Source of the DNA: Neckera pumila
Lineage: Eukaryota; Streptophyta; Bryopsida; Hypnales; Neckeraceae
Assembly: GCA_963969595.1 (NCBI GenBank)
Contig: OZ018411.1
Coordinates: 30,825,445-30,889,444, forward strand
DNA length: 64,000 bases
Direction of reading: 5' to 3'
Part shown: positions 1-64,000 of the stretch, in pieces
Numbering within the stretch: position 1 is the first letter of the stretch
How the letters are laid out: the number at the start of each line of letters is the position of its first letter
Notes under the pieces: generated by a model
Databases searched by the model: none
What the model saw: the letters and a program-made list of their open reading frames with translations, nothing else
Told to the model about the DNA's origin: nothing
Program-made: the position numbers and the translations under genes

Positions 1-25
1 CGTGTCTCATATGATGTCCCTCATG

Positions 26-165
26 CATGTCATAATGTCCAATATAACATGTCATACACAATATACCATACATTATATATCATACATAATATACCATACA
101 TTATACATCATATATCATACATAATACGCCGTACAAAATACATCATAATTGGCAATTATGTCACA
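26..165. repeat. AT-rich short-period repeat
   Basis: Degenerate tandem copies of units such as ATACATTATACATCATACATA make up this stretch. No gene is visible from position 1 to about 195. Confidence 0.7.
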
Positions 166-195
166 TAGCTTCAAAAGCCACTTGATGTGAGTTTA

Positions 196-1064
196 TAGAG
201 GGGAAAAGACGAAGTCTTTATACAAGTGGAGTGGTACAGGGGAAGACAAACTATATGGGACATTGAAAACACTGGATTTAAATTTTGGTGGAGCAGTACA
301 CAGACGTCGAGTAGAATGTTTTTTGCATGTCTCAAAGGTAGCTCTGATGACGTCTCTATAGATGTTATACCAACTATGACTATGTTTCTTAAAACATCTA
401 GAAGTCTACAAAAACATACAAGAAAACATCTCAACGTTTTATAAGATGTCTTTAGTAACATTTCTACATCTACTTAGACATCTCCAATATAAGTGTAGAA
501 AACGCAAAAATGGGCTCTTTATACAAGTGGAGTAATAGAGGGGAAGACAAACTATATGGGACATTGAAAACACTGGATTTAAATTTTGGTAGAGCAGCAT
601 ACAGACGTCCAATAGGATGTTTTTTGTATGTCTCAAAGGCCGCTCTAATGATGTCTCTATAGACGTTATACCGATTGTGATTATGTTTTTCAAGACATCT
701 AGAAGTCTACAAAAATGTCCAAAAAAACATCTCAATGTTTTATAAGATGTCTCCAGTGACATCTCTATGTCTACTTAGACATCTCCAATATCAGCGTAGA
801 AAACGCAAAGATGGGCTCTTTATACAAGTGGAGTGGTAGAGGGGAAGACAAACTATATGGGACATTGAAAACACTAGATTTAAATTTTGGTAGAGCAGCA
901 TACAGATGTCCAATAGGATGTTTTTTGTATGTCTCAAAGGCCACTCTAATGATGTTTCCATAGATGTTATACCGATTGTGATTATGTTTCTTAAGACATC
1001 TAGAAGTCTACAAAAATGTCCAAGAAAACATCTCTATGTTTTATAAGATGTCTCCAGTGACATC
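196..1064. repeat. ~301-bp tandem repeat array (left part)
   Basis: The landmark CTTTATACAAGTGGAG recurs at about 216, 517 and 818, giving a period near 301 bp. Other shared blocks are GGGGAAGACAAACTATATGGG, GTCTCAAAGG and ACATCTCTAYGTCTAC. Short ORFs of 70-107 codons on either strand recur with the same period and are by-products of the repeat. The array stops at 1064 and resumes in phase at 4699, so it was split by the element between. Confidence 0.85.
1060..1064. other. target-site duplication ACATC, left copy
   Basis: This 5-bp direct repeat matches 4699-4703. Comparison with the intact array unit near 757-766 shows the pre-insertion site held a single copy. Confidence 0.8.
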
Positions 1065-2149
1065 TGTCGTACACGCAATCTAGGCGTAAGTATCCTTAAC
1101 ACAAAAATGTGCCAAGATAACATGAAATATTGTCCCAGGGAATTTCTGGATTATATGTAGCATTTTCGAGCTATCCGGCTTTTCTATCTTTCTTTCTTCT
1201 CACCTACTCAACATTTTCCGGATCCTTTCACAATCCGGACCATAAACTATCCGAAATCTGGTTTACGTCTCTTCGTCCAATCCGGTTTTCAATACCTCTG
1301 TTTTACCTTCAGAGGGTCCACTAGTTGATCTTTTGAGGGGGTAGGGACTTCACCACTCTTGTTCTCCTATAATTCTAACAAACACAAATAACAACACCCA
1401 AGTATTCAAGAAGTTGCAGCAAGACGAAAAGATCCGGATCCTCACAACTTCCGGATGGTGATTTCGGACAGCAAGTCACTCAGGAATACTTCACTCTCCC
1501 TTACTACAACGACAAATCTCAGAGCTTGGAATAGATGCGGGGGTGTAATCTTTCTAGATGTTAGATGAATTCTGAGGTTGGCAGATCTTCCGGACAGGTG
1601 GGGGCTTCCTTGGGCGGGCGCTTACTTCCGCATGGCTTAACAACCGGACTGGCTTCCCCGCTACTCTATGATCCGGACTACCTTTCGGGTAGTTTAAAGA
1701 CACAGTGCGCAGCTTCTAAGTCAACAATCCAACAACATTACAATAGTACACTCTCGACTCATACCGTATTCCCCTAAATCCGGATTCCTCCTCACCCGTC
1801 CTTTCCTTCCAACATCCAGACCATAGATCAACAAAATCCGGATACACTGATATAGCCAAAATGCATACCCAAGGGCTCAGATTTCGAAAAGGAAATGAAA
1901 TACAATTGAATATCAACTAGGAGGGAATGAGGGGCAACTAACTTATCCGCCCTTAAAAACCCAAAACAAAACCAAAGTCAACACCCTAAAAGTGAAAAAG
2001 GGCTCCCCACAAATCGAGGCAACTACACACACACCAAGGAAATCCTGAATAAACCAGGAAGTCCTTATCCCTAAGTTTCCGGAAATCGGGCCCACGCTTG
2101 GAATCCGGTTCCGAGACAAAACTATCTAAATTCTAATCCACCTTCTACA
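1065..2149 (-). repeat. LTR-like left end of copy A (3' LTR in gene orientation)
   Basis: Read on the minus strand it starts TGTAGAAGG just after a purine run (AGAAGGGGAG), has a TTTTTAAGGG promoter-like site near 1951, and ends GTGTACGACA. Blocks shared with the solo LTR at 6661-8071 include GTGAGGAGGAATCCGGAT, GCACTGTGYCTTTAAACT and AAGTATCCTTAACACAAA (the last in opposite orientation). Homology runs through most of its length, with the solo LTR longer. Confidence 0.6.
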
Positions 2150-2177
2150 AGTACTCCCCTTCTAACTACTTGGCTAC

Positions 2178-4214
2178 TCAAGATTTCTTTGAATTCCCGG
2201 CTCCCTGTTTGGCTGTCGGCTTACCGGAACTCATTGTTGGCATCATTTTGGCGGCTCGAGGCGGATTCTGATGGGTCGCAGGAGACGTCTCCTCCTCCTC
2301 CGTATCTTCCTCAGATTCTGAGCCTGACTCAAACTCACCAGACTCGGAGTCTTCAATCTGTTGCTTCACCGGCTTCTTGCCTTTCGGTTTCCGCTTCTCA
2401 GACTTCTGGAGTTTCAGTTGCCTCTCAGGTTCCACCATCTTGAGTTCTTCATCCGGATCCGTGATCTTGGCCTCCACTATTTCCGTCCTCTTCTTCAACC
2501 GGATTTCTGGCCTGGGTTTTGATCTCGCCTCTGGAGCCGGATCTCCTAAGTCAATCAATTCTGCACCCCATGCTGGTGACTGTTGCGACATATGAGGGAA
2601 TCCCTCCGGGTGTTCTCTTGCCGGATTTATCGTTCCCAAATCTTCTAACAGATCTCTCCAGATCGGCAACCTCTGCCCAGCCTTTCCGGTTTCCCTCGGA
2701 GACTGTGAGGAAGGGGCAAAAGTATTTACCGTGCCCCACTTTGGGAAATGACTCAAGGAAGGCACCTTAGGTATCTTAAACAGGGACTTCAAGCCTAGAT
2801 CCTCTTGTATCCCGGAAGTTTCGGCTCCATGTTTGCCCGGGGACTCCATGAAGATATCCGGAAGTAGCCCAAAGTCATCCTTGGCCACATCTAGATGACC
2901 CAACAGTTGCCACATCTCGTCCAAAACAATCTTCATCTTGGCCTTGTAATCAACCAGGACTTGCAGCACTCTGGATCCGGTAACAATGCCGTCGTTCTCG
3001 AGTTTCTTTGTGTAAAGCGCGGACTAGATGATCTGATGTTCCGGTTCTTTTACCAACACCCTCAAATCCCTGACTAACTTCAGGGCATCCATCTCCTTCT
3101 TCCGAGCTGAGAATGACTGCCCCTCCGTCCAGTAGAACTTGTTCTTGTAGTGATTCCGTTCCGCCTTAAGCAGTTCGATCTGCTTGTCCTTCTCTTTGAG
3201 TAATGCCGGATCCGGTCTCTTCCGGAGTTCGTTGAAGATCTGGTCCGTTTCCATGTTCAATTCCTTGGCGACGCCCGTGATCACCTCTGCCATTTCGGCG
3301 TGCATCTTTCGGCACTGCACCATCCATCGGGTTCCAGCTTCATAGAAGTCGGATACATCGGAAGTTTCCGGTGATGGCTGGGTCAAGTATGGATTCGGTT
3401 CCAGCACGTCCAGACTCGTTCTTCATGCATTTGGGTTGGTGGTCTTCTGTTGCTTCTTCTTCTCCAGTGGCTTCGGTTCCAGATCCTCCTCTTCTTTTTC
3501 TTCTTCTTCTAGTGCCACTTCTCCCGTCGGCTTCAACTCTTCCGTGAATCCGTACTTCAGGATCTGCATTCCGGTCTCATAGGCAACTTGTTCCTGCGGG
3601 GTTATGAAATCAAAATGATGATACATGTGGAACAAGTAAGTGCTGAGCGGACTCAACTTGGACTTGTCGATAGCCACCGCCATCTTCCTGACCTTCTGGT
3701 GGATTATGGTCGCCCAGTTTACGACCCAACCCTCGAATGCTCCGAAAATTGTATTTGTCACCGTAACTGTAACCCTTGTTGGCTTTCCCAGATACTTGAT
3801 GGGGATCAGGAAACCTAATAATTGCCTATGGCGCTCATCGATACAGTCACTAATGGTGAAACCCTCCTTGTGGTGCGGCGGTTTCTTGAATTTCCCTTCA
3901 TAAAACTTATCCGTCCGGGTTGCATTTCCGAATCCGGACTGCTTCAACCAGTAAGTTTCCGCCCACATCCCTTCTGTCCAAGAGGCCCACCAACCCCTTG
4001 GTGTTGGCTCGAACTGATTTGGCGTCCCCATAACCAACTCACGCAGGAAATCTTCACTTCTAACTATCCAGGGATGCCGAATGAACCCGATACACCCTAG
4101 TTTGAAGAGATCTTCCTCTAACTCTAAGCGCTCAGTGGAGTCCAACGGAATGACTGGGTACAGGAGCTTGACAGAGGGAATAGTCTTTTTCCCCTGCGCT
4201 GATGTTTCCGCCAT
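2178..4214 (-). pseudogene. gag-like structural ORF with two in-frame stops
   Basis: One minus-strand reading frame runs from the ATG at 4214 to the stop at 2178, 679 codons, interrupted only by TGA at 3423-3425 and TAG at 3024-3026, with no frameshift. The N-terminal ~260 residues align with the ORF at 35765-36499, sharing GKPTRVTVTVTNTIF/EKPTRVTMTIGNTIF, SDCIDERHRQL/ADCVDDRHLRL and the SPLSTYLFH/TPFSPYLFH block. An acidic linker follows, then a charged helical stretch likely to form a coiled coil, then an acidic/lysine-rich tail. No protease, reverse transcriptase or integrase is seen. It resembles plant gag or putative plant transposon protein families, but that assignment is from memory. 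It is probably a capsid-like protein of a non-autonomous element, now inactive unless read through. Confidence 0.65.
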
Positions 4215-4698
4215 CTTCTTGACCTACAATCCGGTGCAATCGGCACCCTCCTTTCCTTCTTTCCCTATCTGGTCTAACTCACCACTCTTTCACTTTTCTA
4301 AAAAACGCGCTTCAAAACCTGCAAGCACACACCTCCTTGAGCGGAAGAAAGAGGGAGAAAAACGAAAGACCCATGCGCTTAAGTACCCGGCCAGTGACCG
4401 AAAACTATTGGTTCGGCCACTTAATGCGCCGCCATTGCAAACGGATCCCTAGTTTTCATAGTCCGGACCCCTAGTTTGTAGGTTGCCTGAATCCGGATCC
4501 CATTCCAGTTTCCGGATTCCGGCCAAAGTCTGTTTCTTATCTATTCTACAAGTTTTTGCAAGCCGGAACTTCCTGACTACCTAGTTTCTACTAAATGTTC
4601 CGATTTGCGGCTTCACTACTTCAAATTTTTGAAAATATTTACGGAATTGATCCTAAGCTAATCCGGATTTTTAAATATTGATATTGCGTGTTTCCACA
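4215..4698 (-). promoter_or_regulatory. 5' leader and promoter-like end of copy A
   Basis: On the minus strand this 484-bp segment runs from the element end (TGTGGAAACACGC) to the gag-like ATG. A TATA-like GTACTTAAGCGC lies near 4380, about 165 bp upstream of the ATG, followed by a pyrimidine-rich leader. It is not a copy of the left LTR-like segment, which argues against a classical paired-LTR structure. Confidence 0.4.
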
Positions 4699-4860
4699 AC
4701 ATCTCTACGTCTACTTAGACATCTCCAAAACAAGTGTAGAAAACGCTAAGAGACAGCCCCACTATGCTGACATGGCATGCCACATCAGCATAATTTTATG
4801 CCACGTCAATTAATTTACACGTGGCATGCCACATCATATGCCACGTCATCTTATTTTCTC
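4699..4860. repeat. resumed tandem array and palindromic CCACATCA/TGACGTGG repeats
   Basis: 4699-4755 continues the ~301-bp array unit (ATCTCTACGTCTACTTAG, then GTGTAGAAAACGC). From about 4765 there are repeated TGGCATGCCACATCA and ATGCCACGTCA blocks. Similar blocks occur at 57900-57995, left of the third gag-like element, so this motif belongs to another dispersed repeat. Confidence 0.6.
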
Positions 4861-5140
4861 CAAAAGCTACTCGGAGGCTGCCCAATCCCTTTTTTTTTAC
4901 CTTGGTCAAACTTTTATCCAAAGAAAAAGTGATTTTCAAAAAATTACCCTCCTTGAAATTTTTCCCCCAAAGTTGACATGGCCATCCATATTTTTGCGGA
5001 TGCCTTGTTGGACATTAGTGAGTCCTTAAAAATGTCATCAAAAATCTCAATGTCCTTGAGAACACCAATTGGTTCCATTCAAATTTTCCACAGTCATCTG
5101 GAACATCCTTGGCAATTTACCTAAACTGCAATCTTCTTCT

Positions 5141-5764
5141 TTAACGTTTTGATGTCTCAGCGGACATAGTATGTTCGGCCTTGGACATTACATGTTTTTG
5201 GGCAGACATCAAAAAAACCACAGGTTTCTTATAGTGTTTTGTCTTAGACAAGCCCCCATGGATATACTTTTGTTCATGTGGGATCTCAATGCTATCTGGA
5301 GCTTTCACAATTTGTGTTGAAGTAGTCTTTATCATAGACCAATCTACGCGACGAAGTAGTTTCTGCTTTGCATACACCATACGCAAGATGGCAAGGCTAC
5401 ATTTGTTCCTAATTACATACACGGTGCGATATAGGTGTTGATGTACTTGGATGCATCTTTCAAAGAACTCTGGGTCCTTGTAATAGTGCAGGTTGGCTAC
5501 CTTGCGCTTGCAATGTTTTTTGTACTCATTGTGTGGAAATACTTTATCTATGTGACACCAGTCAATGTATTTTTCACATGTTTTTTTGGTCCAAGGTTGC
5601 GGTTCAGTTTTTCAACCAGCAAAGGCAAGCTTATTTGGATCAAATAGAATATGCAAGCGCTTTTTGGATGCTTTGCAATTGCGAGCCCTCCCCTTATCAC
5701 GAGGCCTCATAGTACAAAAAACATCAACCGTTTCATTTACCATAGCCTCATTAGATTGGGACAT
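5141..5764 (-). pseudogene. unknown basic protein ORF with one in-frame TGA
   Basis: A minus-strand frame of 207 codons runs from ATG at 5764 to the stop at 5141, broken only by TGA at 5612-5614 (codon 51). The predicted protein is rich in Lys, Arg, Cys and His (for example RDKGRARNCKASKKR and CEKYIDWCHIDKVF), which suggests nucleic-acid binding, but I recognise no family. It lies between two mobile elements, so it may be a transposon-borne gene or a captured fragment. An intron is unlikely because the codons on both sides of the stop read well without one. Nothing else is supported between 4860 and 6226. Confidence 0.45.
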
Positions 5765-6226
5765 ATTGCATCAAGATTTCTGCAACTGCTAAGAACAAAT
5801 CTCATCTACGGAATAGTGCAATTGTTTTTGATTGGGAAGGAAGGTTGGAAGTAGTGAAATGGACGTGACGAGTGCTGGCTACAAATCGAGGTCCAAAGCT
5901 CCAACATGGAGCCCAAGAGCAAATTCCAAGATTCCAGGGCTGATTGGTCGACATTGGAGAACGTGTCCGGACTTGGCAGGTACTTATGGGCCCTAGCGCG
6001 CATACGAAGAGACTCTGTGCACTCCATTCCCGCCCAATTACACTTTCCAAGCATGAACGTCCTTGCTTGGATAAGTGTCTAGTCGCGGACTTTTGCGATA
6101 ACGTCTCTGCCCATGCCTTGTATCCATGTTGGACCTTCTAATGTCCGCTCCCTGGCATCTTGCGTCCGCGCCCAAGCCCAACAGCGTTCGCGCCTATTTC
6201 TGCAGTGTTTGCGCCCATACAACAAG
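5765..6226. other. no gene recognised
   Basis: Short overlapping ORFs on both strands have no coherent composition. The end at 6226 abuts the TGTCGCAG terminus of the next element. Confidence 0.5.
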
Positions 6227-6660
6227 TGTCGCAGTACAGGGCAAGCAAATTCCCAGTTATACTCCCCAAAACCACTCTAAAGCATAACAAAGTGACTCTG
6301 AAGATCGAACCTGCAAGATTTTGTAAAGTATCTAACCTTATTTAGTATCTAAGCTCAGTCAGTATCCATATTTTCCTTTCCGGTCCTAACATTATAACCG
6401 AAAACACAACAATACCGAAAACTACAGTCAGACCCTTCTCGCTTTTCTCGATCCGTCCAACTATCTGATCCGTTCTGATCAACTCATGTTCGCTCTTACC
6501 CTTCTCTGGTTTAGTTTTACCTCTGTTTCACCATCAGAGGGTTTGCCGCTTGCTTTTGAGAGTGGCAGACCCGCCACTCCTTTTGTGACTTATAGTGGCT
6601 GAAGACCCACTTTTCTATCCTCCAATCTCCTACACTAATTTGGATCTGGTTTGGTCCCTC

Positions 6661-8071
6661 TGTCAGGGTATGCAAAACTCAAAATAGAAAAAATAGGAGA
6701 GAATAGTGTTAAAGTAGTATAACTTTTTTTGACTTTACGCATAGGAATAGGGAAGTAGAAACAAAAGATTAGGATTATAGATTAAGTAATTTCTAGATAG
6801 GCTAAAATCATAACTAAGTTCCTGGAACCAGACGTAAACGCAAGTCGGAATCCGGAGAATTCCAAATTGAAGGGCTTTACGGACTAGATTCCGGAAATTT
6901 AGGAAGTTTCGTTTTTTTTGGAGATTTCCAGAATATTAAGGATTTCCGGAAATTTAGGAATTTCCAGAATTTTAGGTAATTCCGGAATTTTAGGGAGTAG
7001 CCGAGTTCCGGACTTTTAGAATCTGAACGGCTTTCTTGGAACGGTTAATTGGGCCGTTGCCCTGGTTTTCTGGTGACTTTTAAGTTGCCTTGCTTTGTAT
7101 TTAAAGGCAGGCTGGCTTGCTGGCCTCTCATTCCCCTTCCCTCGTCATTCAATCTAAGCATTTAGTAGAACACCTTAGGATCATTCTCTTGCGTTTCGCG
7201 TCTATGGTTACTTGTGTGTTGGTATGTAAGTGCGAGTGTATAGGGGTGAGGAGGAATCCGGATCTTAGGCAACCGGGTGTGATTGATAGTGAGCGTTAGT
7301 GTGAAAGTTTTGGATTTGTAAAAGAAGATTAGTGCACTGTGCCTTTAAACTGCTGGAATAGTGATCCGAAAAGAGTGGAGTGGTTGCGTGTCTGGAACCG
7401 AGGGAGAGTTTTGTTCTGAGATAAGCAACCACTTGCGGAATATCCCCACCATCCGGAAGGCCTACTAATTACTGGATCAGTCTAGATTCTAGAACATACG
7501 CGTCTTTGTCGATTCCGGAAGTCTTGATTTGTTGTTGTAGTGAAGGAAATAGGATGTGGTTCTAAGTGACCTACTTTCCGGATTGGCCATCCGGAAAGTT
7601 GTGAGAATTGCTACCCTCTCTTTCTCTATTACGAACTCTGTTCTGATTGTGTATGTTTGCTTAATATATTAGTAGAGAGAGTGTTTGAACTACGAGTGGT
7701 GAGTCCCTACCCCTCTAAAAGACTAACAGTGGACCCCTTACGATAAAACAGGGGTACAAAAAACCAGAGTGTGACTAGACAAAATCAGAATTCGGACAAG
7801 GACGGATTCTAGATTGGATTCCGGAAAGTAGTGAGGACAAATTCCGAATTGATTCCGGTAGGTAGTAAAGAAGGATTTCGGATTGGATTCTAAAAAGTAG
7901 TAGCAACCGGAAGAGAGTGAATCGTTGAGACAGATTGCTTGGGTGTATTTTGGAAGAGATCCAGATATCCTTAGATTGCAACAACACCTAGAATTCCTTG
8001 GGACAATATTTCGTATTATCTTAGCACATCTTTGTGTTAAGGATACTTATGCCTGGACTGCGCGTACGACA
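6661..8071 (+). mobile_element. solo LTR (1,411 bp)
   Basis: It begins TGTCAGGGTATGC and ends GCGCGTACGACA, so has TG...CA ends. It is flanked by CCCTC (6656-6660) and CCTTC (8072-8076), a 5-bp duplication with one difference. The uninterrupted target sequence is seen in copy C near 58430 (GATCCCTCACAGC). A TATA box, GTATTTAAAGGCAGG, lies near 7090. It is homologous, in the opposite orientation, to 1065-2149. No internal element sequence is present, so it is a solo LTR left by recombination. ORFs inside it are chance. Confidence 0.85.
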
Positions 8072-8741
8072 CCTTCACAGCAATCCAAATAACTCTTCGG
8101 ATCACAGGTAACACAAAGACTCCTCGTACGATCCTCTCATAGTACAATGACCTTGGCATCAAGTTCCACCTGTATGAAGTCAGGTGGTTACAAGTGTATT
8201 AGTCCCCTCCAACATCAACTAAAGCTCTTCCGTTTACCAACTAGGGCAGCAAGATCTCTCAGGAGATCAGACACTCAACCGGATTTCCCGCCTAGGAGTT
8301 CTAGCGCGACTAAGGAATCCCTCCCTATCCGCCTAGCCTAACAACGGTTGTCTTGCCCAAAAACCTAAATCTTAGAAGTACTGAGGAATTGAAATCCACT
8401 CCCAACTCTTTCATTACCCACTCACTTGCACATAAGATCAAAACAAGAACACCAAAGGGAGAAATCACCCCCAAACCAACATGCACCTTCCTAACTCCTC
8501 ACCATACAGCCCTGCTACACACAGGAGAGACAAACAACAAGAATCCAATAGAAGGTACAAGTAAAATTTAGGCAAAAAGACTCCCAACTTCCAAGCAAAG
8601 ATTGGTTTTATATATAATTGATTTACAAAGGCAAAAAGGCCTCCGGAAATCCATGCGGAACTTCCGGGTCCGATCCTAATCGGCCAGACCAGATCAACAT
8701 CCGATCCCATCCAAATTATCTTACACAAAATACATTCCTAC

Positions 8742-9031
8742 CTACTCTGCAACTCCCCCATCCAGTGTAGGACTTTTGGATTCTGCGGATAATTGGTTGA
8801 AGACTTTGGTCAAGTTCCTGCTCCGCTCCCCGACTGCAGGATCCGGAAAATCTGATTCTGGCAACGAATCTAGATAAATTGCTTGTCTAGGTCTAGTCCT
8901 TTGTTGACTCTTCTTTGACTCGGGAGTCCGGTCGTTAGGCTCCCTCGGATTTGATCCTTTTGCCGCGAACAATTCCGGTAGCGAGAGGTACAAAAGATGG
9001 ATCTCTCTGGAGTACATAGATCCGTTTAGCT
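8742..9031 (-). pseudogene. 3' end of the gag-like ORF of copy B
   Basis: Read on the minus strand, this is the C-terminal ~96 codons of the gag-like protein, cut at its upstream side by the insertion at 9032. It matches copy C residue by residue with scattered changes (LFAAKG, ESKKSQQRTRP, GERSRNL). The upstream part of the same protein is at 35157-36499. An apparent start about 70 bp inside the insertion is an artefact of the junction. Confidence 0.7.
9024..9031. other. 8-bp target-site duplication GTTTAGCT, left copy
   Basis: It is identical to 35149-35156. The homologous undisturbed site in copy C is GTTCAGCT at 59380-59387. An 8-bp duplication is the hallmark of hAT transposition. Confidence 0.85.
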
Positions 9032-9330
9032 CCAGGTTGACAACATCAAACGTCCGGGACCAATTCACGTCCAAAATCCGGACGTCTGGACGTCCGGACA
9101 TCCGGACGCAACGTCCGACCGGACGCAGTGGGTAAAACCGTCGTAAAAAAAAATTACCTTAGGTAATTCGGACGCCGCGGTCGGCGGTCGGTCTGACGAC
9201 CGCATCGGACGGCTAACGGCGGTTAGTATGACGACTGCGTCGGTTGGCTATTGATGTCGGTCGGCGAGATCCGGGAGGTCGGCGCGGTCGGCGCGGTCGG
9301 GGAGATCAGGTTCAGGACGACAGTCACTTA
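9032..9330. promoter_or_regulatory. left terminal region with GTCCGGAC palindromes and CGGTCGG cluster
   Basis: GTCCGGAC-like and GGACGTCC palindromes crowd 9050-9125. ATTACCTTAGGTAAT follows at 9156-9170, and CGGTCGG and its variants recur through 9178-9305. Dense subterminal motifs of this kind bind transposase in hAT and CACTA elements; that role here is inference. Confidence 0.65.
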
Positions 9331-9336
9331 CTCACT

Positions 9337-10270
9337 TTAACTCCTAAAATTCCAAGACCATTTTTCTGCCAAAAAGCATTCAAAACTGCCATTTTTATAG
9401 CAAAGAGTAAAAAAAATTGAAAATTATATTTTTTTAACATCTGACTGAAGGATCTTATACTTAACTAGTATGGCAATGTGCGGAAAAAATTTCAGAATTT
9501 TTGACCGCACACATTGCAAGATATCTGCGTTGAAAGTGAAAAAGACAAGTTTTTCAGCACATTGTGGGACTGGATTTTTTGACTTTGAACATTTTTAACT
9601 TGAAATTTTTGCACTACAGAGTTTTGAGCTTTAAATCTTTATAGTGCACAATTGAGTTGAGAGTCTACCAAAAAAAAATCAAATCAAAGAAACCTAATTT
9701 TTATTACTAAAAGAATTGTTAAATAGAAGTAGGTATGAGATAGAAGGAAAATTTAACATATTAATATCTTTTATATGGAAATAAAGTGCACTAATCCCAA
9801 TGGTGAGATTGTTCTAGCAAAAATACTAAACCATGTTGAAGTGTGGAACTATTTTTTTGGAAAAATTATAAAAATTGCATTTAGAAATGAATCCTACAAG
9901 TTAATTTTTTTAGGAAGATGCTCTAAGTGCCCAAAAAATTAGATTGTCCTTTAACTTTCTCATAACAAATCCAAATGGAATGAATCAAAGCTTTCTAGAT
10001 AGACAAAAATATAATCTATGGGGAAAAAAATAAAAATAAAATAAATTTGCAAAATTTTTGTTGCTGCCACTTCTCCCTTCTTTTGAGGTTATTTGGGCAT
10101 AACTTTTGTTCACGGGCACCGATTGAAAAAAAAATTATATTCCCACAAAGCTTATCAGTTCTTCTATCTTCAAAAAAAGTTTCAAAAAATCAAGACAAAA
10201 ATTCAGCCCGTAGGTACCTACCCAAACTCCAAATTGTCCCCCAAGGGGACAATGGGACTTTAGAGGTTAA
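9337..10270. mobile_element. TTAA-flanked piggyBac-like non-autonomous element (family 1)
   Basis: TTAA at 9337-9340 is followed by CTCCTAAAATTCCAAG, and the right end reads ACTTTAGAGG then TTAA at 10267-10270, giving inverted ends. The interior matches the complete copy at 55918-56852 along its length. The related sequence at 14811-14820 (CATCACTTTAATATAC) is a plausible empty site. It has no coding capacity. Confidence 0.75.
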
Positions 10271-10299
10271 CAGGGAGTCAAGGACGGGAATAATTTTAG

Positions 10300-10665
10300 A
10301 ACAAATAAGGCAGATTAGCCATTGCAATTTCAGACACTTGGGGGTTTGTTTCATTATTGATATTGAAGAGGTCACGGGTTCGAATCTTATTGTGTACCTT
10401 GTTATTTGTTTTCAATAATGAGCTCTTATAAATGTTTATAAATTTGTATTCTACTTCAACTTGAGATGGGGTACTATAGAGGTTTATAAGTATTTATGAG
10501 AGCTTTTAGCTAGGCCTCAATGTTTTTCCATTCATTTTTTCAATTTCATCCACAAATGTCAAAGTCTTCTTAAGAACTTCTAAGAGTTCATTCATTGTTG
10601 AACAAAAATCCAACATTTCCATAGATTACATCAATTCTTTCTGAATTTTAAGTGTATGAATTCAA
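10300..10665. repeat. ~370-bp repeat R, left copy (SINE-like)
   Basis: It is homologous to 14845-15200 in the same orientation, with shared blocks TGTTTCATTATTGAT, CTTATTGTGTACCTT and TTGAGATGGGGTACTATAGAGG. GGGTTCGAATC near 10376 looks like an RNA polymerase III B box, which suggests a tRNA-derived SINE, but no convincing A box or tail was found. Together with the CGGTCGG clusters beside them, the two copies flank the transposase gene as a direct duplication. Confidence 0.5.
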
Positions 10666-10947
10666 TTTACACGTATTAAACTAGGACAACTATGAAGGTG
10701 AAACTGTTCACTACATATAATTCTTGCAATATATTATACCTCATTGAAGAACGAAAACACATAATCAAACTTTATTGGATTGTACTCCAACAGTTTGAAT
10801 ACCAAACAATCCTAATGATGTTTTCTACATCACTAAGCAAAGTAGACAACTTGTACTACAATATAAAGTTCTACCAACCAATTACCATTATGTGCTCTAT
10901 GTATGATGAGCATCAAAACATCTAAGCGGTTCAGGGCGTTTCAGTCT

Positions 10948-13900
10948 CTAAGGCTTGTAATCACTATCTCCTTTTACCTCAGCCCCACTACAATCTCCTC
11001 TACTTTTCCATTCCACGTCTTCGTCGGATGTGACTTCCATATCGTCTGATGAAGAATTCAAAGTTGTCACTCTTCCCTGTTGTACTTGCCTTGATGTGGA
11101 TAATCTCCTTGGTTTGTCCTCCTTCTTTTCCCTTTTTACTTTGAATATGGCGTTCCTCCTATCTTCTTGAAGGGAAGGAATCGTCTTCATTTTTCCCTTT
11201 GAGGAAGGAAGACATGCATCAAGGGAAGTTCTACCTACACCTTATCTCTTGGTTGGGCTCGCTGCAAAAGGCTCCATTTTCCTTTTACTTTTGGATTTTA
11301 TGCAGTGTTGGGCATCCAATTTCACTGCTTCAGCCCCTCCTTGAATAGTTACCTTCATTGCATTCAAAGACAACATTGTAGGAGTTGACGATTTCGTCGA
11401 GCGACGTGGTGGTGCATGACCGGATTCCCGAATAAACATTTATGCCAATGTCTCGTTCATTTCACTGTCGGTTGATGATAAATCGATTTGAGTTGAATTG
11501 ATATGAGGCTGTATTTCTTTTGAAATTCGCACAAGCCGTCTTCCTACACCTGAACTTCCTACACCTGAACTTCCTGAGCCATCTAAAGCTACACTAGAAG
11601 TTTCGCGTACTACACAAGAAATACCAATACATCGTGCTCCTTTGGAATCTTCGATGACTTGCTTCTTACCTTCATCATCATCCAAAGAAATTGGGCTCTT
11701 AGACCCCTGCATCAAACCTCCATCAACATTTCTTTGGACTTCACGAGGTTTATCATTTTGATGACTTGGTTCCCCGCTCTTCTCATTTGCCAATACCACA
11801 ATGGATTGAACACTTGCATTGCCCACATTCATTTGAACATTCAACTGACATCCTCCTTTGCCATTGTGCTCTTCATCCTCTTGCACTTCCTCCATTGTCA
11901 GGGATGTATACTTCAAACTTTGAAGAACTTCATCCGCTTTTGGAGTGTCATCATTGACATTCCTTGTCCCATTCGCCTCCGGATCCTCTTTGTAAGCCGC
12001 TTCTCCTTGCGGTACGAGGTTTCGACTACTCAAAAATCCGGTCCCAGCGCAAAATCTAGCTAGGGGAATGTTATCTTCGCTGTCCGCGTTGATGTTCTCG
12101 TCCGATTCATCGAACTCATAAACGTCTCGATGATTGACCCTAAAGTCTTCATTACTCCGATTAGGGCTCTGAAGCGGTCCATTGTCATAGTCCTCGATGT
12201 CGTCGTTCATGGCATTCTCGTCACTGAATTGGGACCCATAATCCTCGTCAACTTCCTCGTCTTCTGAGATCAACTCCTCTGATTTTCCCGACTCCACGTT
12301 CTCATGGTACCACTTCTTCTCGTCATTTTCTTTTGATGCCGCTAAGACTTTCGAATTGCTGTACACGTACACCAAATTTGCTGCTCTCTGTGGCTTCAAC
12401 TTGTTCCGCGATTTGTTGTGGACAAACGAATAGTTACTCCAATTCCGTTCGCATGAAGACGATGATACTGGTTGGGCCAATATCCTCTTTGCAATTGGAG
12501 CAATGAGCTTCCCACATGTACCTTCAAAATCCCACCAAGCATGTGCCGACAACATCTGTTCGCCCGGGTCTAACATGTTATGGAACGGAGGGGTTCTATG
12601 TCGAAAGGCTACAAATTCCCTCACGACCATTGCGTAATCTGCGGGTTTACAAATTTTCATTATAACTCGCTTGCATGCCTCCGTTGCATATGTATCGTCT
12701 GCTAGTTCTTTATCGTGCAGCAAGTACGGGTTCAGAAGAGCTCCTACATAGTGTAGATCTGTCTCCCCCATTTTTCGTCGGTTCACAAATGAAGCCTGCA
12801 GTCGTTCTGCTCGGTTTGTGGGCAAAGAAAATGGCTCTTTCTCTAAGTCCAAAACATGTTTCTCTAAACCCCTCATAAGATGCAACACCTTCCCCATGCA
12901 AGGTGTCTTCGCATCCAAGTCGCGTAGAGCAAATACAACTGGACCCACCACATCTCGAATATTGACACAACGATTCCAAAAATGCGAATTGAGAACAAAT
13001 TTCTTTACATCTCGAGACTTAGATCGGGGCTGTGTTTTTTGATTGTCCTTTAGCTTCCGCACATATTCCACCCATTGCGGATCCACCACACTTTGTTGTA
13101 ATGCTGCCTTGACCTTCAATACACGATCAATCATGATAAAGTTTGAGGCAAACCTTGTTTTGGCCGGCAACAACAAGCTATACTTCGTCTCGTGCTTTCG
13201 GAATATAGCAAGTGGCATCTGCCTACTCTTGAAGAATTTCACAATGGCATGGGCTTTCTTCAGATACTCATGGATCCATTTTTCCTTCCCCCAATCTTTC
13301 AGCAACAAATTCAAGGCGTGCACCACACATCCTTGAGAAAAAATGTGTGGATACTTACTGGATACCAAATTCCATGCTGCTTGATTTACTGGAGCATTAT
13401 CAGCACTAATTTGTACCACATTGGTGGGACCTACGTGCTCTATAAACTTCTCCAAGACAGATGCCAAATACTCTGTGTTTTTTTCCACCCCGCTTGTATC
13501 TACCGATCCAATGAATTCCTCCCCAGCAGAAGATACGAGCATGGCATTTATCAGTGGGCGGTTTGTAACTGAGCTCCATCCATCAATAGACAATGTTGCA
13601 CCGAACTTCCTTATGCTATCTTCGGTTCTCCTCAGGAGCTTTGCTTGAAGGTCCGTCTTTGCTTCGTCAAGCAATTTGCATCGTAGATCATGATATCATG
13701 GTGGTGTGTATGGCCTATTCCACTCTACTGTGAATTTCACTGCTTCTTTGAAGGCTGGATTTTGGGCTACAATAAATGGTATATTTGTTGCATAAAAAAA
13801 ATTGGCCCACACTGCATTCAATTTGCATTTGTGTGCTTCTTCAAAACCATCTATTAGCCTACTCTGTTCATACGCCCTACTGCTCGATGCCCTAGCAGTT

Positions 13901-14292
13901 CCACGTTCACCGGATGTTTCAATAATTGGATTCCCTTCTGAACCCACACAAAGGATTTCTTGCGGTACTGTGCACGAATCTTCTTGCGTAGAACGTGACT
14001 TGTCCCTGCCATTGGAGAGGTCGCTTTCGTCCGTAGGCATGTTGTTTCTCTCCACATTGCCCACAACCGATCTTCGTGGGAATTTCCCTTCACAACAACG
14101 AAATAGACCTCGAATCTCTGTTGTCAACTTTGGACAAAGGCAAACTCCGGTATCACGAGCCCCAGATGCACCTTCATATCCTAAATGACTCAACATTTGC
14201 GCGGGTTTTTTAGCAAACACCAAGTTGCAAGCCTTGCATTCCACTTTACTAGGTGGCACGAGGCCATACCAAGGAGAAAAGTCCTTGCTCAT
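10948..14292 (-). pseudogene. hAT transposase (BED-like finger, DUF659, hAT dimerisation) with in-frame stops
   Basis: The frame runs from ATG at 14292 to the stop at 10948, about 1,115 codons, interrupted by TGA at 13696-13698, TAA at 11440-11442 and TAA at 11242-11244, with no frameshift. Residues 1-60 hold a BED-like zinc finger (WYGLVPPSKVECKAC, later HLGYEG). DUF659 follows, with the catalytic Asp in LSIDGWSS (about codon 237) and in ISADNAP (about 298) and the CVVHALNLLLKD motif. The hAT dimerisation region has AHAWWDFEG and SSSSCERNWS, with the third acidic residue at about 615, so the DDE triad is intact. A long acidic, Ser-rich tail lies beyond. The TGA separates the finger from the catalytic domain. 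The true end could be 11440. It would cut and join the element ends; this copy is probably silenced unless the stops are read through. Confidence 0.85.
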
Positions 14293-14499
14293 AGTGACAA
14301 GTTTCAATTCCTTATATTTGAACAAATTCAAAATCACAAAGTGCAAACACAGTGTCAATATCAATAGTGTCCAAAATCAGTTAAGCACGATGTGCACAAA
14401 GCCTTGAAAATCAAGGCCCCCCCGTCCACTGAACTATGCATTACCGAGCAAGGGACACAAAAAATTGCAGCTCCTAGCCCTCGGAAATCTTAGCGTCCA

Positions 14500-14775
14500 G
14501 TTTCTGAGGAGTGCTTCTAAAAGCTTTCTTCCTTCTACTTATACTCCTCACTTGCTGCCGACCGTTGGAGGTCGAATTAAACGGTCAGTCAATTTACGCC
14601 GTCTGATTTTCGGTCACGGCGGTTAGGGAAGTCGGGGCGGTCCGCCGGAACGGGCGGTCGGAGAAGTCGGGGCGGTCGGGAAAGTCGTCGCGGTCGGTTA
14701 ATCGGGGCGGTCGGGGAAGTCGGGGTGGTCGGCCATCCGGGCGGTCGGCGGGGCTGGGCGATTGGTCAGAGGAAT
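14500..14775 (-). promoter_or_regulatory. transposase promoter: TATA plus CGGTCGG cluster
   Basis: Read on the minus strand, GAGTATAAGTAG (TATA at 14538-14543) lies about 246 bp upstream of the transposase ATG. It is preceded by about 180 bp with many CGGTCGG/GGTCGGGG units on the plus strand. The same arrangement stands before the other three genes of the element. A proline/arginine-rich ORF at 14594-14782 is a by-product of the repeat. Confidence 0.6.
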
Positions 14776-14844
14776 TTGGCATTTGGCATTTTGGCCGTCA
14801 AGCCATCACTTTAATATACACAACAATGATTTCAGAACACATAG

Positions 14845-15200
14845 GGTCCGGTAGACCAGCCATTGCAGTTGGGGGCACTTGGAGGTTTGTTTCATTATTG
14901 ATCATGAATAGGTCATGAGTTCAAATCTTATTGTGTACCTTATTCTTCAATTTCAATATCCAGCGCTTATAAATAGTTACAGATTTCTATTCTACTTCAA
15001 GTTGAGATGGGGTACTATAGAGGACTGTAGGTATTTATGAGCGCTTTTAAATAGGTGTCAATGTTTTTTTTAATCATATTTTCAATTTAATCCACAATTG
15101 CCGAAGTCTTTTTGAAATTTTCTAGAAATTTTGCTCTACATTGAACAAAAACTCAATATTTTTCTAAGTCACATTCATTTTTTCTGAATTCTAACTCTTA
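14845..15200. repeat. ~370-bp repeat R, right copy
   Basis: This is a second copy of the repeat at 10300-10665 in the same orientation, with GAGTTCAAATC in place of the B-box-like GGGTTCGAATC. It lies just upstream of the transposase promoter cluster. Confidence 0.5.
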
Positions 15201-16900
15201 AAGATTTTTTACTATGCTTTCACCAAAATTGCTCCAAAACTGTAATTTCTAGACTCTACTACAAGTACCAAATTTTTATTTTATTTTATTCCACCATACA
15301 TATTTACATACAACCTTAGGATATTATAGTAAATTGGTTTAAGAAGATGTGGAAAGACTTTCTAAATTTTCCACCATGTACATTGCAAGAGAATAGCTTT
15401 TGAATTGACAAAAATGCTTTATTGGGCCCTCCGGATATCCGGGCACCTACCCTTCACAAGGTCACATTTATATGAAATTTTTTTGAAAATGGTGGTAACT
15501 CTTTCAACTGTTTTTCCTAGACAAGTTGCTCACATGCTTGAAAATTTTTAGATCATTTGGAATTGTATAACTTTTAGAAAAAAAATAGTAGGTAGAAAGA
15601 AGTATAGAATGATTCAAATCATTAAGTTCTTACGAATTTAATTATGGAATTGGAAAACGCCAATCCCAATGGTTGCAATGTTAAAATAAATAGTTTACAT
15701 CGAATGTTTTATATTTTGTTAACACTATTGGAAATTGAATTAAATAAATGACTTCAAAGCTTCTTTTAGAGTAGGGATTCTATTATTCTACAACTACCCT
15801 CAAACTGAGAATCCTCATAAATTTTGCTTCATTCATTGGATTTAAATGATTAAAGCTTCCCGTGAATATATAAATCTAAAGAATCAATTTCAAATTTTTT
15901 ATTTAAAAAAAAGGGATTCTAAAACAACCTTTTTTGGCAGCCCGGGTTGTCCAAACATCAAAGAAAACTACATATCATGCAAAACGAAAACTGTTCAAAT
16001 CTGTTATTCTCAAGGACCTGACCGTTGAAGACCTTAAGGACTAAAGGATCTAGCGCAAACAAAATTCACGACAATGAAATTTTCCTATTCAAACATTACA
16101 TGATCATGAAGGTGTTTTAATCGCAAAAATGACTTGAAGAGTTGAAGTTTTGAGAGCGTCTTTTGACTCTTTTCCCGTTCCAAATCTATGAAGTCAGTGA
16201 AGAAGAACATTAGGTTTATGGGTATAACACATGCACAAACGCATTCAATTTATGGCTTCTAAAAATCTACTTTACATTTCTGTAAATGATGTTCCAATGT
16301 GCTCTTGCTTTCAACGTCTATGGTTTCCAACGCTCATTTTTAAGATCATTGAATAATATGAAAAATATAGATTGCAACGGGTACCCTTGAACAAAACCAT
16401 CTACAGCAAGATCATAGTCGATCATTCCAAAATTGATTTTTTGGCCGTAAAATTAGACTTCACACGGACTTTCTTTGGCATATTTATAGTTAAATATAGC
16501 AACTTTGTTATTTTAAAAAAAAATTCAAAGTTTTATCTCCACCCAAATTTGAAGCCACGGGCATTTACGGTTCTAGGATTCAAAGTAGTAAAAAATGAAT
16601 GAACTTCTCCACTCCATATGTAAGGAATGATAGACATTGACAAATCATAAACACAAAATTATCTTGCAACGTAAGCACGCAAAATATATACTTTCCAAAA
16701 CTGTCTGAAGGTGCATCCAAAAGTACCATGAAGTCATAGCAAAATCAGAACATATTTGTATTGCATATATATTTGCATTTTATAAGCAACTCATAACATA
16801 CCATGAGTACTATGAAATATTGGAATTCAATCCTCAATTCCTCATGTCATCCAAACGACACTCTCTAGTCCATATACTTCTATATAAAACAAAACAAAGT
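15201..16900. other. gene-free spacer with decayed repeat sequence
   Basis: No coding sequence is supported. 15200-16040 is a diverged relative of the TTAA family 2 elements at 28465-29621 and 32730-33742 (shared blocks such as TTTCCACCATGTACATTGCAAGA and GGGCACCTACCCTTCACAAGGTCAC), but I could not fix its ends. 16040-16900 is AT-rich with no recognised feature. Confidence 0.5.
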
Positions 16901-16916
16901 TCTACTACATCGTTCC

Positions 16917-19900
16917 TCAGCATCTGCCACTACCCTCTCCTGAAACAGGAGACGTCCCTTCTTCAGCCAAGAGTCTCTTAGCAGCTTGGCGAGTTTGGCG
17001 TTGTTGACTTACTCGAACAAGGCGCCCTCCTGAATGCACTTCCTTGTCAACCTTGGAAAACATCTGTTTTGATTCTGGAAAGTGGTCATCCTCATCTTGA
17101 ACCTTACGTTTTCTCTTTCTCGCGGGAGTCAAATCTACTTCGCCGGCGCTGAGAGCTCTCAAAGCAGCATCCACTCGATCTACCATTGCGTTCACTGCCA
17201 CGTCATCGTCTTTGAATTGCAAATTGTTTGATCGATCTCCTTCCAACAGGAATGCCCTCCATTGAATTATAATGTCGGACATCCTCCTGTCGAATGCCCC
17301 TGCCACATCCACTAATGCATGCTCTATACTTGTTGGTGCATCTACTTGTACAAGAGCGCGAACTTTTGCAACTTCTTCCAACTTTGACAAGAAGAGGGCC
17401 TTGCCAACCAAAGTGTGGTTATACGCGTCGTACTGCTCATTAAATTCTTTTGGACCCTCCACCTCCACCCAATTGCCATCTGGCCCTTTCTTCACTTCCT
17501 TTTCAGAAAATCGGAAGAATTTCTGGTGCTGCACGCTCCAATGCCCCCCCATGTTGCGACAAAATAATTCACGACCCTCTCCATCTTCAATAACTCGTGC
17601 TCGCAACTCCACCTCCCTGTTCATGGTCATCCACATGAGGTCATCTACTGCTTCTTGGGACTCCTCGTAAAGTGCATGCTTTCGCTCATTTGCATCCCAG
17701 GTCAAAGGTTTTCTCCAATGCAAGTAATTAGAAAACTTGTATGGTCCTTGGTCCAATGGAAGGTTCCATCGATTGTATTTGTGGCCAGGGGGCATCACTT
17801 CCAAAATCCCAAGCATTTCATAGAACCTAGGACTCAAAGGAGAACGACACTCGGCACAAACTGAACGAATGAGCGATGCTCTAACCATGCATATTACATG
17901 GAAAGTGTGGCGACACTGGCCCATGGTTAGAGCTCCTTCAGGGTCAAAGGGGCCTTGACAAACGCTACAGTGGCCCTCCAAGATGCCCAGGGCTGGATCA
18001 CAAGCATGTACTACAACCTTCTCATGCTTCTTGATGTGTGCTGAAAGTGTATTGTAAGGCACCCATCCTTCCTCTGCTTCAAAGGTCCAATTCACATTGT
18101 TGACCGATGATTCCTTCTTCGTGTGATTCAACCGCTCAAACATGGCATCCATGTCTCCCCAACATGTAATGTCGGTGTACCCCCTGGTTTGTTGATGGAA
18201 TGCATCCTGGAACCTCTTTAAAGAGGTCTCAATGGCACTATAATCTTCATCCGACTTCATTGCCAATTTTTGAAGTCCTTGCATTGCTCGGGATACCACG
18301 GAGGGCCTATCTTGGAGAATCTGTATCCATGCCAACCACCGAGACTGCAATCCGTTCCCGGGCATATAGTGACGCAAGTCCATTATCTGTTTCATTCGTT
18401 CCAACTCCGACTGAAGAAGGGCTTTTTCTCGAATTGTTTCATTGCATTTGTGCTTCAGCTCTTCAAACTCTTGACCTTCAGTTTGCATGGAAGCATCCAC
18501 CAATGTCGGGGTAGGGTTATTGATGGAGGAACGTACTTGCACTTCCCATTTACGGGTGTCCTCGTCATCCAAATGCACAATTTCAATATCCTACACTGCT
18601 TGGACTTTATCTATAGGAAGAGAGAGTTTATCTTCACTTTCTTGACTTGGCTCCACAGAAGGGGCGTTCACATTGTCTGTAATGGGTACCGTTTCATGCA
18701 TCCGATTGAACCGAATGAGTTCTACTTCTAATCTTTCATCCTCATCCACACGGACAAACATTATAGAATTCCTGCGCTTTTCTGCCTCCACAAGCTTTTT
18801 TTCCATCTGCAATTGTCGGGCCAAGTCCTTGCACTTTGCCTTCAACTTCATGTTTTCTGACTCCAAGAGAAGCAGCTCGCTGGCTTTGCCTACATTGTCG
18901 TCCAGAAGTGGTACCATGGACTTAGTGAAATCCAAGAAAGACAAGGCACCAGTCATCAATTCTGGAGAGATTTTGGAGAATTCTTGCGCCATCTCGATAA
19001 TCCTTGGCGTAATTTGAGCTACAAGTCAAGCTGAAGACGTTAGTGAGAAAGCGGTTTCCACAACCGATGGCTGGACAGCTCCCCATAGATGCATCCCAGA
19101 GCTACTGGCCTCGTGGTTGGGGTCATTTTTCTTGAGCTCTTCTTGATGCTTCCTCCACCGATTGTCGCACTCTAGCAGGAAGCCTGCTTCCTTGGTAGTG
19201 GGCGTTAGACTGAGGTTCTCCAATGGGTGATCACCCGCAGCTGACAAATGTGGATGCTCGTTTTGAGTCTCTCTACCATCAATGATAAAGTTCATGGCAT
19301 CGTCATGGGGTTCTTTTCCGTTTCTTCGCGTCGGTTCTACTTCCATTTCTGGACTTATAATAGGACTTGTCGGCGAAGACAAAGGAGGAAGAGGTGTGTA
19401 CATGAAGGGTTGTAGAGCATTGCTCTCTAGAAGACTATCAATTCTAGCATTGGCCCTTGCAACTTCTTTGTCACCAACCTCTGATCGTGGCAAAAAAGGT
19501 GTCCCATCTCCTATCGCAAGGCCACGCTTGTTTGGAGCAGTCTCTCGACCTAGCATAGTACTCAAAATCGGTTTGGAAGTCAAACAAATTTGATGAGTCA
19601 TAAACACATGTCTCTTCGCACCTCCCGAAGAGGCGTTGCTCACTTTCACCGGGGGAGTTGAGAAGACTTCTTCTGTTGTACCTTCCACGAGGGCATTGCC
19701 AACTTCCGCAAGGGCACGCAATGAACCCAATTGCGCTGCATCACTTGTCCCCTCCCCCACCTTCGCTGTAGGTGTTGTAGTAATTTGTAATGCTTCGTTT
19801 GGTTGTGCCTGGGAGTTGCGGGTACAATGGGGAATATCTTTCTGGCTTCTTCCAATCAGAAGTGGACACTGTGCTATTGTAGGAAACGTACTCCAATCCA

Positions 19901-20309
19901 CCTTACGGCCCAGTATGAGTTCCGCATAAACCATAGATGCCAAGGTATAATTGATGTATCCCTTACTCATTTTTTTGTCTCCAAAAAGCGCTTGCCAGAC
20001 CTCCTTCGATCGATGAACAAAATGCTCGTTTTGGCAACTTCCTGGCTTGCACCCGAAAGCCCGTGTGTGGACCTCGTGAAAATCTTGAGGCCACAACTTG
20101 CCAATGTGGTACATTTTAACATACTGCTTGCAGATTCTAGAGGTCCAACATTCTGCTTCCTCTTGCTCCCATCCGCTTTCGGCTTTGATGTCAGGATTAT
20201 CTAAAATCTCATAATGAAGCTCATGTTTGGCTCCCTTCTGTTTAATCCTTTTCGTATTATCACCACCTGAAGTCATCCCATCAATAGCCGCATCACCTTC
20301 ACCACTCAT
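16917..20309 (-). pseudogene. Cys/His-domain, coiled-coil, RING-H2 protein with two in-frame stops
   Basis: A single minus-strand frame runs from ATG 20309 to the stop at 16917, about 1,130 codons, interrupted by TGA at 19026-19028 (codon 428) and TAG at 18591-18593 (codon 573) without frameshift. The N-terminus has CKQYVKMYHIGKLW and HFVHRSKEVWQA, shared with the 370-aa protein at 25715. The middle has leucine-rich coiled coils (18690-18900; 18390-18470). A canonical RING-H2 finger lies at 17847-17969, C-x2-C-x14-C-x-H-x2-H-x2-C-x10-C-x2-C. A basic PARKRKRK signal near the C-terminus suggests nuclear entry. A RING suggests ubiquitin-ligase activity, perhaps acting on host or transposase. Alternatively these are two or three adjacent genes, because ATGs follow the stops; the shared frame makes one broken gene more likely. 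Confidence 0.7.
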
Positions 20310-20499
20310 GATTGGCAATTTGAAATTGCCTTGTCTTTCAATTCAAGAAACACTCCCCAAGTGACCTCCAATTTATATACACAAGTAAAACAGTCAAAAA
20401 GTTCCTGTATGAAAAGCTCAATGACTTCAACTCTCCACCATGTAGGAGCAACTGGTGCATAAAGCAACAGAGATCAGCCAACTTGGCGCCGAAGGGGAG

Positions 20500-20990
20500 T
20501 TGAAGTGAGGAGGTCCGAGGAGGCCGTCCGCTCTTATAGCCGACCGGCCCCAGACCTAAGCGGCGTCCGCCACCGGACCGGCCTCGAAGCTCGCGGACTT
20601 GCCCCGGACCGACGTCGCCCGCCTCGACGGCGGTCTCCGCGGCCGCAGTCCGATCCGAACTGCTGCCGACCGCGAGCCGACCAACCCCGTCGACCGCTCC
20701 GATGTGACCGATCGCCCGAACCGGAAAACTCAACTGAAGAAGCCATCCAAACCGGACACGGTAGTTGTAGGGTATGCCAACCGCTTCAGCCGACCACTTC
20801 GGACGCTTGCCGGGGCCGACCGCCTTAGACGACCGCATGGGCCGACCACTTCGGACGCCTGCCGGGGCCGACCGCCTCAGACGACCACATGGGCCGACCG
20901 CTTCGAACGCCTGCCGAGGGCCAACCGCCTCAGATGACCGCATACGCCGACCGGGCCGACCGCATGGGTTGACGAGAGAACAAGACCGAT
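20500..20990 (-). promoter_or_regulatory. RING-gene promoter: TATA plus CCGACC cluster
   Basis: On the minus strand GGCTATAAGAGCGG (TATA at 20533-20538) lies about 225 bp upstream of the ATG at 20309. Upstream, GCCGACCGC-type units recur through 20980, including a ~57-bp near-repeat (GCCGACCGCCTCAGACGACC variants) at 20760-20960. Arg/Pro-rich ORFs on both strands here are artefacts of the repeat. Confidence 0.6.
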
Positions 20991-21031
20991 CGTGGGATTC
21001 TACAGTTTGCATTAACTCTTGATTTGTTTTT

Positions 21032-21065
21032 ACATTGGATGCTTCCTTTAAGAAGCATCCAATGT
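21032..21065. other. perfect 14-bp hairpin
   Basis: ACATTGGATGCTTC and its exact reverse complement are separated by six bases (CTTTAA). It could be a structured transcript end or a remnant of a small inverted-repeat element. No poly-T tract follows. Confidence 0.6.
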
Positions 21066-21132
21066 AGAATTCATGTAGAACTTATGTGTAAGTGTGATTG
21101 ATTTTCTTTTTTCACGTTTTAATCCTCTTCCC

Positions 21133-21185
21133 TAAATAGTATGTCCTAAATCCTAAACCCTAAATCCTACACTTTAAATCCTAAT
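21133..21185. repeat. short telomere-like CCTAAA/CCCTAAA tract
   Basis: Degenerate CCTAAATCCTAAACCCTAAA units resemble the plant telomere repeat. They are too few and too diverged to be a functional telomere; this is an interstitial tract, or chance. Confidence 0.4.
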
Positions 21186-21261
21186 TTCAATGCACTGCAA
21201 TGTGAAACAATTAAATGTTTCTTTAGTTTCTATTTCAGATCCAATGGAAGGACCAATTGTA

Positions 21262-22200
21262 TTAACCCCTAGAGGACCAAGGTGATATTCCTATCAAAAA
21301 ACACTAAAAAATATCATTGTTATTGCAAAGAGTAAAGAACCATGAAAACTTCCTTTTTTTTGCATATCCAACTATAAGATCTTTTCCTTAACTAGTATAT
21401 GAATACGTGAAAGAAATTTCAAAAAATTTGACTATGTAGATTATAAGATATATGCATTTAGAGTGAAGAAAATAAGTTTTTTGGCACCTTGCTTAACTAT
21501 ATTTTTTTGCTTTGAATCTTTTTAGTTCAAATTTTTAACACTAATGATTTGGATTTTGTCTTTATTTACATTAAGTAGTTGAGTTTAGAATGTACCAAAA
21601 AAAGTTCGGAAAAAAACCACTTCATTTTCACTCATTACAAAATTGTTAAGTAGAGGTGAATTTAAGATGGAAGAGAAAACGAAATTGTTAAAAACTTTTA
21701 GATGGAATTGGATCACAATAATCTCAACGGTGAGATTGTTGTAGCAAGGAAATCTAAGATTGTCTAACAAATTCCTTGGGAAAATTTTGAAAATAACATC
21801 CAAAAGTGAAACATCCAATTTTTTTGGACCACAGATTCTTCTGTAAACCCGAAAACTAAGATTGTGAAGAACTTTCTCATTATTAGTCCAAATTGAATGA
21901 AACAAAGCTTCACATGTAGACAAAAATGTAGTCTTTGAGAAACAAATTTGAGGATAAAATTACTTTCACTTTCTCTTAATATTTTTGGTACAGTTTGCCA
22001 AAACTTGTTTTTGCTTATTGTGTCATAACTCTAACTTCCGGGCATCAATTGAACTAAAAATTAAATATCCTCAAATTTCTTGCAAAATCACACAAATTCC
22101 ACAAATCACAAAAATTTAAATTTCACTTCATATTGAGACCATAGGTATTTGCCCGACTTAGTTTGTCCCCCAAGGGGACAAGCGGCCTTCTAGGGATTGA
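21262..22200. mobile_element. TTAA-flanked piggyBac-like element (family 1), older copy
   Basis: TTAA at 21262-21265 leads CCCCTAGAGGACCAAGG. The right end GGCCTTCTAGGGATTGA is a decayed form of the CCTTTAGGGGTTAA end. The interior follows the order of the copy at 55918, with more divergence. Confidence 0.65.
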
Positions 22201-22339
22201 AATGAAAATGAACACTCTACTTCGAACGTTATTTGAACTACCGAAACTCAATTGCATTTCAATTTCCTTTATATAAGAGTGTTTGAGGTGTCCTACATAT
22301 CTACTTGAAGTACAACTCAAGCACACTGTACTTCTCTCA

Positions 22340-24510
22340 TTCCACTTCAATCATGATTCAAACTATAAATTATATTAAATTTGTTTGGAAATTTCACAAG
22401 TGCGCTTGAGGTGTGCTTGATGTGGTCTTTACATATAGGATGAAACGTTTATCTCACAAGTAAAGCGCACCATTGCTTTTTTCATTTAATTGGAATCAAA
22501 ATTTCCCCCCAAATTGTATAGGAAATATATATTTTACAAGTGATGAGCAAACAACTTTGCTTAATAAACCTCAAGCACACATAAAACACACATTGGAAAA
22601 CCACATCTAATAAAATCAAGTCACGAGTTTTTTGTTCTGAAATGAAATAGAAATACTAAAGACATGTAGATAGACTTGAAGCACACCTCAATCACAACTT
22701 TTTCAATTTGAATGCATTTTAAACAAAGAGAGAATTTTTCATATGAACTTGAAGTTCACATGCAGGGTACCTTATTTTCCACCCCTTCAATCATAAACTG
22801 AAATAAATATAATTCTTGTTCTTTATAAATTCAAGTACAACAGAAATTTTAAGAATGTGCTTGAAGGTTGCTTGTTTAGTTGAAGTAAACCTTAAGCACT
22901 GTTAAGCATGGTAGGAGCACACTTCAAGCACTTTATTATTTAAGCTTAATTTCTAAACCAAAAAAAATTTCAAATTAAAATTTTTTTAATACAAAGAAAT
23001 CTCAGTAGTAGGAATTTGTTTGAGGTGAACTTATGGTAGACCTCAAACGCATTTGAAGCCATTTCATTTATACTTGAAATTTTGAAAAATATTTTTTTTT
23101 CAGGAGTTTCTTCTTTCAAAACCAGTGAGAATAGTAGAAACTTACGGTAGGTATATTTCAAGTACAGGTCATGCACCTGTGAAGCATACTTCAAACATTT
23201 TTTAATAAAATTTAAAATTTTGAGAAGAGGATTCTATTATCTTCAGATTTATTTAATTTGAAATGAATGAAAATAGTGAAAATGTATACTAGATGTGCTT
23301 GAGGTGTACCTGAAGCATATTTCAAGCATTTGATGATTTGATATTGAATTATTCAATATCAGATTTAAATTTAAAATCATTTTTAGGATCCAAAGTATTT
23401 TGAATAGTAAAAATGTGCTTCAACCTTCAGGTGAACTTGAAGTAGACCTGAAGCACACCTTTAGCTTTTTTATTTATATTTGAAATTTGATCTTCTGGTC
23501 TAGCTTTCTTTCAAAGCAATGAAAATAAAAGAGACATACTTTACATATGCTTGAGGTCTTCGCAAAGCGTACTTGAAGCAACTTGTGATTTTCTTTGGTA
23601 TGTATTGTAAAAGATTTCAATTTGAAGTTGTCTTTATAATCCAACATAATTTAAACGGTACAAATGTGCTTGAGGGCTTCAGGCATGTTTGACGTCTATC
23701 TGAAGCAAACCTCAAAAACTTTTTTTTTTTTCCCTTTTAGATTTGAATTGTTTTTCGGCTTCTTTATAAAGCAATGAAACAAGATAAAGTATACTGCCCA
23801 ATCAACCTTAGGTCTACACTCTACAGTCTACTTGAAGCACGCTTCAACCTTTTCATGATTTAGATTTGCATTTTTATCAGAAGAATTCAATATTTAAAAT
23901 AAAAATAAAAATTATTCAAGGTATCTTGACAAGATGGTATTTGCTTGAGATATGCTTGAGCTAGACCTCAAGCACACATCAATCACTTTTACTTACGCTT
24001 TAAATTTTGGAAATAAGCATTTCATTTTTAAATTTTTCATCATTTCAAAGCAATGCAAAAACAAGAGATGTTTTGTAGATGTGTGTGAGGTCTACTGTAA
24101 GCACACTTCAAGGACCTTATAATTTCATTTCGTATATGTAGTACAAGATTTCAATTTTGAATTGTTTTTATTATCCAACCATAAGATAATAGTGGAAATG
24201 TACTTCAAGTGTGCTTCAAGGTTACTCCATGCAGAACTCAAGTATTGTTAATCCAAGTTAAATTTTTCATAGCTTCTTATTCCAAGGTAATTTCAGTAGA
24301 GGAAGTGCGCTTCAGGTGTGCTTTATGTGTTCTTGACGTGAACCTCAAGCATATCTCAAGCACACCGAAGCATTTCTAGTCGAATTTGAAATTTTTGAAG
24401 AACGTTTTTAATTTTTAGGTGATTGTTTTTTAAAGGCAATTACATTAATGGAAGTGTGCTTCAGGTGCGCTTGATGTTTACCTCAAGCACATGTGAAGCA
24501 CAAAGTCCTT
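22340..24510. repeat. degenerate tandem array built on GTGCTTGAGGT / ACCTCAAGCAC
   Basis: Over about 2.2 kb, units of very roughly 150-180 bp each carry a GTGCTTGAGGTGT-like motif and, 15-40 bp later, its inverted form (for example ACCTCAAGCACACATC), separated by AT-rich spacers containing TTTGAAATTT. Each unit could therefore fold into a hairpin. No coding sequence is present. Confidence 0.7.
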
Positions 24511-24609
24511 TGAGACTGAATTTGGAACTTAAAAAACTTGTTTGAACTTTGAACTTTGAGTTCCTTTTTGTCCCCTAAGGTTTCATTAGTACAGCTGTGG
24601 TGCATTGTC

Positions 24610-25270
24610 GCTAGAAGTTTATTCTCCGGACCGATTTCCCAACCGACCGACCAATTTGCCGATGGCCGTCCACACTGCTCGGACGAGCGGTCTAGAAGCC
24701 GACCGGAAAAGCCGACGGACCAAGACCCTGACCAAAAGCCTGACCAAAAACCGGACCGAAAGCCGGATCGAAACCTGACCGCCCGAAAACCGGCCCGAAA
24801 ATCGGACCGACTGAAAACCAGATCGAAACTGAAAACTGGACCGACCAAAAACCTGACCGAAAACCTGACCGACCAAAGACCCGACCGAAAACTTGACCGA
24901 CCGAAAACTTGACCGACCAAAAACTTGACCAACCAAAAACTTGACCGACCGAATACCCGTCCGAAAATCGGACCCAGCGGAATCCCGACCGAAAACCTGT
25001 CCGACTGAATACCCGACCGACCGACCCAAAACCCGTCCAAAAACCGACGCGACCGAAAACCTGACCGAAAACTATACGACCGAAAACTTGACCGAAAACT
25101 GTACGACCGAAAACCCGACTAAAAACCTGACCAACCGAAAATCCGACCGACCGACCGAAAAGCAGTCCGAAAACCGGCCCGACCAAAAACTGCACCAACT
25201 GAAAACCCGACCGCTGTGCTGACGGACCGATCACCCGTCCGAAAACCCGACCGAACGATCGGACGACCGA
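24610..25270 (+). repeat. CCGACCGAAAACC tandem array
   Basis: About 50 imperfect units of GACCGAAAACC or CCGACCGAAAAC fill this stretch. The same unit in inverse orientation (GGTTTTCGGTCGG) fills 34735-35045, at the right end of the element. All six frames are open over long distances, giving spurious Asp/Arg/Lys- and Phe/Gly/Ser-rich ORFs. Confidence 0.85.
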
Positions 25271-25440
25271 CTCCGTCGAAGCTGTCCGCCTTTTACGTCC
25301 GCTCTTTCGTCGGTGGCCGTGCGATCAGAAGGCCGACAGATGTGATCCGCACAATCCTGGGGTCGGTCGGCGTGTCGTTCGATTCGGTCGTACGCGACCG
25401 CCTCGGCTTCTCCGCCGACCGAGCGCATAAATAGCGGGGC
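25271..25440 (+). promoter_or_regulatory. promoter of the 370-aa gene
   Basis: Further GGTCGG/CCGACC units are followed by CGCATAAATAGCGG, with the TATA box at 25426-25433, about 285 bp upstream of the ATG at 25715. The layout matches the other three gene starts in the element. Confidence 0.6.
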
Positions 25441-25714
25441 GAACGCTCAGTTCTTCACAGTTCCTTCCCTTTCGGAGTGGGCAGATCCAGCGCCTTCGGG
25501 TACCTGCGTGCCCCTTCCGGCTTGGTGTGTGAGGGACTAGGCTGGGACACTGAGGTGCTTTCAGCAATTCTGTGCCAGTTACGTGTTGCATTTCAGAGAT
25601 TGTTGTACTGCTTCACTTCATTCACTCGCTAAAATTCTAGAGCTCTTAGACCGCACGTTGCACAATTGAAATTGAAATTTACGATTCATTGTTTTCAGTT
25701 TCAACAAGGTCATC

Positions 25715-26827
25715 ATGTCACACAGAACACCAAGGGGCAAAGGCGGTAAGTCCAAGAGGGGAAAATCGCAGGACATGAATTGGCAGGATTGGGCTGACCC
25801 ATTCTGTGTAGCTGAGCTTGGATGGGAAGATGAGCCCACAAAATTGTGGACCTGCACAATGTGCAAAAAGTATGTAAAAATGACACATGTCTGCAAACTC
25901 TGGTCACATGAGCGCACAATGTATCAACATCCTCGTTGGGAAGGACAAATCAGCACATGTATGAGCAAGCACTTTGTGCAACGGTACAAGGAAGTCCAAG
26001 AAGCAGCAGGTTTACCAAACAACAAAACAAATATCATGTTGTATGGTGTTATGGCCATGGTTTGGACAGAGATTGTACTGCACAAAGAAGTGGATTGGCG
26101 CACTGTTCCGGGTAAAGATGTGCACAAATTGAATTGCAGCGCCCACGTGATTGATTCGAACTGGACAGGTCCCAGCGATTGCATGTATGAGCATTCTAAT
26201 CGAGGATATGGCCATCTTCCTACAGTTGTGTTGCCGAATGTAGAGGATGAACTCGATGAAGAAGATGATGACGATGATGCTCCTGCTCCCGTAACATTTG
26301 GAGGAACACAGTTATGCCAAGAAGAACAAGACAACATACAATACGAACAAGAAATGCATGAGGCCATGCGAAGAAGCCTAGAAGATCGTGGTCAACAACT
26401 TGGGCACGATAGGTCATACAAACGTGACCGTGGTGCATATGGCCCACCACAAGGCGGAAGTCATTCTCAATATGGTAATGATCCACGAGGTGAATCTCGA
26501 GGCAGAGAAGGAAGCCATGGAATCGTGCAATATGGTGGTTCTAGCCAAGGAGGCTCACAATACTACGGTGGGACCACTAGAGGTGGGTCATATGAGCATC
26601 AAGGAAGCTCTTATTATAGTCGTCCAAGCAAAGGTCGATCTGTCCATAGTGTTTCAGCTCCTCCGCCGACTTTTGGAGGTCCTGGCTACGACATTCATGG
26701 ACAAGCAGGTGCATCAAGTGGACGTGGAGACATCTACGGTGGAGGTCCATATCTTGGGGTTTATGGGTCTGGTTCTACTGGGCCAAGTCAGAGAGATGAC
26801 ACCGATTCAGATTCCGAGGAAGAATAG
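25715..26827 (+). CDS. Cys/His-domain protein with UIM and Gly/Ser/Tyr-rich tail (370 aa)
   Basis: The frame is intact from ATG 25715 to the stop at 26827. Residues 1-20 are basic. Residues 44-130 carry a domain shared with the RING gene at 16917: WTCTMCKKYVKM (Cys47, Cys50), CKLW, STCMSKHFVQRYKEV, then KEVDWRTVP. Residues 176-188 are very acidic. Residues 210-225, YEQEMHEAMRRSLEDR, fit the ubiquitin-interacting motif (Ala217, Ser221, acidic flanks). Residues 225-356 are rich in Gly, Ser, Tyr and Arg with GGS, YGG and RGG units, like RNA-binding or phase-separating tails, and the end is DSDSEEE. The function is unknown; the combination suggests ubiquitin reading and condensate formation, perhaps with the RING protein. 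It has the same promoter design as the other genes of the element. Confidence 0.75.
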   Translation: MSHRTPRGKGGKSKRGKSQDMNWQDWADPFCVAELGWEDEPTKLWTCTMCKKYVKMTHVCKLWSHERTMYQHPRWEGQISTCMSKHFVQRYKEVQEAAGLPNNKTNIMLYGVMAMVWTEIVLHKEVDWRTVPGKDVHKLNCSAHVIDSNWTGPSDCMYEHSNRGYGHLPTVVLPNVEDELDEEDDDDDAPAPVTFGGTQLCQEEQDNIQYEQEMHEAMRRSLEDRGQQLGHDRSYKRDRGAYGPPQGGSHSQYGNDPRGESRGREGSHGIVQYGGSSQGGSQYYGGTTRGGSYEHQGSSYYSRPSKGRSVHSVSAPPPTFGGPGYDIHGQAGASSGRGDIYGGGPYLGVYGSGSTGPSQRDDTDSDSEEE

Positions 26828-27347
26828 TGTGTATTGTTGGAATGACTTTCTTTTAGAATACAATCATATATGTTGTTAAATGTACATGGAATGTTTTTTC
26901 ATGGCAAGCATAGTACAATGATCTCTGTGAAGTGCAATATTGTATTTTGCACTGTACATAGAATGGCCTTTTTTGAGAATATGTGAGACATTGGTAGGTA
27001 TTCAAGGTTACCATTATTGAATACCATTTTTGGCGAAACCAAGTTTTTTTATTAATATAAATATTGTACCGGAGTACCAGAGTAACCGGACGGCTTTCTC
27101 CCATCATCTCATGTTAAAGTCAATACAGACTTGCAAATGAAAAGTATATTCCAAATATATAAGGAAAATATTGAATTGCTTTTAAACCCTGAAGTCCCAA
27201 ATCTATCATTTTATCCTAAAGCTATGAAAATTGCCACTTTAGTTGCATTTGTCTTAGGTCAGTTGGATGATGTATGTGAATGTTTACAAAGTTGGTTTGT
27301 ATAAATAGGAAGGTACTAACATGTGAATTTGGAAAAATTGAGTGTTT
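26828..27347. other. 3' flank of the 370-aa gene, with a TTAA-element fragment
   Basis: No gene is seen. 27178-27260 matches the first ~80 bp of family 1 TTAA elements (TTTTAAACCCTGAAGTCCC) and appears to be a truncated copy. Confidence 0.45.
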
Positions 27348-28240
27348 TTAACCCTTGAAGTTCCAAGGCCATTTTGTTGTCTACAACCACCCAAAGCTGC
27401 CATTTTTGTTGCATTCACCCATGAACACGGAATTCTATTTTTTTTTAATCTAAGTGTAGGATCTTGTACTTCACTTGTCAAAAATGATGTGGTCAAAATT
27501 TCATGAAGTTTAACCATATAGGTTGGAGGTTATTAGCATTCAAACTTGAAAAAGAAATTTTTTTTGAATGCTGGCTTCCAATTTGTGCTGAATTTGATCT
27601 GCAATTGTATAATATTTTTGAAATACAAATTTTGAATTCAAGATTTTGTATGTTGGAGACGTGAGTTGGAAGTCTAGAATTTTGTTTTAAAGAGAACACT
27701 TTGTTTTCATTATTTTAAAAATTATTAAGTAGAAGTTGGTGAGTAGGTCGAAGACAAGAAAAACAAATTTGTTAATAGATTTCACATAGGATTGAAATAT
27801 AATGATTCCATTGTTGAGATTATTTAAGTCAGAAAACACAACATTTTGGAAAAAAATATTTGAAAGTTTCTTGGAATTGTATTGAGAAAAGAATTTTAGA
27901 AGTCATTTTCCTAAAAAGATGCTCAAATTCTCTGAAAAGCAAAGTTCTCCATAAATTTTTCATTATTAGTCCAAACAAAAGGAATGGAAGGTTCACATGT
28001 AGAGAAAAGTATAAAATTTTCCAAAAAGATTTTTTTTTTTTTTTTTGGACTTGTTCTGATAATCTGATATAACTTTTGCTCCCAGGCACCAATTGAAATA
28101 AAAAATCTATTATGACAAAGCTAATCAACTTTCCTATGAAATAGGTAAGTTTCAGAATGTTTCAATATAAATTGAGGTCAGAGGTAAACGCCCAAAATGT
28201 ATTTTGTCTTGCTCGGAGACAATGGAACTTCTGGGGTTGA
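27348..28240. mobile_element. TTAA-flanked piggyBac-like element (family 1)
   Basis: TTAA at 27348-27351 leads CCCTTGAAGTTCCAAGGCC. The right end is AATGGAACTTCTGGGG then TTGA at 28237-28240, one base away from TTAA. The interior order of blocks matches 55918-56852. Noncoding. Confidence 0.65.
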
Positions 28241-28464
28241 ACATTGCATGTGCATTTTGGGCTCCATGAAGTAGAGTCCCAAGGCCTTACTTTTGGCAAG
28301 AAATCTTAGACTTCCAATTTCTATAGGATAGAATATAACAATTAGAAACTTCTTTTATGGGCACATGACCACATATAGGCATAGGATCTTACATCCAACT
28401 AGTATATGGATTTGTGGAGCATTTGACATAATTTTGGACCACACATATTGCAAGATATTTGTGT

Positions 28465-29621
28465 TTAATCCCTAAAGTTTTTTGACTATGTTTTTACTTT
28501 TTACTACAACTGCATTAAAACTACCAGTTCTAGTATAAGTACCAAATTCTAGAATTTTTTTAATTTTGGACACATATAACCATAGGATCTTGCAATGAAT
28601 GGGTTTGAAAATATGCGGCAAAAATTTCAGAATTTTCCACCATGTAGATTGTAAGATAATAGCGTTTCAATTGACAAAAATGCTTTTTGGGTCCCTGCGA
28701 AAAACAGGGCACCTGCACTTCACAAGGTCACATTCATATGAAAAAATGTCCAAAATGGGGGTAACTCTTAGAATTCATTCTTGAAGGCAAGTTAGGTACA
28801 TGCTTGACAAATTTTAGGTCATTTACAATTGTACAACACATAGGAAGAAAATAGAAGATAGAAAAAAAAGAGGATGATTCAGAGGACTACATTGTTCTGA
28901 ATTTCATTGAAGAATAGGAAGAAGCCAATTCCATTGGTTGTAATGTTAAAATGAAGAATGTACACCCAATTTTTTTATTTTTATTTTCAGGAATATTGAA
29001 ATTTGAATTAAATAATTGACTTTGAATATTTTTTTAGAGTAAGGATTTCAAAACTACCTTCAACTAAGATCGGAATGGAATGATTCAAAGCTTCTTGCGT
29101 ATATACGAATCTAAAGAACCAATTTGAAATTTTAATTTTTTAACCCTAAAACGACGCTGAAGTCGTTTTCTGGTCGATGAATGAGAGGGGATCTTGTAGT
29201 CTAGGATAGAAATGTATGATTTCATCCTCGAAAATAAGAGTGGAAAGGGGAGAGCTTTTATAGTGCTTTGACTTTCGATGCTTACTTTAGGAATTTTTTA
29301 TTCTAATTGTTCCCACGGTTTCAAAAAACCATGATTTCCACCGTTCCACGTAAACCAGTTCGGCGTTGAAGGGTTAAACAAGTGATTTTTTAAGAAGTTT
29401 TTTTGCTGCCTGAGCTGCCCAGAGATAAAAGAAAACTGCATATCATGCAATAACTTTTTCACCTTGTGGTTGGATGTTGTGAAATTATTGGGCCTTGAAG
29501 CTACTCCTCAGACACATCGTGTGTGAAAATTTGAAAGAAGGAAAATAAAAATTCCATGCATAATGAATTGCCTAAAATCGCTATCTTGCCCCAAAATGAT
29601 ATTTGATCCTTTAGGGGTTAA
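28465..29621. mobile_element. TTAA-flanked element, family 2 (1.16 kb), nested
   Basis: TTAA at 28465-28468 is followed by TCCCTAAAG, and the right end is CCTTTAGGGG then TTAA at 29618-29621. Interior sequence matches the family 2 copy at 32730-33742. It sits in a family 1 element whose empty site is preserved at 56112-56115. Confidence 0.75.
29140..29377. mobile_element. 238-bp TTAA-flanked MITE, nested in the family 2 element
   Basis: TTAA at 29140-29143 and 29374-29377 encloses CCCTAAAACGACGCTGAAG ... CGGCGTTGAAGGG, giving inverted ends of about 15 bp. The uninterrupted family 2 copy has CTTAAAGTGATTTTTTAAG near 33461, which is the empty site. It is less AT-rich than its host element. Confidence 0.8.
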
Positions 29622-30149
29622 AGTGGAGAAAAGAAGTTTTTGAAGACATTGTGGGATGCAGTCTTCTGCTTTTGAAGTTTGTAAACTTGAAACTTTTGAA
29701 ATAGTGAGTTGTGAGCTTTGAATTTGGAAATTGGAAATTCTGGTGAGAGTTTAGCCAAGAAGAAATTTCAGAAAACTTAATTATCAATATTTTAAAAATT
29801 CATAAAGAGAATTGTCAAAGTGGGTACAATAAATCTTCAATTTTAATATCTTTTGCATTTAATAAGACTAGAGTAATTGAATGGTAAGATTATTGTAGCC
29901 CAAAAAATTGAACTACACACACCTATTTTGGGGAAAAAATATTGAAGAAATTTCATTCAAGAATGAATTTCTACAAATTCATTTTCTGAAGTGCATTGAA
30001 AATAAGATTGTATAGAACTTTTCATAACCAATCCAAATGGAATGAATGAAAGCTTTCTAAATTGACAACAATATCATCAATGGGAAAAGAACACACAAAG
30101 AAAACATTCTTTGTTGGCTGCCACCGTCTTCCCTATTTTCAGCTTATTT

Positions 30150-30370
30150 CACCCTAAAACCGCCGGCCGCCCTCCCCGCCGACCGCCTCCCCGCCGACTG
30201 CCCTCCCGGCCGACCGCTATGGCGAATTCTAAGCCCTCGCAACCGTCCGATGGAGCGGTCGCGCCATCGGATGCGGCGTACCAGCCGATGGAGCGGTCGG
30301 GCCGTCCGATGCGGCGAACCCTAAACCCATGGAGCGGTCGGGCCGACCGCAAAGTATAAGAGGGGCGGAT
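30150..30370 (+). promoter_or_regulatory. kinase-gene promoter: CGGTCGG/GCCGACC cluster plus TATA
   Basis: GCCGACCGCC and GGAGCGGTCGGGCC units crowd 30165-30350, then AAGTATAAGAGGGGCGG (TATA at 30355-30361), about 260 bp before the ATG at 30621. GGAGCGGTCG with CCGATG between units recurs with a period near 25-45 bp. Confidence 0.6.
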
Positions 30371-30620
30371 GGCCCAACCGCTCCCTCACTTTTGCTCACC
30401 CCCTTGCCTTGTGCAAGCGTGGAGCGGAGAGCTTGGTGGTTCGTCCTCCATTGGCTCCTCTCCTCGGGAAAGCAAGAGTCCGCTTTTGGGGGCCCCTTAT
30501 TGCTAAATTTTTGTACAAGTTCATTGAAGATTACGTGTACCTCAGAGTGAAATTGAATTGGAAGTTTGAAACTGGTAATTTTCATTACCAACTGTAATTA
30601 AATATCGGTAATTCATCACG

Positions 30621-32105
30621 ATGCCAAGGGCAAAGAAGGCTGCGAAGAGGAGAAAAAGGGTGCAATCATGGCAATCAAGTATCAAAGAGTTTAAGGAAAT
30701 TCCCTCGGATGCATGCAAGAACTTTCTCATCGAATTCACCTTGAAATTCTTTGAGTCTGAAACTACTCTTTCTTTAGACAGCAAATACATTAGATACAAA
30801 GAAGAGTGTTCCAAAAAATTCATCGATGATATGACACAGAAGACGATGGAAGCTCTTCATGTTCCTGAATGGCATCATGAAATGGAGAAGAAGGGCTTCT
30901 TGAAATTTCTTCACAACAGGGCATATGATGCGCTGTGGAATTCCAAAGTGGTTCTCGCAAAATATGTGAAGGAGCACCGTGCCAATGATGAAGCTTTTCA
31001 GGAAGTCATCCTCAGAGCTGATTTATTCACAAAGCGGTGCAAGCCATTTGCTCAATCGCGGAATAGAAAGAAGTCAATGTTATGGTGGAATAGTGATGAT
31101 GGGAAGGCTGAATTATACCATGGCAGGAGACATCTCGTTGCTCTTCCCGAGACGGCACAAGTGATAGCCCAAGATGATAAAATCATAAAGGGTGGATACG
31201 CTACAATTCGGAGGGTCCGAATTGAAGGTTGTGCTCCTATAGCACCGTTTTGGGAGTTTGCAGCAAAGAGATCTCACCAACACAACAAAAGGCCCAAGTT
31301 AGCGAAGTTGGAACACTTGAACGAATCAATGGCAGTGAGGATTTCGCACCCGGGAGTAATACATTTTGTTGCAGTGCATGCGACAAGGAATGAAGGATAC
31401 TCCTATTGGTGGAATGACGGAACACTGCGTCATATGCTGAACATGGATAATGCTTATCCAGACAACATACATGTTCGGTTGTTGTATGACAATCCAACAA
31501 ATGCAGAGGTGATTAACGCTTTCCGCCTTGCTCGGTTCAGGAAAAAGCGAACGGAACTTACATGGGCGTTTGTGCACATTATGAATGCAGTGCATGTTGC
31601 TGGACATCTCCACAATGATATTTCTCCAGACAACATCATGTTTCACTTCCCCGATGACGAGTCACGTGTGTACGTTGGAATTTGTGATTGGGGCTTGACT
31701 AGCTTAGCTAGTGAACATCCTAAATCCTTGTACACATTCACATCTGCCATTCAGAGGGACCAAACTTTGGCAGAGAGGTGGTGGTTGGATCCTAGTAGCG
31801 CCTATTTGCACAAAATTGATGCGAATGAGGACGTCATTCCAAGGTTATCATGCGAAACGGAAGCACATGCGGTTGCTAAAATAGCTCAAAGGATGAACAT
31901 GCAATGCATGTCCGAAGCCTACACTGCACTGCAGAAGGAAACTCCACAAGTCAGCAAATTCAAACACCAAGCATTGGGACTGGCATTTCACCAATACTTG
32001 GACCGGGTCATCAGAAAAGAAAGCACTTTGGCCCACGTCGTGAATCGATTTTGCACTACTTTCAAGTTCCCTATGCCCAATGAATATTTTCGGCAATCAT
32101 ACTGA
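30621..32105 (+). CDS. transposon-borne divergent protein kinase (494 aa)
   Basis: The ORF is intact from ATG 30621 to the stop at 32105. Residues 5-13 (KKAAKRRKR) look like a nuclear localisation signal. Residues 20-170 are a helical N-terminal extension I do not recognise. The kinase fold has IIKGGYATIRRVRI (glycine loop, 188-201), Lys216 in FAAKR, ISHPGVIHFVAV (241-252), the catalytic loop HNDISPDNIM (331-340, Asp333, Asn338) and CDWG in place of DFG (Asp356). All catalytic residues are present, so activity is plausible. The HxDISxxNIM plus DWG pattern recalls FunK1-type kinases of fungi, but this is a recollection. Its carriage in a hAT element could serve to phosphorylate transposase or host regulators. 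Confidence 0.8.
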   Translation: MPRAKKAAKRRKRVQSWQSSIKEFKEIPSDACKNFLIEFTLKFFESETTLSLDSKYIRYKEECSKKFIDDMTQKTMEALHVPEWHHEMEKKGFLKFLHNRAYDALWNSKVVLAKYVKEHRANDEAFQEVILRADLFTKRCKPFAQSRNRKKSMLWWNSDDGKAELYHGRRHLVALPETAQVIAQDDKIIKGGYATIRRVRIEGCAPIAPFWEFAAKRSHQHNKRPKLAKLEHLNESMAVRISHPGVIHFVAVHATRNEGYSYWWNDGTLRHMLNMDNAYPDNIHVRLLYDNPTNAEVINAFRLARFRKKRTELTWAFVHIMNAVHVAGHLHNDISPDNIMFHFPDDESRVYVGICDWGLTSLASEHPKSLYTFTSAIQRDQTLAERWWLDPSSAYLHKIDANEDVIPRLSCETEAHAVAKIAQRMNMQCMSEAYTALQKETPQVSKFKHQALGLAFHQYLDRVIRKESTLAHVVNRFCTTFKFPMPNEYFRQSY

Positions 32106-32729
32106 ATATCAATAGGTTACCGACTTACCGTAGTATATAGAATTATAGAGATACATAAGTAGTTAATGAATGTAGAGGTGAGGATTTATCGTATGTAGAG
32201 GACGTAGTATATATGCACATATAATGTATACCAATGTATGTGGAATTGGACATACATTTTGATTTTTTGTGTGTTTTGGAAATTGTAATGAATAGAAGTG
32301 TTTACTCTATGAACTGTATGCTTTGTTTGGATGTGAAGTGCAATATTTCTTGTTAATGGATATTGAATTAGCTCGGTTGCATGACAAATAGCATGATATA
32401 TGACATTTGGATATTTTGAACTTAGGCGTGAAGCGACACATTTGTAGGGTGAAAGGAATATTAAGAAAATGTGAAGATCTGAAAGGCCAAAAAGTGAGGT
32501 GCAAAATATGAAGAAAATTTTAATTCATACCATTCAAAGGATTTATGAGGATTTAAATTTCATACCATTTCAAGGATTCAAATCCCCTACCCACAAAGAA
32601 ATAAGATGTGAAAAGAGAAGTAGAATATGAAACCAATGAAAGTACGTAACTAAATATGAAAAGGTGTCAATTTGAACCAAAAAAATTTCCCTGAGAAAAG
32701 TTTGTTTTTGAAAAATTAAGGGTGTGAAC
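32106..32729. other. 3' flank of the kinase gene
   Basis: AT-rich spacer with no gene. TTTCATACCATT(T)CAAGGATT is repeated twice near 32525-32580. Confidence 0.4.
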
Positions 32730-33742
32730 TTAACCCCTGAACCTTGTTGACTATGTATTCACCGAAAACGCTCCAAAATTGCCATTCCCCAAAAAAGTAC
32801 CAAATTTTAGAAATAAAATATTGTTGAACACATGTAACCATAGAAATGATAGAATCTTGTAGTGAACTGCTTTAAGAAGATGTGGGAAAAATTTTAGAAT
32901 TTTCCACCATGTACATTGCAAGATAGCAAGGTTTGAATTGACAGAAATGCTTTTTTGGTCCTTACAAAAAACCAGAGAGGTACACTTCACAAGGTGTCAT
33001 TTGTATGAAAAAGCGTTGAAAATGGTGGTTACTCTTTGCCTCTTTGGATTTGGTTTTGAAGTGAAGTTGGCTCTATGCTTAAGAATTTCCAGATCATTTG
33101 GAATTGTAGAACATACAGGAAAAAATAGTATGTAGAAAGAAGTAGAGAATGATTCAGACCACTAAACTCTTAAGAATTGAATTATATAATTGGAAAACGC
33201 CAATCCAAATGGTTATAATGTTGTAATAACCTATTGTCCTATCCACATCCAATTTTTTTTTTTTTTTCCAAAGATATTGAAAATGGAATTGAACAAAGGA
33301 CTGCAAAGTGCCAAAGTTTATTTTTTGAGGCAGGAATCCACAATTGCCCGCAAACTAGATCACCTCACAATTGTGATCTCATAAATGAAAATGAAATAAA
33401 TCCAAAGCTGAAGTTGCATATATAGATCTGGAGAACCAATTTCAAATTTTATTTTTTTCTTAAAGTGATTTTTTAAGAATTTTTTGAGCTGCCCACCAAG
33501 CATTAAAAATCACATATCATACAATAACATTTTGATTGTGCTGTACTGCTGTTAGAAGTTATGAAGAATGTCGGACCTTAAAGGTACTCCTCCTGAAAAT
33601 GCTGTGAAAAAATTTGAAAGCAAAAAATAAAAACTTTGCTTGTAGTATTGTAGTAAGCTCCCCAAAATGCTATGTTCTCCAAAATGCATGTTCTCCAAAA
33701 TACATGTTCTCCAAAATGCATGTTCAATGCCTTAGGGATTAA
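32730..33742. mobile_element. TTAA-flanked element, family 2 (1.0 kb)
   Basis: TTAA at 32730-32733 leads CCCCTGAACC. The right end CCTTAGGGATTAA ends at 33739-33742. It matches the family 2 copy at 28465-29621 and contains the intact TTAA that was hit in that copy. Near its right end (33663-33725) about four tandem 17-bp units of CCAAAATGCATGTTCTC occur. Confidence 0.7.
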
Positions 33743-34734
33743 ATTAATACTTTGACAGGAGTCGTAGTATCTTATCCGAAATAAGATGGTGTGAAAATAA
33801 TTGAAAAAAAATGTACGACAACCATAGTGAGACAATGTTATTCCCCCCCTCCTCCAAAGTAGTGTGCAAAAATAGAATTTTTTTTTCTACACCAATTGAA
33901 GTGTCTTCCCACAAAAAGTAGGGTGTGATAATAAACCAAAAATTCCACACCTATTAAATTTTCTTGTTTCTGTTTTTTTGAAGTTCATAATTTCTTCTTT
34001 TGGTAATCTCGACTTTTCTATTGCTCTTGTTTGGTTACTTCAATGCAATGGTAGTCCCATTTTCATAGCAAGTAGTTGCATGACATTGCAAGATGGCCTT
34101 TGTTCTTAATAACTATTAATTCCTTTAATAAAAATCAGCACTCCTCAAGAGATGTTTAATTCATTTCAATCAGTTACATCACTCTAAGCAATTCTTGCCA
34201 TGGCCAGAACTTCTCAAAGACACTTCCGCAAAATTCGATTTCCACTCAGACACCCACGTGCCTTCATTGTTGAATTCCCTGTTCCATTACTCCTATAGCA
34301 TTCAGTAGCTTGCACCCTAAACCCAAACAAAAGGGGAAAAAACAAGTTTTCTGTACAACTTGTATGACAAGATTATTTGGCTTCGTGTCATCTAAACTTA
34401 TAATTTTTTATCTATTGATATTCATTTAAAAAAATTTCTTCAATATTTGAGGGAAAAATTTAAGAAACAAATTTAGGAAATCATAACTAAATTTTCATTC
34501 ATTATAGAATTAATAAATGGAACTAGGTTTCAAAATAAAGAGAAAATTTGAAATATGAAATTGAAATTCAGAACAGAACTCTCTTTTGGTGTATTGTATC
34601 CTTTTTATCAATGGAAATTGTTCATGTGTTTCAAAAAAAAAAGAAATTCAGAACACAACTATACCAAAGCTCACAATATTTTAGAAACCGATTAGAAGCA
34701 TATGTATTAATTTTTTCTGAGAACTTGTAAAAAC
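33743..34734. other. gene-free AT-rich spacer
   Basis: No coding sequence, RNA gene or clear repeat was recognised, apart from short poly-A/T runs. Confidence 0.4.
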
Positions 34735-35148
34735 GGGTCGGGGTTTGGGTCAGGTCGGTCGCCCAAGCGGTTTGAGTCGGGGTTGGGCTCACCGGTCGTC
34801 TGATCGTTCGGTTGGTCAGGTTTTCATTCGGGTTTTCGGACGGGTTTTCGGATAGTCAGCTGTTCGGTCGAGTATCGATCGGGTTTTTGGTCGGTCTGTC
34901 CGGTTTTCGGTCGGTCTGAATTTCGATCGGGTCGGCGGTCGGGTATTCGGTCGGTCAAGGTTTCGGTCGGTTTTTTGGTCCTGTTTTCTATCCTTCGATC
35001 ACATTTTCGGTCGGTCCGGTTTTTGGTCGGGTTTTTGGTCGTGGAATTTACCATGTAGGTAAAAAACGTAAAAAGTGAATGTCACAGGACGTTACAGGGG
35101 CAGCGTCCCCGGACTCTGGACGTCCGTTCGGACGTCCGGACAACTCAG
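34735..35148. promoter_or_regulatory. right terminal region: GGTTTTCGGTCGG array and GTCCGGAC palindromes
   Basis: 34735-35045 is an imperfect tandem array of GGTTTTCGGTCGG, inverse to the array at 24610-25270. 35046-35065 has TTTACCATGTAGGTAAA. 35100-35140 has GGACGTCC and GTCCGGAC palindromes, as at the left end. The element ends CAACTCAG at 35148. Confidence 0.65.
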
Positions 35149-35156
35149 GTTTAGCT
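35149..35156. other. 8-bp target-site duplication GTTTAGCT, right copy
   Basis: It is identical to 9024-9031. From here the gag-like element resumes with TTTGGCTGCTAACGTCC, matching copy C (TCTGGCTGCTAATGTCC). Confidence 0.85.
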
Positions 35157-36499
35157 TTTGGCTGCTAACGTCCATCCGATCGGCTGCTTCTCTTGCCGCC
35201 ACCATTGCCGGTTCCACCCAATCAGTGAAATTGGTCAGAATCCGAACTATCTGAGAACCTAATACTTTCTTCTCCTCGTGTACTCCCTTGTCAAACAACT
35301 TCGCCTTGATAGCGACGGACCTGGACGCTTCGAGATTGGCCTTCACTGTCTCTACCACCTTTCGGGTTGCGTCCGCCATCTCCCGGACGACGGTCTTATC
35401 TTCTTTGAAGGCAACCATATCTGCCTTCAATATGTCGACTTCTTCCTGAAGCCAACGAATCTCTGCCTCTTGCTTCTTGTACTTGTCCGGGTTGGTGATG
35501 TGTAGTGCTACCTTAGCCGGTAGCTTGCTGTCTTCCGACGCACCCACCAGCTCTCCAATACTAGCAAAGATCCTTCTCTTGACCTCCCAATCTGCTTGTA
35601 TTCCACAGAGGATGCCAGTCAACTGATTGAACAAATCAGTCGGGTCTTCAAGATCCGGCATCTCCACTTCCGATCCCTGTTCTAGGGTAGACCGATTGGC
35701 AGGAGAGGTTCCTCTTTTATGAGGAGGCATCGTCTTCATTCACTTCCTCATCTTTTTCTTCCATCTATAGTTTGGATCCGGATAATTCCTCCGGTTCGTC
35801 ATCCGAACCCGACTCCCCATACTTCAGGATGGATTCTTGAATCTTCCATGTCTTTTCTTTTGTGTCGATGAGGAGTTGGTTGCGTTGGTAGAGGTGAAAG
35901 AGGTAGGGACTGAAAGGAGTGGCCCTACTCTTTTTAATTCTAGTAACAAGCTGGGACACCAGATCGTGAAATATCCGGGCCCCGTTTACTTTCCGTTCTC
36001 TACTCAGTGCCCTAAAAATAGTGTTGCCGATGGTCATTGTCACCCTTGTTGGCTTCTCCGGGTGGATGATCGGAATCAGGAACTGGAAAAGGCGGAGGTG
36101 TCGATCATCCACGCAATCCGCGACCACATATCTGTCCTTGTTGCTTGGCTCTCCATGAAACTTATCATGGATGAATTCAGCCCTTCGTCCTGCCATGCCT
36201 AAATCCCCTAACCGGAAGTTGTAGACCTCTCTCCACCTCTCTTCTTCCCACTCGGTTGGACGCCCCCGGACAATGTTGTTGAACTGATTCAACAATTTGT
36301 CCTTTAGCTCTCTCACAATCTGCTCTTCTCTAAACCCCCAGGGTTTGTCCATCAACCCTAAACAGCCCATCGCGTAGAGGTTGTCCATGAGCTTGGTTCT
36401 CGTCGGTTCCTTGGAGAGGATGACCGGAACTACTATTTGAAGCTTAATCTCTGAGAAGGAACTAGGCGCTCTCGGTCTACTCTTGCAAAGCTGAGGCAT
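35157..36499 (-). pseudogene. gag-like ORF of copy B/D, N-terminal and central part
   Basis: ATG 36499 opens a ~244-codon frame ending at 35765 (KLQIVVPVILSKEP, WRFREEQ-type block, EKPTRVTMTIGNTIF, ADCVDDRHLRLFQF). A second frame from 35739 continues the same protein (PPHKRG, a charged coiled-coil-like stretch, then REAADRMDVSSQKLN) to the insertion point. The frame change comes from a ~20-bp deletion relative to copy C (about 59975-60000). The remaining C-terminal codons are at 8742-9031. A TATA box at 36772-36780 (TTTATATAG, read on the minus strand as CTATATAAAG) lies about 275 bp upstream of the ATG. It is disrupted by both the deletion and the transposon insertion. Confidence 0.65.
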
Positions 36500-36769
36500 A
36501 GACACGGACTTAGCTAGCTAGACCTTTTTTGGCACTACCTCACTCTCTCCTAGACGCACGTCCCGTTCCTCACTTTCTCTCGTCCGATCTCAACCAAAAG
36601 GCAACACAAATCCTACAGCCCACACAATTTCGACCTCTCATGCACTCTTACGCACTCGCACTTAAGTTTCTAGGCATACAACAACTTTGGCGCAGACGGA
36701 GGGGTTAAAGTGCTCAAGGTCAGCTCCAATACTCAAGGAAAGTAAAAGAGCAAAAAAGGGGAAGACTAG

Positions 36770-36782
36770 CCTTTATATAGTC
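36770..36782 (-). promoter_or_regulatory. TATA box of the gag-like gene
   Basis: The minus strand reads GACTATATAAAGGC. The identical sequence occurs in copy C near 61004-61016, so it is a conserved promoter of this element family. Confidence 0.6.
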
Positions 36783-37994
36783 CCAAGACCCCAACTGGTC
36801 ATCATGACCTTTTCCGGTCCGGTCCATAGCAATCCGATTGAATCCTAATTCAATCTGAGATAAGTTCCGGATGTGATTCCACTTCTGAGTATTAATACTC
36901 TAACCAAATTAGATCCAGTTTATCCCTTACTGCATTAGCTTTATCTATCTTCAGTCTTCTTCTGCCTCCTAGTAGGATCTGGATCCTAATTACTCATTTC
37001 CGTTTCAACTTCTAGGTAAGCAAGAAAAAACCCAAAATTCTGGTTGCGACAATTACTAGTAGGAATTTAAGGGGGGAAGTGAGCTCTTGGAAATCTATAA
37101 AAAGACTCCACTTACCCCTTTAAAATCACCCCCATACTTGTTTTTGGATCCGTGGGTCCAAGTCATTTTGGATATTCTGGCGTTTGAAGCCAAAAACCTC
37201 TATGGTGTTTTTGGAGCACTTTTGGCTCCTTTTTTTGTTGTTTTTTAAGCTTTGAAGGTCCTTGGGGGTCCTTCTTTCTTGCCTTGTGTACATTTGTGTG
37301 TGTAGAAGTATACTTTTGTTGTGATTTGTGAGTCTTTCTATCCTTGGTTGTGTCCTCATGAACTAACCCGTGTGTTTTAAAGTCCTTTGGAGTCTTGTAC
37401 TAACCCTAAAGCAACCCTCCTCTGTACCTTGGCGTTTGCCGTTTTGAGGGGCCTTTAGCATGTGAAGTTGTTAGTCATTTCTATGTCCTAACGTGTTCTT
37501 TTCCATACTTACGTGTTCTCACCTTCTTCTAACATCCTTCTCGTTGTGTGGACCCCCCTCGTGATGGCGAAGCTTTGGCTTTGCCACGAGTGTTTTTTAA
37601 GTATTTTATCTTACTTTCTTCTAACATTTCTCTTGTTGAGTAGAGCCCCCTTCAAGGCGGCAAAGCTTTGAACCTCTAACTAAGTCCAGACCTACAGTGT
37701 GTGTTAAAATAGTCCAAACGACGGAGCTTTGAACCCCTAGAGTGTCGCGAGTCCTAAAGTTGGTGTTAAATCCAATTTTACGACAGAGCTTTGAACCTCT
37801 ATAACCCTTAGTCCCAAAGTCTAGTTTCCAAGACCTTGGAAAAGTCCAAAGTTTAGCTTCTAAGACAATTAATTTTAGCAAACCGATTTTCCAAGTGAAG
37901 AGTGTCCGTTTTTGTTGTGCCTCAAGTTTTAGCATCTAAGCCTATCCAAGTTTAAGTTTTGGTACCCAACCTATGTCAAAATTTCCGCAAAACA

Positions 37995-38320
37995 AAACCA
38001 TAGGGTAGCTAGTCCAGATCAAAAATCAGCAAGACAAACCAGCCCGAGGGGCCCAATCCAAATCAAAAATCAACAAGACGAATCAGCCCGAGGGGCCCAA
38101 GTCCAGATCAAAAATTAACAAGACAAACTAGCCCAAGGGGCCCAATCCAGATCAAAAAGCACAAGGCGAACCAGCTCAAGGGGCCCAAGTCCAGATCAGA
38201 AATCACAAGACGAACCAGCCCAAGGGAGCCCAAGTCTAGATCGGAAGTCAACAAGATGAGACCAGCTCAAGGGGCCCAGTCAGATCAGAAGTCAACAAGA
38301 CGGGGCCAGTTCGGGGATGC
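37995..38320 (+). repeat. ~50-bp minisatellite
   Basis: Six to seven imperfect units of about 48-52 bp follow the pattern AGTCCAGATCA...CAACAAGACRAACCAGCCC...AGGGGCCCA. The apparent ORF at 38256-38585 overlaps the array and is not supported. Confidence 0.75.
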
Positions 38321-39179
38321 TGGAACGGGTGCTGTCCAAAAGTTGGGCTTGGGGTCTAGGGTCCAGAGCGTGGAATTTGGGGTCCAAGGAGTTGGACTAG
38401 GTGCTGGTCTAGGGACTCGGGGGCTAGAGCCAGGGTGTTGGGCTCCTAAAAAATCAAAATTTCTAAACTACTTGGAGGTCCAGAGTCTAGATGGGGAGTC
38501 AGGCTTGTCCAAAAACTTGAAATTAACCAGGGGAGCATTAGAAGTAGGGGGGGAAAGAAACAAAGTAGAGAAGAAAAAAGAATAGAAGAGATGGGGTCAA
38601 GCCCAAGATAAACTCCACGTAGGATAGCTGTCTGTCCAAAACCTACAAAAATCACTCAAAGATACAAGGAAGAGTGAAGGAGAGGATGGCTATATACAAG
38701 GCGACATAGGAGAGAGACGATAAATAGTGTCCTAGGTTAAGTAGGCTAGGTAGACTAGGAGAAATTGCAAAGGAGCCTTGGTAGCCGTTGGAGAAGGATT
38801 GAAATATGATGCGTAAGAGCTTTGTAAGAGAATAGTGGACACATTTATGTTGCATAGTTGTCAAGGTTGGTACCACGAGGTTGCCATCAAAACATTTGGT
38901 GGAATAGTTCTGACGTAGAAGAAAGGAAGAAAAAGAAAAGAGACTAAAGGAAGAAAGAAGAGGATTAGATCAAAACCAAGTGTCAACTCCTACCTTAAGC
39001 CGTGGGCATAATTGGGAAATAAACAAAGAATTACGATGGAATACGAGGATGTGGATGTGGACAAAGGCAAGGTTGTTTCCAACACCGGCAGTGACGAGGT
39101 AAGTCACTAGGCTAGTCCTTGGTGTTCTTTCCCTAATTATCCTTTGATTTTCTTAATTAGCCTTAATCCACGTTAACAA

Positions 39180-39860
39180 GTAGGAATTAGTGATAATTAG
39201 CAATTTCAATTTAAAAGTAGAAATTAGGATTAAAAGCTAAAATTTAGTAATAGTTTAGAAGTAAAACCTAGAATTAGGTTAGGAGTTAAACTAATTAGAG
39301 CTCAAACACTTAGAGGCTAAACAACTTAGAAGTAGTGATTAGTTTAGAAGTAAAACCTAGGGTTAAATTAGAAGCTAAAAAGAGTTTAGAGTTAAATTAG
39401 GAGTTAAAACCTAGAAGTAATTCCGAAGTAATTCCGAAGTAAAAACTTAGAGGTAGTTTAGAAGTTAACCTTTTAGAGTAAAATTAGAAGTCAAAAGATT
39501 AGAGTAATACTTAGGGGTTAAAACATAGAAATAAATTAGTAGCAAAAATCTAGAGTAATACTTAGGGGTTAAGATTTAAAAATATTTTTAGAAGTAAAAA
39601 TTTAGAGTTAATTTAGAAGTTAGAAATTTGGAGTAAAATTTAGACGGCAGGAAGTTAGAATAATATCTTGAAGTTAGAAAGTTAGAATAAAAATTTAGAA
39701 ATAAATTTCTGAAAGGTAAGTTAAAACTTGGGATTAAAGTAGAAGGATAAAAGATTAAAGTTAAAAGTCAAAAGCTAGAAGTAGAAGCAAAGTAGAAGTA
39801 AAGAACCTAGAGTCAAAGTAGAATAGTAGAACAATTCAAAGGTTAAAACATAGAAGTTCA
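39180..39860 (+). repeat. degenerate TTAGAAGTTAAAA short tandem repeat
   Basis: Nearly all of this stretch is built from 10-14-bp variants of TTAGAAGTWAAA/CCTAGA. It is noncoding. Confidence 0.7.
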
Positions 39861-40267
39861 TGTAGAAGGTTAGAAGTCACAAACCCATTGGGACAGTCAA
39901 CGAGTGGGAAATCACAAGGAAAGGCACTATGGAAGGAAAATAGGATAGAAGAAGTGTCCAAATAGGTTGTTTTTGTCCTTTATATATCCAGGTTGTCCTC
40001 TTGGATTAGCAACTAGTTGATTGATACTTGCACACCAATCATAGCTACAACTATCGCCATCCACAAAACTAAGAAAATTTAGCAAAGCTCCATTGCTTGG
40101 AAGGCACAGTAGACCGCGCTCGTAAAACACCCGTACATCTTAACATAGTGGATAAAAGGCTAGAACCAGAACTGTGTTCGTATTATTACCAAGGGTGGGT
40201 TATAAAGCGCCCACATCTTACCACATTTTGTGTTAAAGATACTTATGCCTAGACTGCATGTACAACA

Positions 40268-43200
40268 AACATTATTTAAGGATTAAAGAGTCTATGGATG
40301 CCTACGTGTCTAGTGAAAGCAACAATGCATCCTTATGTGAGGATGAAGAATTTGTGGGCATAGCAAGTCATTAGAAATTTGAATAAATTGTAGTTTAATT
40401 TTTAAACTATTTTTTTAAAAATTTAAAAATTTAAAAGAAAAAATAATAAAGAAACAAAAAGAGTCTGTAAGGTGTTGTAGAAGTTGAAGGTTATTGTTTT
40501 TATAATATACTTTAAGAAGAAAAAAAATAAAAAATAAAATATTTTGAGAAAAGATAAGTATGAATAAAGAAGTATATAGTTGCAAATTCCTTTAGTTCAT
40601 TATGTTGATCTTTTTTTTTAATTTCAAAATTGGATGTTGTATTATATTTTGCATTTTGCAACTTATTTATTGTACTTCTTTTGTCATATTTGTTTACTCC
40701 TAAGGCTATATGCCTAAAGCTTATGTATGTTATGATAAATGATATTGAATTTTTCTATCTTAGCATATGCAAAATCTTTTTGAAACCAATATAATAATTA
40801 ATTACTTATTATGAATGGTCCAAGTTGGAATCTCATTAGACCCCTTGAAGCGTCTTTCACTGCAAAAGTGTCAAACAAGTCTACCCGAAGAGACAACAAA
40901 AAAATAGGTGTACTTAGTAATGGACCCATACACAAACATGAGATATAGAATGTATAGTGTGCGAAGTGACATGTGTTGGTGTTGTTTTTTACACTTATCA
41001 AATTTTATAATTCACTTGGCATATTACAGTCTTGATTTTTTTCAAAAATCTCAATTTAAAGAACACTTTTGCATACTAAATTTAGGCTCACATAGAAAAT
41101 TTTTTAATTCACTTAGCATATTACAAGCTCAATTTATTGAAGTGTCTCAATTTAATGAACGCTTTTGCATACTAAATTTAGGCTCACAATTAAAATGAGA
41201 TCCTACATTCTCTAATTTTAATGAATATATAGCCTTCATGATGTATATTTTTGAATTTAGGGTTTTCAATTTTCAAATAAAAAAATTGAATATGATTTAG
41301 ATTGCTTCTTATAATATTGTCATCATTGGAATTGATAATTTTAAAATCATATATTGGCGTTATTAGCAATTTAGTTTTTCCTCCATCATACATACATCTT
41401 ATATAATAATTTTTAAAAGAATGAAAATAACTTTTAAGAGAATGAAAATAATTTTTAAGAAAATGAAAATAAGTTTTGTTTTGTTTTGTTTTTGTTATAG
41501 AGATTCAACTCAATTTTCTATAGTAGTACCAAAAACCACAAGACTTGATAGTATTAATATTTTAAGCCAAGAGAATTTAGAGTTTGACCTTATTTGGAAG
41601 GGTTCAAAAGTTCTTTTGTTTATTTCAAATGCTATAATCTTGCAATTTGGTTAGTCATTGTTTCTAAGAATATTACTACACATTCCTATACTAGTCTTAG
41701 AAAAAATCCTACAGTTTGATTCAAAAAAACATTTTCTTAATCATCTAATCTTTTTGCTTCAGAAATGGCAATTTTGGAGTGCTTTTTGTGAAAATATAGT
41801 TAAGAAACTTTAGGGATTAAATTTGTTGACATTTTCTTTGTCATATCACAGCAAGTGAAGTCATAGTAATACAATACAAGTCCAAATCTATCCCTTCTCA
41901 AGGCTTATGACTCTTGTATGACAAGATTTTGCTTTTTTCAATAGAAATTTCTTTCATTTTTGCATTTGAAAAATAAATAAATATCCATTTTAAAAATATT
42001 TTCCAACCATAGTTTATTAATGCTTTGACATTGCCAATGTATTTGCAACTATATTAATCCTATAATATCTCGCAGTATCAATCAAATCTATGTACTAATA
42101 CAAATAATGAAGAAATTACATACTAAGAGGATAAACTTTGCACAAAGTTAAGCTTACACACTGCCCAAGGGACCAAGGCTAAGGGGCCATTGCATAAAGC
42201 TCCAGGGATATTGGAATAAAGCTAGTATAGAGTCTTATTGTAAGTACTAGTGATACAATAGATCGAAGAGTAAATAAAGGCTTATGTAAGGTCTCGCGTA
42301 AGGTACTATAATTTGAGAAGAAACCTTAGAAATAGATGATGCTGGCGGAAATGATCCTCCACATTTGCAAAAATAGGACATGGGACATCCTCATCACACA
42401 TCAAGAAGAATCTGCTAGCATGTCTTTACTCTATGCTCCTTTTTCATCTTTGTCATGGAAGTCCCTTGCAGGCTGCAATAATCTCTTTGAATGTTAGAAA
42501 ATACACATTTTCGAGGGCTTTGCAAATCAATGAATCCAAAGGGTAGACGGAGTTTGTAGGACTCTCTTGACATATGTTGTAAAATACAACTTGTATTTTA
42601 GACATTGTGTTGGATTTTATTTTATCTAAAAGGACAACCAAGCATTAATGGGAATGCTTTACCTCAAATTTAGCATTCATTTGTTTGTTGAGAGTATTTA
42701 ATTTTCATTTATTCAAACTTTATTTGTGAGATTTCTTTAAAATGTTCAATTTAAATGGTTAGAATACAATTGAAACATTAAATTGTGCAAAGGTTGCAAC
42801 ATTATTGCAATTACACTTATTAATTTACTAAGTTTTTCTAGTAGAAAAAAATTTGCTCTCAAAATTTTAATTATTTAAGGCAAAGATGATATTTCCTTCT
42901 TTTCCCAATAGCTACTAAACTTATAATGAAATAACTGATTTTTCTTAGAAAAATGTAATATAAAACAATTGTTGTATTGTGCACTAGTTGAATTAACTTA
43001 TATACTACATTCAAACATAAAAATTGACAAACCAAACATTGACCTTAACTTAAGTGTATTTATTCTTCCCCAAAAGAAATCAACATAACAAAGAGCCATT
43101 TCCTTTTCCTTTCATGATTCTGCCATTAATTATAGGAGGCAATCCATTTGCCACCCATTTTGGCAATGTGGATTGTTCACTTTCTATGCAAGAAGAAATG

Positions 43201-44026
43201 AACAATGATTAATTGTAGTGTGGTTTTCCGGGCGGTTGTAGCGTTTTAGAATTGGCTACAAGATTCTCAATATTGCAACCAATCCCTTGGTGGATTTGCA
43301 ACTAGCCCTTGGTTGGAAATAAAAAAGTCTGTATGACGAGAATGAAAGGAACAAAATCTTCCGTTCAAAAATTCATAGTAATTTTGTTTTACAAAAAAAA
43401 AGTCTAGAAAATTATGCTAACCTTCTGTAATCTATTTCTACACATTGAAAAGTTTTACCTAGTCCAGAATCCCGCCCTGTAGATATGTAGAAATGCTTAA
43501 GTGGTTAGAAATGGGTTGCCTCCCTTACAAGCAATCAATAATAGCAAAATGAATTGCACTCTTGTACTTTCCTAAGTTTCCACACAATCTACATAGTCTT
43601 CATAGTAATTCAATGTGTCAGGGACTCAAGGCTTGGCACAAGGCTTTGGTTCTTCAATATTCTATTGCCAGTGCCAAGCTCATAATGAGCATCATATATG
43701 ATTGCAAGTGATGGAGAAGATATAAGGTGCATACATCTTTCACCAACCTAATTTCAATTCCACCCTTATGTACTGCCTGTGCTACTCTAGAACACAAAGT
43801 GTAGTCTGCCAGTACATGAGGACGGAATTGAGACATAGCTTGGTGATATGCATCTCTACTTTAAGAGCTTGTTTACAAGCACTTCTTCCAATAAAGGTGC
43901 CTTCAACATAGCCCGGTACGCCATTTATTGCACTCAACAAAATGGATGAAAAGTAGCTTCTTCTATCGGTTGGACAAATCAACTCTTCAAATTTCTTCAT
44001 TACAATGTATTTAATTCCTCAAAGCA
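40268..44026. other. gene-free AT-rich DNA
   Basis: No supported coding sequence or RNA gene. Two half-units at 41030-41110 and 41100-41190 repeat TTTTGCATACTAAATTTAGGCTCACA with TCACTTGGCATATTACA/TCACTTAGCATATTACA, a local tandem duplication of about 85 bp. AAGTTTCT...GGGATTAA near 41810 resembles an isolated end of a TTAA-type element. Confidence 0.4.
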
Positions 44027-44076
44027 AACAAACAAACAAACAAACAAACAAACAAATAAACAAAACAAAACAAACA
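44020..44076. repeat. (AAAC)n microsatellite
   Basis: Eleven or more AAAC units, with slight decay at the right end. Confidence 0.9.
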
Positions 44077-44084
44077 ACCTAACT

Positions 44085-44475
44085 TAAGGTACAAACTAGT
44101 GTGCCTAATGCCGTTGACCCAGCCAAAATCAGAGTAAAAATACTTTTCTAATTTTCTAATTCATAATAAAAACTTTGAAATTCAATATCTTTCCCGGAAT
44201 CATTTCAAACGCCACAAAACAAAGCCTATCCACCCCTCCTCACCAAGGCCTTTCCAATGGTACCAAGAACATGACAAAAATCAAAATAAAAGTAATTTTC
44301 TATTTTTTTTATCCATAAATACTTCAAAGTTCAATAACTTCCGCACCATAGTTCCAAACACAACGAAACCAAGCCCATGCATCCCTCCTTGCCAAGGGCT
44401 TTTTGATGGTACCAAGTATGCGGGCAGGGGACGCACGGTCCATGAGATCTCAACGTAACAAACAAACAAAATAAA
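44085..44475. repeat. two units of a ~190-240-bp dispersed repeat
   Basis: Two direct units share TTCTAATT...CTTTGAAATTCAATATCTTTCC, CAAAACAAAGCC and CTTTCCAATGGTACCAAGAA blocks. Related units fill 62600-64000. Confidence 0.6.
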
Positions 44476-44494
44476 ATAAACAATCAAACTTAAG

Positions 44495-44590
44495 GTATGG
44501 ATGGATGCATGCGTATGGACGGACGCATGCGTATGGATGGATGCATGCGTATGGACGGATGCATGCGTATGGATGGATGGATGTTAAAAT
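44495..44590. repeat. 20-bp minisatellite
   Basis: Four to five units of GTATGGAYGGAYGCATGC, each holding the palindrome GCATGC. Confidence 0.85.
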
Positions 44591-44623
44591 AGTGTATACA
44601 TACATTTACTAGGAAAGTCAAGT

Positions 44624-44820
44624 TCACGTAAGAATAGCTCCACATTTTGCATGAATGACCCTAAAAAACAGGTTCGTTCCTTGAACTGGTGGAAGTGCAT
44701 CTGCCTTTCGCATTCCAGCGCCATGTGAACTATAAATGCTGAAATCGAACACAGTAGGTAGTGCTTCTATTTGGTGGTGGTCACCCCTTTCATAGAGATC
44801 GCGGACGGTGACTGTAACCT
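44624..44820 (-). other. possible terminal exon, function unknown
   Basis: Read on the minus strand, a good acceptor (TTTTCCTGTTACAG) is followed by about 64 open codons beginning VTVTVRDLYERGDHHQIEA and ending at a stop at 44624. The composition is protein-like, but no family is recognised and no upstream exon was found. It could be a gene fragment or chance. Confidence 0.25.
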
Positions 44821-45019
44821 GTAACAGGAAAATCCCATGCAAATATGCCAATGGTTGTACATGCGGTAAATTGTGAATTTTTGTTTTTGGCATTACATGA
44901 AGATGACTACGAATGATGGTCCGTGGAAAAAAGAACCCATTTAGATTGCGTGATCGGCAATAATGTTTTAGTGACCGATTCCCTAATTCTTGTTGAGAGC
45001 CAAGCAAAAGCAAATAGAA

Positions 45020-48000
45020 CTCAGAGGCTTGCGTGGGGAAGGCAAGCTGTCAACCTAATTGATGTTCCAAGATAGCAAAATTGCAGGAGTCCTCATTGCA
45101 AGCGACAGAATCGAGCGGGACTAATATTCTTTCCCTTGGTCGAATTTCACTGAAATTTGGATTGGAAGGACGGGAAGATGTGTTTGCAGGAAGAAGGTGG
45201 AGTAGAAGTGGGACTCAAAGTCTAGCAGGTTAGTTTACTTCCTCAGTGTATGGATGTGGGATTAAAATATTATCTATGCACCTAAGATTTTTGTATATCT
45301 GCAGCTCTTGTTCTCTTAGTTGTTTTGTGACATTCGATCTTCTGAGCAGTTGTTCTTGTTCTTGCATGTAAAAGGAAATAGACTTGTATGACAGCATCGA
45401 AGGAGATTACTCCACGGATGGGTCATCAAAGAGTCCATACTAAGTGCATGTAGATTTGAACGTAGGCGTGATGGCAATAAGTTCATTAGCAGAAATGTTG
45501 TGGAGACTTATTTTTTGACGGACAAGTAGGGAACTTCGACCATTGCTGGAAGCCTGGATGCAGGTGGAACGCAAACAGCTTCATCTTTTGGTGTCCAATT
45601 CCAAAAATTGTTTATGCATCCATGTCAGTGCTCATTGGACCTTCCTCTGGTTTACTATCTGATGTCCAAGGCTTGTCTACGAAGAGTTTGTTGCTTTGCA
45701 CGGATGGCCTCAAACGCTTGCGGGAAAAGCAAATCGTCACTTTCTACATATGTAGTGTAACCATTGAAACTTGTCCGTTTCCAACAGGATAGGCAAACCA
45801 AGTTAAACATCAAGCCGTGAAGGAAGTGAGAAGCAAAACTATTCTATGGCGGGACAACCTTCTGCATAGCCTTGTATACATTTGACGCGTCAGGAAGAAT
45901 AGAAATACTCTTCATAGCAGTTTATTGGATTCAATAGAAACCTATACATAGGCAAATGCTCAGAAAAGGCCTCCCTTCATAGGAAGGAGGACAATGTACA
46001 GATAGTAACTCAATATGTGTGTAGAAATGTCTGTGTGTAGGTTTCATGCTGTCTTTGTGCTATGTCATGCGTGCAACTTGCAAATATTCACTTAAGCTTC
46101 TTGAAAAATGTACAGCAAAGAAGGAATTTCAAAAAGTAGAATTTGCACTAAAATTCTGTACACGTCTTGCTAAAGGAAGTGCTTCAGAATTAAACACGTG
46201 GTGTTTTTAATGCATTATAGAGAAGCACATGGCATGAATCAATTGGATTCGTAAGTGGCTGAGAAAAAAAAAGCGCACGCATTCAAAAAATGCCATGTGT
46301 CCGGTAGAAGGGCGCAGAGAAAAAATCCGAGGTGCACATGCAGTAACTAACAAAAAGAAGGTCAAAGGCCTTAATTAAATAGATACCAACTACTGTAGTG
46401 ATTTATAAGTCATTTCTCCGGTTTTTAAAAAGACATGCTGCTACCATTCAGGACGGTAGTTTAATGCTAGTCCTAGACACAAGATTCTGAAAAAAATTTA
46501 CTAAAAGCACATGGCCCTTCAGTATGCGGTTTCTAATTGAATACCACAATTAAAACACCCCTTTCCCTTGTAGTGAAAGTAGGTGGATTCTTGTACATGA
46601 TTACAATTGTCAATGAGATGGGATCTCGTCAAACATTCTAAATGAGATGACTTGTGATTGGTGCGTTAATTACTTTTTGGACACATATAGAGACTGTGAT
46701 TGAAATTGAAGAATTAATTGATAAAAGTGTATTTTGTTGGGCACATACTACAAGTTGGAATGAGGATGCTCTAAGTCACTTAGTTAAGAGTACCCACCTT
46801 TAGTAGAGGGCCGGCATTAGAGCCTGGCATCGACTAACAACATACTTGATTGTCGGCAATTTTGAAACCGTATAGAGATATTTGAAATTGGAAACATTTT
46901 GAAACAAGTATCAAGCCTACAATGTCCATCACAAGCAAAACAACAAACAATGATACAATTGTTTAAATTTCTAAGAACTTAGAGTTATGTCTTAGTCAAC
47001 TAGTAAATTTTCACTTCAATGGTAAGCACTATTCCTACATATTTTCTAATGACACACCCTAGTCATTTGAAGTTCTAGGAATCTATATATATTTCTTGCT
47101 TGGTAAATTCTAACTTTAGTAGTAATCAATGATTTCAAGCCTCTCTATTGACACATTTTGTAATTAGACATTTCCAATGTATCTTGAGAATTTGACATGT
47201 GTATACATTTGATTTAACAAATTCCACATTAGAAGTTGTAAATACATGCAACTTCATTTAGAAGCCTCTTTTTCCTCAAAAACAATGTCAACTGAGAGGG
47301 TCAAGTGTATTGTTAGCTCTAGTTTAAGCTACATAAATTTATTCAATTAGCAAAGGCACAATATTAGTGTCTTTGCAAGAATAGAATAGGTTATCGATTT
47401 GCCAATTTATTATTTTTATTCTTTAGAACTAAAGTACTAAAGGTTATAAATTTGCTATACACTATTTCAACACCAATAGATTGTAGAGGTTATAGATTTG
47501 CTAAGCACTAATTTTATTCTGTGAAAATTAATAGAACACACTATAGATTTCAATCTAAACTACTTTGTTACAAATAGTGAGTTGATTGTAAATTAGTATC
47601 ACATACTAATAAGATATATTATTGACGTAGCAAACTAATTATTTTTCCTAAAAGTAGATCATTTATTACAATTGAAAAGCCTAAAGCTCATATGTAATCA
47701 CTCAACAAATGGCTTCAAAACTAGAGTTTAAATGGAACACCTATGGCAACAAAGACCTTTCAAACCAATAAATATATAGAAGAACATTCAAGAAATGGAA
47801 GGACAATAGTATTATGTAAACAATCTTGAATTATAGTAAAAGTACATTCCAGATCAAAAACTGTTTATTATTCTTGAATTTATAGTGACACTAATATACA
47901 TTGCACATAATTACTTGAATCACCGAACTTCAACATTAATCCCTAATAAAAGGTCCATTGTCCCTCAAAGGGATAACGGGAAGTTTAGATTGGCATTGTA

Positions 48001-48950
48001 AGCTAAAAGAATGGATGTTTGTGAAATTTCAAAACAAGATGTGGACTTATATGAACTTCAACAAAATACATATATATATTTTTATTAGGTGCCAAATTAA
48101 AAGTTATAATGCTTGAAGTTTTTTGGACAAAAAGGACAACTTTGAGCAATTGGTGAAAAAAAAGTCATTTGTTTCTAAAATTTGGCAAATATATAACTAC
48201 CATAATATAATAGATAATAGTAAAGAGAAACTATATGTAGTACAAAAATCTCATTCTGTAAGAAGTTAAAGATTTCTAACCCTATCAAGCAAGGTCCAAA
48301 AAAATCCTTTTCATCTACAAACTTACAATTTACACAACCAAATGGGCTGAAATTTTCCACATTCCCATAATAGCCATCTAGTACACTTTTGTACAAGTAA
48401 ATTTCAAAAAAAACTTTTTCTATTGTATTTTCTCTCAATGCACTTAAACATGACAATTTTGATAACTTTTGTTAAATGTACTCTCAGTCTTGTAGGAAAT
48501 AACTTCCAAAATTGACACTTAAGGCAAGGATCAAAAATCAAGTTACCTAATTATAAGCACAATAGCTGAAGCAACCAGAGGAAATTCGCTATTGGAAAAC
48601 ATAAAACCTTACATAGTCTTCTTCTGGAAGGAAGGACTTCAAAATAAGCAATTGACATTTCCATGTGAATAGTCTTCTCAATTAAGGTTTTGATGTTGCC
48701 AACAGAAGGATGTAAAGTTAATGGTAGTGCTACAATCATTTCTATAGCTAAATTTGATTTTATATTCTTCACAAAAACAATAGATGAAGAAAATGCAAGA
48801 GGTGACAACCTCTATGAACATGTTCCTGGAGTCATTTCCAACCAATGCAATAGTTTTCAATCAACAATCAACACCATAACATATTCACAAATGATGACAA
48901 ACTCCAATGAAGAGCTCCAGATAACAACATAGGCTACAATTGGTCAGAAT
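45020..48950. other. gene-free AT-rich DNA
   Basis: No supported coding sequence. Several short ORFs on both strands have no recognisable composition or neighbours. Near 47940-47990 TTAATCCCTAATAAAAGG and TCAAAGGGATAACGGG recall TTAA-type element ends, but no full element was found. Confidence 0.4.
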
Positions 48951-48961
48951 TGCCAACCTCG

Positions 48962-51685
48962 TCACCAATAATCACCACAAGAACACACGCCATTATGGAA
49001 GTGGTGAAAGCGATTAGCATCCCTCACAACAATCTCTCGTTCAGTCGCCTTTGAGATAAACTTAGTTGCTACATGGCAGTCTGAACACACTCGAAGGTTC
49101 TTGAACACCCGAATTGGCTCTCTAGGGGGTGTCCGCATGAGTCCATAAGCAATAGCCAACTTCTCACTATGCGAACAAAGAGCAAGTTCTTTCTCCTCCT
49201 CATCAATGTTCCGCAACACTAGCCGAGTATCAGGAATGTACCCCTCGGCCTTAATCCTCTCACTCAATCTCCTCAGCTCAACATAGATCTCCTTCGCTTC
49301 TGGGTGAGAGGTATCCCCTACGACGAAGTCATGGACCTTGTTATCAACTTCAATCCAGCTACGCCCGGGCTCCTTGCGTATACCTCTCTCCTGCATCATA
49401 GTGCGCAGCCACAACACCTCCTCCCACTTGCCAGCTGCAGCATAGATATTCGAGAGAAGCACGTATGCAGAAGCATCCTTCGGTTCCAACTTGATCCACT
49501 CATTAGCGGCAAGTTTGCCCAACTCCACATTACCGTACGTTCTACAAGCACCAAGCAAGGCTCCCCAAGTTGCCCCATCTGGCTCCAATGGCATGTTGCC
49601 AATCAAGAGCTTTGCTTCCTCCAAGTGTCCTGCTCGGCCAAGAACATCCACCATGCAGGTACAAAGCACTACAGTAGGTTCGATGCCATATTCTTGTGTC
49701 ATAGCCAAAAAAAGTCTACGGCCCTCATCCACTAGGCCAGCATGACTACAGGCCGACAGCACTGCAACGAAGGAGATCATATTAGGCTTCACACCGTCTG
49801 CAATCATATTTTCGAACACTTCCACGGCTTCGTGCCCACATCCATGGTCTGCAAGTCCACCAATCATCACGGTCCATGTGATTACGTCACGATCCTCCAT
49901 CCGGTCAAAAACTAGCCGAGCATCAACCAAACTGCCACACTTTCCATACATGTGGACAAGCGCATTGCCCACAAGCAAATCCGACTCAAGTCCCGCTTTG
50001 AGGACATGCCTGTGGACCTCCTTCACCCACTCCAAAGCCCCTGCGCTTGAACATGGATTCAGAATGCTCGCAAACGAGATTGCATTGGGTTCGAGGCCTT
50101 CCTGTTTCATTTGGAGAAGCAGTCCATATGCTTCACTCCCACACCCATGCTGTGCAAGTCCACCAATCATCAAGTTCCACGTGATCACATCACGATCCTC
50201 CATCCGGTCAAAAACTAGCCGAGCATCAACCAAACTGCCACACTTTCCATACATGTGGACAAGCGCATTGCCCACACGCAAATCTGACTCAAGTCCCGCT
50301 TTGAGGACATGCCTGTGGACCTCCTTCACCCACTCCAAAGCCCCTGCGCTTGAACATGGATTCAGAATGCTCGCAAACGTGAATGCATCAGGTTCGAGGT
50401 CTTCCTGTTTCATTTGGAGAAGCAGTCCATATGCTTCACTCCCACACCCATGTTGTGCAAGTCCACCAATCATCACGGTCCACGTGATCACATCACGATC
50501 CTCCATCCGGTCAAAAACTAGCCGAGCATCAACCAAACTGCCACACTTTCCATACATGTGGACAAGCGCATTGCCCACACGCAAATCCGACTCAAGTCCC
50601 GCTTTGAGGACATGCCTGTGAACCTCCTTCACCCACTCCAAAGCCCCTGCGCTTGAACATGGATTCAGAATGCTCGCAAACGTGACTGCATTGGGTTCGA
50701 GACCTTCCTGTTTCATTTGGAGAAGCAGTCCATATGCTTCACTCCCACACCCATGCTGTGCAAGTCCACCGATCATCAAGTTCCACGTGATCACATCACG
50801 ATCCTCCATACGGTCAAAAACTAGCCGAGCATCATCCAAACTGCCACACTTTCCATACATGTGGACAAGCGCACTGCCCACACGCAAATCCGACTCGAGT
50901 CCCGCTTTGAGGACATGCCTGTGGACCTCCTTCACCCACTCCAAAGCCCCTGCACATGCACATGGATTCAATATGCTCACATAGGTAGTTACGTTTGGTA
51001 CACAGCCCTCTCTTTGCATTTGGAGAAGGAGTCCATATGCCTCCTGCCCAAATCCATGCTCTGCAACTCCACCGATCATAATGTTCCATGAGATCACGTC
51101 GTGTTCCTCCATTCGCCAAAAAACTGCTCGAGCATCATCGATACTGCCACAATTTGCATACATGCGAACAAGCGCATTGCCCATACGCACATCTGATTCA
51201 AGCCCAGCATGTCTTACATACGCATGAACTTCTTTGCCCCACTGCAAGGCTGATGGATCGGCACATGCCTTCAGGATGCTCGAGAAAGTAAATGCATTTG
51301 GCTGGACCCCTTTTTGGCACATTTGATTGAAAAGTTTCATTGCTTTTTCAGCATGATTGTGCTTTGCATAACCTCCAATCATAATGGTCCAACTGAACAC
51401 GTTCTTGTTCACAAGTTTATCAAACACTCCACGTGCATCCTCCAATTCTCCACACCTGATATACACGCTCACTAGGTTGTTTGCCACATATGTATTCTGC
51501 TCCATTCCACTCTGGTTGATGTAGCCGTGAATCTGCTTCGCGACATTAACATTGAGGTTTTCCTCCTTCAAGCACCGTCTCAAAACTTCAACATACATAA
51601 ACGAGTCGATGGCCATGCCTTGTTCTAGTCCATTCTTCAAATTAACAATTGCTTCAGTCGTGCTTCTTGCAGTTTTCAAGAACAT
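48962..51685 (-). CDS. PLS-class pentatricopeptide repeat protein with DYW deaminase domain
   Basis: This is an organellar C-to-U RNA-editing factor type. The frame is open from a stop at 51779-51781 to the end at 48962. No in-frame ATG precedes 51685, so I take MFLKTARSTTEAIV as the start (907 aa), unless an upstream exon exists. About eight P-L-S repeat groups follow. Four adjacent 101-residue units are nearly identical (HRHVLKAGLESDLRVGNALV, DRMEDRDVITW). E and E+ motifs follow (VKPNMISFVAVLSACSHAG, EPGRSWIEVDNKVHDF), then the DYW domain with HSEKLA (the catalytic HxE), CSDCH (zinc ligands) and the terminal DYW tripeptide. All key residues are present. The style resembles moss PPR-DYW proteins of the PpPPR_77/78/79 type. 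Targeting to mitochondria or plastids is inferred from the family. Confidence 0.92.
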   Translation of the reverse strand: MFLKTARSTTEAIVNLKNGLEQGMAIDSFMYVEVLRRCLKEENLNVNVAKQIHGYINQSGMEQNTYVANNLVSVYIRCGELEDARGVFDKLVNKNVFSWTIMIGGYAKHNHAEKAMKLFNQMCQKGVQPNAFTFSSILKACADPSALQWGKEVHAYVRHAGLESDVRMGNALVRMYANCGSIDDARAVFWRMEEHDVISWNIMIGGVAEHGFGQEAYGLLLQMQREGCVPNVTTYVSILNPCACAGALEWVKEVHRHVLKAGLESDLRVGSALVHMYGKCGSLDDARLVFDRMEDRDVITWNLMIGGLAQHGCGSEAYGLLLQMKQEGLEPNAVTFASILNPCSSAGALEWVKEVHRHVLKAGLESDLRVGNALVHMYGKCGSLVDARLVFDRMEDRDVITWTVMIGGLAQHGCGSEAYGLLLQMKQEDLEPDAFTFASILNPCSSAGALEWVKEVHRHVLKAGLESDLRVGNALVHMYGKCGSLVDARLVFDRMEDRDVITWNLMIGGLAQHGCGSEAYGLLLQMKQEGLEPNAISFASILNPCSSAGALEWVKEVHRHVLKAGLESDLLVGNALVHMYGKCGSLVDARLVFDRMEDRDVITWTVMIGGLADHGCGHEAVEVFENMIADGVKPNMISFVAVLSACSHAGLVDEGRRLFLAMTQEYGIEPTVVLCTCMVDVLGRAGHLEEAKLLIGNMPLEPDGATWGALLGACRTYGNVELGKLAANEWIKLEPKDASAYVLLSNIYAAAGKWEEVLWLRTMMQERGIRKEPGRSWIEVDNKVHDFVVGDTSHPEAKEIYVELRRLSERIKAEGYIPDTRLVLRNIDEEEKELALCSHSEKLAIAYGLMRTPPREPIRVFKNLRVCSDCHVATKFISKATEREIVVRDANRFHHFHNGVCSCGDYW
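49885..51010 (-). repeat. 303-bp coding tandem repeats in the PPR gene
   Basis: The block CAACCAAACTGCCACACTTT and its neighbours recur at about 49924, 50227, 50530 and (as CATCCAAACTGCC) 50833, with a period of exactly 303 bp, or 101 codons, one P-L-S group. By eye the copies differ at only a few percent of positions. Confidence 0.9.
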
Positions 51686-52096
51686 ACTACCGCCACCACC
51701 CGATACAATATGCCTCGACTCTCTTGCAGTACTAGGCACAATGCATCCTCTTCCATTGGAGCCCTTAAATAGCCTGATTCATCAATAGATTCTTCAGTAG
51801 AGATCCCTTCAAAAGAAGAACACTGACACACAGTGAAAGGGTGCAAGACCACTAATGCCCAGTACTCACATATGTCAACATCCACAAATTTGCATCCATC
51901 CATTTGAATTCTTAATATCTCTCACATTCATAGCAATTCATTGCAAATCACTCCACTTTAAGTGCACCTAATAACCAAAAGGAAGAACAGAGCATATTGC
52001 ACACACAAAAATCCTTAAACTCACCCAAAATCACATATTTCTAGATGCACCTACTCTAGTCACTGGACAAGGTAGCCAACTCAATTCCTAAGTTAC

Positions 52097-55026
52097 CTGT
52101 CTCTTTGTGTTGTGTCTTGAGAATCTTTGAAGTGATAATCAGCAGGAGGTTGCATTCTCCCTTCAGTTGTCAAGTTGAGCATTGCCTTTACCCATGGAGG
52201 AGTTGACCAGCCATATATCCAAAGTGCTTTCCTTGCCACCTTATGCCTAAAGTCAGGTGACCTAGGATTCCTCTGTAGGCACCACAACCCATGATCAGAT
52301 CCTAAAAAACTCTCTCATATTCATTTTGCATCTAACAATCAATATTCCAGGAATATATGTTGATGACACTCCAATGATCTGAGCAGTGTTCACTCCACTC
52401 TAAGACAACAAACAACGCAATTTCATACTTGTTGCTTTACGAAGTGCCCATGGCCTTGTATAAGCAGGAAACGTCCTGTCATTTGTTGAGCCAAGTATTG
52501 TATCCGCTTTCTTTTATCTAGTCATACCTTGTCAGCTCTGTTGTCCCACCACTGCGTAGGATCCGCAAAGTACTCCTTCCAAAGTTCTTCAACCAACTGT
52601 AGTTCACCTGAAGCCACCGCAACATGCTTTACCCTTGTCAGTCACATTCTCACCACGAGAGGCAAACTCTTTCTGTGACGATGGGCATATGATTACATAC
52701 CTGAAGCATTGGAATTCGAAGGTGATCTCTTCCAAATTGATGAAAATGGTGAACACCGGATTGGTCCACTGCCTCGTATGTGAGAGGACAAGGGCAGGGA
52801 TAAAGTAGGGTAGACAGGCCATGGAGACCTGAAGACTGAGATTGCACAGATATCCTGGGTACACAAACGTCAACACTCTGTTAATACGCAACTTCGTACC
52901 ATTCAAAGCGCTCTTCCGGGGTTTAGGGTTCGGTCAACCATGTTCATATCCGGTTACGTTTGGAAAAATGTGACAACCTCTTTATCAAACATTGCTGTAA
53001 AGGAGACCTCATATTTCGACACATTTGTTGTCAGCATGACCACAGTAGTCCAACCCATATCACAAGTCATCCAACCGCTTAATTCACTCACCTGTGCACC
53101 ACCTAGTCCACGCACCGACAAAAAGCTTCTCTGTTCTCTCCTGCACTGCAATTGTTGTCTACAATCTAAATCCCACGACACCAATTGAGGTGGCAGTCCC
53201 ATCAATATCTGCCTGCATTACAGAAACCAATTCACACTAACTGTTACTAAGAAGAACATCACAAAAAACAACGCCGGAATGGACCTCAGAATTGAACCTA
53301 TAGACAGAAACACATCAAATTGAGAAGAAACTACATGTGCAAAAAATCTGCTACTACCTCCAATCCTGAAAACCCGAACACATTAAATAAAGTCCACAAA
53401 CAAAACCGCATACCTGACGCTTCCGGCGGCCAAATGAAGCAAGACAAGTTGCCCAAGGACGGCAAATCTCCACTGCAGCTTCACGAGGAGCAGCTCCGTC
53501 TACGGGATCAATCAATTGCTGAGGCAAGAATTCAACTGATTAGCATACAACCCCAGTCAACTGACTTGACTATTGAAAACTACCATCGCTTCAAAGAGGG
53601 TCATCAAAAACTTAGGTTCAAACTAAATTACAGTTCTCCTTTGATATGAATGACAAGACTAATGTAAATTTAGATCGTTTGAAAGACATATACAGAAATA
53701 TGCATGAAACCTATTAGAATTGGTCATAACACATCCATGAACCGCAACAGGGGTTAGAACCCAATCCCCAACCCAGCCAGATCGCTCAATCCAGTTCCCG
53801 GAATTTGTTTTCGACTTGTCTCGTTCCCTACCAGTCTGACACAACTTTGACTTCCTCCCTGAGTCCCTGCTGTTCGCGCTGCCCAATCTCCTGCCCCATG
53901 GTGCACACGTGCACACCCCTATTCTGACATATGACGATACCTCCTATTGGGTGAATATGACAGGAATCAGCAAATGTGGCACCGATTTGGCCATTTCCAG
54001 CACATCGTTCAAATGTGAAGCAAACAAAAGTGATAGCAAAGTCGCTTTCGACTCTGCAACACAGACGTGAGTTCTCAATCGGTTAGGTACATCCTACCGG
54101 CCCTAAATCCAGACTGCTGCCACTGAACTCTGTTACAGCTCACACCACATCTATAGTACCCACTTTGAGCAGTTCTTTCTAGCTTTGCCGGGAATAAGTA
54201 CTAATCCGGAAAGACATGAATCAGTGTTCTTCTCTTGCAGGCCCAAGCTTCTTTCAAGGTTCGAAAACTGGGAATCACGCAGTGATCAGCATTGAATAAC
54301 TTATAGCTATGCTGGTTGCCACGGACCGCAATATATCACGAGTTCCCAATTCCAAGTTGAATAAATTTCCTCAAGCGAAAATCCTAAACCCTAGTTCGCG
54401 AAACGGCTCATTTCTTCTTGCTCAGTCTGTGAAACTCCATATCTGCTCCTAAGCCAAAAAAACCGGGATGAATTAGAGGACCTGCTATTTGAATTGCACT
54501 GCACTAATTGCGCAGCAAGATATCATCAATCAGCAAATTAATTACTCGCGCTCCACGAGCTCCGAAGGAACAAGCGCTACTCTACTCTCCTGTAGTAACA
54601 GCTGGCATCTCACCTCCGTCCTACAATTTCCATCACACTCCCACGAGCTCAAATTAAAATGGCTCCAAACCAACTGCCAGAGCAGCGAAACAAGTCAGAA
54701 TCCCACTACAAATCCTGTACAAGCGGGCATTGCAGTACGACTTCCCACATTCAGTCATCCTAACACAACAGTACGAGAAATCTCCCTCCTTGAGCCCTCA
54801 ATTCACCACAACAGCCACACGTGCACCCGCAACAGACTGCAGCATGCAACACCCTTGCTCTGCAAAAGCTCGCGAGCTTGGGATCAAGGAGTCCCCAACC
54901 TCTCTCACCATGTCCATTCCTGCTCGACGCTTGCTCTGGTCTCCCTCCTTTGCGGAAACGGTAGTTCTTCTCCTCGCGAATGCCTGATACCCTTGACGCT
55001 GCTCGTCTTATCTGGGCCGCGAACAT
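52097..55026 (-). CDS. OSB-like organellar single-stranded-DNA-binding protein, exons partly resolved
   Basis: Two exons are clear. 52607-52528 encodes ELQLVEELWKEYFADPTQWW and DNRADK, with an AG acceptor and a GTATGA donor. 52272-52097 encodes RNPRSPDFRHKVARKALWIY followed by TPPWVKAML. Joined in phase they give the PDF motif unique to plant OSB proteins, which bind single-stranded DNA in mitochondria or plastids. Upstream exons are uncertain: one may end at a GTATGT donor near 52706, one at a GTGAGT donor near 53090, one at GTATGC near 53412. A candidate first exon, 55026-54909, starts MFAAQIRRAASRVSGIREE, a plausible transit peptide, and ends at GTGAGAG. The OB fold was not reconstructed, so a decayed copy cannot be excluded. 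It lies just upstream of the PPR gene on the same strand. Confidence 0.6.
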
Positions 55027-55179
55027 CAATCGAAACAGATTATTGTGCAGGTATTGTGGCACTCGGCCCTCTTTGATATCACATCCTTTAGTACGGTATA
55101 ACAGGGTCCGTTCTCTCACCAAGTAGTCACCCTCCCAATTGGAATCTAGTGGGCTTACCAGTTGCACTTGTTTTTATTC

Positions 55180-55917
55180 CAATGCAGTCAAAAGTATAAA
55201 GTGACATAATAACTAACAGCACAAGCCTAAACTAGAACCTAGTGAAGAAGTATAGTCTAATGGAGTTGGAGGGATTTAGGTTTAGGATTTAGCAAAATTT
55301 TGTTGATTTTATCCAAATCAATTTGTCTAAAGTGACTAAAGCCTATTGATTCAGGGTGCATTTCATACCAGTGACTTTAGCTCTTTAGAGCAATTTTCAT
55401 TACAAAAGTAGAAGAATTCGACTCTCTTTGAGAAGAATATTGCTCAATGGGAGTTGGAAGTTGATGCTATAGATCTATATCTTGTAGACATAATAGTCTT
55501 CAAACTTTCAACAATTAGATCTAAAAATAAATCACAACAATCAATTGAGGCAACAACTATGGAGATACAATTCAGGCATTTAGCATTGACTCTTTACAAA
55601 GACAAAGACAAAACTATTAAAATGTCGTTTTTTGTTTTAGTGGTGAATTTTTCTTATAGAAATCTAAATCCACTTAATGAATGGATTTGACCTAAAAGTA
55701 CCAAAGGTGAAAACAATTGCTACTAAACAAATAGCTTAGATTAATACTTGACTATAAAAAAAAAGTCAATTCCAAAAAGTTGCCAATAGTCACTAATATG
55801 TCTATTAACCAAGTAGTGTATTTAAAGCAAATACAACAAGGCAAAAATAAATTAGAAGAATATTCAATTAACATTATCTCCCTTCTACACCAAATACATT
55901 CTTATAACAGCTTAATA
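55180..55917. other. no gene recognised
   Basis: AT-rich DNA with short ORFs of no clear character. Confidence 0.4.
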
Positions 55918-56852
55918 TTAACCCCTAAAGGACTAAGGCCTTTTTTCTGCCTAAAAACTCTCAAAACTGCCATTTCTAGAGCAAAGAGTAAAAAAATCTG
56001 AAAATTGTATTTTTTGCACATCCAAATGTAAGACCTTATACCTAACTAGTATGAAAATGTGTGGAAAAAATTTCAGAATTTTTGACCACACAGATTGCAA
56101 GATATCTGTGTTTAAAGTGAAAAAAACAAGATTTTCAGTACATTGCGGGACTAGATTTTTTGACTTTGAACGTTTTTAACTTAAATGTTTTGCACTATAG
56201 AGTTTTGAGCTTTAGGTCTCTAAAATGGAGAATTGAGTTGAGAGTCTAGAAAAGAAAAAGAAAGTGAAAAGAATTTACTTTTCATTCTTAAAACAATTGT
56301 TAAGTAGAAGATAGTACAAGATAGAAGGAAAATCTAAAATATTTAATTTACTTAATATCTTTTAGATGGAATTAAAATTCACTAATCACAATGGTGAGAT
56401 CGTTCTAGCAAGAAAACTAAACCATGTGGAACTTTTTTTTGAAAAATTGCAAAACTTGCATTCCAAAATGAATCCTACAAAGTAATTCTTTTCAAGAAGA
56501 TGCTCTAATTGCCCAAAAAACAAGATTGTCCATAACTTTCTCATAAAAAAATCCAAATGAAATGAATCAAAGCTTCCCAAATGGGCAAAAATATAATCTA
56601 TAAGGAAAAAAAAAAAATTTAAATTAAATTTTTTGCAAAACTTTTTTGCTGCCCTTTCTCTCCTTATTTGAGCTTATTTGGGCATAACTTTTATTCCCGG
56701 GTACCGATTGAAAAAAATTATATTCCCACGAAGCTTATCCGTTTTCTATCTTCCAAAAAAATTTCAAAAAATCACAACAAAAATTCAGCCCGTAGGTACT
56801 TGCCCGAAATCCCATTTGTCTCTAGAACAAACAATGGTCCTTTAGGGGTTAA
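55918..56852. mobile_element. complete TTAA-flanked piggyBac-like element (family 1 reference copy)
   Basis: TTAA at 55918-55921 is followed by CCCCTAAAGGAC, and GTCCTTTAGGGG precedes TTAA at 56849-56852: a perfect 12-bp inverted repeat with TTAA at each side. TTAA duplication and CCC-type ends are the mark of the piggyBac superfamily. The 927-bp interior has no coding capacity. Relatives lie at 9337, 21262, 27348 and 28270, all inside the giant hAT element. Confidence 0.85.
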
Positions 56853-56899
56853 CAATGCAAAAAAACAGGGTCACTTAGTAGCAATGAATGGATGTTTGA

Positions 56900-57125
56900 C
56901 AATGGCCTAAATTATTAAAATTATTATTATTGAAATTATTAATTATTGAAATTATTATTATTAAAATTATTATTATTGATCTAAATTAATTATTTAGGCC
57001 ATTGACCTAAATTAATAATTAAAATTAATAACTCTAGTTTAGGCTTGTGCTCTAAATTATTAAAATTAATAATTCTAGTTTAGGCTTGTGCTAAATTATT
57101 AAATTTAATAATAATTTTAATAAAA
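56900..57125. repeat. ATT/AAT-rich short tandem repeats
   Basis: Runs of ATTATTAAAATTATTATTATTG (given only in pattern) and two near-copies of AATAATTCTAGTTTAGGCTT. Confidence 0.8.
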
Positions 57126-57996
57126 TTAGTGAAGATGTATAGTCCTGGTGAAGTATATAATATATTTTTGTTGATTTTGAGACTACATATTTTTTGTCAA
57201 ATGAAACTTTTTATATTGATCTCACCGGGTATTGAATCTCACATGGATATCAAATAGGGTATCAAACAGGATATCAATCTCAAAGTGTCCTCTTTAACTG
57301 TAGCTTGAAACTGTCCTATTGTTTGACACTTTAGATTTTGAGATTGTACCATTCTCCATTGTTGCGGAATTGTAGCAGTAGTGAGAAAAGCTTGAGAAAG
57401 AATTTGGTCGCAAAAAGCGGGAGCCGGTGACTATAGCTGCAATTAATGTGAGTTTGTATTGTTATTGGCTTGTGTTTGGGATTTTTAGGGTTTTGGTGAA
57501 TTTATTGTCCAAGATTTGAGGTTCAAGAGAATGGATTGGTGCAAATGGACAGGAGTTTTTGGCGCCTTGAATTTGTACCTTCTTGCCAAAATCAATGCAG
57601 ACGTGCATTTTTTTGTTTGACATTTCGTCACTCGAGTCGTCACTATAAAAAACACGTGTTTTTTTTATACCTGGATTCTGCGTGCTGATGTCGTGACTGG
57701 TGACTTGAAATGTCTATGTGGATGTCCAAAATTTTGTGTTGCTTAGGACTCGATTTAACATTAGATTTAACGTCGGACATCAACATGAGGGACCAGATGT
57801 CCAAAAAACATGAATCAACGAGGCCCTCAAAGGCCGCCATGTAGCTGCCACCTAAGCGCCATGCAGACACGGGTAGACACGTAGGAATTTTTTCATCTAA
57901 TTTTGGCCATGACGTGGCATCTGAGATGACACATGACGTGGCGGCAAGAAAAAGTGACATGGCATCCAACAAGGATGATGTGGTGTGCCACGTCAG
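57126..57996. other. spacer with ACGTGGCAT-type repeats
   Basis: No gene is supported. From about 57640 the sequence resembles the dispersed repeat near 4700-4860 (CACTATAAAAAAC, GATGTCCAAAAAACAT, ATGACGTGGCAT). Confidence 0.4.
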
Positions 57997-60900
57997 TGTC
58001 GCAGCATAGGGCAAACAAATTCATAGTTATATTCCCAAAAACCACTCTAAAGTATAACAAAGTGACTCTAAAGATCAAATCTGCAAGATTTTGTGAAATA
58101 TCTAATCTTATTTAGTATCTAAGCTCAGTTAGTATCCATATTTCCCTTTTTGGTCCTAACACTATAATTGGAAACACAACAACACCAAAAACTACAATCA
58201 GACCTTTCTCTCCTTTTTCGATCCGTCGAACTATCCAATCTGGTCTGATCAACTTATATTTGATCTTATCCTCATCCGGTTTAGTTTTACCTTTGTTTCA
58301 CCATCAGAGGGTTTGTCGCTTACTTTTGAGAGTAGCAGGCTCACCACTCCTTCCATGACTTATAGTCGCTGAAGACCCACTTTTCTATCCTCCAATCTCC
58401 TACACTAATCCAGATCCGGTTTGATCCCTCACAGCAATTCAAAGAACTTTCCAGATCACAGGTCACACAAAGATCCCATGTATGATCCTCTCATACTACA
58501 ATGACCTTGGCGCCAAGTTCCATCTGTACGAAGTCAGGTGGTTACTAGTGTATCTGTCCATTCCAACATCAACTAAAGCTCTTTTGTTTACCAACTAAGG
58601 CAGCAAGATTTCTCAAGAGATCGGACACTCAACCAGATTTCCCACCCAAGAGTTCTAGCGCGACTGAGGAATCCCTCCCTATCCGCCTAGCCTAACAACG
58701 GCTTTCTTGCTCGGAAACCTAAACCTTAGAAGTGCTGAGGAACTGAAATCTACTCCTTACTCTTTTACTACCCACTCACTTGCTTACAAGATCAAAACAA
58801 GAATACCAAGGGGAGAAATCACCTCCAAATCAACGTGTGCCGTCCTAACTCCTCACCATACAACCTTGCTACACACGGGAGAGACACACAACAAGAAGCC
58901 AATAGAAGGTACAAGCAAAATTTGGGCAAAAAGACTTCCAACTCCCAAGCAGGGACTGACTTTATATACAATTGATTTACAAAGGCAAAAAAAAAACCCG
59001 GAAATCCGCGCGGAACTTTCAGGTCCAATTTCTAACCTGCCAGACTGGATCAGCATCCAATCCGGTCCAAACTATCTTACACAAAATACATTCCTACCTA
59101 CTTTGCAACTTCTTTACCCAGTGTAGGACTTTTGGGTTCCGCGGGTATTTGGTTGAAGACGTCTACCAAATTCCTGCTCCGCTCTCCGGCTGCAAGATCC
59201 GGAAGATCTGATCCTGGCAATGAATCCAGATGAATTGCTTGTCCAGGCCTAGTCCTTCGTTGATTCTTCTTTGACTTGGGAGACCGATCCTTAGTCTCCC
59301 TCAGCTTTAATCCTTTTGCTGCGAACAAATCCGGCAATGAGAGTTCCAAAAGATGAATCTCTCTAGAGTACATGGATTTGTTCAGCTTCTGGCTGCTAAT
59401 GTCCATCTGGTCGGCTGCTTCTCGTGCCACCACCATTGCCGCTTCCACCCAATCGGTAAAATCGGTCAGGATCCAACTTATCTAGGAACCGGATACTTTT
59501 TCTCCTCGTGTACTCCCTTGTCAAACAACTTCGCCTTGACAGCGGCGGATTTAGAAGCTTCGAGAGTGGCCTTCACTGTCTTCGCCACCTTCCGTATTGC
59601 ATTCACCATCTCCCGGACGGCAGTCTTATCTTCTTTGAAGGCGACCATATCTGCCTTCAACATGTCGACTTCCTCCTGAAGCCGACGAATCTCTACCTCT
59701 TGCTTCTTATGTTTGTTTGAATTGCTGATGTGTAGTGCTACCTTAGCTGGTAGCTTGCTGTCTACCGGCGCACCCACCAGCTCTCCGATAATATAGAGGG
59801 TCCTTTTCTTGACCTCCCAATTCGCTTGTATTCAACAGAGGATGTGGGTCAACTGATTGAACAGATCAGTCGGATCTTCAAGATCCGGTATCTCCACTTC
59901 CGGTCCATGTTCTGGAGTCGACCGGTTGGTAGGACAGGTTTTTTTTCTTATGAGGAGGCGTCATCTTCATTTGCTTCTTCGTCTTGAGGTGCTCCTTCTC
60001 ATCTTCTTCTTCCATCTCTAGTTTGGATCTGGATACGTCCTCCGGTTCGCCATCCAAACCCGACTCCCCATACTTCAAAATGGATTCCTGAATCTTCCAT
60101 GTCTTTTCCTTTGTGTCGGTGAGGAGTTGGTTGCGCTAATAGAGGTGAAAGAGGTAGGGACTCAAAGGAGTGGCCCTACTCTTTCCAACTCTAGTAACAC
60201 GCTAGGACACCAGAACGTAAAAGATTCAGATCTCCGCTCAGGGCCCCAAAAATGGTGTTGCCGATGGTCATCGTTACCCTTGTTGGCTTCTCCGGGTGGA
60301 CGATCGGAATCATGAATTGGAGAAGGCGGAGGTGTCGGTCGTCTACACACAATCCACGACCACATATATGTCCTTGTTGCTCAATTCTCCATGAAACTTA
60401 TCATGGATGAATTCAACCTCCGTCCTGCTATGCCTAAACCTCTTAACCGGAAGTTGTAGACCTCTTTCCACCTCTCTTCTTCCCACTCGGTTGGACACCC
60501 CCGGACAGTGTTGTCGAACTGATTCGACAATTTGCCCTTTAGCTCTCTCACCATCCGCTCCTCTCTAAACCCCTAGTGTTTGTCCATCAACTCTAAACAG
60601 TCCATCTCGTTGAGGTCATCCATGAGCTTGATTCTTGCCAGTTTCTCGGATGGGATGACCGGAACTACCTTTCGGAGCTTAATCTCTGAGGAGGAACTGG
60701 GCGCTCCTAGTCTACTCTTGCGAAGGTGAGGCATGGACACGGACTTGGCTAGCTGGACCTTTTTTGGTGCTCCTCACTCTCTCCTAGCCGCACGTCCCGT
60801 TCCTCACTTTCTCTTGTCCGATCTCAACCGGAAGGCAACACAAAACCTATAGCCCACACAATCTTGACCTCTCATGCACTCTCACGCACTTGCACTTAAA

Positions 60901-61147
60901 TCTTCACACATACAATGGCTCTGGCGCCGACGGAGGCATTAAAGCACTCAAGGTTAGCTCCAAAACTTGAGGAAAGTAAAGGAGCAAAAAGGGGGAAGAC
61001 CAGCCTTTATATAGTCCTAGGACCCTGACTGATCATCATAACCTTTTCTGGTCCGGTCCATAGCAATCCGGTTCAACCCTAATCCGATCCATGATAAGTT
61101 CCAACTTTTAGGTAAGCAAGGGAAAACCAAAAATTCTGGTTGCGACA
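57997..61147 (-). mobile_element. gag-like element copy C (uninterrupted)
   Basis: It begins TGTCGCAGCATAGGGC and ends CTGGTTGCGACA, giving 7-bp inverted ends (TGTCGCA). It is collinear with copy B/D across both the solo-LTR site (near 58434) and the giant hAT site (59380-59387), so it shows both empty sites. Flanks GTCAG and CACAT do not form a target duplication. Length is 3.15 kb. On the minus strand a TATA box (near 61010), the gag-like gene and a ~1-kb LTR-like tail with its own TATA-like CAATTGTATATAAAG (near 58970) follow in order. Confidence 0.75.
59098..60734 (-). pseudogene. gag-like gene of copy C, several frameshifts
   Basis: Start region near 60734 (ATG in the same context as copy D). 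The protein is recognisable in pieces: SGLDGEPEDVSRSKLEMEEE and MKMTPPHKKK (59878-60078), KLPAKVALHISNSNKHKKQE with a charged helical stretch (59478-59777), then AREAADQMDISSQKLNKSMY to GERSRNLVDVFNQ (59098-59448). Frame changes between the pieces make it non-functional. It supplies the reference for the joint sequence of the split copy. Confidence 0.65.
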
Positions 61148-62599
61148 CACATAAGGCATCCTACTGTGAAAAGGACATTCACAAAATATAAGAAAAAGAA
61201 CCTGAATTGAGCTCCACCAAAACACATCATAATGATCAGGTCACAGGAGTTTGGATTGCCTACATGCCATTACAGTGAAATAATCCTAATTTCATATTGC
61301 TGGAAACTCCACTAGCTTCTTAAAAAATCCATTTGAAAGCAATGTCGTATTGACCAGGCAACTTGAATGACGAAGTTGGGTTGCCGTTGACTCTTCTTTC
61401 AATGCTTTCTGGGGAAGACATTTAGCACAGCTAATTAGACTTACAAGCAAGGCTCAAGATATGCATGAATTTCTTCCAAACCTTGTTGCTAGTGCACATA
61501 CTCCTTCGAGGCAATCTGAACTCTTATTTTGAAAATTAAGCAGCTAGGACAAACTTTGTTCCATTGAACTTACCAGGTCGCATCTTGCCTGGTGGCATGA
61601 ATGAGATGACCTAAATCTGCAATTGACTTGGAATATGAACACTTACCATGGTTGCACTTGAGGCTCACAGGATCTCTCTACAACTTCAAGCAATCAAATA
61701 TTTGGAAGGGGTTGAGTGTTCACAAAAGCTAGCTGAGTACTCGACTTTCTGAACATTAAATAAAATACTCAACAACCTAACATTAGATGTGCTAACTCTT
61801 TAAATAAATGTGTAGAGAATACAACATTTGTGTAGAGAATACAACATTACAAAGGAGATTCTAGGATTGAATATTATAGGTAGGAATATCATTACCAACA
61901 CACTGGTCAAACCTGCACAATATTTTGTAATACACTTGTACCTTTGGGCCAGCAAGATACATGAGGATTGATGCAGCCCAATATGTGAAGTATGCCTTGA
62001 GGGACAGTTTTTACGAGGAAAATACTCTTGAGAATTTTACACCATGTAGTGATCTCGCATTTTCAGATTGCATAAGTTAATATAAATTAATACCGCGAAG
62101 ATACATATTGCATCTTCTTGGTACATAGTAATCTTGATTTCACAGATTCCAAACCATTCTGACATTCATACTTCCAAAATTTAAACCTGCGAACTAACTA
62201 AAACCACTATCAAATTGATTTAATCTAATAACAACAAATTGCTTTTTAAGACTTTCAAATCTCTCACTCACTCTAAGAAAACATGTTTCAAATAAAAATA
62301 ACAAGAACACAAACACTTCTTTGTAAATTCAATATAACACTCACTATTCAAAATTTTCCAATACAAAACATTTGATTTTTGACTTACACTATAAATTAAA
62401 CATATAATATTGTTTTTGTAGGTGATTCTCGAGGGCCCACATGGCTTGTTTACAATTAACTCCATACATACTAGACAAGTAGTAGGCTTTTTTTTTTGTA
62501 AGGTTAAAATTATAAATTTCAAGCACATCTATGAGCAAAAAAATATCAAAGTAGGACAATTCATTGAAAACCTCAATTGTCAAAAAGTTGTTAGGCCTT
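61148..62599. other. no gene recognised
   Basis: AT-rich DNA. A 20-bp local duplication (TGTGTAGAGAATACAACATT) occurs near 61808-61850. No ORF above 90 codons and no RNA gene is recognised. Confidence 0.4.
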
Positions 62600-64000
62600 G
62601 TGTTTGAGGGGTTGCGTTAGGTTGTTTGCTTTGTTTGTTACATTGAGATCTTTTGGATCATGCATCTTCCAGCCTTACTTTTAATACCGTCCAAAAGCCC
62701 TCAATAAGGAAGGGTGCACAAGCTTTGTTTCATGGCTTTGTTTCATGACCTATCGTGAAAGATATTGAATTTCAAAGTTTTTATGAATGAAAAAATAAAT
62801 ACAAAATTTTACTTTTGTTTTGATTGTGCCAATGGCACCCAACACACTAGTCCATACTTTAAGTTAGGGTGTTTGTTTTGTTTGTTAAGGTGAGAGATCA
62901 TGGATAGTGCATCCCGGGTCACATTCTTCATACCATCGGAAAGCCCTTTGAATGGAGGGGTGCATGGGTTTTGTTTCAAAGAATTTGGACCTTCGGTGTA
63001 AAAGATCGAAGTTTTTATGAATTAAAAAATTAGAAAATTATTTTCACTTTTATTTTATATTATATTATGGCAACAACACATGGCACATAAATATTCTATT
63101 TAAATTACTATATATGGTTTTGTCTTTATTTTGGTTTAAAGCAACTGGTTTAATTTTAAATTTTGGTTATTAATTTATTATATTTCTACTTTCTAATTCT
63201 ATTTTTTTTGTGTCCCTGTAGAATTGTCCCCATCAAATAAGGCCATGTGGCCAGGGAAAGCGCTCTAGATTGTATCTAGAATAGAAACTAGTGAAGGAAT
63301 TCTACTTTGCTGTTTATTTTGAACTAGTGTACCATGCACCATTGCTATAGTCAAAATATAAGTAAAGATAATTTTCTAATTTTTTAATTCAGAAAAACTT
63401 CAAACTTCAATGTTTTTATGTTATGTATCCAAACACTAGAAAATAAAGCCTATTCTGAGGCCTATTCACCCTTCTTCATAGAGAGCTTTCCAATGATATC
63501 AAGAATATGATTGGAGGATCAATCTTCTAAGAGATTTCATTGTAACAAATAAACAAAACAAACAAATAAATAATCTCACTTAAGGTATAGACTAGTATGC
63601 CTTGTGCTGTTGCCACAATATAATATAATACAAAAACAAAAGTAATTTTTTAATTTCTAATTCATAAGAACTTCAAAAATTCAATATCTTTTTATGTCGT
63701 GAGTCGGAACGTTACAAAACAAAACTTGCAGAGAGGTTTTTGATCGTACCAAAAACACAATCAAAGAACATATGATTCCGGAGATCATATTATAACAAAT
63801 AAACAAAATAAAACAAAACAATTTAATTTAATGTATAGATGTATAGAATAATGTGCTCTATGCCGTTGTTGCAACCAAATTAAAAAATAAAAGTGATTTT
63901 TAAAATTTTCAAAATTCTATATCTTTCACACCATAGGTTCTAACACCAAAAAACAAAGTCTAAGCACGCCTTTTCATAGAGAGCTTTTCAATAATATTTA
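62600..64000. repeat. ~240-bp dispersed repeat in inverted arrays
   Basis: Units at about 62600-62860 and 62860-63070 are in one orientation (TTTGTTTTGTTTGTTAAGG, GAAAGCCCTTT). Units at about 63345-63590, 63590-63840 and 63840-64000 are in the other (ACTTCAAA.TTCAATATCTTT, CATAGAGAGCTTTCCAATG). The same family occurs at 44085-44475. The array continues past the window end. Confidence 0.65.

What the first reader, a model, noticed from the sequence alone, without database searches (positions are those of the whole stretch)
9032..35148. A 26-kb hAT transposon carrying a kinase, a RING protein and a UIM protein
Seen: an 8-bp direct repeat (GTTTAGCT) brackets 26,117 bp; both sides continue one gag-like element; and a paralogue at 59380-59387 shows the site without the insertion. 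The interior has a hAT transposase plus three non-transposase genes. Known: hAT elements duplicate 8 bp and are normally 3-5 kb. Inference: this is a very large, cargo-bearing hAT element, comparable in concept to fungal Starships, which I do not know to be described in plants.
Basis: partly seen in the sequence, partly recalled or inferred. Interest (0 to 1): 0.95.

Follow-up and report, generated by a model that had tools for sequence, protein, structure and literature searches.

The report
Giant four-gene hAT transposon in moss
A 26,000-base jumping gene, several times longer than usual for its kind, carries its own cutting enzyme plus a fixed set of three other proteins (a kinase and two ubiquitin-related ones), and many copies of it, from at least two old lineages, sit in this moss-like genome.

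Summary
The same genome holds many copies with these ends. Of 27 whose ends were paired and read, 21 have an exact 8-bp duplication, four have 7/8 and two none. Seven of 12 large copies were read in full; all seven carry the same four genes in the same order: hAT transposase (-), RING protein (-), UIM-like protein (+), kinase (+). Shorter copies (0.4-11 kb) look like deletion derivatives and MITE-like forms. A divergent group (mostly 44-66% protein identity) has the same block and related ends (CAGGGTTG...); 7 of 11 copies read have exact 8-bp duplications. One motif, CGGTCGG, marks both ends and the front of all four genes in seven of seven copies. Most parts of the transposase, RING and kinase genes show purifying selection; for the UIM-like gene it is not significant. 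So this is a hAT element whose extra genes look like fixed components rather than Starship-like cargo. The window's copy is broken by stops in its transposase and RING genes, and none of the seven full copies is intact. What the accessory proteins do is inferred, not shown.

The parts
9032..35148 (.). giant hAT element, 26,117 bp
   Evidence: exact 8-bp duplication, empty-site paralogue, further copies
9024..9031 (.). left target-site duplication GTTTAGCT
35149..35156 (.). right target-site duplication GTTTAGCT
9032..9131 (+). left terminus, CCAGGTTGACAA...
   Evidence: 40 matches scored of 67 candidates in the own genome
35040..35148 (+). right terminus, ...GGACAACTCAG
   Evidence: 40 matches scored of 63 candidates in the own genome
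11440..14376 (-). hAT transposase gene (zinc-finger-like N-terminus, a reading by eye; DUF659; C-terminal dimerisation region); one in-frame stop at 13696-13698 that the six other copies read in full lack at that place
   Evidence: Pfam; motifs; stop
16917..20342 (-). RING-protein gene, three collinear pieces of one frame (1,141 codons); here stops at 18591-18593 (also present in copy E) and 19026-19028
25715..26827 (+). UIM-like protein, 370 aa, open; N-terminal Cys/His domain shared with the RING protein
30621..32105 (+). protein kinase, 494 aa, open, catalytic residues kept
9115..9300 (.). CGGTCGG cluster, left subterminal (6)
14558..14748 (.). CGGTCGG cluster in front of the transposase gene (6)
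20540..20962 (.). CGGTCGG cluster in front of the RING gene (7)
24643..25421 (.). CGGTCGG cluster in front of the UIM-like gene (15)
30179..30349 (.). CGGTCGG cluster in front of the kinase gene (5)
34908..35014 (.). CGGTCGG cluster, right subterminal (5)
59380..59387 (.). unoccupied site in the paralogue (GTTCAGCT)

Best explanation
This is one copy of a family of giant hAT DNA transposons that moved by cut-and-paste as units of about 24-27 kb. The element's DUF659-type transposase recognises the short terminal repeats and the CG-rich repeated motif beside them, excises the unit and inserts it with an 8-bp duplication. The three other genes (RING protein, UIM-like protein, kinase) are old, fixed components of the element. 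Because the motif at the two ends also stands in front of all four genes, I propose that one element-encoded protein, most likely the transposase or the Cys/His domain shared by the RING and UIM-like proteins, binds both, so that expression of the set and readiness of the ends are controlled together. The RING/UIM/kinase set most likely tunes transposition through ubiquitin and phosphorylation: transposase level, repair of the excision gap, or host silencing. Shown: ends, duplications, copies, gene order, motif placement, selection on most of three genes. Inferred: movement by this enzyme, binding, co-regulation and every protein function.
For: Exact 8-bp duplications in 21 of 27 paired copies of the window's family, 9 of 12 among the large ones. 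Four genes in the same order in W and in 6 of 6 other ~26-kb copies read in full (five further large copies were read at the ends only). Deletion derivatives with the same ends. Divergent group: duplications exact in 7 of 10 pairs; an 11th copy has none. RING gene in the W arrangement at 16 of 16 near and 36 of 36 divergent kinase loci that have one within 40 kb; UIM-like gene likewise at 18 of 18 and 47 of 47 within 30 kb; all four in order at 15 of 20 and 18 of 61 kinase loci. Motif clusters only at the two ends and in front of the four genes in 7 of 7 copies. pN/pS 0.49 (transposase C-part), 0.43 (RING C-part), 0.40 (kinase), upper bounds 0.64, 0.55, 0.52.
Against: None of the seven copies read in full has all four genes free of stops, so present autonomy is not shown. 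pN/pS of the UIM-like gene (0.82), transposase N-part (0.74) and RING middle part (0.79) have intervals that include 1. UIM-like has no Pfam hit; RING and kinase lie below Pfam's curated cut-offs. The motif could be a promoter relic or a satellite-like expansion. Large copies I and K show no duplication, nor do two divergent copies. 4 of 20 near and 25 of 61 divergent kinase loci have no RING hit within 40 kb, though hit lists were capped. Loci are not all independent insertions: C5:1.30M and C5:1.33M share a flank.
Confidence: 0.8

Rival explanations
1. Cargo carrier: a large hAT element that captured host genes, which ride along without a role in transposition, like Starships, ToxhAT or Pack-type elements.
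For: Large or gene-bearing hAT elements are in print: ToxhAT, 14 kb (passages of PMC9594970), and fungal hAT elements with a captured histone H3, about 9.5 kb (passages of PMC6710886). The UIM-like gene shows no significant constraint.
Against: The same three genes, order and orientation recur in the near and the divergent group, with a shared end/promoter motif and, for two of them, selection like that on the transposase's main part. Captured cargo would be expected to vary.
Confidence: 0.12
2. Nested composite: several smaller elements piled up, with the outer 8-bp duplication made by one of them.
For: CG-rich blocks and internal repeats are spread through the interior, and copies of 31-33 kb exist.
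Against: Seven copies at different sites share the whole layout at nearly the same coordinates; six have their own exact duplication and the seventh, A, 7/8.
Confidence: 0.03
3. A domesticated or endogenised virus-like element that uses a hAT transposase, as Teratorn joined a virus with a piggyBac-like transposon.
For: Kinase, RING and ubiquitin-binding proteins are of the kind that large DNA viruses use against their hosts (recalled).
Against: No relative of the kinase by tblastn in viral contigs or in prokaryote genome contigs; no capsid or polymerase domain among the ten ORFs scanned; the UIM-like model finds no significant viral or PDB fold.
Confidence: 0.04

Closest known systems
Ac/Ds family of maize (hAT); start of the abstract of PMC3260210 in a search listing
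   Same: hAT type; short terminal repeats plus subterminal repeats; an autonomous form with internally deleted and ~400-bp relatives
   Different: Ac is 4.6 kb, with one gene (gene count recalled); here ~26 kb and four genes, with the subterminal motif also in front of every gene
Gulliver of Chlamydomonas (passages of PMC6027215)
   Same: hAT of the green lineage, the longest of the 276 plant hAT sequences of that study
   Different: 7,144 bp; that study found no hAT sequence in the moss Physcomitrella
ToxhAT of wheat-pathogenic fungi, 14 kb (passages of PMC9594970)
   Same: large hAT-type element known for a non-transposase gene (ToxA)
   Different: fungal, about half the size; no four-gene set of this kind in the passages seen
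hAT elements with captured histone H3 in fungi (passages of PMC6710886)
   Same: multi-copy hAT with an extra gene and 8-bp duplications
   Different: about 9.5 kb in P. fijiensis; captured transcript of a host gene, its copies there inactivated
Starship elements of fungi (abstract starts in a search listing)
   Same: giant mobile unit with several genes
   Different: classified by a tyrosine recombinase, with up to hundreds of accessory genes; here a hAT transposase and a fixed small set
Teratorn (abstract start of PMC10175614 in a search listing)
   Same: giant composite based on a DNA transposon
   Different: piggyBac-like, 180 kb, joined with a herpesvirus (the virus recalled); no viral gene found here

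Membership tests
hAT superfamily | 8-bp target-site duplication | tested here: met
   exact in 21 of 27 paired copies and in 7 of 11 of the divergent group
hAT superfamily | transposase with hAT C-terminal dimerisation region | tested here: met
   PF05699 E 1.3e-9 and PF04937 (DUF659) E 2.3e-34, both above the curated cut-offs
hAT superfamily | catalytic D, D, E with CxxH and a conserved W (motifs recalled) | tested here: met
   SIDGW, ADNAP, CVVH, CERNW in this order in the transposase; catalysis not tested
hAT superfamily | short terminal inverted repeats; plant pattern [T/C]AGNGNNG (PMC6027215, passages) | tested here: met
   the divergent group typically begins CAGGGTTG and ends CAACCCTG, with variants, and fits the pattern; short copies have CTGAGTTGTC/GACAACTCAG, a 10-bp inverted repeat, which does not fit that pattern; in the window's own copy the repeat is imperfect
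hAT superfamily | usual length, a few kb | tested here: not met
   26,117 bp; other full copies 26.2-26.8 kb; longest plant sequence in PMC6027215 is 7,144 bp. Length is customary, not defining
Starship | tyrosine-recombinase captain (DUF3435, recalled) | tested here: not met
   no such domain among the 10 ORFs scanned, 6 of them inside the element; smaller ORFs not scanned
Starship | accessory genes that vary between elements (recalled) | tested here: not met
   same four genes in 7 of 7 copies read in full
Teratorn-like transposon-virus fusion | virion genes in the element | tested here: not met
   none among the ORFs scanned; no viral relative of the kinase
UIM proteins | match to a ubiquitin-interacting motif model | tested here: not met
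   no UIM hit in Pfam; only a motif-like helix EQEMHEAMRRSLED at residues 211-224, consensus recalled
protein kinases | catalytic Lys, Asp, Asn and Asp (VAIK, HRD, DFG equivalents) | tested here: met
   AAK-, HND....N- and DWG-type residues invariant in 16 aligned sequences; Pfam Pkinase E 3.6e-5, under its cut-off; activity untested
RING E3 ligases | RING zinc-finger domain | tested here: inconclusive
   six RING-type models at E 1.7e-5 to 0.035, all under curated cut-offs; ligase activity untested

The most novel reading that the evidence does not exclude
A lineage of hAT transposons has become a multi-protein mobile system: transposase, RING E3, ubiquitin reader and kinase form one regulon, read through the same DNA motif that marks the element's ends, and the ubiquitin/kinase set is needed to move or protect a 26-kb unit. 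The set is older than the split of the near and divergent groups seen here and probably occurs across mosses.
Probability: 0.5. Interest if true: 0.92.

Novelty: new variant of a known kind. Interest (0 to 1): 0.86.

Why it matters
Cut-and-paste transposons of this superfamily are normally one-gene elements of a few kb. A 26-kb hAT with a conserved four-gene set breaks that picture, offers a plant counterpart to giant fungal elements, and makes a direct test possible of whether a transposon carries its own ubiquitin and kinase machinery to control its movement or its host. It would also explain repeated kinase and RING 'genes' in moss annotation as element genes.

Tried and rejected
Nested composite of small elements: rejected, because seven full copies share one layout. 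Chance 8-mer: rejected. Variable-cargo Starship reading: rejected as membership. Viral origin: no support. Bacterial or archaeal origin of the kinase: no relative in genome contigs; one protein hit, P0005 (61% identity), is labelled a Bacilli MAG, which I take for contamination without proof. UIM by Pfam: no hit; 6 of 17 members show weak zf-C3HC (best E 0.0054), a lead only. Model of the UIM-like protein: mean pLDDT 59.8, residues 21-160 about 75-95; no match at E 0.001 or better. Dropped before counting duplications: one false end pair 78 kb apart on C7 (6/8) and four right ends without a paired left end. The script misplaced the right end of copy E; its 8/8 comes; H was read by eye. For some searches and 134 hits were retyped and fragments of one gene merged: 81 kinase loci from 88 rows, 67 RING loci from 81, 58 transposase loci from 74, and 81 UIM-like rows of 143, leaving out second fragments and 33-37% matches that are the RING gene's own shared domain. 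One search stopped with an error and was rerun.

Paper searches (ten); three of them held no paper. None of the rows listed was, by title and start of abstract, about a giant hAT of a moss or other plant; one search listed 25 of 39 and 8 of 1,454. Preprints and most subscription journals are not held. Of the papers I saw passages of four (PMC6431247, PMC9594970, PMC6027215, PMC6710886); the rest only in listings.
Full report
OBSERVATION. The window lies at C4:30825445-30889444 of a 339.5-Mb, 18-contig genome without a name. The one plant named among the kinase's relatives is the moss Ceratodon purpureus (47% identity), so 'moss' is an inference. GTTTAGCT at 9024-9031 and 35149-35156 brackets 26,117 bp; the flanks are continuous in a paralogue at 58426-61102, where the 8 bp occur once, as GTTCAGCT.

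COPIES IN THE SAME GENOME. The left 100 bp gave 40 matches scored of 67 candidates and the right 109 bp 40 of 63, so counts are lower bounds. Pairing ends in the right orientation and reading them gave 12 large copies (23-33 kb), 9 medium ones (3.6-11 kb) and 6 small ones (about 0.35-0.6 kb). Exact 8-bp duplications: 9 of 12 large (W, B-H, J), 7 of 9 medium, 5 of 6 small; 7/8 in A, M2, M9 and S4; none in I and K. The duplicated 8-mers differ from copy to copy.

GENE CONTENT. All seven carry transposase (-), RING (-), UIM-like (+) and kinase (+) at nearly the same positions. Medium copies are made of blocks of the giant; blocks over 1 kb are 92-97% identical to it, some inverted. None of the giant's proteins was detected complete in them; three 11-kb ones keep most of the front part of the RING gene. 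This is the pattern of an autonomous element with Ds-like derivatives. The small ones were not compared inside.

STATE OF THE WINDOW COPY. Its kinase and UIM-like frames are open. The transposase frame has one stop (13696-13698) and the RING gene two (18591-18593, 19026-19028); copy E shares the stop at 18591-18593, and the others lack all three. The RING pieces are collinear in one frame of 1,141 codons; copy A runs through the W stops but has a stop of its own further on. No copy of the seven is free of stops in all four genes.

SELECTION. Over seven copies, 21 pairs, pN/pS is 0.49 (transposase C-part, 95% bootstrap 0.37-0.64), 0.43 (RING C-part, 0.32-0.55), 0.40 (kinase, 0.32-0.52), 0.59 (RING N-part, 0.46-0.79), 0.74 (transposase N-part, 0.45-1.28), 0.79 (RING middle, 0.31-2.98) and 0.82 (UIM-like, 0.53-1.34). 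Because copies decay after insertion, these values probably understate constraint; pairs are not independent.

DIVERGENT GROUP. Own-genome searches with kinase (88 matches), RING C-part (81), transposase (74) and UIM-like protein (143) show a near group (82-100%) and a divergent group (mostly 44-66%, a few fragments outside); only part of the candidates was scored. Of 61 divergent kinase loci, 36 have a RING gene of that group within 40 kb and each of the 36 has one in the W arrangement; 47 have a UIM-like gene within 30 kb, each with one upstream on the same strand; 18 have all four in order. For the 20 near loci the numbers are 16 of 16, 18 of 18 and 15. A set of divergent loci with RING about 9-10 kb from the kinase, few of them with a right-end hit, may be a third lineage. 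Of 36 divergent right-end hits, 26 lie 2.8-8.7 kb (by hit coordinates) from a divergent kinase, on its downstream side and in its orientation; one is in another orientation and nine have none near. An eleventh copy, C11:6.33M, has none. Typical ends are CAGGGTTG.../...CAACCCTG, which fits the plant hAT pattern [T/C]AGNGNNG of PMC6027215 (passages).

SHARED MOTIF. CGGTCGG/CCGACCG occurs 44 times in the element and 0 times in the rest of the window. In all seven copies, joining hits less than 700 bp apart gives exactly six clusters: two subterminal ones and one in front of each gene. In the divergent stretch L060 (8.5 kb) the related motif CGTCCG/CGGACG occurs 27 times, 15 in front of the kinase and 12 in the right subterminal part. 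In L061, which starts inside the kinase gene, 11 of 14 are right-subterminal, one is in the gene and two lie beyond the end. This is the strongest hint that the four genes and the ends form one regulatory unit.

PROTEINS. The transposase has DUF659 and the hAT dimerisation region and the catalytic motifs in order. The kinase keeps its catalytic residues in 16 aligned sequences. The RING and UIM-like proteins share an N-terminal domain (34% over 114 residues) with invariant Cys and His in the UIM-like set; its model has no significant match in PDB or BFVD. Relatives of kinase (46), RING C-part (18, only part of the candidates scored) and UIM-like protein (21) turn up among public, mostly unnamed proteins; the kinase does not in viral contigs or prokaryote genome contigs.

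READING. Membership in hAT is met by duplication, transposase and ends; length is far outside the usual. What it works like: an autonomous cut-and-paste element with a dedicated accessory set. What the accessory proteins do is inference.

Noticed in passing
window 5141-5611 (-): A third copy of the Cys/His domain shared by the RING and UIM-like proteins (22% identity, E 1e-4) lies outside the element, perhaps a relic of another family.
   Followed up: partly
window 55918-56854: 82% identical to 9337-10272 inside the element: probably a relic of a related element near the unoccupied paralogue.
   Followed up: no
window 48962-51778 (-): A long frame that looks like a pentatricopeptide protein with a DYW tail (recalled), with 4.5 tandem 303-bp units at 91%.
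   Followed up: no
genome C11 (12.3 Mb): Holds 22 of 61 divergent kinase loci, although it is 3.6% of the genome; perhaps a sex or repeat-rich chromosome.
   Followed up: no
C11:6.33M (L062, L060) and C11:6.45M (L070): The left flank of one copy (GCAATGGG) equals the right flank of the other, in opposite orientation: likely an inversion between two giant elements; the other two flanks do not match.
   Followed up: partly
C5:1.30M and C5:1.33M (L026, L054): Two right ends share the flank TTCATAGGAGAAAA in opposite orientation: a duplicated, inverted segment.
   Followed up: no
C7:18213939, 18277518, 18341090: Three transposase copies at 63.6-kb spacing, which points to a tandem segmental duplication.
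   Followed up: no
L037 (C7:7702257-7708022): A 5-kb derivative is flanked on both sides by pieces of a divergent kinase gene: one family nested in another.
   Followed up: no
left ends of copies: 8 of 12 large copies begin CCAGGTTGAC, whereas 10 of 15 shorter ones begin CTGAGTTG; the right end also varies (CAACTCAG, CAACCCTG and others).
   Followed up: no
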